A stretch of DNA of 64,000 bases from Rhizodiscina lignyota. Its lineage: Eukaryota; Ascomycota; Dothideomycetes; Aulographales; Rhizodiscinaceae. The stretch lies in the NCBI GenBank assembly GCA_010015805.1, contig ML978130.1, positions 806,001 to 870,000 on the forward strand, given 5' to 3'. The position numbers and the translations under genes were made by a program. The notes beneath the pieces are model-generated. The model was not told the DNA's origin and searched no databases. It worked only from the letters and a program-made list of their open reading frames with translations. Shown one piece after another: positions 1 through 64,000 of the stretch; within the stretch, counting starts at the first letter, position 1, and each line of letters opens with the position of its first letter.

Positions 1-702
1 AGATAGGTGGAATGCGATATTCGCAAAATCTAGAAAGCGAGAAGATAACAAGCTGGGCATCAAACAATCTATCACCACTTACAATACCTTTTACGCATCG
101 GGAGGGAGCCATATATCCTGCCGTGATGCCGTACAGGTGCGGAGAAGCGATCATCAGTTTAGGCCTACCACTACCCCGGACTGGAGCTGGGCGGAGGGTG
201 GAGGAGAGCTGCGTCGCGTGAGCTATTGCGTATGTTCAGGGATTTCTCCAAAAAGCGACAATTCTATGGATTGGAAAGGACCCCTAATCTCCAATTTGGA
301 GAAGGCGCAGTTGTTTGTCTCTGAGAATTGGCCATCTCGGGTCATCCGAAACGGTGGAGAACTCGCATAAGCGGAGAGAATTGCAGCAAAGGCTCGGAGT
401 TTGACGGGAATGAGATCATTTGGAGACAGTGAGAAATATCTGAGCCAGAGCAATGTTGACAAAGTAAAAATTTGGATCTCGAAACGACGTTGGAGAGGTC
501 GCGGAGTTAAACATTCCGTGTGGATGAAAGAATGAGGAATTGCAAGGGTGCTTAGAAATCTGACATGTAACTCTATCTCAAATCACGCACGAGACAGCAT
601 ATTCAAACGACAAGTGTTGCTGAAATTTCAATTGCATGTACGAAGCGGATTTACGTAGCCCTCACGATAATACACCCCCAGATCATTCAATTAACAATTA
701 CA
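1..702. other. 5' flank, no gene seen
   Basis: About 700 bases without a coding region I can support. Short open frames on both strands have no recognisable sequence. The last 200-300 bases should hold the promoter and 5' leader of the hydroxyacid dehydrogenase that starts at 703. A gene ending just beyond the left edge cannot be excluded. Confidence 0.5.
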
Positions 703-1755
703 ATGGCAAAAGTTCGCCTCGCAATCCTCGACGACTACCAGGACATCGCTCCGGCGAAGTTCTCTCATCTCTCCTCCAAGGTGGATGTCGTCAGCTTTCC
801 CAAAACCCTCAATGCTAGAGATCCAGAGCAAAAGCAGCAGCTCATTGCACAGCTTCAACCGTTCGACATTGTCTCGACAATGAGGGAACGCACCGCGTTT
901 CCGGCAGATGTCGTGAACCAGCTGCCGAACTTGAAGCTGTTGCTCACAACTGGCATGAGGAACGCTTCTTTCGACATGGATGCTTTAACCAAACGTGGTG
1001 TTGTCGTTGCTGGTGCGAAGGGATTTGGTAAAGCAGGAGAGAAATCCGCTCCCACTTCACTTGATTCTACCATGGAACATGGATGGGCAATGATTCTGGG
1101 CCTTGCGCGCCGACTCGCGAGCAGCGACGTTAGTATTGCTAATGGTGGGTGGCAGACGGGCGCCGCATTTGGATTGAAGGCTAAGACCTTGGGCATTCTC
1201 GGCTTGGGTAAGCTCGGAGCTGATACGGCGAGAATCGGGGTTGCTTTTGGCATGAAGATACTTGCATGGTCGACTAGCTTGACTCAAGAAAAGGCAGATG
1301 CGGAGGCTGAGAAGATGGGGTTGGCAAAGGGTGTATTCAAATGCGCTAGCAGCAAGAAAGAGCTGTGCGAGACAGCGGACATTCTGAGCGTCCACTATGT
1401 TCTTTCCGACAGGAGCAGGGGCATTGTTGGTGCAGAGGAGCTGGCACAGCTGAAGCCCAGTGCCCTGGTGGTCAATACCTCGAGAGGGCCATTAATTGAC
1501 GAAGAGGCGCTGCTGAAGACGTTGGAGCAAGGGAAGATCTGGGGTGCGGCGCTGGATGTCTTTGATGTTGAGCCGCTTCCCGCATCGAGTCCGTGGCGGA
1601 CAACTGCATGGGGAAAGGATGGCCGCTCTGAGGTTCTCCTTAGTCCACATATGGGATATGTGGAAGAGGATGCAATGCGTCGTTGGTATGAAGACACTGC
1701 CATAAACGTTGAAACATGGCTGGAAGGACGCAAGCTAGAAACACAAATAAATTAG
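703..1755 (+). CDS. D-isomer-specific 2-hydroxyacid dehydrogenase
   Basis: Intronless, 350 aa. It belongs to the D-2-hydroxyacid dehydrogenase family (phosphoglycerate, glycerate, formate and hydroxypyruvate dehydrogenases), cytosolic NAD(P)-dependent enzymes that interconvert 2-keto acids and D-2-hydroxy acids. The Rossmann motif GLGKLG lies near residues 167-172. The catalytic triad is visible: Arg in NTSRGPLID (about 259), Glu in DVFDVEP (about 290) and His in SPHMGY (about 316). The ATG is preceded by 'acaATGG', a good fungal context. The gene converges on the C2H2 factor, with only about 40 bases between stop codons. The exact substrate cannot be read from the sequence. The family call is secure, but any link to serine biosynthesis would be a guess. 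Confidence 0.93.
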   Translation: MAKVRLAILDDYQDIAPAKFSHLSSKVDVVSFPKTLNARDPEQKQQLIAQLQPFDIVSTMRERTAFPADVVNQLPNLKLLLTTGMRNASFDMDALTKRGVVVAGAKGFGKAGEKSAPTSLDSTMEHGWAMILGLARRLASSDVSIANGGWQTGAAFGLKAKTLGILGLGKLGADTARIGVAFGMKILAWSTSLTQEKADAEAEKMGLAKGVFKCASSKKELCETADILSVHYVLSDRSRGIVGAEELAQLKPSALVVNTSRGPLIDEEALLKTLEQGKIWGAALDVFDVEPLPASSPWRTTAWGKDGRSEVLLSPHMGYVEEDAMRRWYEDTAINVETWLEGRKLETQIN

Positions 1756-1795
1756 TAGAAGAGAAGAACGGTATTCAGTTGGAATATCTATTGGC

Positions 1796-4213
1796 TCACT
1801 GCCTTTCGAGCATGTTGCCATAAGCATTCAGCGATGTGCCAATCAAATCTACTAATTCCCAGACGCTGTCCGGTCTGAAGAGCTTCGCCCACAGCTTGAC
1901 CACTATTGAACTCAGCCTCCGTTCATTGAGCAAGAGCTCCTCCGCAGGTGCTCCGAACTCAGTCTCTTGTACCATGTCAATGACGAACGAAAGCAGTCTG
2001 TTCTCGTGCGAGTCTAAAGGTGGCTCAGGGTATGGTATCGCTACAGCCTCCAGCCATTTAGCAAGAAGCAAAGCACATTCTCGCGAGCATATCGCATGGG
2101 CATTAGACCAGTGAATCACCTGATTCTGTGCAACAAAATTGATCCCCAGCTTGATCGGAATGCTGAGACCATGTGCACAATGTAAAGCTGCCCTGGTGAG
2201 TCGCGCACTTCGCTGAACCGGAGGACTATTCATCATGGCCAATGCAATGCTGTCTGCGTCCCAGCTGCTCAATGACTGAATTGCATCGACTCCTAGGTTT
2301 ATGCGAATATACGCCAGCCGGAGCAGCGCAGTTGATGTGAAAGAAAGAGGCCCGTACTCGTTCATAGGGTTCATCGAAGATTCTTGATTTTGCTCCCAGC
2401 AGGCAGACCAACGCTTCAGAGCTTTTTCAACACACTCAATCTGAGCTTTGAAAGATTGGCCTTCAAGCTGAAGTGGAATTCGGGATGCCCTATGAAGCCA
2501 CCAGATATCTTGGATCAAAGCGTGAATCAGGATGTACCCGCCCAAAGTCGAGATCTGTAACCGAGTTTGACCGTCGCCTTCATCAGTAGCAAAGAGACGC
2601 TGATATGCCTTTTGGATTTCCAGCTCATTGTTCCGACGTACAAACATCTCATTCCATTCAGCTTCGTTCTTGGCCTGCCATTCGCGCTCCGTGCAGGGAA
2701 GCTTGAGCCGGAGGTCATTAAAGAGGATCACGGGGGGCAGATCAAAAATAATGGTATGGATGTTGAAGAAACAGTAGGCGATGAGTTTCGATCTCTTGAC
2801 CAACTCGATGTGAGCCCATGAAGTCCACGAGATATCAGAGGTCTCATCAGGCGCCGCTAGACTCGCGTCTCTCATGACAGAATCCAAAATACTCCGGAGA
2901 CCCCAGGCTTCACGAACCAATGGCCGTCGTCGAAACCATGTTGACATGGCGATGAGTAGCGTTAGACATATGATAATCTCGACGTCAGTTACAGCGGTCC
3001 CATCCAAATGCAACTCCTGTTCCCAATCTGAGGTAATACAGGCTCTTGCGGCATTGGAATTGGAGGCTTGGCGGTCGAGATCCTGTAAGCTGTCGCCATT
3101 TTCCCTATTCCTTCTGTCGCGTCTCCGAATACGCTCCATTACTACGGCGTGAGATGCGTAAAATAGTTCGACTCCTCGCTCAGGCTCTCGATGGTACTGT
3201 GCTCCGAGCGCCGCCAATGCTAGGATGCACTCAACGGAAAGCGACTCCAGTCGGAATGTGGGGACGTGAAAGATCGGGTAATGTCCATGGAACCACGTGA
3301 AATATCCCGACACAAAGCGCGAAAGGGCGTGTGTTGAGGGAATATCAGAGGCCTTATCTGCCTTGTTGAACTGTGAAAGAGTATCGAGAATATGTCCCCG
3401 GAGCAATGGCGTTACAGTTGTATGAGATTTACGATCCACAGATTCGAGAACCTTTTCTTCTGATACATCATCCGGCCCCAGAGAAGGTAGACGAGAGCCA
3501 AGGACTCTTTCTTGTGTTTCCACCGCGGAAGGATGGCTATGGTCATGAGAAACACCAGGTGCTGGTTCAAATGATTCTTGATCGGGGACGCGGAAGGGAC
3601 TGTCTCCATATATGAAAGGAAGTGGCTGAAACGATGGAGAGAATGGATGTGTCGGAAAGGAGATAGTGTTCATGAACATCCCAAAATCGTCCATAGCATT
3701 AACATATGCGCCACTAATATCTGGAACTGAGATATCTGACGTTAGGTGTGACTGCGATTCCGGGGACATGAGGCCTTGGACTATGGCGGGATTCTGCTGC
3801 AATTGGGCGAATGTTCCCAATGGGTTAGCATTTGAAGTCCCTGGGCCAAGACCCATATTGGCGTCGTACACATTGCTATCAAAATGAACGGCTTGTGCAA
3901 CACTGGCAATTGGTGGTAGAGTCGTTTCGTCTTGACTAATAGCATGATTGGAGCCTCCGGCCAGAGTTCGAGTAGTTTCACTGTCTTTCGACGTGTGGAC
4001 AAGGTTGTGATGCCTGGTGAGCAGGTCCTTCCTCGTGAATGCATTTGGACACAAAGTGCATCGGTATGGCTTTACTTTAGTATGCGATCTCTCGTGGCGC
4101 TGGAGGTGCTCCAGCTTCGCAAAGCGCCGGTCACACCGGTGACAGACATGCTTCTTCAGGGAAGGGACAGCTCCAGTGTCGCCGCCGGTAGTCTCTGCGT
4201 TGATGTTGTTCAT
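1796..4213 (-). CDS. C2H2 zinc-finger transcription factor with fungal-specific TF domain
   Basis: Intronless, 805 aa, probably a nuclear DNA-binding regulator. Two tandem C2H2 fingers occupy about residues 22-74: CHRCDRRFAKLEHLQRH, then CTLCPNAFTRKDLLTRHH, joined by a TGEKP-like linker. A low-complexity Ser/Pro-rich stretch follows to about residue 270. The C-terminal half has features of the fungal_trans (PF04082-type) middle homology region, including SGYFTWFHGHYPIFHVPTF and a helical stretch with MSTWFRRRPLVREAWGL. This two-finger plus fungal_trans layout is a known ascomycete class. It is divergent from the aspartic protease at 4770, so the two share a 556-base promoter region, and regulation of the protease by this factor is an untested possibility. 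I see no orthologue name I can defend. Confidence 0.92.
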   Translation of the reverse strand: MNNINAETTGGDTGAVPSLKKHVCHRCDRRFAKLEHLQRHERSHTKVKPYRCTLCPNAFTRKDLLTRHHNLVHTSKDSETTRTLAGGSNHAISQDETTLPPIASVAQAVHFDSNVYDANMGLGPGTSNANPLGTFAQLQQNPAIVQGLMSPESQSHLTSDISVPDISGAYVNAMDDFGMFMNTISFPTHPFSPSFQPLPFIYGDSPFRVPDQESFEPAPGVSHDHSHPSAVETQERVLGSRLPSLGPDDVSEEKVLESVDRKSHTTVTPLLRGHILDTLSQFNKADKASDIPSTHALSRFVSGYFTWFHGHYPIFHVPTFRLESLSVECILALAALGAQYHREPERGVELFYASHAVVMERIRRRDRRNRENGDSLQDLDRQASNSNAARACITSDWEQELHLDGTAVTDVEIIICLTLLIAMSTWFRRRPLVREAWGLRSILDSVMRDASLAAPDETSDISWTSWAHIELVKRSKLIAYCFFNIHTIIFDLPPVILFNDLRLKLPCTEREWQAKNEAEWNEMFVRRNNELEIQKAYQRLFATDEGDGQTRLQISTLGGYILIHALIQDIWWLHRASRIPLQLEGQSFKAQIECVEKALKRWSACWEQNQESSMNPMNEYGPLSFTSTALLRLAYIRINLGVDAIQSLSSWDADSIALAMMNSPPVQRSARLTRAALHCAHGLSIPIKLGINFVAQNQVIHWSNAHAICSRECALLLAKWLEAVAIPYPEPPLDSHENRLLSFVIDMVQETEFGAPAEELLLNERRLSSIVVKLWAKLFRPDSVWELVDLIGTSLNAYGNMLERQ

Positions 4214-4769
4214 GATCCGTTCGCCAGTTGTCTTCCAACCCGGAGAACATCATGATTAAGAATGATATCCAAAAGTGCAGATAACTTCAATAATGATGGT
4301 GGCGGCTGGTCAGAGACGTCCATCTCCACCACGCCACGGAAAAGGGTGCGCCGAAAAATCTCCGCTGACCCAGGGCCGATCTCCTCACCCAAAAGGGATG
4401 GCATTTGGAACGCGGCTGGTCGCTCTGCTCACCGCATTTCAACATCACTGAGTTAACGGACCTAGAGTCAATAGTTCCGACAGCACTGTGGGCGAGCTAC
4501 TTGCTGACACAGGAAACAGGGCTCACAAAGGCACTTGGACGACTCGCTCGCCCTTGGAACAGTATTGGCACCTGCCCAGTCCACCAGGAATGCTCAGAGC
4601 TCCGCAGATAATTTAACATTACTGTTTCACGATGCCCTGACGTCAATAGAACGCGTGCAATGATCGGAATGTGTCCTTGAGTCTCGTCGGGGTTGATATA
4701 GATGGGGAGAACTACATAAGTATTTTCTACTCAACAATCGTGGACTTTCTCACAATCATTCGTTTCGAG
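4214..4769. promoter_or_regulatory. Divergent intergenic region between C2H2 factor and aspartic protease
   Basis: A stretch of 556 bases with no supportable gene. It must carry the start regions of both flanking genes, which are read outward. I see no clear TATA box close to either start and no RNA gene. Confidence 0.5.
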
Positions 4770-6514
4770 ATGCATTTCCTTTCGTTCATTTGCATCTCTT
4801 CGATCGTCTCTGCTGCAGAAATTTCTCACAATGGCTTCAAAATCAGAGGGAAATACGTCTCTCCACAGCCACACCTATTGAAAGCCAGTTGGAAGACCAC
4901 GCAACCCGCCTCTATCACTGTTCCATTGCAGCGTCAAAATGGGGGTCCACCGAGCCAGAAGTACCTGCGGGCCCTGGCAACAACCAACAACCAGACCACC
5001 CTTCAAGCCGGCAAATGGGGCGCAAGCTATCTCGCCCCTGTCATACTCGGTGACAACCAGCAGTTTCAATTCATCATCGACACTGGTTCGTCCGACACCT
5101 GGGTTGCTCAGAATCGCTTTCTGTGCACTGATCCATATACCATGTAAGTAGTCCTTCTACACAACTTCGAGATATGTGCCAATTTGAGAACAGGAGAGCT
5201 GTCCCTGAGAGCGTATGCAATTTCGGACCATTATACAATCCTTCCACATTCCGGCAAATCCCAGACCAGAACTTCAATACCATGTATGGAGATGGTGAGA
5301 TACTGGCCGGCAGCATGGGATACGAGAACGTGACGTTGGCGAACGTGACTGTTCCACACCAAATCATTGCATCAGTCAACCTGGCGTCCTACAGTGGCGA
5401 CGGTGTTTCAAGCGGACTGGTTGGACTGGCGTATCCCAATCTAACGCAAGCTTATCCCGGAAACGATCCTTGGGCAGATGATCTCGATCCCGGATCCAAT
5501 ATTGAATACAGTCCGTTGTTCACAACCATGTGGGAGGTACTCGGTGTACCGCCGCTCTTCAGCATCGCTCTCTTCCGAGGCGATGATAGCGCTAATGGCG
5601 GGGTGTTGTCCTTGGGAGGTCTCCCTGAGGGTCTGAAATATACAAATGATTTTACTAGTGCTTCTATCATGCTCATGCAGGTTGAAGCACAACCAGGTCC
5701 GATAAACGAAGCCTTCACCCCTCCTTTCCTTGCTTTCTACGCCATCGAAGTGGGTAGCGTCTCAATACCTGCACCGCCGGCGTTTCCGAATTCCACAAGT
5801 GGTCGGCATCATGGACATGTTCCTGTCCGCCGGTCTACTGGACGAACTCCACAGAGGCAGGCGCGGAGACATTTCACTAGAAGGAGTCTTGTCCGAGATG
5901 GCAAGAATCAGGACGGTCTCTTGGATCGTCTGTTTCCTCGCCAAGAAGGAGCAGGAGCAGGGCCAGGAGCAGGACCAAATGGCGGGCCAGGAGCAGGACC
6001 AAATGGTGGGCCAGCGACAGGTCCGGAGGCAGGCATAAGCGGAGAATCGGGAACGGGACCGGATCCAGGGCCTGAAGATCCAAGCGACGGAGGAGCCGTG
6101 CCAACTCCGGTAGATGAAGGCGATCAAGGCATAGTGATGATTGTCGATAGCGGGACCACAATCAACTACTTCCCCAATCCAATCGCAGACGCGATTAACT
6201 CGGCGTTCGATCCTCCCGCAGAGTTTGACCCGTTCACTCAGAATTATTACGTTGACTGTAATGCAACAGCGCCTCGGATTGGCATCACCATCAATGGCAC
6301 CGAATTCTTCATCAACCCACAGGACTTGATTCTGCACAACGTTGAGCTGGGAGATGATGCACCTGCTGATATGGAAGCACCTTGCGGATCGGGTGCTGGT
6401 GCTGCGGGTGAGAGTGGTATGTTCGTGCTGGGAGATGTATTTTTGAAAAATGTCCTTGCAGTGTATGATGTTGGTGCTGGGGAGATGAGATTTGCTGCTA
6501 GAGAGAATTATTAA
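4770..6514 (+). CDS. Secreted pepsin-family aspartic protease (A1)
   Basis: Exons 4770-5143 and 5194-6514, with a 50-base intron (gtaagt...cag); 564 aa. I chose the ATG at 4770 rather than an in-frame ATG at 4671 because it begins a signal peptide, MHFLSFICISSIVSAAE. Both A1 active-site motifs are present: DTGSSDTWV with Asp about 104, and DSGTTINYF with Asp about 443. Conserved YGDGE and SGLVGLAYP elements lie between them. A Gly/Pro/Ala-rich linker precedes the second lobe (about residues 370-430); it is partly made by a tandem DNA repeat at 5963-6010 and follows Arg-rich segments that could be processed. No C-terminal GPI signal is evident, since the protein ends FAARENY, so it is probably secreted or vacuolar. 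It resembles fungal yapsin/barrierpepsin-like secreted proteases. Confidence 0.93.
5963..6010 (+). repeat. 24-bp coding tandem repeat, two copies
   Basis: Two adjacent 24-base units (5963-5986 and 5987-6010) differ at one base and lie inside the aspartic protease. Each encodes a Pro/Gly-rich octapeptide of the form PGAGPNGG. A shorter degenerate copy precedes them. The unit is a multiple of three, so copy-number change would keep frame. Confidence 0.85.
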
Positions 6515-7112
6515 CGGTTATATGGGGAGGCCCCTGGATCATTGAAACTTCTGGGCTCATAGAATACTCCGTAGACGAAGCTTTGCAGAAAAAATCGGTT
6601 AGGTAAAATCGAAGATTCATCTGCGCTCTTGGAGAAAGAGGACACCCGAGTCAGGCATGACTGTAGTCAGTTAAAACTGGATCACCAAGATGAACTACTC
6701 CGAGTTATGGCGGTCAAGAGTGCCTGATATCTGTCAAAGAGCTCGGAGACAACCACGTATCTCGCAGAAGCAGGGTTTGCTGTGCGACGATGTGCAGTCT
6801 ACGTATAGCAGCGCTATCTGATGAAAAGTTGGAGTGGAAGGGATGAAGTGACACCTGCGATGACCAAATGGTGTTGCTGAAGACGCGTGTGCATGTGCGT
6901 TCGCGCTTTCCAGCTGGCCTTTTCTGCGGGCCGGTCCGCGATGCCCGAAACGGCAGTATCAAAACATTCACACATCATCTGTCTCCGTGCAACACTCATC
7001 CTCCTACTCGCCTACGCCCGACATTCCACCCCTCTCATCTTTACGGAAGAGCGTTCTATCGCTCAATTACACTAGTAAAACTACATTTTCCGTCCCCATC
7101 GCTCGAGCCACA
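6515..7112. other. Intergenic, no gene seen
   Basis: About 600 bases between the protease stop and the chosen start of the coiled-coil gene. Open frames here are short and unrecognisable. Pyrimidine-rich sequence before 7113 fits a fungal 5' leader. Confidence 0.5.
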
Positions 7113-9911
7113 ATGGCCAGCGTACCTCGAGAACGCGACGCGAATTCCTCGCCAGCCCGGGATGTCTCCCATGGCAGTCCTCCAATGTCGGGTTCAAGCA
7201 CTCCAACGCGATATTCAATAGACCTGTCCGTCCTTGCACGGCCACCAAATAATCAGAACAAGACATATTCACCCTCCAGAGCCTTCACTTCGCGACCATA
7301 CAGAGCCAGAAAGCCCTCCCGAGCCATGAGCACCTCGTCCTTGCCTCTGCCTTCATCTCCTCCTCGAGACAAGATTTCTAGCGACGACGTCGATGGTCCT
7401 GAAGATTTCACAATAAACATGTCATACTGGATGCGCTGTAAGCTATCTAATGCGCTGGATGGCACCGCAGAAGCACCGTCGAAAGAAAGAGAAGTGGATC
7501 GTACATTGGATGAAGGCGTTCTTGGATGGATGGCCAGAGGCAATGAACGACTGATAGATATTCAGAGGCGACGCAGTGTGGATCAGAGATACGATGAAGA
7601 TGCGCCACGGCAGGAAGAAATTGTCCCGCAGCCGATTGTCCAAGAAGAATCTACAGCCGACTCTGCCAACCCAAACGATAGTAGGCCTCACACGCCGATG
7701 CCGGTGGAAGAACGTCACGGTGAAAATGAAGAGAGAAAAGAAGCACCAAGGCAAGAAGACGTTGTTCACAGCCTCTCAAGTGCAACAATCGAGCAGCAAG
7801 AGCAAGCGTTGTCATATCTTTCGGATGACGAGGACCCCAAAGCTCCTGAACCGGACGCATCAAACATCGCAGGTGCCACTTCTATTCTCGTTAGCTCTGG
7901 CGCACCCGAGGGTTCACCTCATAGCACCCGCAAACCGCCTCCAGTGCCACGTCATGCAACTGTGGAAGAGTATTTCAGCACCCCCGCGAAACCAGATCCT
8001 TTCGCCCCGCTGATCGAAAAGGCCGCTCTCGAATATCGTACCGCACATGATCATGGTGCCGAACACCCAGTCCTGAATGACGCCGCCCAAGAGTTTCACT
8101 CTGGCCCGCAATTGCGCATCGCCACTCTTGAAGCGGAAGTGGCATCGCTTACACAGCAGCTCCAGCATTCCCGTCTTGAGATCCGAGAAGCCGTGAAGTC
8201 TAGCCCTAAGGCATACGCAGCTGATCCCAGCGCTTCAGAAGCGGAAGCGCGTAACAAGCTCGAATCCGCAAACCGCCACATTCAAGATCTTACGACACAA
8301 TTAATGAAACGTGAGCGCGAGTGGCTGGACAAGCTCCATGCGGCCGACGTAGAACACGTCTCCGAGCAGCAGCGACTACGCACCAATCTCGAGGCGCAAC
8401 TCCACGAGATCCAGGCGCGCCTTGATCGAACAGAAGAGCATCTCGATTCGGTGTCTAGTGGAGGTCGTTCACCTGCGCAAGAAAACGAAAGGCGAAAAAT
8501 TCCGAAGATTGAATTTGAGAACGAACTTCGTCGCTTGAAAGAGAGCCAAGATGCGCATATCACGGCAACAAATGCTCAAATCCAGCAGCGTAGGAATAAT
8601 CCGTCTGCTACGCCGCGACCCACTCCACCAAATCGTGGAGATTCTGCAGGACTCAGCACTGCAACTCATAGCGTCCACGGCCACATCAAATCTTTCTCGC
8701 TGAACGACGTTCACCCACCTGCATCACCCACCGCTCAGCCTTACCACGATCCTGCCGTTGCAACCTCTAACTTTGACGGCCCACTTTCACAACCCTCCTC
8801 CTCGAACGATCCATACATAAATCGCAAACTCGCGCAGATCCTTGGCGTACCCTTCCTCCCGCCAGCTTTTCACCTGGATCGACTCGTGAGGGCACGAGAG
8901 ACCAAGATTCGCGACTTTGAGACCAAGCTCGAGGAAGTGTGCAAAGAGAAAGCAGAGCTGCAGACTCAGTATGAGACTGACAAGAACGTATGGGACATCG
9001 AAGTGGCAAGATTGAAGGACGAACTGAAGCTTGTGAGGAGCGAAAGCGATGCTAGGGCCGAGTACTTGAGGACCCAGTTGCAAGAACGTGAGGAAGATGC
9101 CGTTGAGGCCCGTCTGCGCTTGGCCAGTGCGAGAAGAGATGCCGAGAGTGCGAGCGAGCGATTGCGAGTGGTCACAGAGGAGCACAGAGAAGAAGTCATC
9201 ACTCTGAAGACTAAGCTTGCAGAGGCAGAGGGCTGGAAGGGCGAATTGATCCGCCAGGTCGACGAGCAACGGAGCCAAATTTTGAAAATGGAGGGAGACG
9301 TGATGAAGCTAAAAGGAGAAAAGAGGAAGTGGGATGCCGATGCAAGGGAACAACGCGCACAAAATGAGGCTGTGCTAGAAGATGTGAGGGGTAGAGCAGA
9401 AGAGGCAGTACGAAAGGCCGGCGTTTTACTCGACAAGGAGAAGAATGGTAGAGTATCGGCAGAGAGGGAGCTCGGAGAGGTAAGAGAAGACATGCATAAT
9501 GTGCGAGAGCAACTCCGATCCTTATCGGTGGATGGTGCCAGCGATCGACGGGACTCCGGCTTCTCCGAGCCTACATTCGAATCATCGCAGAAAGAGGCCA
9601 CTTTCGAGGCCGAGATCAAGTCGCTCCGCGAGGCACTTCAGAAGCAAACTCGAGACGCCGACACTGCTCGCGCCGAAACCGCTGCTGCGAATGACGAGCT
9701 CAGATTGCTTCGAGAGGACATGGTAGCGATTAACGAAGCCATGGATGCAAGGATTGCAAAGATGATGAAGAAGCGTGAGCAGGAGTGGGCTAGTAAATTT
9801 GATGCGCTGTCTAAGGAGCGGAGCAGGATTAGCAAAGCTCTGATGCAGAGCTGGGGCGAGATAGAAGTTGGAGAAAGTGTGCCGCAGGAATATCGGTATC
9901 GATACGTTTAG
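7113..9911 (+). CDS. Large coiled-coil protein, possibly spindle-pole/NIMA-interacting type
   Basis: Intronless. I start at the ATG in 'cacaATGGcc' (932 aa); an upstream in-frame ATG at 6987 would add 42 unremarkable residues. The first 80 residues are Ser/Pro-rich and probably disordered. A compact block follows at about 95-150 (FTINMSYWMRCKL, then GWMARGNERL). Another conserved-looking block contains DPFAPLIEKAALEYRT. Long heptad-type, Glu/Arg/Lys-rich coiled coils run through about 340-480 and 620-900, broken by a proline-rich stretch. The C-terminus reads KALMQSWGEIEVGE then EYRYRYV. The architecture suits a cytoskeletal or spindle-pole scaffold. From memory the tail resembles fungal NIMA-interacting TINA/SNAD1-type proteins, but that is weak. 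The coding call is strong; the function is inferred. Confidence 0.8.
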   Translation: MASVPRERDANSSPARDVSHGSPPMSGSSTPTRYSIDLSVLARPPNNQNKTYSPSRAFTSRPYRARKPSRAMSTSSLPLPSSPPRDKISSDDVDGPEDFTINMSYWMRCKLSNALDGTAEAPSKEREVDRTLDEGVLGWMARGNERLIDIQRRRSVDQRYDEDAPRQEEIVPQPIVQEESTADSANPNDSRPHTPMPVEERHGENEERKEAPRQEDVVHSLSSATIEQQEQALSYLSDDEDPKAPEPDASNIAGATSILVSSGAPEGSPHSTRKPPPVPRHATVEEYFSTPAKPDPFAPLIEKAALEYRTAHDHGAEHPVLNDAAQEFHSGPQLRIATLEAEVASLTQQLQHSRLEIREAVKSSPKAYAADPSASEAEARNKLESANRHIQDLTTQLMKREREWLDKLHAADVEHVSEQQRLRTNLEAQLHEIQARLDRTEEHLDSVSSGGRSPAQENERRKIPKIEFENELRRLKESQDAHITATNAQIQQRRNNPSATPRPTPPNRGDSAGLSTATHSVHGHIKSFSLNDVHPPASPTAQPYHDPAVATSNFDGPLSQPSSSNDPYINRKLAQILGVPFLPPAFHLDRLVRARETKIRDFETKLEEVCKEKAELQTQYETDKNVWDIEVARLKDELKLVRSESDARAEYLRTQLQEREEDAVEARLRLASARRDAESASERLRVVTEEHREEVITLKTKLAEAEGWKGELIRQVDEQRSQILKMEGDVMKLKGEKRKWDADAREQRAQNEAVLEDVRGRAEEAVRKAGVLLDKEKNGRVSAERELGEVREDMHNVREQLRSLSVDGASDRRDSGFSEPTFESSQKEATFEAEIKSLREALQKQTRDADTARAETAAANDELRLLREDMVAINEAMDARIAKMMKKREQEWASKFDALSKERSRISKALMQSWGEIEVGESVPQEYRYRYV

Positions 9912-10098
9912 TGGACCTACGAAGTACTCTCGGATGGTTGGGAATGTTGTCCTGGGGAACCGTTTTTATTCATGCGATTCGGCGACCGTCGATGGTCCTC
10001 ATGACCTTTGTATATAGTATTTTACGTTATCCTGAAATGCCGCAAACGCCTGTCTAGGGGTATACATCCGAACTTTTTGTCTCGTTCCTTGACAAGCC

Positions 10099-10507
10099 TC
10101 AAAGCAGTCCCTTCCTGGCGAGTTCGACTTTCCTAGCCATTTCGCCATCTTTCCAACCTCCCTTGCTCGCACAAATCGCAATACCATCGCCGAGTTCCAC
10201 CTTGTCCTCCACCTCTGGATGTGCGCAGGGGCAGTGGTGCGGGAAGTGGACGCAGGAAAGTGTTCCAGGGCAAAGGTAGTTCGTGCAGTGCGCTACAAAG
10301 TGGGTGAGCATATTCTCTGGAGAATGTATATCGCTAAAGCCTACCGGAATCGTATTGCTGTTTGTACCATTCTGAGTCGCTGCGGACGTTCTGTGGTGCC
10401 GCTTGCTGCCCTCCTCCGCCGAACATTTGCTCAAAGAATTGGAATTGAGCGGAGGCAGAGGACATGAGGGCAGACATGAGAAGGAAAAGAGTGGCAAGTA
10501 ATTTCAT
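10099..10507 (-). CDS. lcl2: Long chronological lifespan protein 2 (Lcl2)
   Basis: Exon 1 is 10345-10507 and exon 2 is 10099-10292, with a 52-base intron (gtaggc...tgtag); 118 aa. Splicing joins ...EWYKQQYDS to [18 protein letters not shown], giving the fungal Lcl2 signature ([20 protein letters not shown], then [17 protein letters not shown]). The N-terminus [21 protein letters not shown] is a signal peptide, so the product enters the secretory pathway, probably the ER. In yeast LCL2 is linked to ER-associated degradation and chronological lifespan; the biochemical role is unclear. The Cys-rich core keeps six cysteines. The gene is divergent from NOP10, with starts 265 bases apart. Without the intron the frame has no signal peptide, which supports this model. 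Confidence 0.93.
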
Positions 10508-10720
10508 CTTGAATATTCTCGAAGCTGAAGTCCGAATAACGATGTAGAGGTGTAGCGAATGAGAGCAGTACTCCAGTTAAAGGTGGTCTTTTGGAAGCTC
10601 GATGCCAAGCCGGCAAGTTCCAGCTACCCCAGATTTTCGAAGGAATAAATTTTAGAAGCGAGTTTGCGTCTTCAACACCACCATAATTGTCGTTACATCC
10701 CTACGTACAATCATCGTCAA

Positions 10721-10771
10721 GTAAGTGGAGACTGGTCTTTCTTATTCTACTTACACTAATTGGGTATTTAG
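10721..10771 (+). other. nop10: Predicted 5'-leader intron of nop10
   Basis: GTAAGT donor at 10721, TTTAG acceptor ending at 10771 and a CTAAT-type branch site about 15 bases before the acceptor. It ends one base before the start codon. The strong signals support an untranslated-leader intron. Confidence 0.65.
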
Positions 10772-10772
10772 G

Positions 10773-11031
10773 ATGCATCTCATGTACACCATCGGCCCTG
10801 ACGGCAAGCGCATCTACACTCTTAATAAAATCGTCGGTGGAGAAGTTTCCAAATCTGCGCATCCGGCTCGGTTCTCTCCCGACGACAAATATTCAAAGCA
10901 TCGGGTCACACTGAAGAAGAGATACGGACTGCTTCCTATGCAGCTGAGTACGTTTCCGATTTACGGTGCGATCCAGGTATACTGACTGCGGCGTAGAGGA
11001 AGCAATGGAGAAGAAGGCACTAGGGCAGTAG
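10773..11031 (+). CDS. nop10: H/ACA snoRNP subunit Nop10
   Basis: Exons 10773-10947 and 10997-11031, with a 49-base intron (gtacgt...gtag, branch-like ctgac); 69 aa. The sequence [17 protein letters not shown] ... [17 protein letters not shown] ... [10 protein letters not shown] is the diagnostic Nop10 protein, the small subunit of the box H/ACA pseudouridylation complex (with Cbf5, Gar1 and Nhp2) in the nucleolus. A further intron in the 5' leader is likely at 10721-10771 (gtaagt...tttag, branch ctaat), ending one base before the ATG. The second coding exon adds a basic tail, [11 protein letters not shown], beyond the point where yeast Nop10 ends. It is convergent with NOB1, another ribosome-biogenesis gene. 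Confidence 0.95.
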
Positions 11032-11278
11032 GGGGAAAGATGCGATATGAGGCGCTTGGAGTGCTAGTTGCATTTGGACGGCGTTATTTTCTGAAGATAT
11101 GGTCATCGAAAGTCACCCCGCGATACAGCCGGGAAGGCGAAATGAGGCCTCGAATTAAGATACCTATGGTTTGAGCGGATCCAAGAGATCCAGAGCTCTA
11201 TCAAGCGATTGCGCAAAAATGAGGCAACATAGGCATCACGCTCTCCAAACCATTTCTCCCGAGTTCAGTACCGAAGTG

Positions 11279-12598
11279 CTACCTCTTCTTCGAATTGACA
11301 TTTCGCCCACCCCCAATCCTTAGACGTCCTCCTTCTCTCCCCTCACTCCTCTTCCCAGAGACAATACTCGGCAAGAAATCCTCATCCATTAAGTCTCTTT
11401 GCTTCTGCCTTTTCTCCTGAGCCATTGCCCGTACGTACTCCTTCTGGTCCTCTGCTAGAATCAAATCATTTCCCCAGCCACCTTTTCCACCGCCCTGGAC
11501 TCGCCCATTCGCAGCTCCAGAAACAGGTTTCGGGACGCTGTATCGGTCGCCGCGCGTATTCCACTGCATGTTGCGTTTCAGGTGCAGCTTGAACTCTCCA
11601 TTGGAATTGGTACTGCACGCGACGCGAGTAAGAGCAGGTTGGCCACATCGAGGACAAAACTGCTTCGTCATGTCCTTTGTCGTCTGAAAGCAGGCGTGGC
11701 ACCGTAGAACGAATGTCTTCAGGTGCTTAACGCGCAGGAATGACGGTGAGAGAAGGTTGAGGTTTATCTGGAGGAGGACGTTCTGCATGGCAAAGTCGGT
11801 TGTCATGGTTGCGACTTGCATTGTCTTGGGTTCGGATTGTTGAGAGGTGTCTAGTGTTGATTCCTTGGTCTGATGGCGCTTGATATTTGACGGTGTTATC
11901 CAGCCTTCTGAGTCCGATGATTCAGATGCTTCGTGGCTCGGTGCAGAAACTTCGTTTTTCACGATAGGTGCGGGAGCCTCTGAAATATCTTGCTCTTCCT
12001 TTGCTATATCGATCTGCGAGACATCCTTCTGTAACCTCTCCACATCTAAGCCTTGCTCTTGCTCGGCATTCAAGCGTGCATCTGCACTGGACTGATTATC
12101 TTGAGGCTTATTTGATTCCGCGGTCGGCGCTGAGGTGTGAACCAGCTCCGTGCTTGTCTCTGAGACCGCTGTAGTCTCCTGTTGTTCACCTGACGCGAGT
12201 TCCTGCTCTTGCGCTTCTAGAGTAGCAGGTGGAGGTCCATTCGTCCTCTTCTGGCCCGGTACTTTTCTTAACCTCCAATCACCTCTGTTTCGCTCACATT
12301 CAAGTTCATAAGCCAATGCAAGAATCTGAATATCAGGCCTGCTTAACACTGCGAGGTCACCAGTCCGCCTGGCGAAGTCTTGGACAAATTGGATACTCTC
12401 TGGCCTTGGATTACGTAGTTCGAGAAATGGAATCAATGTCGTTTCTACCCGTGACCTTGTTGCTTCGTCCTTGATTTCAGTGATGACCGCCGGCGTCGTT
12501 ACAAGCTTCTCCGCCTTCAGGAGGAGACTCGATACAGTTGGCTCATTCTTTATGATCGGACCTGCATCAAGAACGATTGTGTGGACGGGCTTCTCCAT
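11279..12598 (-). CDS. nob1: 20S pre-rRNA D-site endonuclease Nob1
   Basis: Intronless, 439 aa. Nob1 cleaves 20S pre-rRNA at site D to form the 3' end of 18S rRNA in cytoplasmic pre-40S particles. The N-terminal PIN domain shows the expected acidic metal-binding residues: VLDAGPII (Asp near 11), ITEIKDE, and LSRPDIQILALAYELE. An acidic, disordered linker spans about 130-270. The zinc ribbon is complete (CHACFQTTKDMTKQFCPRCG). The Nob1-specific tail contains LKRNMQWNTRGDRYSVPKP and GWGNDLILAEDQKEY, and ends with a basic stretch, NVNSKKR. Length and order match fungal Nob1. It lies about 250 bases from convergent nop10. Confidence 0.97.
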   Translation of the reverse strand: MEKPVHTIVLDAGPIIKNEPTVSSLLLKAEKLVTTPAVITEIKDEATRSRVETTLIPFLELRNPRPESIQFVQDFARRTGDLAVLSRPDIQILALAYELECERNRGDWRLRKVPGQKRTNGPPPATLEAQEQELASGEQQETTAVSETSTELVHTSAPTAESNKPQDNQSSADARLNAEQEQGLDVERLQKDVSQIDIAKEEQDISEAPAPIVKNEVSAPSHEASESSDSEGWITPSNIKRHQTKESTLDTSQQSEPKTMQVATMTTDFAMQNVLLQINLNLLSPSFLRVKHLKTFVLRCHACFQTTKDMTKQFCPRCGQPALTRVACSTNSNGEFKLHLKRNMQWNTRGDRYSVPKPVSGAANGRVQGGGKGGWGNDLILAEDQKEYVRAMAQEKRQKQRDLMDEDFLPSIVSGKRSEGREGGRLRIGGGRNVNSKKR

Positions 12599-15500
12599 TT
12601 TCGTCGATAATAGGATTTTTGCGGCTTCTGCGGCTTGAATCCTAGCACTGTGGATGAAATTAGGTGCGCATTTCTCTGTTCAAATTTGTGGCTGGCTGCA
12701 CTCAAATTTCGGGTGTGGCGTTGATTTTTTTTTAAGGCGAAACTTTAGTGCCACCCGACGTGGGAACCCGACCTTCCAAACATAGTGTGGTCACGTGCGC
12801 ATGCCTTTGCAGTAAGGGTGAGGAGACCAAGATTGCTTGGCTTCATCTCCCTATTACTTCTACAGACACATCACCCTTTATAAACTTCGCCATCTACAAT
12901 CCTAAATCCGCCTCAGTGCTCTGTTCAACTCTGCTTCGTTGAGATGATATGTTAATGCTGATAGAACCTCCCGCGTACGCCATTTTGCTCCTTTTAGACC
13001 AGACCTCGTAGTTCGGCGCAACCAAATATCCCAGCACAGCCTCGAATGCCTGAGTACGCTGGCCTATCCGAGAGCTTATTTCCTGCGCAACCTGTACGGA
13101 ATGAGGAGCAGCCACCGCAAGGCCATAGGGTCTGGATTTTGCTCAAGGGCCATCAAGACAGGAGCTTTCAGCGCGCTTGTGGGACAGCCTCTAGGTCTGG
13201 ACCTGACGATACACGGTAGTCTTTAATGCGCATATTTGAATATTAGGAAACGTGGGAATGTTCGAATGCGGTTGAGAAGGGATTTTGTAGAGAGTGGCTT
13301 GCCTTGTCGGCCCTAGACTTACGACAGTCCGTCCGGCGACGTTGCTTCACAAGTACAGACTCAATGGAATCTTACGTTACTCACAGTCCTTCAAGCCTCT
13401 ATCAGAACACGAATCTCGACCCCTTCGAATCATCCCTTCCTTCCCTCCCGCTCTTCCTCGTGTCCGACCAGTATAGACAAAGAGATTTGGTTTGACCAAT
13501 ACATCACCAGCGAGGTGAGTGGGTCAGAAGGGCGGAAAGAGATGCATGTCCCCCACAGGTTGCACGGAATGATACACTATACTGCCGACAAAATTGTCTG
13601 TATCAAATCCCCCATGCTTAAGCTACGAACAGGAGAAGCATACCAAGGAAAGCAGTGACATTGAATAGTACGACATTCGGAATGCTACAATAACAAAACA
13701 GAATACCACCTTACGGAAAACTTATACGGAAAGACTGGATAAAAAGCTGGCTCTAAACAAGCGTTGACCTTCAGACTCGTTTACCAGCTAGGTGCACCAT
13801 TCGCACTTTGGTAGAGGTTATGAGGCGCTGTGGTTTATATGCGGAGCATTTCGTCCGCGGCAAATTTCGGTCGGCCATGGTTCACAAGGTACCAGAATAA
13901 GCAGGATAAGGACTAACCGTACCGACAACATAGCTCTGCCGACAATTAGGATCCGCTCTGACAGCACCAACAACTTCAGATGATGAGCATCATATCAGCA
14001 GATGCTCGTTTCTGGTCATTCTGGGCGCTTTTCTACCACTCTTCTCATCTTAGGGTCTGGCATCCGGCCCATCTGATCCTCTACTTCCCTGTATAGCGGT
14101 CCGGACGCTTCACAAGCTTCTATCTGCCTATACGTTCAATCTTCTGTTATGCTCCCTTTGGGTTGTCAGCATGTCTCTGATGGGTACGATACCCAGTGAA
14201 CTGGTACTACTGCTTTGCCGAATCCTTCGATTGCTTCTATGCATATCGCTAAAGCAGCCTTTTGCATCCCCGCCGGCTATTCCTTCTTGGTTAAGGTGGG
14301 TTCCAGAACTGTGCTATCTTCACCCTGTACGCTGCAGGGATTTTCAGTGGAATCCTGCATGCGGATGATCGCTTGGGTGAGCACGCTGGCCCTGCATACT
14401 AATGGTGTTGGACCAGTGTCGTACAAGCGTGGAGTTCGCGCAGCTCGCAGCCGCTTCGTCGTGGCGCGGGGTTCAAATAACGCCCGGTGAAGCTCGCAGC
14501 AGTCATGCGAAATCGGCCTTGCCGCCGAATGAGATGATTATTTGTGCAACATTGCCATCTCAATGTCCACCCCGATGACATGTTTCTCCAAGCTCATTCA
14601 CATTGAAGTCTTTTGGACCACTCTGCTCTGACAGATCGAATTGAGATGATGAATCCTGCTTGGACTGTCGGGCGCTATGCTATCATCTCGTGTTTTTTTT
14701 TCTATCGTCGATCCTGCCAACGCGGGTGTCAGTGTTGTCCATCATTCTCAATTATCTTTTTGAAGTCAATCCTTTGTCTTATAATTTGTGCCTTTCATTG
14801 AAATGCTTTTCCTTCGCGACATCTCATCACTCATCCAATCATTGCGATTTCTCGAGCCTTTCTGTCTCTCCATCCAGGTATACGCTTGCTCACCGGAGCC
14901 AATCAGATGGCGCAATCCGTATGACAGCTCCTCGAGTCTCACTCTTTACCCATTTTGGGCGTTTCGTATTAAATTCCCATGTTTGGGGATGCCAGATGGA
15001 TGCGAACCACTTTTCACCGGTGAAAGGCAACCGGGCAACGGACGGGGCGTGAATATTAGCGTGCAAGCTATGGGCCGTATGATCTGACAGCCAGGATCCT
15101 GCCAGCTTGTGATGTCAGTCAGCTGCTCTTTCTCTTGTTGCCCGGCTGTTCGCCCTGCAGCTCGGAGTCTGTTTCGAATCTCGTACAATAAGACGTTCAT
15201 GGTCTGCTCTTCTAGTATGCGAAAACCGCTGTCCGTTTCGACTCTCGATCGTGCGCATTCCCGTCGGTTATGGAGAGGTCCCGGGAGATCCCAACAGCTT
15301 GGGTCCACACTAAGCTCGCGTCTGCGCAAGCTGTCCTCTGTTTGGTCGACAGGAAAAAGCAAAATGCCTGTAATTCTCAATGGTCCACCTGGCGATTCGC
15401 GGCAATACGGCACTTCTTATACGTCCAGCTCTCCGAGCCTGCCAAAATGCGGCTCTGCTGCTGGGAGTAAACAGTCACGTGGAGGACCCGCTCTCCTTAT

Positions 15501-16402
15501 TATGTTTCTATTGAGACAGTACAAAGGATCTCCGAACGATTTGGGCCACCACTACAGCGATCTATCTGTTACCTTGATGTAGCTGGCTTGTCTGGATGCA
15601 TGCTGCACGAGGAGATGCGCTTGCCGTGATCCTTTGGACGCCAGAAGACCAAGATTACCATCTCTAACCGCTCTCTGGCTCACTTTACCGGCAGTAACCG
15701 TGCGACGGGAGTAACCGTGCAAATAGTCGACGCGGGACGAAAAGCCTGCCCTGGTGGCGGTGTAGGATTCCATGAGCGGCACAGGTGCAACACACAACCT
15801 CCCATACCTTGCCATCGGATCCGCACACGTGTAGCTATTCAAGCCCCTGGATCAAACGGAATTATACGAACTCTCGAGTTATTTCGTCGAGGAGCACAAA
15901 CAGACAAGGCAACAATCCGCGACGTGCATCTTGCCCGCCATGGGATGCCAGCATTTATCGACGTCATGCCAGCCAGATCCTTCGGGGATTCTCACATTCC
16001 CTGGCCATTTCAGTGCGCAGTAGTCTGCACCAGGAGCGGGGTAACGGAGCAGCAGCTCTGGGACCATCGCAATACAGTCCTCATAGTGGCCAGTCAAACG
16101 CCGGACCTGGGCTTGTTTGCTTTGTTGCGCAATCAGCCACGGCAAGCCCATCCGCGTAGTCGGGACGATGAGCGAGATTGATGATTTACGCTTCGTTGGT
16201 CGCTGCGCATGGTGCCAGCACTATCACTACTACCCTCCGTGTCTGGCTGTATGCAGTCGCAGAGCCGCATCGAGCTCGGGAGAAGATAAAGCGTACAGCT
16301 TTATTGAATCGATTATAACCATGTCTTAAAGACCGCAGTAATTCGACAGCACAGCTTGCTGGGAGTCTAATTAAAATTCTCAACACTGAAAGAGCCCACA
16401 CA
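12599..16402. other. 3.8-kb gene-poor region
   Basis: The longest stretch without a supportable gene. Frames up to about 155 codons exist on both strands (for example 14946-15413 minus, 15109-15582 plus and 15717-16181 plus). They are Ser/Arg/Cys-rich, overlap one another and resemble no family I know, as expected of non-coding DNA. The base mix is ordinary, without the strongly AT-rich look of RIP-mutated repeats. I see no terminal inverted repeats, LTRs or RNA gene. It includes the promoters of nob1 (left end) and of the gene at 16403. Confidence 0.55.
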
Positions 16403-17318
16403 ATGGTGAGGGTCGTGATTATGGTTTGCAAAATTATTGCAACGCTAATTGGACTTAGGCTGCTGAAAATGCACGAGGATTCTTCTTCATGCTTGATCGC
16501 ATGATACCAAGCGGAGATGTGATGCCCCGCTACACATCACACGGAATCTGGATGCCACCTGTGGTGATGGGTGGCAATCGCAAGGAGCCCGGAGACACTA
16601 CGGGCGTGTTGTTCTACTTCGACGGCAATACTGTTCACCGATGGCAGCAATCCATTGAAGATCTGCAACTTACGCCCTATAGAGTCATGTCCTTCTACTA
16701 CGATCAAGGTCGCTTCTGGTGTGTTCCTTTCGATGCTACGACACAAACGATTGGGGGAAATGAGGATGACGATGAAGATGATGGAAACGACAATCACGCA
16801 CCAGATGCTTGGGGCCTTGTTGGGTTTCAGCATGAGTGGGACCCATCGCAGACGTACACCTCGTACATCATGCGGAATGGGTCTCAGCCAAGATTGATAT
16901 GCCAACGTCCTAGTCAACGCTGGCCTCGAACTCTACTTCCGCCGAATTTCCACAGCCAAGACTTCACTTCAGATGATTATGCACAGTATGGGGGAATGAT
17001 CGGGGAGCTGAACGTCATTATTGCTTTAATGGCTTTCAGTGTCAAGTCACATCGAGTGGAACAGACGCTACCGCAGTGCATGAGACAGGATCGCTGGCGA
17101 GGTCCAACCCTGGATACGGATAGTAATATCGGCCGAGGGTGTATGTTGCATCACTTACTACAACAGAAAACAATGCACGTAATAATTCATTCATAGGGAA
17201 GGATCAACGGGGCATCATCGTTCGCATTTGGACCGCCGCAGGCGCAGTCCTGAATATGAGGACATCGGAGGATCTCGCTTTATTCGAACGAGGCTACTAT
17301 GGAAAGATTTTGGCCTAG
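16403..17318 (+). CDS. Hypothetical protein
   Basis: The main exon is open from 16459 to 17140; an ATG at 16489 could start it. A 56-base intron at 17141-17196 (gtatgt...catag) joins it in phase to a last exon, 17197-17318, ending KDQRGIIVRIWTAAGAVL ... GYYGKILA. Upstream, an ATG at 16403-16405 followed by a GT...CTAAT...TTAG intron (16406-16458) would give a three-base first exon and add AAENARGFFF. The full model is 268 aa; the conservative start gives 258. Visible features are a Trp/Tyr-rich body (YFDGNTVHRWQQS, MSFYYDQGRFWCVPFD) and an acidic Asp/Glu run near residue 100. No signal peptide or membrane segment is seen. I do not recognise the family. The coding call rests on length and the open frame across the intron. 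Confidence 0.55.
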
Positions 17319-17753
17319 ACAGAAATCCCTTTCTCTGACGATTTTACGAACCGACACAATACGTCTTTTCACGAGAGCCTTGACTGCTCGATATACGAAT
17401 GATTCGCGTCCTCCGCATACTAAGGTTATTTCTTGGAATGTTTTGCGAACCTCCTGCAAGTCTTCGCTTAACAATCTCCCAGCGAAGGTCTCTCGTCATA
17501 AATCGAAATTTTACATCACACAGTTGAGAATGACGAACACGAATACTTTTCATGAGTTTGTTGTACGTGCGAGAGTACACTTTGTGCAATGTTCGGGCTC
17601 TTTCTTGACTGTATTTAAACTGCTCGTTGGAATTTGAAATGTACACCAACTATTGCAGATGGATACATACTCCTAGACGCCCGCTCCATGACCGTCACCT
17701 GCATCGCTAGCTAATTCTGTTCATATCTGAGCCATTGTTTCAGCTCGTTCTGA
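17319..17753. other. Intergenic, no gene seen
   Basis: 435 bases between two convergent genes. Two overlapping short frames of about 100 codons on opposite strands have no recognisable content. Probably 3' untranslated regions and terminators of both neighbours. Confidence 0.5.
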
Positions 17754-19510
17754 TCATTGAACATCCGGTAATCTCACGGCGATATCGCCAGATTGGGTAA
17801 TATACCGTACCCAAGGTAAGGAAGGATATTGAAGCTATGACCAGAAGTCAGCGCATCAGTCAGAAAAAACAAGACCCTCGTTGCTTTTAGAAGCACATAT
17901 GCGATATGCGACATAAGGCTCGGGCCGTCCTGCACCGTCCTGCACGTCTTTACGGGCGCTAGCATATCGATCTTGCATTTGTTGGGTCGGGCGTAAAAGC
18001 TCTTACGCCCCATAAGGCTGGGGCTGCGCAGATCGGACCGGTGAAGCGAAATAGCGAAATACGAGAAGCGCACATACCTTCGGCTCAATAATTTTCAAGT
18101 ACCGCACCTGAATTCCGCTCGTTGTGAAATAGGGGATTTCGAACTTCACGCTGATCGGTCTCTTCGACTTCCCTCCTTGGCCGACACCGCCCATGCTCCC
18201 ACCGAAACCGCCCATCATACCACCGCCCTTCTCATCGTCGCCACGCACGGACGGCAGACCGAGCTCGGCGCGCATGAGAAACTCTTTGCCGCCACCGAAT
18301 TGCTTGATCTTCCAGACAATGGACGATGTCTCCGGTGCGTAGTGGACGGTACCGATGTTTGTGCGGAAGCGAGGGGTGTCGGCGTCCTCGGGGACTGGAA
18401 TCGAGATACTGACGTTATTTGCGGTACTTCGTCGCTTGAATTGTGCTTTTGCCTGTAACATAACTCAGTGATATGAATAAATCTCTTGCTGAAGGAGCAG
18501 TGCAATACCTTGAGCATGTACTCTATTCTGCTGCCGGAATGGCTCTCCACTATGCACTCGACCCAGATCAAAGGCTTGACTTGTGTATTTAACCGATAGC
18601 TCATGAGCTCAAATTCTCCGTCTGGTGGTATGAAGCTTATCGTTCTGTCGTTCTCGAAGCGTGATAGCCTCACGCATTGGTGAAATTTGACGTCTTCCAT
18701 TTCCACCGCCTTCCCTCTTGTGGCACGTCCGGTCGTCTCGAACATGGCCTTGTCGTTCAACCCTAACCGCAGCTCTGGCATGCCGGAAAGGTAGCACTTC
18801 ATCTTGACCGCGCCAAGAATTTCTGATCGTAATACATTTCCACTCGCGGAGACGAGGAGATTGAGGGATTCGATCACGTCGAGGAAGACTTCGTTCTTGC
18901 GGTAGCGGATGCCTTCGCTTCTCCAGCTGACGGCATTTGTGACTGCTATTGGTGGCCGTGCTTGAATCTCGAGCTTGTGAGACTCTTGGGTGATGTACTC
19001 TTGTAATATCTTGGTCTCTGTTGTCTGTGGATGTCCGAAATCCATCATCTCGTCCAACAACTCATAAATGATGACAAAATTGTCCCTTATACTCTCTTCT
19101 TCGAGCTCTTTGAAGTACTCTGTGAAGACTTCCACAATCTTATGAAGGAAAAGAAGGATTTCGGCGGCATTCGTGTTACGCTTTGTCAGAGCGAGGAGAT
19201 AAAGGTTATTGTGGCGGATGTAAAGATACTAAGATCATGTCAGTGTTCCATGCATAGTCAAAGGTCATTCTAGCCTAGAATCGTGACGTACATTGATGCC
19301 TTCATTCGAAAAACATGGTGGGACTGCGGAGCTCTCTTCCTCCGCTTCGCTTAGGAGGATAGGGAATTTCTCCACGGCGGACATAGGTATATCTCCTCTG
19401 TAGTTTCGGGCAAGAAGGGTCTATTCCACAGTGAGCATGCATTTTGGATTCGAATTCCTTGTCTGACAGACCTTGCCCTTGAGGTCGAGAAAGAAGATTG
19501 CCGAAGCCAT
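17754..19510 (-). CDS. apm1: AP-1 clathrin adaptor complex mu subunit
   Basis: Five exons: 19472-19510, 19292-19420, 18509-19228, 18078-18452 and 17754-17834, all in phase; 447 aa, the family's usual length. The medium chain of AP-1 selects Yxx-phi cargo and builds clathrin coats at the trans-Golgi and endosomes. The N-terminus MASAIFFLDLKGK and the longin-like domain (RNYRGDIPMSAVEKFP, NNLYLLALTKRN, VEVFTEYFKELEEESIRDNF) are followed by the mu-homology domain (SWRSEGIRYRKNEVFLDVIE, KCYLSGMPELRLGLND, FIPPDGEFELMSYRL, LKIIEPK). It ends PSLPWVRYITQSGDIAVR. Introns 1-3 are 51, 63 and 56 bases, but intron 4 is 243 bases. A Gly/Met-rich insert (GGGMMGGFGGSMGG) lies near residue 390. Confidence 0.97.
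17835..18077 (-). other. apm1: Unusually long apm1 intron 4 with a hairpin
   Basis: This 243-base intron is about four times longer than the others in the gene. It holds a perfect 8-bp inverted repeat, GGGCGTAA (17989-17996) and TTACGCCC (18003-18010), separated by six bases. It also holds a short direct repeat of CCGTCCTGCA near 17930-17950. No second gene is evident inside it. Confidence 0.7.
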
Positions 19511-20592
19511 AGCGAGAGATGAGGATTGAAGTTCCAGAAGGAGGGGTATTGCGTCTCTCAGATGCTACGATCCTACCGCCACATTGTTGTTGAGTACGTC
19601 AGAAGCGCAGATATCAAGTTGCGAGCAACAGCTCTCGAATACCTGTGAGCGGGAACGTTACAATTGCGGCGCCTCGTATTAATCCTAAAGTTGGTTAGCG
19701 CAACGCCAAGCGAAAAATATCAAACATAAAAGCTTTCTCACCGCACTCGCCTCTTCTCCATCTACAATCACGCATCATTAGACAGTTCAGTACAGCAGCT
19801 AGTCTATTACTTCTTGTTTTAGTCCTGGCCCTTTCATTGCTGTCTTGCGATTCAGAGGTGCGGAGACCGAGTTGAACTCCATTAAGAACTGGCCGCGTAT
19901 CTTCGACCGTGTCGAGCTGATTGCGCGGGCGGTGTCAGAGGGGTCCTACATACTTTCCACATCGTATAATGCTATAAGGTCATTTCTGCGGCATCTTCTG
20001 TCCCTCTTCTGATCACTTTTCCTCTGCTGTGGCCTGTCGTATGCGCTTCACGGCGGACCGAGCCGAATTCGAACGTTGGGGCGAGTAGTTTGGACATCGG
20101 GGCGTTGCATGCGGAGGTCTATTGATAGGTGCATCATCAAGAGCCTGGCTAAGAAACCAGAGTAGAATTTACTTATTCTATAATTGACACAAGTACGTGC
20201 AGCACGATTCCTAATCGGCATGAACTCATCTCGCCTCAAATCGTGTCAGCAAGAAAGGATAAAGACCAGATCTATTCAAGTCGCTCATTCATTGTTCTTC
20301 ATGTGCTGTCTGCATCTCCGTGTTTATTTTCTAACCTCAGAAGACAGCAATCTTTTACCATATCCCTTGCTAGCTTTTGTATGAATAGGATATCTCTCTA
20401 ATTGAAAATTTTCGAACAGGAATCAACTGTCCTGCATTTCACTTCTTTCCGCTGAGCAATGACTCTGCGGACTCTTGATAACGAGCGTTCATTGCTCGCT
20501 CTTGCCTTCCAGTTGTGACTCTTGCTGTCGCAGCACCGGGCACGCCGTTCCATTAAGCACGGATCAATATTATTCTGCTTTGCGAAGGAAAT
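19511..20592. other. 1.1-kb intergenic region
   Basis: Lies between the divergent starts of apm1 and the gene at 20593. Only short frames without recognisable sequence are present. Pyrimidine-rich tracts and AT-rich patches (about 19720-19840 and 20160-20420) would suit promoters. Confidence 0.5.
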
Positions 20593-21235
20593 ATGGCACG
20601 ATCCACGGAGGCACCAGTTGATCAGAGAGACACGCCAGGAGCTCAGCAATCCATTGTCGCGGAACGCTCGGAACGTTGCATTGAAAACACACCTTTCCGC
20701 GGCTTCTTTCTCATTGCGCAGCCCTACTGGCCAAAGATCGAAAGATACTTAAGGGAGCACGACCTCGCATACGAGTACTTCCATGCAAGTTTCATCAATA
20801 CTTGCCATAAGCTCACTCCTCCACTTATGAAAGCAGGCCACAAGAAGGATTGGGAAGTTCGGATCTATGAGATCTTGCGAGAGTCTCCGGTTTCATCAAG
20901 CAAGTATGTGGAGGCCTTAGAGATATTCAGGCACGAGTGCGATCCTCCTCCATCTGAAATCGTTGGAGGACCGATCCGATTCACAGATGGTGAGTTGAAT
21001 ATCTCATATCCTTACTGCAGAGCTCGGTTAATACTTCGTGGCAGACCGTGCACACAAAGCCGCACAACTCGCATTGTATTCGAAGTTGTTCACACATGCG
21101 GAACGTGTAAAGCTCGCGCGGGAGAGGAAGGAGACTGAGACATTGGCCCTAGCTACGCTGGTAGATGCCCTCGACGACATCGAACGGCCGGTCGAGGAAC
21201 CTGTGCTTGCGAGTGATATGATGGACATGGACTGA
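20593..21235 (+). CDS. Hypothetical protein, 195 aa
   Basis: Exons 20593-20989 and 21045-21235, with a 55-base intron (gtgagt...gcag) that joins FTD to RAHKAAQLALYSKLF in phase. The start ATGGCACGATCC has a good context. The protein is soluble, with no signal peptide or membrane segment. It contains GFFLIAQPYWPKIERYLREHD, a charged middle, and a helical Lys/Arg/Glu-rich C-terminal third (LFTHAERVKLARERKETE) ending in an acidic tail (EEPVLASDMMDMD). I do not recognise the family. Two exons in phase with conserved splice signals make it a likely real gene. Confidence 0.6.
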
Positions 21236-21656
21236 TGAAGCCTTGGCCGTGCTTGCATTTATTCACCATGTGAGGATATATTATAGAGCAATAAAGCTAT
21301 CAAGCCAGGCACACACAGCCAGAAGAGGCTGTTCAGAGCGTACATACGAGCTATTCTCACCAAGCTGCAAAAGTTTCATCAAGCATCCACACACAACCAA
21401 ATAGATGGTTGATCATCAGGTGTGTTTGATAAGTTTTCATTCTCGTTCATGTATGGATACTTGTAATGTTGTTGGCTAATACAAGTAGGGCAGGAATGCT
21501 CCAACACCAAAGCAGCCAATTCCGGCAATTCCTCCTATGCCTCGCACATCAATCTTCGCAACTCCCGCACCACTCCAGCTCCAACTTGCTCACACTCAGT
21601 GTGTAGCGCCCTACACCTCTTGTGACCCTCCTGCTTATACCCGCTGTCTCTCCATC
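21236..21656. other. Intergenic, no gene seen
   Basis: About 420 bases between the stops of two convergent genes. Contains AATAAA-like sequence near 21289 and a pair of similar stretches around CACACACAGCCAGAAGA and CACACACAACCAAATAGA (about 21310 and 21390). No coding content recognised. Confidence 0.45.
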
Positions 21657-22637
21657 CTACTTCTCTCCTGCTTCAATGGCGCCCCAGTTGTACAGCTGCT
21701 CAAAGTAACGTTCCTCCTCATCCTCCTCGTCGGGAGCCGACACATCTCCTTTGTGGGTCCCCTTCAGCACGCTCTTGAGCTTCTCTGCGAAGTCATTCGT
21801 CATTCCACCACAGATCACGACATCTTGGAGCTTTCCTAACTCGACCAGGGGATCAAGAAGATGCTGGTACAGTTCCGGACCTTCGGCGAGCTCGTCGAAT
21901 CTGCGCGCCCGCATCCCAGTTGTGTTTGTGTCATAGCGAAGATCTCCGTAGCTGGTGAGCAGCGTGCAAAATCGAACCGTAAGCTTCTTGAGCTTGTTTT
22001 GTTGGCCTGTTAGGCGATGCACCAGTTTCTCGACGCTGACCGCAGCGTGGCGTCGCGGATAGGGTTCGTTGAGCCGAGATCTCACGACGAGGTTAAGCGA
22101 TTGGATACGAGAGAAGACTGTCTTGTCGCTCAGCGTCGCGAACGTATTGATGCATGAACCCAGGCTCCACAATGGAGACATCTTCGTGGATTCCCAGTTC
22201 GTCCCGATCCAGACATGGAATGTTGCGGCACCATAGACGAGATCTGTGACCTCTGCATGCGTATTACGATCGACTCGGGACAAGGCCAGAAGCTCTCGCA
22301 CGTCAGCACCGTGAAGCATCCAGTAGGCTTTGGCTTTGGCTTTGTTCTTCCTGGTCTGCGGATGGAATTCGGCGGTGCGGTGACACCAAATCTTGAAACT
22401 TTTGCATCTCTTGATAGCATCTTGAGGAACAACTTCGATATCGAGTTTCGGAGACATTCCTAACGCGAAGCGGTAGATCTCGAGTCGCATTTCTGCCGGC
22501 AGCGTAGGTAAAGTGGGAGCCATGCTGGAAGATTTGGAGGAACTGCTTCTGCTAACCTTTGCCTTGATGAAGGGAACGTGTTGACGAGTTTTCTGGGTTT
22601 TGCGAGAGCGATGAGGAAAGAATCTAACAGATACCAT
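21657..22637 (-). CDS. F-box-like / 2EXR-type hypothetical protein
   Basis: Intronless. The frame is open upstream to 22787, but I start at the ATG at 22637 (MVSVRFFPHRSRKTQ, 326 aa); a later ATG at 22523 begins MAPTLPTLPAEMRLEIY. The motif LPTLPAEMRLEIYRFAL is the short F-box-like/2EXR opening common in expanded families of filamentous ascomycetes. It is followed by LLALSRVDRNTHAEVTDLVYG, the second typical helix pair. The C-terminal part (FSRIQSLNLVVRSRL, LKKLTVRFCTLL) has a leucine-rich feel, and the protein ends with an acidic run, DEEDEEERYFEQLYNWG. These proteins often lack assigned functions; some F-box relatives act as SCF ubiquitin-ligase adaptors. The gene call is good, the role unknown. 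Confidence 0.75.
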   Translation of the reverse strand: MVSVRFFPHRSRKTQKTRQHVPFIKAKVSRSSSSKSSSMAPTLPTLPAEMRLEIYRFALGMSPKLDIEVVPQDAIKRCKSFKIWCHRTAEFHPQTRKNKAKAKAYWMLHGADVRELLALSRVDRNTHAEVTDLVYGAATFHVWIGTNWESTKMSPLWSLGSCINTFATLSDKTVFSRIQSLNLVVRSRLNEPYPRRHAAVSVEKLVHRLTGQQNKLKKLTVRFCTLLTSYGDLRYDTNTTGMRARRFDELAEGPELYQHLLDPLVELGKLQDVVICGGMTNDFAEKLKSVLKGTHKGDVSAPDEEDEEERYFEQLYNWGAIEAGEK

Positions 22638-23079
22638 CTGCTGCAAAGCAAGAAGTATTGACTGTGAGTTCTGTGGGATAGTTGTACGTGAAAGGTAAAA
22701 GCTACTAAACGTTGGCGTAGGCAACAATAATAATATAGAATTCACACTGTGGCGTTTTTTGAAAGGCCCGTGCTCCAAACAATCCAAAACCGGAATACCC
22801 CTGTAACCCTTCCGCTCCGCAGCGAGCAGAGCTCAATTCAGAATTACTTTTTAACTGCATTGTAAACTGCGTTCTGAATTTTGAAAAACGCCAGGAACAT
22901 ACGAATGAGTGGATACACTGATTTCAAGTCCTCGAAACCAGGTCAAGAACACGAAATCCGAGCTAGAGGCGATCTTGGGGACGAAACGAATTTTTGATAT
23001 TGAGACTTCCCTCGATTAGATTGGTCTATTTTAATCAGGCTCCCTATTAAACGGCTTGTGGATGCCGCTAATGGGCCTT

Positions 23080-24364
23080 TTAGGAGAAGACAATGCCTCC
23101 ATCGACAATGATGCTTTGGCCAGTGATCTGGTTTGCTCTCTGGCTGGCTAAGAAGCTTACACAGTTCGCGATATCTGCTGGAGTCTGGTGAAGCTTATCA
23201 GTTGTCTACTGTTCCAATTTGCAAGGAGTACGAACCTGCGCTTTCTTGGATGCGGAACGGGCATTGACTGATTCTTCGAATGCTGTCTCCTTGGGCACAT
23301 TATTCCTCTTGGAAACTTCTGTGGCAATCTCATCCCACATCTGCGATAATGTAAGCGACTGGTTGCGACCGGGTCACAGTATCTGGACTCACATTTGTGT
23401 TGACGGGACCAGGACAGTACGCTTTGCTCTGGTTAACGTGAGGGAAGACTGAGAGCTGGGAAAGACTTGCCATTAACCTGAATTCCATACTTGGCCAGAT
23501 CCAAAGCCGCATTCTGAGTCATTCCTCTCACGGTCCATTTCGACACTGAGTACGGGAATGCGTTCCCACTCTAGATATTCGTCAGCCGAGCTCCTCGCGA
23601 ATCATGAACTGTGTATACTTACTGGCCTGTAAGCCGCAATTGATGCAGCTCCAATGATCTTTCCTCCTTTCCCTTGCTTGACCATCTGCTTGGCTGCGAG
23701 TTATGTCAGTCAAATGATCCGTAATGAGAAATGCTTTTGTTATGCTCACCTGCTTCACGGTAGCAGAGGAACGTGCCGCGAGCGTTGACCTTTTATGATC
23801 AGTCAAGACTGCTTGTTCGAGGGTGTGTGGACACCTTCTGCTCCGAAATGCTTACTGATTGGACTTTGTCGAAATCCTCGAGGGTGGTCTCAAGTAACGG
23901 TTTGACGATAATGATGCCAGCATTCGCAATAAAAATCTGAATGTGTGAGGGATGAGTGAGTACAGAGCGGGCCAGAATGTGGTATATACGGTTTAGAGTC
24001 AACATGACCTACGTTTAATTCCCCGAACTCTTTGACTGTAGAGGCTATCAAATTCTGGACATCTCCTTCCTTGCTGATATCGGCAATGATACATGTGGAC
24101 TTTCGACCTTGTTCGCGTTAAAATCCAAAGTGATCCAATCCATGCGGACGCGGCATACCTTTTGCTTCAATCTCGCCTTTGACACCTTCCAAGGGCGAAG
24201 TATTTGCTGGGATATCATTTATCTCAAAAATATTCTGTCAGTAATGGTTATTGCTTGGTTTCAACGAGGATACGAACCGCAACATCGTTTCCGTCATCAG
24301 CTAACTGTAGGGCAATTGCACGCCCGATCCCCCTGGACGCTCCTGTCACGATTGCTACTGGCAT
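23080..24364 (-). CDS. Ten-exon short-chain dehydrogenase/reductase (diacetyl-reductase-like)
   Basis: Exons 24278-24364, 24159-24234, 24013-24107, 23856-23936, 23750-23789, 23623-23693, 23471-23570, 23393-23421, 23236-23340 and 23080-23184. All phases close and give 262 aa. The SDR features are complete: TGASRGIG cofactor loop (residues 7-14), NAG, the catalytic Ser in GAASIAAY, YSVSK with the Tyr/Lys pair, CPGPVNT, and the end TGQSIIVDGG. This resembles fungal members of the bacterial-type diacetyl reductase/butanediol dehydrogenase group, soluble NAD(P) enzymes. Nine introns of 43-76 bases interrupt 789 coding bases, far more than any neighbour. Intron 7 (23422-23470) starts with GC (gcaagt), a rare GC-AG intron. 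It is divergent from the hydratase gene at 25242. Confidence 0.9.
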
Positions 24365-25241
24365 ACTGGGCTGTGGCTGTTACTGTTGGGTTCCTGTCTC
24401 GAGCAAGTTGACGTTTAGGTTTTCAACCATCAATGTCGCAAGAAATCTCGTGAGGAGGTCATCAAGCTCTCCCCGCTCGCCCGCCATGGCAATGTGGACG
24501 CCGCGCTTCCGCTAGTTGGCCGAGGACCCACGGATCCAACCTCGATGAAGTCATTTCATTGCTCAGAGGCATCTGTTTTGCTTTCAAGGAGGCAGCAGAG
24601 CACGTACTTGTCGTCTTCAAGTTGTGGTTGAGATTGTGACTTTCCAGACAGAGACACGAGCCACGGACGGGATTACAAGTACATATATGCACGCCACAGG
24701 GGGATCTCATGAAAATGCACGGAGAAATCTATCTTGCGGCTCTTGGATTGCTGTTTCAAAGTCCACACGTGATGCTCTTATCATGGATAAAGTCTCGGTC
24801 CAAAGAGGAAATAACCCCCGGATTCCGCATCCTTCAAAGCTATCTTTCAACAAGATCTCAACCCTAATGACATCCCATGGTTAGTGAGAATTTGATCTCA
24901 TATCGCTTTAATCACTTTTGATATTTGAAAGGTTTGAGGCCCTTGAGGTCCTGATGAAGGTTGATGAAGGTACCGAAGGTTGATGAAGGTAGCGAAGCCC
25001 CATACCTCGGCGCAATTCCACTCGTTGGTGCGGGGACTTCGTTCAATGCGGCTTGAATGAGACTTTAAGGCATTGACCATAACCTATGAGATGATACGAA
25101 AGTCGCCAGAGAATGGCATCTCTGGGACTTAATACCTCATTCCCAGTCAACGGTCACATTCACCTGACCATCGATCTCTTCTCGTGCAACTGTGTATTTA
25201 GCACATACTCTGTACACAAGAAGCAGAGGATTCCATAAACA
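24365..25241. promoter_or_regulatory. Divergent intergenic region, SDR and hydratase
   Basis: 877 bases without a supportable gene between two outward-reading starts. It contains the short tandem repeat at 24951-24997. No other clear element is recognised. Confidence 0.5.
24951..24997 (+). repeat. Short tandem repeat, 19-bp unit
   Basis: Two near-identical units, TTGATGAAGGTACCGAAGG (24961-24979) and TTGATGAAGGTAGCGAAG (24980-24997), are preceded by a partial copy, CTGATGAAGG, at 24951. It lies about 245 bases before the hydratase start. Confidence 0.85.
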
Positions 25242-26135
25242 ATGGAAGTCGACCAGATCAAACAATTGTCATGGAGTGTCAAAACTTCGTACACTGCCTC
25301 CAGCATAATCACCTACAATATCGCTTTGGGCACTGATGGCAACGATCTGAGCCTCTGTTTCGAACGGCACCCCGATTTCCACCCACTTCCAACGTTTGGC
25401 AGCCTTCCGGTGGTAGCTGTAATGGGAGAGGTGACGAGGTCAATGCCAAAATTTCTAATCAATTTCGACCCCAGCCGACATGTTCATGGTGAGCACTTCC
25501 TGGAACTACGACGACCGTTTCCCAAGGAAGCCACGCTAGAGACTACAGCAAAGGTGCTCGACATTGTTAATCGCAGTAGTGGAGTTACTGTGTGCGTCGG
25601 CATCTGGACGAAGGATTTTGCAACAGGACATGAGATTTGCTACAATGAATGGACTTCCTTTATCATCAAAGCATCGGCGAAGGACGCCGCGACCAAGCCA
25701 ATCCCTCGAGGCGCTGCCACGGCATCTCATCCCGCGCCATCGCGAACGCCAGATGCTGTTCTCGAATACAGGACGACTCCTGAGCAGGGCGCACTGTATC
25801 GAGCAGCGTCCGGAGATCTGAATCCTCTTCACATTGACCCAGCTGTTGCAAAAGCTGGAGGATTTCCGGGGCCGATTCTGACAGGAACTTGCACAATTGG
25901 GATCGGTGTTCGGCATATTATCGAAGCATTTGCAAACGGAGACTCAAGTAAGTTTGAGAACGTAAAATTGAGACTGAGTAATGTCGTGTTTCCTGGTGAA
26001 ACTGTCAAGACGGAGATGTGGCGAGAAGATGGAGGCAGAAGGATCGTGTACAGGCAAGTCTCCGGAGAAGACAATAGGGTTGTGATTTCGCAGGCTGCTG
26101 TCGGATTGCGTGATGTTTCAAACGCACGATTATAA
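25242..26135 (+). CDS. Stand-alone peroxisomal enoyl-CoA hydratase 2 (MaoC-like)
   Basis: Intronless, 297 aa. It matches the hydratase-2 domain of the peroxisomal multifunctional enzyme, which hydrates trans-2-enoyl-CoA to (3R)-hydroxyacyl-CoA. The N-terminal half is the degenerate hot-dog (HPDFHPLPTFG, HGEHFLELRRPFP, then EICYNEWTSFI). The C-terminal half has the catalytic hydratase-2 motif, YRAASGDLNPLHIDPA, with the active Asp and His near 195-200, then GFPGPILTGTCTIG. The last residues, NARL, end in ARL, a good type-1 peroxisomal targeting signal. In most fungi this activity is the C-terminal domain of Fox2, so a free copy suggests a side pathway with peroxisomal acyl-CoA. The neighbours, an SDR and a leu2-type enzyme, could belong to the same pathway, but that is inference. 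Confidence 0.93.
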   Translation: MEVDQIKQLSWSVKTSYTASSIITYNIALGTDGNDLSLCFERHPDFHPLPTFGSLPVVAVMGEVTRSMPKFLINFDPSRHVHGEHFLELRRPFPKEATLETTAKVLDIVNRSSGVTVCVGIWTKDFATGHEICYNEWTSFIIKASAKDAATKPIPRGAATASHPAPSRTPDAVLEYRTTPEQGALYRAASGDLNPLHIDPAVAKAGGFPGPILTGTCTIGIGVRHIIEAFANGDSSKFENVKLRLSNVVFPGETVKTEMWREDGGRRIVYRQVSGEDNRVVISQAAVGLRDVSNARL

Positions 26136-26234
26136 TACAATTTGGTATGCGCTGTTACCAAGACCGTTCAGCATCGATGTCATTCTAGGATCATCTCCGT
26201 CGCTGCAGGTGAAAGAGGTCTTCCACGATTCAAA

Positions 26235-27460
26235 TCAATGAGCTGCGCCATTAGATGAGCCTCCTAGCATCTCCTTAAGCACTGAGCAAATGGCATCGCC
26301 CATCTCTTTCGTTCCAGCCTTTCCACCAATATCACTGTCATGCATCAGTACCTTTGCATTTTCCCAGAGAAGTTAGACTTACCCAGTTCTGATTTCAAGC
26401 CCACCTTTGCTCTTATCATCGATTACCTTAGCAACCGCAGCCTCGATTGCATCGGCTTCCTTATACATAACAAAAGAAAATCTAAGCATCATGGCCAATG
26501 ACAGGATTTGCGCAGCTGGGTTGACAATGCCTGCACCCGTTAGCCATAGTGAACCTCGAATCGGCCTCTTAATTTACCTTTGCCTGAAATGTCTGGCGCG
26601 CTACCATGGATAGGCTCATAAATTCCCTTAACTGGCTTGTCCTTTGCCGGAATATCGCAAAGACTTGCACTCGGTAGGACTCCAAGGGTGCCTGTAAGTC
26701 CTCCTGCCTCGTCACTGAGCAAATCACCAAAGGTGTTGTCCGTAACTATCACGCCATTAAACGCGCGTGGATTCTTGATCATAATCATTGCTAGTGAATC
26801 CGCCAATTGGTGCTTCAGCGTCAGCTGTGGGTAGTGTTTCTCAAACACCTCACTGACGACTCGTCGCCATAGCCTCCCGCTTGCTAGAACATTGGCTTTA
26901 TCGGAGCTTGTTACTTGCAATGGTGGGTCATGTTGCAACGCCAAAGCAGCAGCAATATGTGCGCATCGTTCAACCTCCGGACGCGTATATAGCCAAGTGT
27001 CTTGAGCGGAATCGTTGTCTTCAAGCTTTGGTCCGAAATAAGCTCCTCCGCAGTTCTCCCGGACGAGCATGAAGTCTACGCCTTCGACAATTTCAGTCTT
27101 GAGTGGAGAAAGGTGGGTGAGAGACTTGGAGACGAAGGTGCAAGGCCGCAGATTTGCAAATGCCGCTGTTGCCTTTCGCAGAGTGAGCAGGCCCAATTCC
27201 GGATTTGGCCAGGAATGTCCCCATTCCGGACCTCCAGCGCTGCCAAAGAAGATTGCATCGGCCCAGTCTGTCGATAGTTTCACGACTTCATCTGTGACGG
27301 ATTTGCCGTGCTTGTCTATGCTGCAGCCACCACAGAGGTCATGCTTCAGCTCGAATTTCGTGCCGGTGGCCTCTTGGACAACGTCGAGAACTCGGAGAGC
27401 CTGCTCCATGACCTCGGGGCCGACGTGGTCTCCGGGCAAGACAAGAACCTTTTTCGACAT
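26235..27460 (-). CDS. 3-isopropylmalate dehydrogenase paralogue
   Basis: Exons 26578-27460, 26383-26530 and 26235-26334, with introns of 47 and 48 bases in phase; 376 aa. It belongs to the beta-decarboxylating dehydrogenase family (LEU2, isocitrate and tartrate dehydrogenases), which oxidise and decarboxylate 3-hydroxy acids with NAD and Mg2+. Visible motifs are [78 protein letters not shown] (metal-binding Asp pair; shown in short form), and [19 protein letters not shown]. The Leu2-type regions are present, but several positions differ from housekeeping LEU2 (SDEAGGLTG in place of the usual SDEASVIPG). The encoded protein carries no evident mitochondrial presequence. A pathway-specific paralogue is more likely than the leucine gene, but only a genome-wide search can decide. 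Confidence 0.88.
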
Positions 27461-28540
27461 GATGAAAATGCTTTCCGAAACGGGCTAGTGCAGACGTTGG
27501 ACTGTGAGATGAAAATAAGTATTGAGTCTGAGATCAGACGGCAGAACAAGATATCCTGCTATTTCTAACTATGAGAAGATGATGACTATTTCATAGGAAA
27601 TGTAGAAGGTTCAAAAGGCTCTGAATGAGACTCTTCCTTTTGAGCTGGATAAGACTTCTCCGACATCGCAGGAGCGAAGGCCGCGGGGACGGAGGGTTTG
27701 GACGCGAGCTTGTGCGGGGATCAGCCCGAGCATCCGAACAACTGCCATGCCTCGCGCTATTATTGTAGAGATTCTGGACGTCGCAACAGTGGGAGGTACA
27801 ATTGGGCAACAGTTTGATGTTGGGAGCTGTTCAACGAGCATGTCGTGGAGGAGAAGATTTTTCCAAGATCAGACGAAACGCCACTCGCCTAAAATCGGCC
27901 AGGGCAAGGAGGCGGTCAAAGGAAAGCTTTGAAGCCAATCATTTAAGGCATCGATGAAACAAATTCAGAGAAGAGCCTATTTCTTTTGGGGCGCTGTGGG
28001 ACAAGCGCACGAGTAAAGGGAGAAACGCGTCCTGACGCGTCCCTATCGATACGACATCGGCGCACGCTCGGCGCCTCTTCTTGGCGGGCACTGTGCGCCT
28101 CATCCCCATCTACCGCCCTTGCGGCTACTTCCCCTCTTCAATCCTATAGCCGTCATATTCCCCCCCAAAGCCGTTGCGTGAAAGCCGTCAAGGCATATGG
28201 GAAGACGAGAATAAGGCCATATCCCGTTACCCCGTAGAGTAGGTATTCATCAAACCCGTTCCTTTCGGGAACGCTTCCGTGCGCGTCCACGAGCCTCTGA
28301 GCCTTGCAACCTCCGGTCCAGAAAAGACTGACAAACTCCCTCGTTTCATTAAATATCTTTACGAATTGTTTAACAATTTGGTCTATGCTGCCTGGCCACA
28401 TACTCATCAAAGTTTGCTTCTCCTCAGCCCCTTGTATTTGAACAGATCGATTAGCCTCCTCACTGGAACGATCAACTTTATAAAGTATATGTCTAGAGCA
28501 GCGTTCGAGATCCTCTAGACCCCGAAAGCACCTCAGAGTC
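27461..28540. promoter_or_regulatory. 1.1-kb divergent region, leu2-like gene and SDR
   Basis: No supportable gene, although a 151-codon minus frame (28153-28608) overlaps the SDR start and looks like antisense noise. A TATAAA box lies at 28479-28484, 57-62 bases before the SDR ATG. Confidence 0.5.
28479..28484 (+). promoter_or_regulatory. TATA box of SDR at 28541
   Basis: TATAAA 57-62 bases before the start codon, within 'ctttataaagtat'. The position suits a fungal core promoter with a short leader. Confidence 0.55.
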
Positions 28541-29323
28541 ATGGCAGGACTCCTCCGGAACAAGTTTGTGGCTATCACGGGAAGCTCATCAGGGATTGGT
28601 CGAGCCACAGCAATTGCTTGTGCTAAGCAAGGTGGAAATCTGTTATTGCATCATCTTGGTGATTCCCGCGCAAAAGAGGACATTGCCACACTCCAGAAAG
28701 AATTAAAATCTATCGATCCGAAATTGGAATATGTCGACCACGGAGGCGATCTCACTCAACTTGGCGTCTCGGAAGCGCTGGTCAAGAAGGCAAAGGACTC
28801 ATTCGGAACGCTTGATGTCTTAGTCAACAACGCTGGCATCTGCAAGTTTGACGACTTCCATGCAGTTACCCGGGAGACTATGGATAGGCATCTTGCTGTA
28901 AACACCATTTCACCATTCTTCTTAACGCAGGCGGCTACGAGGTTGATGAAGGAGGGCGGACATGGTGGGAGCGTCGTCAACATCGCATCCATAACAGCGA
29001 CACAGGGCTCCTCCCAATTAACTCATTACGCTGCAACGAAGGCGGCTATCTTGGGCTTCACTTTCTCGGCCGCCGTGGCTTTGGGTCCAGATGGAATCAG
29101 GTTCAACAGCGTCTGTCCGGGGACGACCGAGACCAGCATGAACAAGGATGATCTAGACAAGGACGACAAGAGAACGAAGATGGCACTAGCAGTACCACTC
29201 CGACGGCTTGGAAAGCCAGAAGATATTGCTGGAGCGGTGGTTTTCTTTGCTAGCGACTTAGCCGCTTATGTCTCTGGCCAGTCGCTTATCGTTGACGGTG
29301 GCGCTAGCATCAACTATCAGTGA
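28541..29323 (+). CDS. SDR, L-rhamnose-1-dehydrogenase (LRA1)-like
   Basis: Intronless, 260 aa, classical SDR: TGSSSGIG cofactor loop (residues 14-21), NNAG, catalytic Ser in NIASITA, Tyr/Lys in HYAATKAA, CPGTTETSMNK, and SDLAAYVSGQSLIVDGG. From memory the nearest known group is fungal L-rhamnose-1-dehydrogenase, the NAD(P)-dependent first step of the non-phosphorylated rhamnose pathway. Shared features are the MxGLL N-terminus, HHLGD after the second strand, NK-DDL after the CPGT segment and the ASDLA-YV-G end. It could act on another aldose or polyol. No rhamnonate lactonase, dehydratase or aldolase is seen in this window. It opens the carbohydrate gene run, 594 bases upstream of a sugar transporter on the same strand. 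Confidence 0.85.
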   Translation: MAGLLRNKFVAITGSSSGIGRATAIACAKQGGNLLLHHLGDSRAKEDIATLQKELKSIDPKLEYVDHGGDLTQLGVSEALVKKAKDSFGTLDVLVNNAGICKFDDFHAVTRETMDRHLAVNTISPFFLTQAATRLMKEGGHGGSVVNIASITATQGSSQLTHYAATKAAILGFTFSAAVALGPDGIRFNSVCPGTTETSMNKDDLDKDDKRTKMALAVPLRRLGKPEDIAGAVVFFASDLAAYVSGQSLIVDGGASINYQ

Positions 29324-29917
29324 ATCCATCAAGTACGCCAGCGATTGCTATGAACTCATTTCCTCGCCTATTTGATATGCTTTGTTGCACGGTCAACAGC
29401 GGTGTAAGACCATTGTCCAGCCGGATGAGTTGTGCCGGACGATCGCTTGGATCCACAGTCACCTGGCTCCGGGGCATGTTCATGCAACATCATGTTTGAC
29501 TCGCTTACATACACTGCCGATCTAACCAGTCGTTCGCATCCCCAGAATCGTTGAAAGGGACTTCAAAGGATTTCAGGGCCTTCTCCGCAAATGCGGAGAT
29601 ACTTAGCGTTTCCACACGTGACACGAGTCATTGCACAAAGCTTGTGTTTGCCATATAACCGGTAACGGGTATCAGGCATTCATCAACTTCATGGGGTGGT
29701 AAGGGTTGGATGGCCATGATTGTATCGTGATACTGGGGTCTATTAAAAGGGATAAGGATCGCCCATGGAAGGCCCACAATTTGGATTCTTAAGTTGTGGA
29801 GAAGACCTTTCCTTCCTTTGCATTTCAACATATTTGAACTGTCATTTATCTGATTTCGCTGCGTCTCCATCTCTGTATCACTTCTATCTCGAGCAATTCT
29901 GACGACTTCCAACAACC
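29324..29917. promoter_or_regulatory. Promoter region of sugar transporter 1
   Basis: 594 bases without a gene. It carries the perfect palindrome at 29582-29599 and an AT-rich TATTAAAAGG stretch near 29741. Confidence 0.5.
29582..29599. promoter_or_regulatory. Palindrome, possible zinc-cluster factor site
   Basis: TCTCCGCAAATGCGGAGA: 8-base arms around a two-base centre, about 320 bases before the transporter ATG. It contains CCG-N6-CGG, an everted pair of the triplets bound by Zn2Cys6 factors. A related imperfect copy lies at 32069-32083 in the promoter of the next SDR. The function is inferred. Confidence 0.45.
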
Positions 29918-31678
29918 ATGGCCCCACGATTGGAAGGAGGATGGCTGACCGTCGGAATCACATTCACTTGTGGTATGGCCTTCATGTTGTTTGGATATGA
30001 TCAAGTAAGGCTCTATATATTCCAACTGCACCAGAAGTGGCCAAGTAAGCTAATTTAAGATCTAGGGAGTATTTGGCGGTCTGCTCAGCAACAAGCTGTT
30101 TCTGAGGACCTTCGGTAACCCTGATGCAACTATCCAAGGCCAAATCGTCTCGACGTACGACATTGGCTGTGTAAGTTATCTAAGATCCATGAGCGTTGCG
30201 GCGGTGATTTTACTTTCTCTAACGTTGCGTAGATAATTGGTGCGCTATCTTCCATTTTCGTGGCAGACAAACTCGGCAGGCGAAGGTCAATTCAACTGGG
30301 TAAGTTTGGATTTGTTGATGTTCCATTAGGACGTGTCCTAACCTTTCACTAGGCTGTTGCTTCGTTGTAGTCGGCGGATTGCTTCAGGCTACCGCATTCG
30401 GCCTCCCTCAGATGATTATCGGCCGTATCGTTGCAGGCTGCGGCACCGGTTTCAACACGACAGCTGTTCCAATCTACCAATCTGAAACCAGCAAACCCAC
30501 TGAAAGAGGCAAACTGATCGTACTTCAGCTCGTCCTCGTGCTATTCGGCATTGTGATCACGAATTGGATGAATTTCGGCTTCACCTGGGTCCCCAACAAC
30601 GATGTGAGCTGGAGGTTTCCACTGGCATTCCAGGATTTCTTTGCCATCGTCACCATCTTCCTTCTTTACATCATGCCCGAATCGCCAAGATGGCTCTGCC
30701 TTAAAGATCGCCATGAAGAAGCGCGAGTGGTTATATCAAAGCTCCTTGCCAAGCCTGTCGACGATTCCGAGGTCAACGAATCCCTTGAGTTGATGATCGA
30801 TAGCATCAGCCGCGAGCGATCAATGGCAAAGGTCGGCCTCCGCGAGATTTTCTCGAATGGCAGACATCAGACCTTCCGCCGCATTGCGCTAGGTGCTGGC
30901 ACGTCTTTCATGCAGCAAATCGGCGGCACAAATGTCATAGTGTACTACTTGCCGGTCCTTCTGGTTGATTCATTTGGTTTCAGCCAACGCTTAGCCCTGA
31001 TCCTCTCCGCTGTCGACTCAATCTCACTCATGATCTGGGGCTCGGTAGCATCTTTACTTATCGATCGCGTCGGTCGCAGAAAGCTTATGCTTTTCGGAGC
31101 CTTCGGTAACGCCATTTTCTTTGCCATTGCTGCGGCAGGCCTTAGCCAAGACACTAGAGGATGGAACGCGGTTGCAGTGACCGCAATTTTCCTTTACTAT
31201 GTCACCTACGTAAGTCTTCAAGATCGATAACCCCTGAAAATATAACACTGATCAGAATTAGGGTCTCTCCTTCCTGAGCATTCCATTTATGTACCCATCA
31301 GAGATCAACTCCCAACGCATGCGCAACACTGGGTCCGCCATTGCCATGATCACCAATTGGTTGTTCGTGTACGTTGTCGTCCTGATTACGCCGACCGGCG
31401 TCCAGAACATAGGCTGGAAGTTCTACATCATCTTTGCGGTCATCAATTTCTCGTTCCTCCCCTTGATCTGGTACTACTACATTGAAACAGCCAACATGAG
31501 TCTGGAAGAGATTGACCGCATGTTTGAGATCAAGTATGATGCCGGGAAGGAAATGACGTACAAGCAGGCTGCGAAGCGTGCCAGGGAAGAAGTCGAAGTG
31601 ACGAGACTGCAGATTGCTGAAGGCCAGAAGGCAAAGGATGGAGTGACGTATACGATCAGTCACACAGAGAAGGCATAA
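29918..31678 (+). CDS. MFS sugar transporter 1
   Basis: Exons 29918-30004, 30066-30170, 30233-30299, 30353-31209 and 31262-31678; four introns of 52-62 bases, all in phase; 510 aa. It is a twelve-helix plasma-membrane proton/sugar symporter of the fungal hexose/pentose family. Visible signatures are FGYDQGVFGGLL at the first helix, DKLGRRRSIQLG, GRIVAGCGTGFNTTAVPIYQSE (sugar-transport signature 2), PESPRWL, QQIGGTNVIVYYLP, DRVGRRKLML and ETANMSLEEID near the end. The C-terminal cytoplasmic tail is about 60 residues and basic. Substrate specificity cannot be read directly. Its place among polyol/aldose dehydrogenases suggests it imports the substrate of this gene run. The ATG (aaccATGG) is well placed and starts the canonical short N-tail. 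Confidence 0.95.
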
Positions 31679-32331
31679 AGGGGGGAGAAGTTGGAAGAAT
31701 GGGTCATCTTCCGGCATGCTCAACCGGGCAGCAAATCGCGCTGAGAAACTAGAATAAGGGGTGTTATCTCATTATCTCTCCAAAGAACATGTACATAAAA
31801 CAATTTCAGTGTTACTTTGAACATCATACAGACCGCCTGGAGCCCGTGAATGCTAGAGCTTGAGAGAACGATCCAGCTTGCCAGATGGGCCGGACTTGTC
31901 GTCAATACAAGTCGGTGACTTTATTAAAAGCCCGGAGACGGCCTCTCGGCAAGAATGTGGAGTGGCGTCGCCCAATGTGGGGTAGACACCTGAACGCCCA
32001 AAATTGCTTCTCTTCGTCGGCTTTATGCTCATTGCCCAATAACCCCTTATCCGCCGCCAGTGAACCGTTCTCCGCATTTGGAGCATGTGAACAGCAAACA
32101 CCGTGACTAGCCCCTCCCCGTCGTGCGGAATCGCTGGAGCGTTCGCAGCGGGAAAAGCTTCATGAATGCCATTCAAAGTGTTCGTCGATTAGAGCTCTCG
32201 TATGTGAAGTTTATTTCCCTCCCGTCTTCTTCCTCTGCTATTTCACTCGTCTCGATCTATCATCGCATAGCACTGTCTCTAGTGCAGCCCCTTTTGGAGT
32301 CTCATAACGAATTATTCGTTCACGCACAACA
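31679..32331. promoter_or_regulatory. Intergenic, promoter of SDR at 32332
   Basis: 653 bases, no supportable gene. It contains the imperfect palindrome at 32069-32083 and pyrimidine-rich leader sequence before the ATG. Confidence 0.5.
32069..32083. promoter_or_regulatory. Imperfect palindrome related to the one at 29582
   Basis: TCTCCGCATTTGGAG shares the left arm TCTCCGCA with the transporter palindrome and has a partial right arm. It lies about 250-265 bases before the SDR start. Candidate site for the same regulator; weak evidence. Confidence 0.35.
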
Positions 32332-33352
32332 ATGACCGCAACAGCCGGCATCACACTGCAGAGGACGACTGACTCGTTCTTGCATAATAATGTGTTCGAT
32401 CTTTTCTCTCTCAAAGATCGAGTTGTTGTGATCACTGGTGGAGCGAGAGGCATCGGTCTTGCACTTGCATTTGCTGTTGCTGAGGCAGGAGGACAAGTTG
32501 CAATCCTAGACGCTGCTCCAGATACCCATGAGCATTATAAGCTGCTTCAAGAGAGATGCTCGAAAGTAAAATACTACCAGTATGTGACAAGTAATTAGTC
32601 CTTGTTTCACGTGAGCTTGTAGCTGAGTCCGCAAATCCAGGTCAGATGTCACAGATTATGACAGACTGAAGGGCACATTTGTCGACATAGTTGAAGATTT
32701 TGGTCGCATAGATGGCCTGTGAGAGATATCTATTGATGTTTATCAGAGTTTTGATCTCTAATTTGAGAATAGTATCACCGCAGCCGGGATCTGTCCAGAT
32801 CAACCTTTTCTCGAGCGAGATCCGAAGAGCGTAGAGCGTTGCTTCAAGATTAATACCCTGGGGACGTATTACTGTGCTCAGCTTGCAACAAAGCAGATGG
32901 TGAAGCAAGGGAAGCGAACTTCAGCACCAACATCGAGTGCTGGCTCAATCGTGATGATTGCCTCCATCGCTGCTCACCAGGCGAGTAAGGGACAGTTCAC
33001 CAGCGATTATTGTTCAAGCAAGGGCGCAGTTCTTGCACTGGGCCAGCAGCTAGGAGCAGAATTGGCACCGGTTAATGTGAGGGTGAACTGCATATCCCCT
33101 GGGTAAGACGATCCTCCCGACGGCCATCAAGATGCTAAATCCAAACCATTTAGGTATATCATGACAGATATGACACTAGACATTGCCGATACTCGACCCG
33201 AATTGGCCCAGATCTTTGTCACGGAACCGCCAACGAAGCGAATGGGAGACCGAACTGACTTGAAGGGAGCGGCAGTTTACCTGCTCAGTGACGCAAGTGC
33301 ATATATGACTGGAGGAGAGCTGCTTATCACTGGTGGCATGCACGTAAATTGA
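32332..33352 (+). CDS. SDR, sorbose reductase / D-arabinitol dehydrogenase-like
   Basis: Exons 32332-32579, 32641-32718, 32773-33102 and 33154-33352; introns of 61, 54 and 51 bases in phase; 284 aa. A 28-residue N-terminal extension, ending FDLFSLKDRVVVITGG, precedes the TGGARGIG cofactor loop. This start is typical of fungal polyol SDRs (sorbose reductase Sou1, NADP-mannitol dehydrogenase, D-arabinitol 2-dehydrogenase). The active-site set is present: TAAG in place of NNAG, Ser in MIASIAAHQ, YCSSK, and the end SDASAYMTGGELLITGG. The NNAG to TAAG change is seen in this subgroup's relatives only occasionally and may matter. It probably reduces a ketose or oxidises a polyol in the cytosol. Confidence 0.9.
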
Positions 33353-33756
33353 ACAATGAGATTCCTGTCCTGATTGAGTGTGCTCTATCCATGGCCTCTA
33401 TTCTACAGCGGAACCACGAGAGATTATCACGTGCACAAGGGGTTCCAACCTCACTAGGCATCAAAGTTACTTTTCTTGAGAGAGAAATATTTTAAGCACG
33501 ATACATAAACTTGGGCAAGAAAGGGCCCATTTTGCACCAAGGGAATTTAGCGTGCCACTTGCATGTGGTATGCACTCTGCAGAGAGGGGCTGGCGCCACC
33601 ATTGCCTTAGGATATAGCCGACGGTTAACGTTCGCCGGAACTCTTCGTTGTGAACATTATTACTGTTTACGGAGCACTGAGAATCAATATAAATCGGACA
33701 AGAAAAGAATTATACTTTTATAGGGGAGAAATTTCAGTCTCAAAAGTTCATTCAAA
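33353..33756. promoter_or_regulatory. Promoter region of VOC gene
   Basis: 404 bases without a gene. A TATAAA box lies at 33688-33693, 64-69 bases before the VOC start codon. Confidence 0.5.
33688..33693 (+). promoter_or_regulatory. TATA box of VOC gene
   Basis: TATAAA within 'caatataaatcg', 64-69 bases upstream of the ATG at 33757. Confidence 0.55.
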
Positions 33757-34317
33757 ATGCCTGAAATTACACACAATCGCGTATTCAACCATGTTGCCGT
33801 TTCTGTAACTGACGTGGATGCCACTGTCGCGTGGTACTCGAAGGTGATCCATGCCATCTCATAACTGAAAGAAAAGAAATACTGATAGAAATAGGTGTTT
33901 GGCTTCAAGTTACTTGGGAAAATTACACACATTAAGCGTTCTGAGGCACCTGATGGCGCGATCTTTAGCATCTACCCGGAGAATCTCAATGAGGTGAAGC
34001 TCGCATACATGGCGACGGGCAACGGCGTCGGTTTCGAGATCTTTGAGTTTATCGATCCAAAACCAGAGCCGCAAGAGAGTTTTGCGTACCACAAGACTGG
34101 ATTCTTTCATGTATGCGTCACAGATCCAGATCCTGATGCGTTGGCGGACAAGGTTGTGGCGGAAGGTGGGAAGAGAATAGGGGTCACTGTGAACCCTGCG
34201 GCGAAGACAGCGGCTGGTCAGCCTGTGAAGTGTCTCTATACTGCAGATCCTTGGGGGCATGTTGTAGAGATTTTGGATGTCTCGTTTGAGTGGCTGGGGT
34301 GTAGGACTGCCTACTAA
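33757..34317 (+). CDS. VOC/glyoxalase-family protein
   Basis: Exons 33757-33843 and 33895-34317, with a 51-base intron; 169 aa. It belongs to the vicinal-oxygen-chelate superfamily (glyoxalase I, fosfomycin resistance, extradiol dioxygenase fold). Two beta-alpha-beta-beta-beta modules are visible. The first starts NHVAVSVTDVDATVAWYSKVFGFKLL, with a metal-binding-type His at residue 13. The second contains FFHVCVTDPDPDALADKV and ends CLYTADPWGHVVEILD, the usual Pro-Trp-Gly-His and Glu metal site. Likely a divalent-metal lyase, isomerase or epimerase acting on a small oxo-compound. The specific reaction is not determinable. It follows the SDR and precedes the aldo-keto reductase on the same strand. 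Confidence 0.92.
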
Positions 34318-34558
34318 ACTCTGAGGCTGTTGAGAGAGCGGAAGAAGGTTCCTTGTGGATAGGGCGTCATTGCGGCCCACTAAATATTTCGCATATAAGC
34401 GAATGCAAGGGATATCGGCATTACAATATCGAACCTTTGTATCGAATTTTGAACTTTGGATTTTCAACTATTTGATTGATATGCTCAGGCTTCCTATTGA
34501 TCTCTGGTTAAGGCCCTTCTATCGTTGTAGCAAACCCACGATTCGCTCGGCTTCAAGC

Positions 34559-35752
34559 ATGGCTGGGATGAATGGCGAGTTACGCCGGCATCCAGTGTGC
34601 ACGAAAAGAATAACTCTGAATAACGGTAAGGTGAGAACGATAACCGCCAAAGATGCAGCTCATTGACGTGCGACATAAGGTCTGGAAATTCCACTGGTTG
34701 GGCTTGGTACGTGGCAAGGTGCGTCTACTATCTCAATCCAGTAATCGGAGAGCAAGCCCCTGAATATCACGTTATTAGGCCAATTCGGAGCCGCTGGAGA
34801 AGACGAAAAGCTCAAGTCATCAATAATTCATGCCATCAAATCCGGCTACCGCTTGATTGACACCGCGCAATACTACGGCGTTGAAAGCGTCGTCGGTGAG
34901 GCAGTGCGGGAGTGCGGCATCCCGCGTTCAGATATCACAGTTGTCACCAAGTTCTGGCCTTCTCGCGGGCACGAGCCAGAGAAGGCGCTCGAGGAGTCAC
35001 TACGAGACATGAAGCTCGACTACATAGATGTACTGCTACAGCACTGGCCGGCTACTATGACACCGGATGAAAAGCCCTTGCCATATCCCGGAAAACCAAC
35101 ATTCATCGAAGTCTACAAGAGCATGGAAAAGCTCGTTGGCCCGAAGCTGAGAGCGATAGGCGTTAGCAACTACACACAGAAGTTGTTGACATCTTTGCTT
35201 CAGGAAGTTTCGATCGTGCCTGCAATTAACCAGGTGGAGCTGCACGCGCTAAATCCGAATTTGAAGCTCGTTCCGTTCTGTCAGAGTAGAGGTATCCAGG
35301 CCATGTCGTGGAGGTAGGCCTATCAGGACTTAATAGTCTAACACGCACTTTGAGATACGAACTTTGTATATTAACTTCGCAATAGCACCATGGGAAGCGA
35401 GCGACTACCCGGAGAAGAGAATCAGATTCTACACAACCCATTATTCACGCAGATTGCAAAGAACCACGACTGTTCCGCGGCAGTGGTATCTCTTTCATGG
35501 GCTGTGCAGCGAAATATCATCGTCATCCCGAAGAGCAGCTCGGTCAAGCGTATCGAAGAAAATATCAGGCTCGTAACGCTCTCCGACGAAGAAATGCAAA
35601 CTATCAATCAAGCCCACGAGAAGATATTCAAGTTGCGACTCTCAAACACGATCCCAGGGATGCAGTACAAGCTCAATGGGAAGGATACAATCCTCGGATG
35701 GTCGTATCAAGATTTCGGCTGGGAAGATGAACATGGTAATTGGCTACTGTAA
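34559..35752 (+). CDS. Aldo-keto reductase (aldose-reductase type)
   Basis: Exons 34559-34625, 34680-34718, 34779-35313 and 35386-35752; introns of 54, 60 and 72 bases, all in phase; 335 aa. It is a TIM-barrel NAD(P)H-dependent carbonyl reductase. The second exon is only 39 bases and encodes LEIPLVGLGTWQ, the signature opening of the family. The catalytic tetrad can be seen: Asp and Tyr in LIDTAQYYG, Lys in VTKFW, and His in LLQHWP. AINQVELH and IPKSSSVKRIEEN (cofactor 2'-phosphate site) follow. The family reduces aldoses to polyols (xylose reductase, glycerol dehydrogenase and others). Here it could supply the substrate of the polyol dehydrogenases nearby. The C-terminus FGWEDEHGNWLL is a clear non-peroxisomal end. 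Confidence 0.94.
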
Positions 35753-35999
35753 TCGTCATGAGATCAGACGCGGACTGTAACGGGTATCTCAATAGAAGCT
35801 ATGTGGTATATTTATGCAACAGCGCGTGTAGAAGAGCGATCCACTAGAAACATTTTCGTTGAGCCCGCAGCAGACATTTAGCTGTTGGTACAGTATAACG
35901 TATCATATTCTGACACTCATTACTCAGCACTCAACTGGCAATAGTTTTAAAAGCAAAATCACAATCAGCGGCCAATGTGATGCTGCTGATCGTGGTGCA

Positions 36000-38326
36000 T
36001 CATTGCAAAAGCCCAACAGAATCGGTTGCTCCGAAATACGGTGGCATGACGAAATCAGGCGGCGTTTGAAAGGCACTCCCATCATCGAAGAACGTAGATA
36101 GCATCGGGTGCGTCGACCAAGACATCTCGTATCCGGCGACAGCGTTGGGATCTAACAAGCTGACGGCCGTCGGATGCTCCAGTGCGTGGAAGGAGTTCAT
36201 TGTAATATCCACTTCCGAGTCCAATGATGACTCCTGGTTGAGATTGCTAACCAGATTGTCGAAAAGCTTCATGATCCAAGGTGCAGGATCCCATGCCTGA
36301 ATGTTTGTTAGCACTTGACTTGGCCAAGGGAATTGATTAGCCTCACCTCTCTTATATCAGCCCAAGCCATCTGGCAGCTCACGAGTGCGGTCCGACCGAG
36401 CTGAGCCATGAGAGTTTGCGGACTCTTCATCTGCGTGTAAAAAACCACCTGAGCGAGGAAGATGCCCTGAAATGTCTCGTGTGGCATTATAAGCGGATTG
36501 GCCTTCGTGATTATCGTACAAGCTAGAGATGATATTCGCTGGGCTGCGATCTCCGGTATGTGTTGATCTGATTTACTCACGACAGAGCCAGTCTCGCTTG
36601 TCCCGATGTTCGAGTTCAAGTCTACGCGGCCCAAATGTGCAAGAATGAGGTGGTGATTATACTGAATTGACAACGACGAAGAGAAGACGCTGAGATTTAC
36701 AGCGTTGTCCGAAAAGCTCAGCTCCATGGGCAAGGACTTACGCCATGACTGCAGTCGTTCGTCGAGATTTGAGATGGTCGAAGCTTTTACGTGGGGCCTG
36801 TCTATACAAAAGCGAAACGAAACAATCTCTCGTAGGATAATGGCGAGCTCTGAAATCGCAATCTGGTAGAGGCCATAAGTGTTTCTCAACGGATGTTTTG
36901 CAAAATCTGGATCCCGCATGTCGTATTCAAAGTCCTCCATGGTCAGCATCTCTGTATCGGAATGTGTCATATCAATGCGGAATGGCCGACCGACGAGCGT
37001 CCCACATGATGCGTCCCGTACAACGAGAACCCACCAGAGACGTTTGAGGAGACTGCGGTCTTGAGGATTCATGTTCGTTCCAGCCATCGACCGGTGTATT
37101 CCCATGGCTTCTGCAATGGTCACGCCAGTCCCAATCCAGCTGTAGAAGTTCCAGTAGTTATTCGGCCCGCCTCCCCACATAGTCATGAGAATGACGCTTT
37201 GCAGGATTGTGATCTTATTAGCCTCGTAACCCATATCAAACAATGCTTTCGCTTTCCTGTAGAAAGAGAATCGCGCTTGCTTGCGCCCTGCGAATCCCGC
37301 GCGATGGAGAATAGCGAGTGGGCAGAACGTTGCTGAAGCAAAACAAAGAGCGTGGAGCAGAATCCAAGCAATCTTTTTCGCTTTATATTGCTGCATGAAT
37401 TCCTGCCTGTTCACGATTGGATAAAGCGGGTAGACTCTATCCATAAAGGACCCAATCAATGCATCCAAGATTTCTTGCGAGGGATGGTCAAATGCCTCCT
37501 TTGCATTCAGGAAGGCAATATCTTCTGGAAGCATATGTCCAGGGTGCAGGGTCTCTGAGGGCTTTTCAATCTGCATGACCTGAGACTCTAGCAACGGTGG
37601 CCCCGGATGATGCAGTCTGAGTTTGCCATTCTCCTTGAAGTCTTCCATCACCATTGAGAGGGGAAAAGATTCTCCAAGATATGTGATGGAGCATTTGTCA
37701 ATCATGTTCTTCTTGTCCCGGCGACTCTCCAAGAAATGGTCCAGCATCGCCGCCCAGGAAATCTCGCGATATGAAGTCGCGCTTGAGTCGGAGAGGCCAG
37801 ATTCAGGGGAGGTGCCATCGATGCCGGTCGGAACGGAGGAAACTGTTGTCGCAGGCGTCTCATGGGAAATAGGCGCAGTTGATGGGTGGTCTCTTTCCTC
37901 ATGCACAGTGGGCGCTGGAGGCGGCGGTGGCGGTTGGTTGTCCGTTTCGCTCAACGATGTACTTGATCGTCGAAGCTGATGGCTGGCATGATCGACTCCT
38001 GCGTACCGGCTAGAGCTTGGCGAATCTGGCGTATGTCCTGATGGGCCATCTCTTCCGTCATTCGATGCTGGAACAACATTGATTGTGGCTGCTTCCGCGT
38101 CTATTTGAGTGGTATGGTCCTTTCGGGGATGATCGAACTTCGCCTTCTTCCGTGCATATGTGCCTCTTCTTGATTGAATAAGCACACAGTCACTAGGACG
38201 AACATCGCTTGCTTTGCATCGGGAGCAGGGTGTCCCTTTTTCCAGCGCGTCGCATTTGACCCGCCGCTGATTGCAGCGTTTGCATGCCTTTGCGGCCCTT
38301 AGCCTCACGGGACCTTCGACGGCCAT
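36000..38326 (-). CDS. Zn2Cys6 transcription factor, candidate cluster regulator
   Basis: Exons 36347-38326 and 36000-36296, with a 50-base intron (gtgagg...cag); 758 aa. An N-terminal zinc cluster at residues 15-48 reads CKRCNQRRVKCDALEKGTPC then CSRCKASDVRPSDC-type spacing, with six cysteines. A basic linker follows (RRGTYARKKAKFDHPRKD), then a Ser/Pro-rich region with a polyproline run near 130-140. The fungal_trans domain spans about 280-560 (IDALIGSFMDRVYPLYPIVN, ATFCPLAILHRAGF, SWIGTGVTIAEAMGIHR, RLWWVLVVRDASCGTLVGRP). The middle region resembles the cutinase-factor (CTF1)/XlnR-like family. It lies in the middle of the carbohydrate run, divergent from a polyol dehydrogenase, a typical position for a pathway-specific activator. 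Confidence 0.93.
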
Positions 38327-38740
38327 GGCGGATGGAATTGAATCGCGTGTGATCGTTGTAGGCGTTTCAATCGAATATCAGCAACAGCCGAAGGAGAAAA
38401 GGCGACATAGCTGCCGACTGCTGACAGACGATATATTTTCACGTTGCGGTTAAGGTTGCGGGGTGGCGTTTCCGACCGTTCGTCAACGAGTCATTTCCCC
38501 CGCAACACATGACCCTCAATGGCATGAGAAAGACGGTCCGATTTGATAGTGCCATTCCTTTGGTCGCACCAGCGCTAGCAATGGCAAATAGCCGCTCTCA
38601 AGCGTTGCACCGCAAGTGAGATATCTAAGCTTGAGACGAAGTATGTCCGCAGGTAGACTTCTACTGCCATTTCTTCAAAGGGCCTCGAACATTGGAGAGT
38701 GTGACCAATTTCCCAAGCATAGAATTTGCCTCGTCGAAGC
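38327..38740. promoter_or_regulatory. Divergent promoter, Zn2Cys6 factor and butanediol-DH-like gene
   Basis: 414 bases between two outward-reading starts. It contains GTTGCGG (38443-38449), GTTGCGGGG (38455-38463) and the inverted CCCCGCAAC (38498-38506). These are GCGG-core repeats that could be operator sites for autoregulation. No gene inside. Confidence 0.5.
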
Positions 38741-39944
38741 ATGTCGGCCACAACAGCTTCCACAGGGACCATCCAGGCCCTCCGCCTCCATGCTAAGAAG
38801 GACATCCGCGTTGATCAAATAGCATCTCTGTAGGCATTCCTATCCCTGCATAGCAATCGCCACGCCAGCACTCACATATTTCAGACCCTGCAATTCTGAT
38901 GAAGTGAGAGTTCAAATTGCATACTGTGGTGTATGCGGCTCAGACTTGCACGAATATCTATCAGATCCAATCTTCACGCCAGCACCGGGGACAAAGAACA
39001 AATGGACAGGCGTCGAGCTTCCCATTCCGCTCGGTCACGAGATGTCCGGCACTGTCACAGAGGTTGGCAACGATGTCAGTGGAGTCCAAGTCGGCCAAAA
39101 GGTAGCAATCAATCCAGCTCTTGATGACAGACACTACGGCGCAGAGCTCTGCTCCTCATGCAAGACTGGCAAGATCAACATCTGCAAACGCTTTGCAACT
39201 TACGGCTTGAGCGCTCCAAGCGGCGGATTCTCAACAGAAGTTGTTGTAAAGCGATACAACATCCTTCCACTCCCAGACAACGTGCCGCTGAAAGTAGGTG
39301 CGCTTGCGGAACCTTTGGCGGTTGCTTGGCATGCAATCCGATTATCTGGGTTCCAGAAGGGCCAAAATGCGCTGGTTCTTGGTGCTGGGCCTATCGGACT
39401 TGCTATTCTATTGCTCTTACGAGTTTGGGAAGCTGGTAAGGTCATTGTGACGGAAGTCACAGATGCACGCAAAGCACAGGCCGCGAAATTCGGGGCAGAC
39501 TTGGTCGTCAATCCCCTCCAGAAGATCCTGGATGGTGCAGAAGGCGACGAACTTGACCCGGTCATCAACGCCGTCCGAAGCTCCACTGAAGATGGTGTAG
39601 ACGTTGCCTTCGATGCGACTGGCTTACAGTCGACTCTCGACACAGCACTGAAGGCAACGAGACCAGGAGGAACAATTTTCAATGTGGCAATCCATGAGAA
39701 GCCATTGCAACTCAATTTGAACGACATTGCATGCTTCGAAAAGAAACTCTTAGGAGGAATATGTTACACTTACGAGGACTTCGAGGCCGTCATCAAAGCG
39801 ATGAGCTCTGGGAAGATTCCGTTCGAGCAGATGATCACAGCCGTCGTTCCCTTGAGCAATGCTGTAGATGGTGGATTCGAAGAGCTCGTGCGTAATAAGG
39901 CGAAACACGTGAAGATATTGATTCAGCCAGATCCAGCTTCTTGA
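38741..39944 (+). CDS. Zn-dependent (R,R)-butanediol dehydrogenase-like / polyol dehydrogenase
   Basis: Exons 38741-38829 and 38885-39944, with a 55-base intron (gtaggc...ttcag); 382 aa. It is a medium-chain dehydrogenase/reductase. Catalytic zinc ligands are seen in YCGVCGSDLHEY and in the GHEMSGTVTEVG segment with its His-Glu pair. The structural-zinc loop is cysteine-bearing (LCSSCKTGKINIC). The Rossmann motif is GAGPIG near residue 200. The 27-residue insert after GSDLHEY (ending APGTKNKWTGVELPIPLGHE) is characteristic of fungal 2,3-butanediol dehydrogenases (Bdh1/Bdh2 type) as against sorbitol dehydrogenases. It oxidises vicinal diols or reduces acetoin-like ketols with NAD(P). It shares a promoter region with the Zn2Cys6 factor. 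Confidence 0.92.
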
Positions 39945-40661
39945 TAGCGTTCTGCCATGTAAATATTCGTACCTTCACAGCACGTATTATTAACATTGAC
40001 TTTGTTCCAAGTCCTGTCGGTCATATTGTATGAAAAACAGCGTCGGCTTACAGAAGATGCCAATTTACATCGAGACCTGTTCTGAGCACCAGCGACGCTC
40101 GCCTCGATGTCTCTGTTACTCTCCCAGGCACGTAATTGAAAGGCGAAGGCAACGGGAAAGGCTTCCGCTGAAAGGGCAAGGGCGTCGCGTCGTCCGTTTC
40201 TGTCCTAGCGTGCTGCTGCATACAGCCGTCAGGAGGTTTGCATATTGCCGTTTCCCCGCCTTTCTCTCTTAGACATAACCGCACCGGCTATCCTAGCGGT
40301 CACGATTTTAATCGCACCGGACCATGGTTTTCGGAGTACAGTTCCGACCCTTTCGCGAATCGCATCCCGATGGTGGCGTCGACGAGGGAGCAAGAATAGT
40401 CGTCGCAAAATCGCTGGCTCAGCATGGAACTCGCGTACGTTCAGCAAGACGAGTTCAACTCTAGAGGGTCGATCATAGTTGAGACAGATGAAATCGCTTC
40501 GCAAGTTGGGGCCAATGATCACAATAAAGATAAATGCGGTACATCATTCACTCCCATTTGCTCACTGGTTTCTTTTACTCCATTGGTATCACAATGTTAA
40601 TGCATGCATCCATTCGCTTTTCAACACCAGTACTTTGAGGCGACGAGCCATGATTGATACA
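39945..40661. other. Intergenic, no gene seen
   Basis: About 720 bases between two convergent dehydrogenase genes. Short frames of 60-100 codons on both strands overlap and are unrecognisable. Probably 3' untranslated regions. Confidence 0.5.
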
Positions 40662-41777
40662 TTAATCTGACGTTATTATGCATTTCACCAAATCCGCCGG
40701 CTTCGCTAATACCAACTTCAACGCGTCTGCTGCCTTCTCCAGGTCATACGTATGCGTGACGAGCTGCTTCAAGTCCAATCTACCCGATTTTACCATTTCG
40801 ATGGCCGTGTCAAAGGTATTCGTGTATCTCCATAGTCCCAATAGGTCGATCTCTCGTACTCCAGCGCCTCCAATGTTGATATTTTGCACTGGTGTACCTA
40901 GTCCGACCAGTACCACCTTTCCTCCGGATGCGCAGACCTCGATGCAGGTGTTGACGCACGTGTCAATGCCGGTACAATCGAAAACCACATTTGCTCGATC
41001 AAATCCTGGATGTTGTAGTATCTCTTGTCCTATGCGAGCCGCAAAGTCAGGTTTGGACTCTCCTTCCTGTCCTTTCAATGGCATAGTGAAAATGTGGTCC
41101 GCCATCCCTTTCTTTTTGGCAAATTCAAGCCTTGACTGGTCAATATCAATCATTCCGATCTTCGAGGCGCCCGAAAACTTGGCTATGCTCGCACATAGCA
41201 AGCCAACTGCACCAGCACCGACAATAATTACCGACTGGCCAGCTCTTAACCCACTCCTTCGGATCGCATGTATCGCAACACTGGTTGGCTCGATCATCGC
41301 ACCCTCGATATACGACATATCCTCCGGCATCAGGTACACAGAATCCGCTGGTCGATTATAGATTTGTTGTAAACTGCCCCCGATGGGCGGAAATATGCTC
41401 GCGGACCCGATAAACTTCAACTTCGTACATAAATTATACGTTCCCTCTTTGCAGTGATTGCATTTCCGACACGCAACCTGTGGCTCCACGACTACTCTAT
41501 CGCCGACTTTGATACTCGTCACATCGGAGCCGACAGCAACCACGTCGCCGCAGGCTTCATGTCCAAGTATGAGCGGGTGGCCAGAGAGAATAGGATATGG
41601 TCCATTTTTGCCGTTTTGGTAGTAGTGCATATCTGAGCCACAAATACCTGATGCACGCGGGCGGATTTGGACTTCATCAGGTGCAGGTAAAGCTGTAGGG
41701 ACATCCTCAAGGCGGAGATCCTGTGCACTGTAGAGAAGCGCCGCTCTGTGGGTCTTGGAGGAACCGTTGGCCGCCAT
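40662..41777 (-). CDS. Xylitol/sorbitol dehydrogenase-like polyol dehydrogenase
   Basis: Intronless, 371 aa from the ATG at 41777 (MAANGSSKTHRAALLY). The open frame reaches 41789 but has no ATG there. It is a medium-chain zinc dehydrogenase of the sorbitol/xylitol/L-arabitol group: SGICGSDMHYYQNGKNG (catalytic Cys), GHPLILGHEACG (His/Glu), a structural zinc loop CRKCNHCKEGTYNLC with four cysteines, and the GAGAVG cofactor motif near 185. GICGSDMHYYQ-G is the recognised opening of polyol dehydrogenases that turn xylitol, sorbitol or L-arabitol into ketoses with NAD. The absence of introns contrasts with the neighbouring genes. It lies 3' of the BVMO on the same strand, 527 bases apart, so the two are tandem, not divergent. 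Confidence 0.93.
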   Translation of the reverse strand: MAANGSSKTHRAALLYSAQDLRLEDVPTALPAPDEVQIRPRASGICGSDMHYYQNGKNGPYPILSGHPLILGHEACGDVVAVGSDVTSIKVGDRVVVEPQVACRKCNHCKEGTYNLCTKLKFIGSASIFPPIGGSLQQIYNRPADSVYLMPEDMSYIEGAMIEPTSVAIHAIRRSGLRAGQSVIIVGAGAVGLLCASIAKFSGASKIGMIDIDQSRLEFAKKKGMADHIFTMPLKGQEGESKPDFAARIGQEILQHPGFDRANVVFDCTGIDTCVNTCIEVCASGGKVVLVGLGTPVQNINIGGAGVREIDLLGLWRYTNTFDTAIEMVKSGRLDLKQLVTHTYDLEKAADALKLVLAKPADLVKCIITSD

Positions 41778-42304
41778 TGTCAAGGACAATATTTAAACTA
41801 GCAGATAATAGAAATTCTGTTGGATAAAGAAGAGAGATCTGAGAGATTTAAAACTTCGTATAATCGAGGTCTTGAAGAAAGTGCTGCACTAAGAACAACG
41901 TCGGCGGAAACGGGATTGCTCCACAGGCGCGTCAAAACGTAGACGAAGAGAAAATAGCACGTTCCGCAAGTCGGCGAACCCGGCAAATGCTAGAATACTG
42001 CTTTCTCGGGATCTTCGCGAATTATCGCATTTGCAAACTATTAGAATCTGGAGACGCGAACTCACGTGTCGAAGCGGCGGAGTAGATATAGCCGTTTGAA
42101 GGTTGTGTTCGTCACCAATGGGGAACAAAATTCCGAATGCCTCGGAGCCCACGTGTAACTGGCCTTCGGCACTTGCTGACAAGATCTCTTGGCTGCATAG
42201 CTAAGAGATGTATCTCAAAAGCAAAGACGAGTAAACTGAGTGCTAACTTTCTCATTAATTATAGGCAATGTCATGTCTATCACGTGTCTCTACTTAGAAC
42301 CAGC
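41778..42304. promoter_or_regulatory. Upstream region of polyol dehydrogenase
   Basis: 527 bases between the BVMO stop and the polyol dehydrogenase start. No gene seen. AT-rich just before the ATG (caatatttaaac) with a CGGCGG run near 42073. Confidence 0.5.
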
Positions 42305-44067
42305 TCATGATGCGATCGCAGACCCAAAGTGACGAAGATGCTCGATGAGAGGCTTCAGCGTGCCAGCCTGACGCAGAACAAATACTTCTCCCAAGATACC
42401 CAGAGTGAGCGTTCCTGCTGCATATTTCCATGCCGGGTGCATTGGGTGCTTGCCCTTGCCACCAGAGGTGTTGAAGTCCTTCCAGACCGGCCAGTAGAGT
42501 TGCCACCTTTTTGGCGTTAGCATCTTGAAATTGTTGCATTTGATAGGGAGTGACTTACCAGAATAACCATGTGTTATCTGGAGAGTTTGTCGTGTTGCGT
42601 CCGCTTTCATCCAAGTTCCAGTTGCTGCAACCCGCACTCCACACCATATCCTTGAGGCGCGACTGCACGTCATTCGCATAACGAGTCTCGGCCGCCTCTT
42701 TGACATCAATCACCTTGAAGTCATTCTTCAGGATTGGCTTGATCATCGCCTTGATGATGTATTCTACCTGCACTTCGTGTGTGTAAATCACAGAGTTGTC
42801 TGTGAACTGTCAGATTAAACCCGTATTCAGCCAGAGAAGTGGAATACTTACGTGCTGGGAAAGCATTGGGGCCAAAGACGATTCCAAAGTTGGGGAAACC
42901 AGTAACGAATGTCGCGTTGTAAGCTTGAGCTCCTCTGGTGTTCTTCCAGTGCTCGTTGATCGTGATGCCACCCTTGCCCTTGACGACTATCGGGCACAAA
43001 AAGTCCTGGATCTTGAAGCCTGTACTGAGGACAATAGCATCGACATCGATCTCGCGCTTGTTGGTCTTGATACCCGTCTCGGTAAAGCATTGAATCGGCT
43101 CTGTGGTCAGCTCAATGTTGGGGCTGTGGAGACACTCAAGGTAGCCAGGGTCAAAGAGGCGTCGTTTGCAGCCAAGCGGAAACTTCGGGATGAGTATGTC
43201 GTGATACTTCTCCGGCGCTGTCGTTTTCATGTACCAGATGGCGTGCTCGGTAACTTCTCCGCGGTCCCGGACAGACCTTGCACTTTCGGAGGAGTAGAGG
43301 TGGTGGAGCGCATCGGTGTTCTTCCAAAGGTAAAACCGGTAGATCCTATTCCACAGAGGGACATATCTGAAGCACCACTTTTGAAAGGCACTAAACTCGC
43401 TGTTTGGCCGCTCATGAATCCACTGTGGACTCCTTTGGAACTGATAGACCTGCTTCGCTTGCTTCACGATTTCGGGGACCAGTTGAGCTGCTGAACAGCC
43501 ATTCCCAACAACAGCAATGCGCTTGTCTTTCAGGTTGTAGTTGTGGTTCCATCTAGCAGAATGCCAAATTTCTCCCTTGAAGTCTTTCCAGCCCGGAATA
43601 TCGCAGTCTTTGGGTATTGAAATCGTGCCGACGCAAGAGACAAGCATCTCCGCCTCTTTGAAGTACTTGTGTCCGGTCTCAAGGTCATGGAGACCTACAC
43701 GCCACACGCCCTTACCTTCGACCCATGTGGCATCGACAACTTCAGTACCCAGTCGCACATGGGATCGGATACCAAATTTGTCGACGGTGCCATTCAGGTA
43801 CTTGAGAATCTCAGCTTGCTCCGCGAACCGTTTTGACCAATCAGGGTTGAGATTGAAGGAAAAGGAATACAGATGCGAATCAACATCGCACCCAACGCCT
43901 GGATACGTATTAAGGTACCACGTTCCTCCCAATGACTTCTCTCGTTCGTAAATCGTGAAGTTATGGTATCCAACACGTGTCTTGAGGTTCGCTGCAAGTG
44001 CAATGCCCCCGACGCCACAGCCAATGACTATGAGACGGGGTTCGTCGCGCGTGGGAGGAGGCGCCAT
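42305..44067 (-). CDS. Flavin monooxygenase of Baeyer-Villiger type
   Basis: Exons 42852-44067, 42559-42799 and 42305-42506; two 52-base introns in phase; 552 aa. It is a class B flavoprotein that inserts oxygen into ketones (giving esters or lactones) using FAD and NADPH. Seen are the FAD motif GCGVGGIALA (residues 16-25), SLGGTWYLNTYPG, the BVMO fingerprint FKGEIWHSARW followed by Asn where Pro or Asp is usual, and the NADPH motif VVGNGCSAAQ. The second intron needs the later acceptor (ctaac branch, aaaaag); the earlier AAG would create an in-frame stop. The C-terminus reads ...TSGGKGKHPMHPAWKY and may be membrane-associated. It is divergent from the transketolase-like gene. Confidence 0.93.
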
Positions 44068-44762
44068 GGCGAATGTTTACAGCAACTGGGTAATGTCGAT
44101 TCCGTCCGCTTGGACGGGCGAAGAGGTTCCGTAACTTCGCAGCAGAGAGAGCCCTTTCAGAACAGGAGAAGCGAACGGGGAAATGAAATGCACACGACAA
44201 GCACAACTCAGAATTCAACTGAACAGCGAGGACGCGAAAAATATGTCCCGTCGCGGTACCTACCTGCTCACGCTACTAACACGCGCATCTTGCCACGAGC
44301 GGAATTAACATAGGCTGTTGTATCGCGCAAATGCGGTTATATGTATATCTGAAGAACAAACGCGCCCCCACGCGCTGGAACAATTCTCCGAGCAGCATGG
44401 AGGGTCAGGGAGCGTTAAGTCCCGTACTTACACGATTTCGGTTTTGTTCTCGATCTCCAAGAACCAGATGCCGGACAATCAGGTGGCTATGTTGCGGTGT
44501 GGACGGGTTTGTACGGCGTACATTCCCGGCATCGGTAAACCGACGCTTGATATATGGCGACGATGAAAAGCACGCGTAAAGTATTGTCCATCTCGAGTCT
44601 GCTGTGTACTACGCTCTTTCGTGCCTGCTGATCGCACCTTCCTCTCCGTCTTGTGAGGTTAAAGCACATATAACTAATTTCTGTCGAGCCTACACTTGCT
44701 CTTCTTCTTATTCTCACATCACGACACTACTAGAAAGAGAGACTGATCGTCACATATCAAGC
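44068..44762. promoter_or_regulatory. Divergent promoter, BVMO and transketolase-like gene
   Basis: 695 bases with no supportable gene. It contains the inverted repeat CCGTCCGCTTGGACGG (44102-44117) close to the BVMO start and GTTGCGGT at 44491-44498, which matches GTTGCGGT in the regulator promoter at 38443. Confidence 0.5.
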
Positions 44763-46847
44763 ATGAACGGCCACCTCGAAACCAACCCCGCGACGAAGCA
44801 GCAGTTTACCGACGATGAGCAGGCTGTTCGAGATATTCGAAAGTTGGTGATTGACTGCTGTCGTCAAAATGGAGCAGGTCACGGAGGCTCTGCCATTGGC
44901 ATGGCTCCGCTTGGTGTTGCGTTATGGAAACACATCATGAGGTACAACCCGAAGAATGGTGATTGGTTCGATCGCGATAGATTCGTACTGTCAAATGGAC
45001 ATGCTGCAATCTTCCTATATACGATGCTCCACATGGCAGGATACCCTGATATGAAGCTTGACGAGCTGAAGATGTATGCGGATCCAAAGAATGTGGACCC
45101 AGAGACTGGCAAATGGAAACACACTATATGCCATGGTCATCCAGAGATCGATGTGTCCGGTGTTGAGGTCACGACTGGCCCATTAGGGCAGGGCGTTGCA
45201 AACTCGGTTGGTTTGGCAATAGCTGCGAAGTCTCTTGCTACAAAATTCAACAAGGACGGGCACGATATCATTAGCTCCCGCATATACTGTGTCACCGGCG
45301 ACGGCTGTCTCCAGGAAGGTGTTGCCAACGAGGCTGTTGCCATTGCTGGCCACTTGCAGCTCGACAACCTCATTCTTCTTTACGACAACAACCAAGTGAC
45401 TTGCGATGGCCCAGCTGACTGGATTGTGTCTGAGGACACCAATGCAAAGTTCAGATCAATGGGCTGGCACGTCATTGATGTGTTTGACGGCGATACCTCT
45501 GTGGACAATATAGTCGGCGCTGTCAACATTGCCAAAGCCGTAACAGGCAAGCCCACATTGATCAACATTAGAACGACAATAGGATACGGCACCTCCACCG
45601 CTGGCACGGCCAAATCACACCACGGCACTTACTCTTCTGAAGATGCCGTTCTCTATGCTGAAGATGTCAGCAAATCTGAAGCACATGTTGTCTCTTCCAG
45701 GACCAAGGCACTATTCGCAACGAAGGCCAAGCAGGGTGAGAAGCTCGAGCAAGAGTGGAATGCCAAACTGGAAAGCTACACGAAGGCATTCCCTGAACAA
45801 GGCAAGGTGCTCCTGGGTCGTATAGAGGGCAAGATTGAGTACGAAGACCTTCTAAAGACTTTTGAGATGCCCAAGGACCTCATGCCTACCCGAACATTCA
45901 ATGGCAAGCTTTTCAAAAACCTTGTCGCAAGCATTCCGAGCGTTATGGCCGGCGGTGCAGATCTCTGGGGCGCGAATCAACTCGGAGATTATTCACACAC
46001 AATTTTTGACGGGAAGCATAGAGATGGACAGGTCATACGCTATGGCATTCGGGAGCACGCCATGGCTGCCATCTCAAACGGCCTTGCAGCATACTCTCCG
46101 GGAACTTTCTTGCCCATCACTGCGACATTCTTCATGTTCTACCTCTACGCCGCACCGGGAGTCCGCATGGGGGCACTGCAAAATCTGAAAGTCATCCACA
46201 TCGCTACACACGACACACTTGGCGAAGGTCAGAATGGTCCGACGCATCAACCAGTAGAAGTCGACTCACTGTATCGCGCAATGCCCAATTTGCTCCACAT
46301 CCGAGCTGCAGATCCCGAGGAAGTTGTTGGAGCGTGGCAGACTGCTCTGTCTGTCAAGGGCAAGTCGATTATCATTGGTCTTGCCAGAGATCCTCCCAAG
46401 GTTGCGATACCCAACAGTGACAGGAACAAGGTCGCAAAGGGAGGCTACGTCGTTGTTGAGAAGGAGAATGCACAAGTCACCCTCATTTCCACTGGATCAG
46501 AGCTCCAATTTGCAGTCGTAGCTGCAGAGAAGCTCAGCGCTGAGGGTATCGTGACCAGAGTCGTAAGCATGCCCTGCATAAAGCTCTTCGACGAACAAAG
46601 CGAGGAGTATCAAGACTCTGTGCTGTCGGAGACTCCACACATCATCTCTCTTGAGGCATATGTGTCGACCATCTGGGCTCGATACTGCACTGCCTCGATC
46701 GGAATGACAACTTTCGGATACTCTGGATCAGGCAATGCGAACTTTGCGAGGTTTGGTCTTGACGATAACGGCGTGTTCAAGAAGGTTAAGGCGCATGTGC
46801 AGAAGACTGGGAAGGGTACGAAGCAGAAGCGCTGGGTCCAGCTGTGA
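44763..46847 (+). CDS. Transketolase family, dihydroxyacetone-synthase-like
   Basis: Intronless, 694 aa from the ATG at 44763 (atcaagcATGAACGG); the frame opens earlier, at 44604, but that segment is unlike the family. It is a thiamine-diphosphate enzyme that moves two-carbon ketol units between sugar phosphates. Seen are the TPP site GDGCLQEG ... YDNNQVTCDG (the GDG-x-NN motif), GHPEIDVSGVEVTTGPLGQG, and the central domain GIREHAMAAISNGLAAY and DTLGEGQNGPTHQPVE. ICHGHPEI, GHLQLDNLI and YDNNQVTCDG are closer to dihydroxyacetone synthases, which use formaldehyde as acceptor, than to housekeeping transketolase. The C-terminus KRWVQL lacks the peroxisomal signal of yeast DHAS, so the enzyme should be cytosolic. 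It may feed a pentulose phosphate or other ketose from the cluster into C3 metabolism. Confidence 0.9.
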   Translation: MNGHLETNPATKQQFTDDEQAVRDIRKLVIDCCRQNGAGHGGSAIGMAPLGVALWKHIMRYNPKNGDWFDRDRFVLSNGHAAIFLYTMLHMAGYPDMKLDELKMYADPKNVDPETGKWKHTICHGHPEIDVSGVEVTTGPLGQGVANSVGLAIAAKSLATKFNKDGHDIISSRIYCVTGDGCLQEGVANEAVAIAGHLQLDNLILLYDNNQVTCDGPADWIVSEDTNAKFRSMGWHVIDVFDGDTSVDNIVGAVNIAKAVTGKPTLINIRTTIGYGTSTAGTAKSHHGTYSSEDAVLYAEDVSKSEAHVVSSRTKALFATKAKQGEKLEQEWNAKLESYTKAFPEQGKVLLGRIEGKIEYEDLLKTFEMPKDLMPTRTFNGKLFKNLVASIPSVMAGGADLWGANQLGDYSHTIFDGKHRDGQVIRYGIREHAMAAISNGLAAYSPGTFLPITATFFMFYLYAAPGVRMGALQNLKVIHIATHDTLGEGQNGPTHQPVEVDSLYRAMPNLLHIRAADPEEVVGAWQTALSVKGKSIIIGLARDPPKVAIPNSDRNKVAKGGYVVVEKENAQVTLISTGSELQFAVVAAEKLSAEGIVTRVVSMPCIKLFDEQSEEYQDSVLSETPHIISLEAYVSTIWARYCTASIGMTTFGYSGSGNANFARFGLDDNGVFKKVKAHVQKTGKGTKQKRWVQL

Positions 46848-48824
46848 AAGCGATGCTGGACATCTATTCAAAATGATGGCCACGACTATGCATTCCACTT
46901 TATGGAGTTGGTTACTATTGCTGCTGGGCTTTCAGGAACGAAGAACCAAGTGTTCGCTAAAGGTCGCTCTCTGATATTTAACTCGATTTGCTGATATCTT
47001 CGGAATGCATATAATCACGGACGGCTTGTATGACAAAATTTTGCAAAAACTCTATACACTTAGACCGATTGAACGATTCAAATGAACACAAGTTCCCTGA
47101 AGTAAACTTTCATACTAAGCATCCCCGGCTTTACCCCCTTTAATGCCACTCCTGAAGGCCGCGAGGCCGAAAGCCCGGCCATGCAGCCTATCTGCTCTTG
47201 GACTCTGCTCTCTCGCCTCCGACATCTGGTCCGGGCGAATGCAGAATGGTAAGAGTCGTATGACATTGGTAGATGAGACCGAACTAAGAGCGTCCAGAGA
47301 AATGACAAACCATGCGGACACGGCTCCCGGAGTGGTTTGCCAGAGGTCTGCTTTCAATTTGAAGGATTCGGCAACGGCAAGACCGTAATGATCTACAAAG
47401 GTTCTCAAAGTCCTAGGCACTCGCGGCACTCTGTATTGCTCGTCCAGGAGTCCGGTTATGCTGCTGCTTCGTCGAAGGATCCTTAATCGGGTGGCTGCGC
47501 ATTTCAAATGTTCATTAGTATGGACTCAGTGGAAAAGTCTGGATTTCACTGGCCTGCTCAAGCACACGGCTTGCTCAACTCGAGCGCATCGTAACTCCTG
47601 AGGCATGTTCTGACCAGGCTGCAATCATTGGATAGACGCATGATCAGAGTGGAGACCATTTTGCCGCACCACATCACATCGCTTGGACCACTCCTGACAA
47701 GGTTGTTCTGATAGGTCAATTGGGTTGCAGTGGTACCTCTTGCATGCCTAGAGGATGATAATTATTTGCAATTGGCCGGATCGCAGACGACTCTGGGCAG
47801 ATCGAGGTCACGCCAGAATCTGTGGCCCTCCCAAATCCTACCAGACGCGCATCTCATTGAATCTAGCCTCTATCAACATGACAGAGAGCTAAATAAACCT
47901 TCAAGCGAATAGATGAACCTGTAAGAATGGATACTCGGCTTTACGTGGAGTGCGGGCTGCAGATGTCCACTGTGGACTGACTAAGTCAGACTATGGTGAA
48001 CGACTCAGAAAATGGAGAGAATGATTTGCAAAGGAGATAACATTGGAGAGCGTATAGCCGATGAATTGTATTGAGAAATATGCCCACTCATAAATCCAGC
48101 ATCAACGTGGACGGCGAACAACAGGCGTCGCTATTAATGGCGAAATCGAGACTTAGTTTGAAATGGAGAGGCACAGGATCCAGGATGACTTCGCACGAAG
48201 CCTCTAGGCCATGCATAAGCTCTCGGACAATATTCTGCGCCGTAACTATGAGCTGCATCTCCGCTGTGAAGCGAACGAAGCGTCGCGTCTTAGAGAGAGA
48301 ACGAGAGAGACGATGAACGTCATGAACCACGCGACCGCACATGACTCGGAGGATAGTTGCCGTCCAATAATCCAAGGCAGCTCAGCCGCGGACTTTAATC
48401 TCTTCCGAGTCAGATGCGGCAGCGCTATGACCAGGATGCATTCTTCCCCAACCTGCGTTCATTCCACCCTCCTGGGCCTCCACTCTTTTCCCCAGAATCC
48501 ACTCACTTAGCCTCTGAATCGTCTCGTCCTAAGGATTCGGGTCACATAGCCGCGCTAAAACTGCATACAGCCGCGTGAAATCATGCCAAACTGCCTCAAG
48601 AAACTGGCTTCGAGCAGGAGCGGTTATGTGGAACCGCTTACGCGACGGTGCGGTCTCTTGATAAAAACGTGCAAATACTTTCTATATTTCTTTGGTTTCA
48701 AGATCTTCTTTTGTTTTCGTATCCGGCCGTCTGGCTATAGATCTCATTTGCTGCTTTCACGCATTTTGTGCATAGAAGAAGCATTTACTCCACGGCCCAC
48801 GGCTCCACGGTAACGCAGATCATT
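46848..48824. other. 2-kb intergenic region before sugar transporter 2
   Basis: No gene I can support. Two minus-strand frames (47115-47507, 130 codons, and 48088-48375, 95 codons) are open but unrecognisable. A purine-rich GAGA stretch lies near 48290-48312. The distal end carries the inverted repeat at 48619-48638 and GTGCGGTC near 48648, likely in the transporter promoter. Confidence 0.5.
48619..48638. promoter_or_regulatory. Inverted repeat, CGG-N10-CCG
   Basis: AGCGGTT then ATGTGG then AACCGCT: perfect 7-base arms containing CGG-N10-CCG, a spacing bound by some Zn2Cys6 dimers (for example Put3). It lies about 190 bases before the transporter-2 ATG. Candidate regulator site; function inferred. 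Confidence 0.45.
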
Positions 48825-50526
48825 ATGGGGAAAGGAGATGCTTGGTTCAAGGCCGGACGGCCTACGCAGTTGGCCATCACCTACACGTGCCTCTCAGCAT
48901 TCGTACTGTTAGTCTTCTCAACGAGCAATGTCACAACATGGTAACTGATATGTATTCAGGTTTGGATGGGATCAGGGCGTCTTCGGTGGTCTTGTCACAA
49001 ACCCCGATTTCCTTGATATCGTCAAACATCCTGACCCAGGCTTTCTGGGAATCATTGTCTCGATTTACAACATCGGATGCTTCTTAGGATGTGCCATGAA
49101 CTTCTACGTTGGCAAGAGATTCGGGCGACGAGAGGCAATCGGAATTGCCATGGCCTTCATTTCAGTCGGCGGGCTAATCCAATGTTCCACGTACTCTGTA
49201 AGTCTAATCGTTCACTGATCACGACGAGAGATCTGATTCTAACATGTTTCAAAAGACAGCACAACTCATGGTTGGCCGTATCATCACCGGATTCGGCGTC
49301 GGAATCGACACGTCCACGGTACCCATGTACCAGGCAGAACTTTGCAAGCGTGAACACCGTGGCCGTCTTGTCACCACAGAAGTCCTCTTCACCGCACTGG
49401 GAGTCTCAGGCGCGTACTTCTTCGACTTTGGTCTCAGCTTTGTCGACGGCCCAGTTGCCTGGCGCCTGCCAATCGCTCTACAGATTCCAATGGCTTTCAG
49501 CGTCGCCGCGCTAGTGTACGGACTACCAGAGACGCCTCGTTATCTCGTTCAGAAAGGGCGGATTGACGAGGCTGTGGCTGTCATGTCCAAAGTTTGGAAT
49601 GCACCAGCGGATGATCCGTACATCGTGGCTGAGAAGGAGGACATCATCAAAGCTATCCACCTCGAAGAGGTCGCCCCCTTCAAGTGGCGAACCATCTTCA
49701 AGCGCGACCCCATGCAGACAGGCTGGCGTGTCTTCTTGGCTTGTCTCGTGCTCTTCATGAACCAATGGGCCGGGATCAACGTCATCGTGTTTTATGCCGC
49801 CACCGTCCTTGAGGGTATCGGTCTATCGCGCAATGCGTCCATTGTCGCCGGCGGCTGCCTCAACTTGGCATTTGCCGTAGGTTCGCTCGTACCTGCACTT
49901 GGCGCAGACAAGCTCGGCCGTAGGAAGCCGATGATGTTTGGCGCATTCGGAATGGGTGTGAGCATGATGATGGTTGCTATTCTACTGAGCTTCCAAGGCA
50001 AGAAAGTCGGTCACGCAACGAGCGAGGCGAGCATTGCGTTCTTGATCACGTACATGATCTGCTTTGGAGCCAGCTTGAACGCCATTCCGTGGTGCTACTC
50101 CACGGAGATCCTGCCTCTAAAGATCCGTGCACAGGGCACAGCGCTCGCGGTGTTCAACAACTGGATCTGGGTGTTCCTGATCGTCATGGTCACGCCAACA
50201 ATGGTTGCAAACATCGGATGGAAGACGTACCTTGTGTTCATGGCATTCGTAAGACACCTTCCTCATACTTCCCCGGGCCTTCACATCTGACTTTTTTACA
50301 GAACTTCTCTTTCGTACCAGCAATCTACTTCCTGTTCCCCGAGACAAAAGGTCTCTCGCTTGAGGAGATCGATTACATCTTCCTGAAGGGCGACGAGTTG
50401 CCGGCAGAAGAGCGCCAGTTCTACCAAAACAGCGTCTCAGGACAGGGCGCTGGTGCTGGCGCCTCGCCGGAAACCGACAGCCAAGAGGTCGAGAAGTCGG
50501 CGACACAGGTGGAGAAGGTAGCGTGA
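48825..50526 (+). CDS. MFS sugar transporter 2
   Basis: Exons 48825-48907, 48960-49197, 49256-50248 and 50302-50526; introns of 52, 58 and 53 bases in phase; 512 aa. It is a twelve-helix proton-coupled sugar porter, plasma membrane. Signatures are FGWDQGVFGGL, GKRFGRREA, GRIITGFGVGIDTSTVPMYQAE, PETPRYL, NQWAGINVIVFYAA, DKLGRRKPMM and PETKGLSLEEID. A Ser/Gly/Glu-rich, probably disordered tail of about 45 residues ends the protein. It is a different lineage from transporter 1, judging by differing helix sequences and a different intron pattern, so the run carries two importers, not a recent duplication. It marks the right end of the carbohydrate region; the next gene is housekeeping. Confidence 0.95.
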
Positions 50527-50852
50527 AAGAGTAACAGAAATGGAATATGGAGGCTGATGAAAACGACAGGATGGAAATGGAGGCGATGCGAAGGTATAGA
50601 ATTTCGAACATGCGGAATTGCACTGCTTCAAAGGGAAGAGCCTGAGATATATCAAAGAGATGGAGACCAATGTAAATATGGGCGCCTTTTGGCGAGATAC
50701 TTCGAGCTAGCTCGATATAGCTCAGTCTGAGAATTACAGGATCTGAAATTCATCCAAGCATAAATCTCCTCCATGACCATGTGAACCAAAATACTTATCC
50801 AACCATTCAATGCTAATGCCAATCATCAACTCTTCGCTAATGCTCACAAAAA
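50527..50852. other. Intergenic, no gene seen
   Basis: 326 bases between convergent transporter 2 and rtt109. Probably the 3' untranslated regions and terminators of both. A short direct repeat of AGCTCGATATAGCTCAG-like sequence lies near 50707. Confidence 0.5.
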
Positions 50853-52547
50853 TTATTGTGCCTTGGGCTTCTTCCTGATGAGTCCTGCGCCGAGAACGTT
50901 CACTGCTGGTGGCGCATCGACCGTATTGGTCGACGACTGCTCTATCAACACACTTTTCTCAATCTTCGCCTTCTTCCGTACCAGGCCGGCTCCTAATACG
51001 TTCGTACCATCGTTTGCAGCGTGCGAAACTGGATCTGGCCGTTTTTCTAGAGCATCTGCCTTTCTCTTCGGCTTCAGCATCATAGCGTTACCATTCTGAA
51101 TAGATTCTTGCGGTACGGTCGCTTCTTTTTGGCCGGTGACTTCAAATCCCCAATTCTTGCTATCAGGTACACCTCCAAGGATACCCACTTCTTCTATCCA
51201 CTTCGCTGTACTGGCTGACGCGATTTCGAGATTGGCAAAGTCGAGCTTATGTAGCAATTCCATTGCTCGGTTGTACTCCTTTGCTTCGAGAATGATTGTG
51301 CCACGCGATGATACTGGCCATGAATAGTATGGTGTCTTGCTTGGCGTGTTCGAAATTGTTGATAGTTCCGATGCCGCCTTTTTGATGCGAGGGAGGCGGG
51401 GAATCACAGGCCCAGAGAGCTTGCGTCGCTCGCGTGGCTTGCGTCGTGGCTTTGGTGATGATTGATTGCCGGGCGTTGGTGACGACGACCGATCAAACTC
51501 TGAGATGTGAGAGGTGGAGGAAGTTTGGCTCTCACCGAGTCCATTTTCATCACCGTGCAAACCTTCATCAGGAGGGGTGAAGACAACCCAAAGAAAGCCA
51601 ACAAGCCTTCCGGACGAGCATTCTTGTCGGAAAGTCATCATCTCCCAGAATTGTTCAAGGCTCCTGATGCTTCTCCACATCCCATTTCCACGTTTAGACG
51701 GGCTTTCGTGCAAGTTATTATTCGTAGCATCGCGTAGCTCGCTATCGAGTTCGTCCAGGAAGCGTGATTTTGGGTCATCAGGGAAACGAGGGACGAGACA
51801 TCGAGGAGGAGCTTGAGGATGGGAGCAAATATCGCGGAGTGGATGACCCTGTGTCCATCGCTTTCGTAACGAAGGGTTAGAACGGACGGAAGGAGGGAGG
51901 AACGATGCGCTGCTGTCTTCGCCTGGGACTATAAGGTAGCCTTGAGCAGTGGTCTCTTTCTTGTCCTCCCCTTGACTACTCAGCTTGTCTTCTGCGCCAT
52001 ATTCCTGCAGTATTGGATCGACAACGCGACACCACCATCGCACAAGCTCCCTGTCCGTTGACACATGCTTGCTAGGATTCTCGACGCTCCCAGGGAAAAG
52101 GTATTGATCCTGTGCGCGTGCAAAGAGGGAGAGTACAAGCTTCTTGCCTGGCCTTTGTCGATGCCGTATCAAGTAAGAGATGAACGTCGTCGTGATAGAC
52201 CGCAATGGCGATGCATGTGATTTCGGTAAACGCAGCAGTGAAAGGTAGCCGGTAGAATCGGCTTTTGAGACGAACAAAGTTGTGATATGTTTTGTTGTGT
52301 AGATGAGGATCTCAATTGCAAGGAACAGCAATTCGTCGCTTGAGTTTGGCGGTCGAAGGGAGACATTGAGGAAATGCGACTCGCAGTAGGTCCGCTCCGG
52401 CTTCCCGTTCGGTGGTGCTGCGTAGATGGCGGCGCATCGCGTTGGCGGCGTGGAGCAGTTGTAAAACGTAAATTTGAAACCTCTTGGAAGCGAAGCAGCA
52501 AGAAGATCACCAAGGGCTAAACTATTCCGAGTATTTGAAGCCATCAT
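50853..52547 (-). CDS. rtt109: Histone H3-K56 acetyltransferase Rtt109
   Basis: Intronless, 564 aa. Rtt109 acetylates histone H3 Lys56 (with chaperones Asf1 and Vps75) during DNA replication and repair in the nucleus. The fungal-specific catalytic domain is clear: FKFTFYNCSTPPTRCAAIY, RTYCESHFLNVSLRPP, EILIYTTKHITTLFVSKADS, LVLSLFARAQDQYLFPGS, LVRWWCRVVDPIL, and GHPLRDICSHPQAPPRCLVPRFPDDPK in the substrate-binding part (shown in pieces). The C-terminal quarter is Lys/Pro-rich and includes near-repeated GAGLVRKKAK and GAGLIRKKPK motifs near the end. Length is in the usual fungal range. The gene is divergent from mL57, with only 167 bases between start codons, so they share a bidirectional promoter. 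Confidence 0.96.
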   Translation of the reverse strand: MMASNTRNSLALGDLLAASLPRGFKFTFYNCSTPPTRCAAIYAAPPNGKPERTYCESHFLNVSLRPPNSSDELLFLAIEILIYTTKHITTLFVSKADSTGYLSLLRLPKSHASPLRSITTTFISYLIRHRQRPGKKLVLSLFARAQDQYLFPGSVENPSKHVSTDRELVRWWCRVVDPILQEYGAEDKLSSQGEDKKETTAQGYLIVPGEDSSASFLPPSVRSNPSLRKRWTQGHPLRDICSHPQAPPRCLVPRFPDDPKSRFLDELDSELRDATNNNLHESPSKRGNGMWRSIRSLEQFWEMMTFRQECSSGRLVGFLWVVFTPPDEGLHGDENGLGESQTSSTSHISEFDRSSSPTPGNQSSPKPRRKPRERRKLSGPVIPRLPRIKKAASELSTISNTPSKTPYYSWPVSSRGTIILEAKEYNRAMELLHKLDFANLEIASASTAKWIEEVGILGGVPDSKNWGFEVTGQKEATVPQESIQNGNAMMLKPKRKADALEKRPDPVSHAANDGTNVLGAGLVRKKAKIEKSVLIEQSSTNTVDAPPAVNVLGAGLIRKKPKAQ

Positions 52548-52714
52548 GAGCTGAAAGATGAGATGGGGAGACCGGAGGACGCGAGGCGCGTTGAGGTGGT
52601 GGAGCGCCGAAAGTGGTCAAAGCTTCAAAAAGTATTGACGTTTGAAGAAACGCAACCGTTCAATGCTCAATCGACATGCCGCCAATAGCAAAGCCCGCAT
52701 TCTAAACAGAGACA
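52548..52714. promoter_or_regulatory. Short bidirectional promoter, rtt109 and mL57
   Basis: 167 bases between the two start codons. No coding content. The close divergent arrangement is common for fungal housekeeping gene pairs and implies shared control elements. Confidence 0.6.
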
Positions 52715-53619
52715 ATGGCTTCAGAAATGCCCATCAAGCTGTTATCCACAACCTGTCGCTCTTGCCTGCGCCTGTCGCGCCCGCAGCGGCCCCGAGTCTC
52801 TCCATCGAAAACGCCTTCGACCCCCCTACGACCACTCTCAAGCACACGAGCACTCGCACAAGATGCCGACATAGAAGCAGCAGATCGACCACGATGGCAG
52901 CGTACACCTCCCGCCATGACAATGCCAGTCCGGAATCCTCTGCGGTCAAGAGACTCCGAGTTCAAGGTCAACAATGACCCACGCAGGCTGGATCAGATGT
53001 ATTCTACGCTCCTGGGTGATCGAGGCCCTCACATGCAATTGAGCGATGAGGTGAAATGGTTAGCAGTTACACACAAGAGCTTTGATCATGGACGAAGAGG
53101 ATTCAACGATCGTTTGGCATTCTTGGGTATGACAATTTTTCTTGTCAGAGCTCAGAGGCATACACTGACTAGGCGACCACCATGTAGGCAAGCGAATAGT
53201 TGATCTGCAATTGTCCCTGGCACTTCTAAATGCGCCGAAAGTCCCCTTGCCTACAGAGACGCACGACGAGTACGGCCGGGCGCTATACCATCACCCTGCT
53301 CTAGAGACACTAGACAACCTCACCAATTTCACCAAGACTGAAGCGGTAGATAAGAAACGATTAGCACGGCTGGCAGAACAATATGGATTGCCTGGCGTGA
53401 TAAGATGGAAGCCGAAGAAGGTAAGCTAGATTTTCGCTCCATACTGAGCATAGAAGCTAATATCCATGCGTATAGGCGGACAACCTCAGAGGTGCTGGAA
53501 TAGATTCTGTCCTTGCACAGACCATGTATGCGATCGTGGGTGCATTGGCTCTGGAGAAAGGTGGAGAGGTCGCGAACAAGACTGTCAAGGAAAGAATACT
53601 AAGACCATTGGGTTTGTAG
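52715..53619 (+). CDS. Mitochondrial large-subunit ribosomal protein mL57 (MRPL15-type)
   Basis: Exons 52715-53126, 53188-53420 and 53476-53619; introns of 61 and 55 bases in phase; 262 aa. It has an RNase-III-like fold that lost catalysis and serves as a structural protein of the fungal mitoribosome. An Arg/Ser-rich mitochondrial presequence (first 50 residues, few acids) is followed by LDQMYSTLLGDRGPHMQLSDE, KWLAVTHKSFDHGRRGFNDRLAFLG, the derived RNase III signature, then RIVDLQLSLALLN. The last exon encodes GAGIDSVLAQTMYAIVGALAL, the second half of the domain. The catalytic RNase III acidic set is not seen in the signature, as expected for mL57. It converges on the NmrA-like gene, with about 100 bases between stops. 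Confidence 0.92.
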
Positions 53620-53721
53620 CATAGTTTGTATAGTATATTTACCTTCTCCAAAGATTGAACTGAACGCCCGAAGCAGCTTTCCGTGTTTGGTCTATTGCCT
53701 TCATTCTCAATAGATACAATG

Positions 53722-54711
53722 TTAGTCCCAGAACTTCTCCATATATTTCTTCACAGTTAACGCTTTCACCTCCGGACACAGCTCGTTTACTCGTGCCCTG
53801 AAATATCCTTCTCCCTCTTCATCTCTTGCATACATCATAGCCAAGTCATTCCAGAACAGGCCTATGAAATCTTCCTTCGTTTGCAGCTCTTTCTGCCTCA
53901 CTTCCAGCTCCGTCATCTCCACATACTTGACCTCCATCTTCCTCTTCCTTACCTCTTCAATGACGCGTACCACCTCGTCAATCCGCATCACGCTTCCCGC
54001 CATTCCCATATCAACTTCCCACTTTCCATCTGGCAATGCACACGCCGCAGCGACGAATCTCCCCATATCTCCAATCTCCGTCAGCACAATCCTCGGCACC
54101 TTTCTCTCCCCACTCTCCAGCTCCTTCATACTCATTATCGGAATCTCAACCCTTAGCGTTCCATCCCTTTGAAAAAACAAAAACTCCCCATCATCCCCCT
54201 TCCCTGACATCGCTTCTTCCTCCCTCTCGCATCCATACCCAAGATAATTCATAAACATTCCACACACAAATCTGCACCACTCAAACACATGACCATTCTT
54301 CCGCTGGTCCTCCACCGCTGCTTCGCAAGCCTGCCACACCCCGATCCTTGGCGCCATCTCGGGCATTTTCTCTGCCGCTTTGGGGCCAATGGCGAACTCG
54401 CTCGGCGCGAAGCGCTTTGCTCCTACTGCTATGGCTGCATTCAGAAGGTTGATTTGCGAGAAGGCCCATGTGTCGTCTAATGGCTTCAGGAGAGAAATGA
54501 CAGTATGTACGCCTTTGAGGGTCGCGGTGAGAGACCGGAGGGATAGATAGTTGACACGTCGGATCTCAACGCCTAGATCGAAGAGCCACTGTGGGACCAT
54601 GGAATTGCGAGAAAGGACAATAGGAATATGAGCAGGGTGGAAATGAAGGGCCGTTACGATGGAACGGCCGAGAGCGGGGGAAGTACCACCTGCGACTGCT
54701 ACGACGACCAT
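53722..54711 (-). CDS. NmrA-like / isoflavone-reductase-family protein
   Basis: Intronless, 329 aa from the ATG at 54711 (MVVVAVAGGTSPALGRSIV). The frame extends upstream to 54780, but that start adds residues ahead of the Rossmann fold without signals. It is an NAD(P)-binding atypical SDR; the cofactor loop is AGGTSPALG. GAKRFAPSEFAIGP is the standard NmrA/PCBER-type element (FAPSEF). Some family members are redox sensors that bind transcription factors; others reduce phenylpropanoids. The catalytic Lys of isoflavone reductases is not obvious, so a sensor or binding role cannot be excluded. It lies between a mitoribosome gene and a FAD monooxygenase gene on the same strand. No specific function can be claimed. 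Confidence 0.88.
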   Translation of the reverse strand: MVVVAVAGGTSPALGRSIVTALHFHPAHIPIVLSRNSMVPQWLFDLGVEIRRVNYLSLRSLTATLKGVHTVISLLKPLDDTWAFSQINLLNAAIAVGAKRFAPSEFAIGPKAAEKMPEMAPRIGVWQACEAAVEDQRKNGHVFEWCRFVCGMFMNYLGYGCEREEEAMSGKGDDGEFLFFQRDGTLRVEIPIMSMKELESGERKVPRIVLTEIGDMGRFVAAACALPDGKWEVDMGMAGSVMRIDEVVRVIEEVRKRKMEVKYVEMTELEVRQKELQTKEDFIGLFWNDLAMMYARDEEGEGYFRARVNELCPEVKALTVKKYMEKFWD

Positions 54712-55366
54712 GGTTGATTTGATGTAAACACGAGACGTGGCTTTCAGATTATTAGCAATTACGATTTGACCTCGAGACAAAAATAATGCGGTTTGTAGGA
54801 AATGAAAAACATTATTTCTATGCTTGCATATGTGGCAAATAAAGTGATCAACATGCGGTTTCGCACTTCACCATCTTTTTCCGAGAGATCGCGATCCGTG
54901 CCCAATCTGTGATGTCCTGTCGATCGCTCCGCGATCTGCAATGCGCCGTAGTGGATGGCGATAGTCGCGGATTGGAGTGATAGTCTTTAAGAGACCAAAA
55001 TATAAATTATAGAAAATCAAAACATGAACCGGCTGGGATCAAAGTCTGTTCGAATCCAGATATACGACCGAGGAGCATTGCAACGGTGCATTATCATCCT
55101 GAGCCATTCCGCCCAACTGCTTCAGTTCTTAGATGTCAGTTTTTATATATATTTATTTTGTTGGGGGAATATAAAGTATATAAAACCGTCTCTGGATATC
55201 TGAATTTGTCTCTGCAAAATGTCGCCTGGTATCCCGCAGCGTCCAAGGGCAATCAACTCTTCCAATACACCTCAACGTAAGCGAGTCTATCTCTAAAGAC
55301 TCGGTTGTACGTTACTTGGAGTGTACTAGAGAATTCCCATTAGTGCATCTTCCAGTTCTCATATTC
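54712..55366. other. Intergenic, no gene seen
   Basis: About 650 bases between two minus-strand genes. AT-rich around 55000-55030 and 55140-55200. A sequence resembling the T-arm of a tRNA (GTTCGAATCC near 55048) lacks the rest of a tRNA. Upstream sequence of the NmrA-like gene. Confidence 0.5.
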
Positions 55367-56704
55367 TTATTCCCGACTGCCTTGCCCCGACTGTCTCATC
55401 CACAAGTCCTTCCGATCCACTCTTCTCGCGTCCTCTGTCGAAGCCTCCGCAAACGGATGACTTCCAAATTGACTCCTGTTCCCCAGAACGACGCCTCGTT
55501 GCTGCCACGAAATAGCGTGATTCATCACGTTCTGCTCGTAAAAATCCCAGCTCACCTCTCCTTTAAAGGCCTGGTCAAGCAGCAGTGCATGCAGCGCAGC
55601 CTGGCCCGTCGAGCCCGCCGTATGCGGCCGAAACGCTGCGAGAGAGTCGCCCACAAGCAATGCTTTGCCACCCAAAAGTCGAGGTTGTGGACTTGGCGGT
55701 AAGTCAGCAATCGCTTGGACGAACGGCTTCTTTGTCTTGTGCACCAGCTCAGCAAACTGAGGGGGAAGGGCAGCGGTTGCCGTGTCTTTCTGCTTCTCCC
55801 ATACACGAGGCTGCATCTTGCCTCCGGTTGGCAAGGTCCAGCGGTGGGTGTTGCCATCGGTATCTGTCATGACATTTCGGAGTTCTTCAGAGCCATCGGC
55901 GAGATTCCAGTACCACACCCAATTGACTAACCTCTTACCGGATTCCAGCGAACTTTCTGGACCCGGAATTGTGTAAGCGAGAATCTGCGTGCTAGATCCA
56001 TGGTAGAATGTAAAGCGCTCCACGAAAACGTCTGTTGCAGCTTGTGAGAGCTCTTGCTCCGGCACTGTGCCCCTGAAGGCAACGTACCCAGCGTAAGTTC
56101 TCACCTTCGCTTCCGGGACGAGTTGTTTGCGGAGATGTGAACTCGGCCCATCTGCGATGATGACGAAGTCTGCTTCCAAGCTTCCACTGCCGCCCGCACT
56201 CCCCTCTCGCACGTCGTCAAATTCGACTTTAACTTTTTCTCCCAAATCCTGGAGCACCGTCGCGCTCCTCCCGTACTCATAAACACCTCTCCCCTCTCCT
56301 TCCTGCGATCCCTCCGCTCCTTCAGGCACATAAGCTGTCCTCCGCCCATCGAAGTTAAACCTGCTCAAATAGTAAAGTAGATCCCAACTCGTCATTCGCT
56401 GCTCCCAGCCCTCTCCATCAATTACATTTCCCTTTTGGTCCAGATACAGGCGCTCTTGACTGCGAACACTGAGGCCGCCCTTCAATCCCTCTGTGCCCCG
56501 TCCAGAGCGGTCGAAGCGTCGGAAGAACTCCGCTGTCGAAGTGCCTGTGACAATACCTGCGCCTTGGTCGTGTAGCAGGGGTGTCGGAGATCGCTCGAGA
56601 ATGGTGACATTATGGCCTTGCCGGAGGAGTGGTATGCCGGTGAACAGACCTGCGAGAGAGCCGCCGACTACAACAATGTCTTTCTTTGGAGATGGTGAGG
56701 ACAT
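55367..56704 (-). CDS. FAD-dependent aromatic-type monooxygenase
   Basis: Intronless, 445 aa from the ATG at 56704 (MSSPSPKKDIVVVGGSLAGL). The frame is open further upstream to 56926, but that segment is not family-like and lacks a reason to be translated. It is a class A flavoprotein hydroxylase (PHBH-like; closest in layout to 2,6-dihydroxypyridine 3-monooxygenase). Visible motifs are GGSLAGL (GxGxxG-type FAD loop, residues 14-20), IIADGPSSHLRK (the DG motif) and LLVGDSLAAFRPHTAGSTGQA (the GD flavin-ribityl motif). The loop begins GGS, where GxG is usual, as in this subfamily. It would hydroxylate a heteroaromatic or phenolic substrate with NAD(P)H and oxygen. No degradation genes for such a ring lie next to it. 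Confidence 0.88.
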   Translation of the reverse strand: MSSPSPKKDIVVVGGSLAGLFTGIPLLRQGHNVTILERSPTPLLHDQGAGIVTGTSTAEFFRRFDRSGRGTEGLKGGLSVRSQERLYLDQKGNVIDGEGWEQRMTSWDLLYYLSRFNFDGRRTAYVPEGAEGSQEGEGRGVYEYGRSATVLQDLGEKVKVEFDDVREGSAGGSGSLEADFVIIADGPSSHLRKQLVPEAKVRTYAGYVAFRGTVPEQELSQAATDVFVERFTFYHGSSTQILAYTIPGPESSLESGKRLVNWVWYWNLADGSEELRNVMTDTDGNTHRWTLPTGGKMQPRVWEKQKDTATAALPPQFAELVHKTKKPFVQAIADLPPSPQPRLLGGKALLVGDSLAAFRPHTAGSTGQAALHALLLDQAFKGEVSWDFYEQNVMNHAISWQQRGVVLGNRSQFGSHPFAEASTEDARRVDRKDLWMRQSGQGSRE

Positions 56705-57589
56705 TGTAGAGTGAGAAAGGCTGATAAGGGAAGATGACAAAGGATGAAACGGTATTTTATTTCCGAAAGTTGATGCAAGGTCGCTCAGTCGTCGAAATGT
56801 CAAGTTGAAGATCATTACAAGAGTGGTCAGACCGAGTGCGAATTTATACCTACATTGCAAAAGAGACTTGGATGTATCCGGCCATCCGTCTTCCATGTCA
56901 AACATGTTGTGAACTTCGCCGCCCATGTCATAGCTGAGTAATGCAACTCTACAGCCTCAGCTCGGTGTTAAAGGAGCCATTAACACGTGTGCCAAGCCGC
57001 CTTATACAACGAAGACTCGGCATTGAGGACTTATATAGACTGCGATAGATGATTCCAAGAATCTCTTTTGCTTAGATGCATGAGAGATCGATCGCCGGTC
57101 GGACCGAGAAGGGGGACTGGAACTGGAGGAGACAAACGGACGCTAAGCTTAAAGGGGGTTTAAAATGGGAGGTTGGAATGACTCGTGCCCAACGTTCCTT
57201 ACCAGGTCCCGTTCCTCTGGAAGCATTTGAAATTAGCGATTTTCTTTTGTCAAGCTCTCCAAACTTCGCACATAGTCACTGTAGTACCATTCCCGGAATT
57301 AGTTATTAGCGTGTATGATTTAGCATTCCTTCCATGTGCCTCGACGTTATCCTGCGGAGTCCCTGTCTTCAAAAGGACGATAATTTGCGTTGAAGGATTC
57401 GTCCCACGTCCTGCAGCCCAGGGCCCGATCCTGATCCAATGGGCTGAACGATCTGCAGCGTCTTACGGTCTTCGTATTGTGTAACTTAGCGTTCATCGTG
57501 GCCTTCAGCCTCACCTACCTACTTTGATTTTTGAAGGTGGCTGTCCCGCTCTGTAAGGGCGATGTTGACACGTCTAAAACGCGATCGCT
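56705..57589. other. Intergenic, no gene seen
   Basis: About 885 bases between two outward-reading genes, presumably both promoters. Frames such as 57076-57309 and 57185-57484 on the plus strand overlap and have no recognisable content. Confidence 0.5.
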
Positions 57590-59346
57590 ATGTATGGCGC
57601 CGCACGCAGAGCAGTCGATGTATCATTTGCAGAGAAGGGGCGTGGAAATGCCTCATTCATAGAGGTCACTAAGTATGCGAATGTAAGTAATTCTTAAAGG
57701 AGCCTTCTGTTTGAAATGGTTTGATTGACACCGACAGATTGATGATTTCTCGCCGAGCGACTTTCGATATGGCAAACTCAAGGATGCTGAGATCGCGCAA
57801 TGGATCGAACAAAGCGGTCGCTACCAACCTACAAAGGCATCTTCAGGGTCAAAAGATGTCGTCGGTGGTCTCCGCATATTGCTTTGCGAGCGAGCCTACG
57901 GGCTGAAGTTTGATCTTGATCTTGAGACGTATACCACATTGGAGTCGAAGTTTCATCTTCCCGCTGCGACAATCCCAACTTTGGCTAACGAGGCTGGAAC
58001 GTATTCTCGTCATTTCACATATGACAAATCCGACATAAACAAGGTTACACGCATTGGTACGTTTGCTGAAAATAACAATTCAAGGCGTCACTAACTCTAA
58101 TGCAGGTATTATCATCAAGATGCCTCAAAAGCGTGAGATTGCCAATTACGGTTTATCCATGAGTTACGACCTTGATACTGGCTGCACCACCGCATTTATC
58201 TTCGCCTCCGAAATAATGACCCCGTTCGAGACGCGCAATTCGGAATCGAGAGCCATTAAGTACTCCCCACGTTGTAGCGAGGCCCAGCACAGGGTCCCAA
58301 AGCATGATTTGACCGACAAACGCGCAGACGACAAAGTATGGTCTGCCTCAAAGATTGCTATGGAGGAGAGTAGCAAGATGTGGCATACGGAACTAGGGAG
58401 TGTGATCGCAGACTTCTACGATGCTTGGGCTCATCCCACGTGCCTGCCATGCATCATCTTAACTGACCATATGCGCCGCACCAAGCACTTCTGCGAATGG
58501 GGAAAGCCTATGCAGTTAACATGGGAAATTGAACGGGATTTAGGGGTCACTTCGGTTGGGTCTCCGTATGCTTTTGTCCGCGGAGCCTCGTCAGCATATA
58601 GTGTGCAACACATTGATCGAGCGAAAGCAGAAGAACTCACTGTCCGCATCAATACTCAGAGTACGCGCATCCTTTTCACCTCTCGCTCACCAGAGCTAAA
58701 TCGGCGATGCTCCGAGTATATGCTGGCGGTCCACAATATGCTTCCAAAGCTGGGATCTTTTGATCAACTCGGCGGCCCTGTCCATAGCCAACTAGCGGAA
58801 GTTCTTGAATTCAATATTCATCAGGCCGAGGCCGTCAGAAGTCATGTGGAGGGCATGAAGGCACGCATGGCGCTGCAGCTCAATGTACTCTACAGCGTTG
58901 TTGCCCAGGAAGATAACCGGCTATCAGCAAGGCTTGCAGCGAGCAGTGGGAAAGACAGTACGAGCATGAAGATCCTGGCATTCATCACGGCGTTGTTCCT
59001 TCCGGGCACATTCGTGGCGACGCTATTTAGCATGGGAATGTTCGCCTGGCGATTCGACAATGGTACGAGCGCAAATGGAACCGAAAACAGCAGCACAGTA
59101 TCGAACCAATTTTGGATATATTGGGCAACTGCACTCCCGCTCACTGCAGTAACCCTGATCGGCTGGGCGCTCTGGTGGCAGGTCGAGATGAGGGTCTTCC
59201 GGAAGGCATTTGCAGAGGCCTTGGACGAGGCTGAAACTGTGCCAGCGGTAGGAGGAACGGCTGAAGAGGGCGATGTGAAATTAGATCGCCGAAAAAGACG
59301 ACCAGCATGGTTAAAGACTCTCAAAATCGGAGAAGAGCATTCATGA
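57590..59346 (+). CDS. CorA-like membrane protein
   Basis: Exons 57590-57682, 57738-58056 and 58106-59346; introns of 55 and 49 bases in phase; 550 aa. A large soluble N-terminal part (to about 415) precedes a helical stalk (EFNIHQAEAVRSHVEGMKARMALQ) and two C-terminal transmembrane segments (FITALFLPGTFVATLFSMGMF and FWIYWATALPLTAVTLIGWALWW). This layout is that of fungal CorA-like Mg2+ transporter proteins. The Gly-Met-Asn pore motif that ends the first helix of true CorA channels is here Gly-Met-Phe, so Mg2+ transport is doubtful. The loop between the helices is N-glycosylation-rich (NGTSANGTENSST). Many ascomycetes have large families of such proteins with unknown roles. Confidence 0.88.
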
Positions 59347-60085
59347 TTGAAGTTGTTAATCGGAAACTCAAGCGATATACCAAGTCATCTCATTCAACCC
59401 CCATATTTACGTGTTCTGCGCCACACCTGACATCGAACTTATAGAGAAAGCATCCTAGAAGTTCATCTGATGTATTGCACTTGATGTGAGGCTCTCTAAC
59501 GTTTGGAGCTTGAAGGATCTGGGCCTGCGGCCTGTCTTTGTCTAAGAGACACTAGCTTTGTGATGAGTGATCAGTAGCCTATTGCCTCTCGTCGTAATCA
59601 ATCTTCGATTCTCATATGTCGGCTTCATCTTTGCAGCTTTCGGATTTTAGACACTGCCAATTCTCGTCTTTCCAACCTCCGAATCTCCTGTCAACCATCT
59701 GTCCTCCTCCAAAACAAGCTACTGTATGGTCCTGTCGCTCAGTCATCTATTCTCGGGGATGTTTGTGACACATTTGATCGATTATTAACTCAGAGCGAAA
59801 CTCTCTGTCGGCCTAGCTGAAGTTTTCGTCTGAACATGACATAACGAGGTGCATCGAGGCCGTTGTGTACCTAAGTCCGCGAATAGGGCGAGCAGTCCAT
59901 TTTAGCTCTATACTGACATCAGAACCTCGTTCCTTGTACTCTGCTTTGCAATATGTTACTTCCTGTGGTTACAAGGCGATCCGCTTTGGAGGGCTGGTAT
60001 AAAGGTCAGGATCGTCTTTGAGATATCACTTCTCAATACACATTGGAGAGAAACTTTCTTAACGTGTTTCCGTCTTATCCTCAAC
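59347..60085. promoter_or_regulatory. Intergenic, promoter of SDR at 60086
   Basis: 739 bases without a gene. A TATAAA box lies at 59998-60003, 83-88 bases before the start codon. Confidence 0.5.
59998..60003 (+). promoter_or_regulatory. TATA box of SDR at 60086
   Basis: TATAAA within 'gctggtataaaggtc', 83-88 bases before the ATG and ahead of a CT-rich leader. Confidence 0.6.
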
Positions 60086-60931
60086 ATGACTTTCAAAACT
60101 CTCGATTTCAAGTGCGCGTTGGTATGGAAAGGAACTGTTAACTTTCAGACCACCGCTAACATCACGTAGGTTACGGGCGGAGCTGGAGGCATTGGCCGTG
60201 CCATTGCGGAGTATTTCCTCAAGTTGGGCAAGAAGGTCATCATCTGTGGCCGCACGGAATCAAATCTCCAGAACGCGGCGAGAGAGCTCAACAACAAGAA
60301 TCTCTCGTACTATGTGCTCGACACGAGCGACCTTGCGGCGATCCCGGGCTTCATCAAAAAGGTCACGTCAGAGCACCCTGAAGTAGACTGTCTCGTCAAC
60401 AATGCTGGCGTTCAACGGCCTCTCGATGTGAATGAGATGAAGCCAGAAGAATTCCTATCAAAGGCCGACCAAGAGATCAACACCAACATTGGCGGACCCA
60501 TGCATCTCGCTATTGGACTCTTGCCGCATTTCAAGTCAAAGCCCGGCGCTGTGATCATGAATGTCTCTTCCATACTCGGATTCATCCCGATATCGATTGT
60601 CAATCCCGTTTATAATGGCACCAAAGCGTGGCTGCACTTCTGGTCCATGAACCTGAGGACGCAACTCGAACAAGCGGGAGCGAATATCAGAGTGATTGAA
60701 ATCGCACCGCCAACCGTGTCGACGAATTTACACCGTGAGCGAAAGGATCCGTACGACAACACGAAGGACAAGAATGCTTCTGCCCTGTCAGTAGATGAAT
60801 TCATGCAGGAAGTCATTGCCCAGTGGAAGGAGGAGAAGGATACGATTGGCGCAGGGCCAAGCAAGAAGATTGTCGCGAGCTGGTTTAATGAGTTTGGCGA
60901 GGACTATACGAAGGCAGCAGAAAAGAGATAG
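60086..60931 (+). CDS. Short-chain oxidoreductase
   Basis: Exons 60086-60121 and 60170-60931, with a 48-base intron (gtatgg...gtag) that falls just before the cofactor loop; 265 aa. The first exon encodes only MTFKTLDFKCAL. The SDR features are TGGAGGIG (residues 14-21), NNAGVQRP, catalytic Ser in NVSSILGF, YNGTKAW with the Tyr/Lys pair, and RVIEIAPPTVSTNL. It resembles the DltE-type/uncharacterised oxidoreductase subgroup, soluble and NAD(P)-dependent. It has no visible partner gene; its neighbours are a CorA-like gene upstream and a Clr5 gene that converges on it. Substrate unknown. Confidence 0.93.
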
Positions 60932-61191
60932 AGCAAGAATCAATGTTTGCTTAGACGAAGCTTAACAAGAGATACATATCTGATAGGCGCTACATATTTG
61001 ATACGAGGAAGGTAAAGCGATTAATGCTATTATTCCCACCATCAACCTGCATATTACGCAACGGAAAGTCTTGTTTGAGATTAAACGTCGGAATTTGAAG
61101 AGTGCTGGCGACCTGCGAAAGTTGATGGTCGCCGTGATGAGATGGTGAGCGACCGAGCCAAATCCGAAAGGCCTGATATGCTCATCACATT

Positions 61192-63393
61192 CTATCCAAG
61201 CCTGGCCGCTTCTTTCAACACGCTTGAAGGTTGCTCCGCCTTGGAATCTGACTTCAAATTCCGGACCGATTGCGCAAGACGTCGAAAGGAAGATATGCCG
61301 GAGTTTCGGAGCGTCGATGGAGATGTGCGATACGAGGTAGAACGCAGTACTAGAGCCTCCTCCTCAGTACTCTGCTGAATCTTCGTTTCTCGTTTAAACA
61401 TTTCCCGTGGGAAACCCCGTGGGAGCCTGGAGGTTTGACGATTTAAGTCCCCCCATAGATACTGCACGACCATTGCGGGCCAACACTGGACTCCGAAAGC
61501 ATTGCTTTGCAACACTTTTACCATGAACGCTTTCTCATAGAGCCCAAGCTTCTTGTCAACTAGAACCGTACGATCCATAGTATAACCCAAACCCACTTGG
61601 ACACCGTCGTCAGGTTCGTAACCATCGGAACGAAGGAACAGGTGAGCGGCATTCGATTCGAACTGAGAGTCGGCTCCGACGAACATGGAGTAGACATAAG
61701 ACGACAGAAATCTTGCAGAGAGACTAAGCAACTCAGTAGACCAATATCCCTCCCGGTGGCGCAAGAATCTTGTCCATAGAACAAGAAAGATCGCTCTCGA
61801 CACATCTTCTTCGTCTCCTCTTCGGTTCCTCTCGAATTCCTGCTCGATTTGTAAAACAGTACGTATGTCATCCAGTTGAGAAGTGCACCAAAGAAGGCAC
61901 ATGCGAAAGCCGTCTGGCACTTCTCCATGTGTCTTTATTTTCGTGTAACTACCCGTGTTGTATATCCAGGTATCGTCAATTGCAGTGCGGATACCAAGTG
62001 CGCGGGTGAAGTCGTAGTAGAGTATACTTAACCAGACAGCTTCAAAATCCGTATCCATTTTCACAGATGAATATATGGCGAATATCCTTTCCTTTTCAAT
62101 GTGACTCGTCATTCCCTCGTCATTATTTTCTCTCGAAAATATTTCAGCAAGCAGCATATGGAAAATGAAAATGTGGACGTGATTAACGTGAGGTTCTGTT
62201 GGACGAAGGGACGCGTGAGTTCTCAGAAGCTCGCTGAGGCTGTGAGATAAAGGGGTTCTCAAGCGATATATATCGTAAGGTTCGTATGCGATATCCCGGG
62301 GCCCTCGGCTAATGACCGTTCGTTTGATACGTGCTCCATCTGTATATTGCTGCAAAAGGTGTTTGACAATGGTCCAATGCGATTCCTCGGAAGCTGTTCT
62401 CGCACAACACAGAATGAGCCAGATCCTAATTTTGTCCTTGCGTGAGCACAATGAACAACTAACAGAAGTAGCGAAGTGTCGCAAAAGAAGGACATAGAGA
62501 GTGAAGGCTTCTCTAGGTTCTTGCATGACTGTAAAGAAGTCGGCAGCATGCTTTATTTCACAGAGGTGATCCAAACTGAAATCGTCAGTATGATCGCGCG
62601 CCTCTGCTGAAATTGTCAGGCAAGTCTGCATCGGGTCGTTGTCCTGTGTCAATGGACCGCTTATTTGCCTCTCCTCGAAGTGACAAAGTCCACTACAATT
62701 TTGGTCGTCGGAAGGTCGTTCGACCTGATGAACATACTCTTCTTCATTCTGTGTCTCCGCAGCTCCAGTGTCGGAAGCCAATTCATTCCAATTCAGTGAA
62801 CATATGTTGTCCGGCGCGTGTCGAACACGTTTTCGTGGTGCAGAATAAGATTCGCCAAGCGAGTGCTGCCGTTTTACGTGCTCGCCTGTTGCCGATTCCG
62901 AGATTTCATGAAATCGTGCACTGTCTCCGTGATCCAGCGGCTCTTGTGATTTCATACGGCATTGCTGAATCTCGGTCGCTGTTGAATAAGAATGGGGTCC
63001 ACGGCACGATGTGTCTTCATGAACCTTTGGTTGCTCCAATCTTGTACTGCAGACCTGATCGTTCACTGCAGGACTTCGAGTTGATGCATTGTACTTGCTG
63101 AACCCCCATTTTTTAAATTGTCGAATATACTGATTATTCCTAAGACCCGAAAGGGACGCGTGTCAATGATGGAAACGTAGTGATAGGAGGAACCTCTGCA
63201 AAGGGATTACTTACGTAGCTATAAACTGATGGACTTTTTCCATATGTTCTATAATGGCCGCAAGGGTCTGGTGTTCCACCAGATAGAATTGACGGAGTTC
63301 TTCCTTGAAGTCTTCCCATTTCTGTTCATGATGTCTCTCGGCATACTTCTTAGGCTGCGTTACCCATTCGAAGTCTTTTAAAGAGGATGCCAT
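61192..63393 (-). CDS. Clr5-domain protein, 708 aa
   Basis: Exons 63215-63393 and 61192-63139, with a 75-base intron (gtaagt...cttag) in phase; 708 aa. Joining the exons completes an N-terminal Clr5 domain (residues about 25-75): WEDFKEELRQFYLVEHQTL, IIEHMEKVHQFIAT, then NNQYIRQFKKWGF. Clr5 domains, named after a fission-yeast silencing protein, occur in large families of ascomycete proteins with a variable C-terminus. The remainder has a charged, low-complexity segment to about 190, and then an alpha-helical region that contains FTLYVLLLRHFATSVSC and WLILCCARTASEESHW, suggestive of a repeat or tetratricopeptide-like fold. Probably nuclear. Its exact role is unknown. Confidence 0.9.
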
Positions 63394-64000
63394 GGATACA
63401 CAGGGAATGGTCGTAAAATTGCAAACATGATCAATCCAGAAACGGAGTGAGCAGGAACCGTAGGAGCCTCGATGGTTGCACTATGGCAAGTTCGGTTTGC
63501 GAATTCTTCTGAACGTTAGCATTAGGTACATTATTAACAAGGACGCACTTCCTTATTGGTTAACAGCCTTGTGGAAGACGCTGCCCCTGCCGCTGAGTTT
63601 TGAAAATTTGCATTCCCTATTTCGTGTTAGCCTGTCTCATGTTCCTTCAGCCTTGCGATGTGGCGGCGCCCGACTCCTTTCTCCATCAGCCAATCAACGT
63701 TATTATCTAACAATTTGCATTTCCTATTGTAGTATGGATCATTACCAGACTTCTACTGCTTGGATAGGTTTATGTCTTCACCGCTTGTCTTCCATGAGGC
63801 AGATGAAAGCTGTGGCCCTCGTCGACGGCACCTGTGGGAATTCAAAATCATCTCAGGCTGACGAGAACCGACTGTCAAGTGTTTGGAGTAGTTGCCTGAT
63901 CTTGCATTTCCAATGTAGGAAATGAAATATTCGAATGATGATAGATTTAAGGAGGCCTTTGCATCCACGGAGACTGTGGTAGTGATCTCATTATCTAGCC
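63394..64000. other. Right flank, no gene seen
   Basis: About 600 bases upstream of the Clr5 gene, with open frames up to 149 codons (63476-63925 plus) that carry no recognisable content. It should hold the Clr5 promoter. A further gene may start beyond the edge. Confidence 0.5.

Follow-up and report, generated by a model that had tools for sequence, protein, structure and literature searches.

Gene Content and Borders of the Cluster

The window, that is, the whole 64,000-nt stretch of DNA analyzed, carries all eleven genes of a candidate catabolic cluster at positions 28541–50526 (Table 1). Family searches assigned them to two Sugar_tr transporters, two short-chain dehydrogenases, one Glyoxalase/VOC protein, one aldo-keto reductase (AKR), one Zn_clus plus Fungal_trans factor, two zinc MDR dehydrogenases, one FMO-like protein with BVMO motifs, and one transketolase. 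The sequence-only reading had listed the same eleven neighbors over this span, and Pfam backed the family of every one. It had also placed a transporter at each edge; MFS2 is the last gene, but the left edge is formed by SDR1, with MFS1 second. Transporters, several enzymes and a regulator lie in one run, the arrangement by which a fungal catabolic cluster is recognized, and the run is bordered by a LeuB-type gene on one side and a HAT_KAT11 gene on the other. Neither a kinase nor an aldolase was found among the eleven genes by the family searches.

Gene models were built with a purpose-written gene finder, and splice sites were corrected by hand in three of them (SDR2, AKR, and exon 4 of MFS1). 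The Pfam match of MFS1 was made on an earlier model in which exon 4 started at 30371, since moved to 30353. The 2 kb between the transketolase and MFS2 (46848–48824) carry no gene model; a pseudogene there was ruled out, as the compared proteins gave no match better than E = 0.1.

Table 1. Gene models of the candidate cluster, in window positions.
Gene	Position	Strand	Exons	Pfam	Remarks
SDR1, short-chain dehydrogenase	28541..29323	+	single	PF13561	YxxxK present
MFS1, sugar-transporter family	29918..31678	+	29918-30004, 30066-30170, 30233-30299, 30353-31209, 31262-31678	PF00083	
SDR2, short-chain dehydrogenase	32332..33352	+	32332-32579, 32641-32718, 32773-33102, 33154-33352	PF13561	
VOC/glyoxalase-family protein	33757..34317	+	33757-33843, 33895-34317	PF00903	169 aa
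AKR, aldo-keto reductase	34559..35752	+	34559-34625, 34680-34718, 34779-35313, 35386-35752	PF00248	Asp/Lys/His motifs present
Zn2Cys6 transcription factor	36000..38326	-	36000-36296, 36383-38326	PF00172, PF04082	746 aa
BDH-like zinc MDR dehydrogenase	38741..39944	+	38741-38829, 38885-39944	PF08240, PF00107	
Sorbitol/xylitol-dehydrogenase-like zinc MDR (XDH-like)	40662..41777	-	single	PF08240, PF00107	
Type I BVMO-like flavoprotein	42305..44067	-	42305-42506, 42559-42799, 42852-44067	PF00743	
Transketolase, DHAS-like	44763..46847	+	single	PF00456, PF02779, PF22613	694 aa
MFS2, sugar-transporter family	48825..50526	+	48825-48907, 48960-49197, 49256-50248, 50302-50526	PF00083	

Relatedness of the Oxidoreductases

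The XDH-like MDR is nearest, among solved structures, to ketose reductase 1e3j, sorbitol dehydrogenases, L-arabinitol 4-dehydrogenase 3m6i and xylitol dehydrogenase 7y9p, while the nearest structure of the AKR is prostaglandin F synthase 4fzi and that of the BVMO is phenylacetone monooxygenase. The BVMO carries the fingerprint FxGxxxHxxxW as FKGEIWHSARW at 163, together with the second BVMO motif; the strict form FxGxxxHxxxW(P/D) is not matched because N comes after the W. The VOC protein scored 118 bits against TIGR03645, below the cut-off of 262.

The best NCBIfam model of SDR1 was NF053807, Lra1 (L-rhamnose 1-dehydrogenase), at 262 bits vs. a cut-off of 400, a shortfall that is weak evidence because the library is meant for proteins of bacteria and archaea. 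The sole solved sequence at E ≤ 1e-45 was 7b81 (also 7do5, 7do6 and 7do7), titled SDR. The fungal L-rhamnose cluster encodes the LRA1–LRA4 pathway, and the score of SDR1 with the Lra1 model is where the likeness lies, whereas the lactonase, dehydratase and aldolase are absent from the eleven genes. An L-rhamnose pathway was therefore rejected for the cluster, as the partner genes are lacking. An SDR1 copy elsewhere in the genome, on C4, adjoins a lactonase-type (Amidohydro_2) gene, and judging by this neighbor it would be the likelier rhamnose gene than SDR1.

A Transketolase Probably Outside the Yeast-Type Group

The cluster transketolase has the transketolase domains with the ThDP-site residues present, and scored 629 bits against TIGR00232 (cut-off 682). 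In the residue map it carries N491 and A404 where the yeast enzyme has D477 and S386. At these positions Asp was found in 30/30 and Ser in 28/30 of a set of bacterial transketolases with 32 to 38% identity, collected by a single-protein scan of bacterial genomes; a scan with a two-row alignment confirmed no relative in those genomes. An ungapped match of 1-74 to 434-507 gives D469 of E. coli as the counterpart of N491, and S385 of E. coli is taken by us to be the counterpart of A404. In engineered E. coli transketolases, substrate choice was shifted through D469 and S385, according to the portion of the study drawn on here (PMC10787763). If the correspondence holds, the cluster would encode a natural transketolase altered at two positions that engineers change deliberately.

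In a tree with the 26 of 30 bacterial relatives that were long enough for use, and without a characterized DHAS, the cluster transketolase joined a copy on C13 with 100/100 support, apart from the yeast-type copy on C1, although its branch is long and the tree program flagged long branches meeting there. The C1 copy scored 815 bits to yeast transketolase vs. 473 for the cluster copy. The label "DHAS-like" given by the sequence-only reading would hold as far as a position outside the yeast-type housekeeping group is concerned, while the use of formaldehyde as acceptor stays putative. A second, non-housekeeping transketolase type is likewise represented by dihydroxyacetone synthase/TktC (EC 2.2.1.3); in the part of the A. 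niger model paper used here, both TktA (2.2.1.1) and TktC (2.2.1.3) are listed (PMC9781776). The cluster enzyme differs in having dehydrogenases and transporters as neighbors in its run, and a use of formaldehyde would be putative for it. Its C-terminus is VQL, which is not known as a standard peroxisomal signal.

Closest Copies Lie in Separate Groups

Copies of the cluster genes were searched for in the fungus's own 33.4 Mb genome. The closest copies of SDR2 (C11:833537-834681, 63% over 273 residues) and of the BVMO (C11, 43% over 449 residues) lie in one run, in the order regulator-SDR-transporter-AKR-BVMO. This run adjoins an acyclic-terpene-utilization AtuA gene. On C13, the closest copies of the transketolase and of MFS2 (C13:298053-299854, 50% over 515 residues; 383 bits vs. 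189 for the next) occur together, on either side of an MDR that most resembles L-arabinitol 4-dehydrogenase. The closest BDH copy (C1:444244-445362, 55–56%; 420.6 bits vs. 199.9 for the next) adjoins a VOC relative (C1:446399-447163), which seems eroded. Further, a second MFS2-type transporter (44%) is found near a BDH-like MDR on C20, and the XDH-like MDR has no clear single closest copy, with C4, C20 and C19 scoring alike.

The closest VOC copy itself (C5:98431-98973) stands in a setting different from that on C1; its neighbors, read by eye without a family search, are a P450 and an EthD-like protein. These neighbors count for a secondary-metabolite or detoxification cluster, in which the oxidoreductases and BVMO would tailor or degrade a small molecule and the transporters would export it, and so does the fact that BVMO, SDR, VOC and Zn2Cys6 proteins are common in such clusters. 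However, no polyketide synthase, peptide synthetase, terpene synthase or P450 was matched among the eleven genes by the family searches, and a transketolase, two polyol-type dehydrogenases and two Sugar_tr transporters suit catabolism better, so that we hold this explanation to be improbable.

Since the closest copies fall into separate groups (C11, C13 and C1), several functional units may be joined in the cluster. The polyol/sugar catabolic cluster with its own regulator, as first proposed, agrees with the gene content, the borders and the recurring neighborhoods, but the single pathway of eleven genes was not borne out by copies so distributed. The units may even share a neighborhood while having no common pathway: a C11-type unit (SDR2, AKR, BVMO and a sugar-family transporter) would act on a cyclic or terpenoid-like alcohol or ketone, a C13-type unit (MDR, transketolase and MFS2) on a polyol, and BDH-VOC on something else. 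The separate occurrence of the units on C11, C13 and C1 and the AtuA neighbor of the C11 run speak for such a supercluster, as does an Aspergillus 3-hydroxyanthranilate cluster, an aromatic-catabolism cluster where a BVMO and an SDR are likewise drawn as syntenic neighbors; that cluster differs in holding aromatic pathway genes and, in its described parts used here, no transketolase or sugar transporters (PMC7842363). On the other hand, all units fall within a single 22-kb run that has one regulator and is bordered by the LeuB-type and HAT_KAT11 genes, and there is no sign of units answering to different cues. We therefore regard separate jobs as a serious alternative, though an unlikely one.

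Re-clustering Statistics and Promoter Motifs

The families were counted in 22-kb stretches across the genome and compared with circular shifts. Because the eight families were picked from the cluster, only the test excluding it counts: stretches with ≥4 of the eight families numbered 2 vs. a mean of 0.057 (2/2000 shifts reached 2), and those with ≥3 families numbered 8 vs. a mean of 2.0 (0/2000 shifts reached 8). The four-family stretch on C13 counts a weak AKR match 13 kb from the C13 transketolase. The shifts covered 27 of 29 contigs, the other two having no match, and the lengths of 21 of the 27 were estimated as the last match plus 50 kb. At least two pairs of adjoining closest copies were obtained in 0.56% of 100,000 random draws, for which 63 of the 103 non-self SDR loci were used and the transketolase could be drawn from two copies. 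For both tests, exon matches were merged into loci and weak rows (E above roughly 1e-5) were dropped, with a cut-off that was not uniform, being slightly stricter for SDR.

Genome-wide, at least 43 BVMO, 105 SDR, 46 MDR and 69 sugar MFS loci were counted, and in view of families this large some cluster neighbors may be passengers. The family sizes also favor a chance or generic gathering, that is, an oxidoreductase-rich accessory stretch without a pathway, and several further results point the same way. The closest MFS1 copy (C5:1754973, 56%) has no other cluster family in the 50 kb around it: no other of the 13 compared proteins gave a match there, save MFS2 on the MFS1-copy gene itself, so a whole-cluster duplicate at C5:1755k was ruled out. 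The closest SDR1 copy has no other cluster family within the 10 kb examined, two MDR matches and one regulator match lying 12 to 21 kb off. The circular-shift null takes no account of how readily accessory metabolism genes cluster in general.

Nor was a common promoter motif significant, which also weighs against local co-regulation. The best 6-mer in the cluster promoters was equaled or exceeded in 28/200 label permutations, where some control regions come from weak models and one (61192-63066) is a plain ORF, and the best CGG pair in 55/300 Markov resamples. As regulator sites, CGG-N10-CCG (5/9 cluster promoter regions vs. 5/12 others) and CGGTTA (5/9 vs. 2/12) were rejected. In 12 copy-locus promoter regions (9497 bases), motifs occurred 3, 3, 5 and 0 times, with no clear excess. 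However, the families co-occur elsewhere beyond random shifts and the closest copies adjoin one another, which makes a mere gathering by chance rather improbable.

A Proposed Locally Regulated Catabolic Cluster Built from Modules

The cluster can be read as having been put together from reused modules. Our main reading, to which we give a probability of roughly 0.45, is that it serves to break down a poly-hydroxylated carbon source under local regulation and was built from modules that the genome also carries separately; where found apart, the modules may serve unrelated jobs. MFS1 and MFS2 would take up the compound, and the AKR, MDR and SDR dehydrogenases would interconvert aldose, polyol and ketose; the AKR is presumably NADPH-type and the MDR and SDR enzymes NAD-type, by sequence rules. 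The specialized transketolase would then move a two-carbon unit from the ketose to a sugar phosphate of the pentose phosphate pathway, a transfer that in this proposal makes a dedicated sugar kinase unneeded. SDR2 and the BVMO could form a unit oxidizing a secondary alcohol to a ketone, followed by cleavage next to the ketone, although no BVMO is known to us to act on sugars. BDH and VOC would be a further unit, and the central Zn2Cys6 protein would turn on the gene set. If this reading is right, a fungal sugar-alcohol route would enter central metabolism via a transketolase, not a kinase; one genome would also hold both the large cluster and, at other sites, the modules that compose it, and cluster assembly could be studied within one organism.

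Titles and abstract openings from cluster-directed literature searches, with subscription literature mostly outside their reach, gave no fungal cluster with this gene set. Fungal oxidoreductive sugar catabolism (L-arabinose/D-xylose and galactitol; AKR, LadA, XdhA, SdhA) likewise combines an AKR, an SDH/XDH-like dehydrogenase and sugar transporters, but employs a kinase, whereas the cluster has a transketolase and no kinase. The fungal pentose route ends in xylulokinase. For the galactitol route, the section of the paper used here has fructose phosphorylated by a kinase (PMC9781776). Yeast transketolase, in the portion of the source drawn on, reversibly makes L-erythrulose from unphosphorylated glycolaldehyde (PMC5573996), and an unphosphorylated ketose is therefore a chemically fair transketolase substrate.

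Within the modular catabolic reading, a more specific and far more speculative version, which we consider improbable as a whole, joins these points into a kinase-free polyol pathway. The transketolase, with its Asp to Asn and Ser to Ala changes, would split an unphosphorylated ketose made by the MDR and SDR enzymes and pass C2 to the pentose phosphate pathway; the AKR would reduce the shortened aldose for another round; and SDR2-BVMO would cleave alpha-hydroxyketones (e.g., a cyclitol-derived ketone) to an acid and an aldehyde.

Gene content and flanks of the cluster

The R. lignyota genome comprises 33.4 Mb in 29 contigs, the window being C10:806001-870000, and the window genes have short introns and include the Zn2Cys6 type, a pattern of filamentous fungi. 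The gene finder, which combined codon log-odds with splice signals and was trained on the window itself, produced 23 genes; a more lenient re-scan of the gaps gained the VOC gene and pieces of SDR2, and the models of SDR2, AKR, and MFS1 were fixed by reading their splice sites by hand. The eleven genes proposed by the sequence-only reading were borne out, as gene models fill the span and Pfam supports 11 of 11 proteins. One interval of two kb inside the cluster is without a gene model, and no relic of the compared proteins was traced there. Family matches place none of the eleven genes among the kinases, aldolases, dehydratases, lactonases, polyketide synthases, or peptide synthetases. Outside the cluster, a weak SDR-like model and further oxidoreductase-type genes were also observed.

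Coordinates of the cluster, its flanks, and related loci in the R. lignyota genome
Feature	Coordinates	Location	Remarks
Weak model, SDR-like reading	23080-24005, minus strand	window	seven small exons
Hydratase-2/MaoC gene, stand-alone		left flank	end to end with LeuB-type gene, together 25242-27460
LeuB-type gene	26235-27460	left flank	TIGR00169, 404 bits (cut-off 353)
Eleven-gene cluster	28541-50526	window	SDR1, MFS1, SDR2, VOC, AKR, Zn2Cys6 factor, BDH-like MDR, XDH-like MDR, BVMO, transketolase, MFS2
Interval without gene model	46848-48824	inside cluster
HAT_KAT11 gene	50853-52544	right flank
NmrA-like and FAD-binding monooxygenase-type genes	53722-56704	right of HAT_KAT11
C11 group	828112-841541 (828-842 kb)	contig C11	AtuA gene, Fungal_trans regulator, SDR, transporter, AKR, BVMO, in a row
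C13 group	293178-299854 (293-300 kb)	contig C13	transketolase, MDR, transporter, in a row
C1 group	444-447 kb	contig C1	VOC relative at 446399-447163
BDH-like MDR with MFS2-type transporter	94.7-98.1 kb	contig C20
AKR, SDR, MDR together	313.7-318.0 kb	contig C19
SDR, alcohol dehydrogenase, VOC copy, another aldo-keto reductase	96108-103376	contig C5
Lra1-like SDR and Amidohydro_2 gene	1895472-1897449	contig C4

Of the activity motifs checked, YxxxK was seen in both cluster SDRs, the AKR motifs in the AKR, and both BVMO motifs in the BVMO, the first terminating in N rather than the usual P or D. The proteins nearest to the XDH-like MDR were a ketose reductase, sorbitol dehydrogenases, and L-arabinitol/xylitol dehydrogenases, and several MDRs comparable to it occur in the genome. 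The top-scoring model for SDR1 was the L-rhamnose dehydrogenase Lra1, and its closest copy (43%) adjoins an Amidohydro_2 gene on C4. Because the Lra1 score was under the cut-off and this C4 locus, a candidate L-rhamnose dehydrogenase/lactonase pair, is the likelier true rhamnose site, SDR1 was not taken as rhamnose-specific.

Cluster neighbourhoods recur elsewhere in the genome

All eleven proteins were used as queries against the species' own genome, and three groups, on C11, C13, and C1, were prominent. The C11 SDR (63% to SDR2) and BVMO (43%) are the closest copies of SDR2 and the cluster BVMO genome-wide; the AKR and the transporter of this row show 34% and 28% identity (the latter to MFS2), respectively. 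The C11 group appears to be a second cluster, possibly for terpenoid or branched-compound catabolism. Similarly, the C13 transketolase (45%) and transporter (50%) are the closest copies of the cluster transketolase and MFS2, and the nearest solved protein to the MDR between them is L-arabinitol 4-dehydrogenase (198 vs. 144 bits for the next). On C1, the closest copy of the BDH-like MDR (55–56%) adjoins a VOC relative that is not the top match of the cluster VOC and has an eroding look, its middle part being unmatched. Further combinations lie on C20 and C19. Against a modular reading, the top-scoring copies of AKR, the Zn2Cys6 factor, and VOC do not adjoin closest copies of other cluster genes, and no other cluster family was found within 50 kb around the MFS1 closest copy. 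The C5 genes resemble a small metabolic cluster, with EthD-like and P450 genes recognized by eye.

With loci compiled by hand, lengths of contigs partly estimated, and nulls that ignore any general clustering tendency of accessory genes, at least four of the eight cluster families met in 2 stretches of 22 kb besides the cluster itself (circular-shift mean 0.057; reached in 2 of 2000 shifts) and at least three in 8 (mean 2.0; 0 of 2000), and the two observed close pairs of closest copies, SDR2–BVMO and transketolase–MFS2, compare with at least one pair in 10.4% and at least two in 0.56% of 100,000 random draws of one family member per gene, pairs being counted within 10 kb. The C13 four-family stretch includes a weak AKR match 13 kb from the transketolase.

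A proposed modular catabolic cluster with a polyol/ketose core

The genes present, their flanks, and the recurrence of their neighbourhoods argue for a genuine catabolic cluster whose core is polyol/ketose metabolism and which is built from modules. To this extent the earlier interpretation is partly supported. The proposed succession of steps draws on family membership: a polyol would be converted to a ketose, which would then pass to the transketolase. Glycerol, galactitol, and galactose routes rely on kinases or an aldolase in the available part of the A. niger model (PMC9781776).

The BVMO and VOC are the weakest steps of the proposed pathway. BVMO and SDR are likewise paired on C11, and the synteny drawn for an Aspergillus aromatic cluster shows the two as well, as far as the available part of its description goes (PMC7842363). 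This recurrence is compatible with oxidation of an alcohol via a ketone to an ester, but we know of no place for it in sugar metabolism. The main rival explanation is that the modules within the cluster do different jobs.

No significant motif was shared by the 9 promoter-bearing intergenic regions of the cluster in comparison with 12 others within the window, a result that speaks neither for nor against control by the central Zn2Cys6 factor.

The cluster transketolase

Three transketolases are encoded in the genome, and the C1 copy is yeast-type (815 bits to yeast transketolase vs. 473 for the cluster copy). The cluster and C13 copies were joined at 100/100, apart from C1, in a tree that included the 26 of 30 bacterial rows that were long enough, the cluster branch being long and drawing the program's warning of long-branch meeting. 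The separation from the yeast-type copy is qualified by that long branch, and the earlier label dihydroxyacetone-synthase-like stays tentative, as the tree included no characterised dihydroxyacetone synthase. A second transketolase, TktC (EC 2.2.1.3), is included in the A. niger model, so this type is known in ascomycetes, at least from the available part of that source (PMC9781776); the literature searched revealed no role for a TktC-type transketolase in such a cluster.

The ThDP-site residues and most substrate residues of the yeast enzyme are retained in the cluster copy, which departs at two positions, Asp477 (Asn491) and Ser386 (Ala404); the C13 copy retains both Asp and Ser. Asp occupies the former position in 30 of 30 bacterial transketolases and in 5 of 5 solved chains among the matches listed (two of them near-copies), and the latter is Ser in 28 of 30 bacterial sequences, with one Ala and one Thr. 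Yeast dihydroxyacetone synthases may likewise have Asn at the Asp477 position, in which case N491 would be a family mark rather than a novelty. By match coordinates, E. coli D469 corresponds to Asp477, and we take S385 to be the counterpart of Ser386. Both E. coli residues have been altered by engineers to shift substrate choice, according to the available part of PMC10787763, and yeast transketolase reversibly converts two glycolaldehydes to L-erythrulose, as stated in the available part of PMC5573996. If the cluster transketolase acts on an unphosphorylated ketose, the cluster would be of greater interest.
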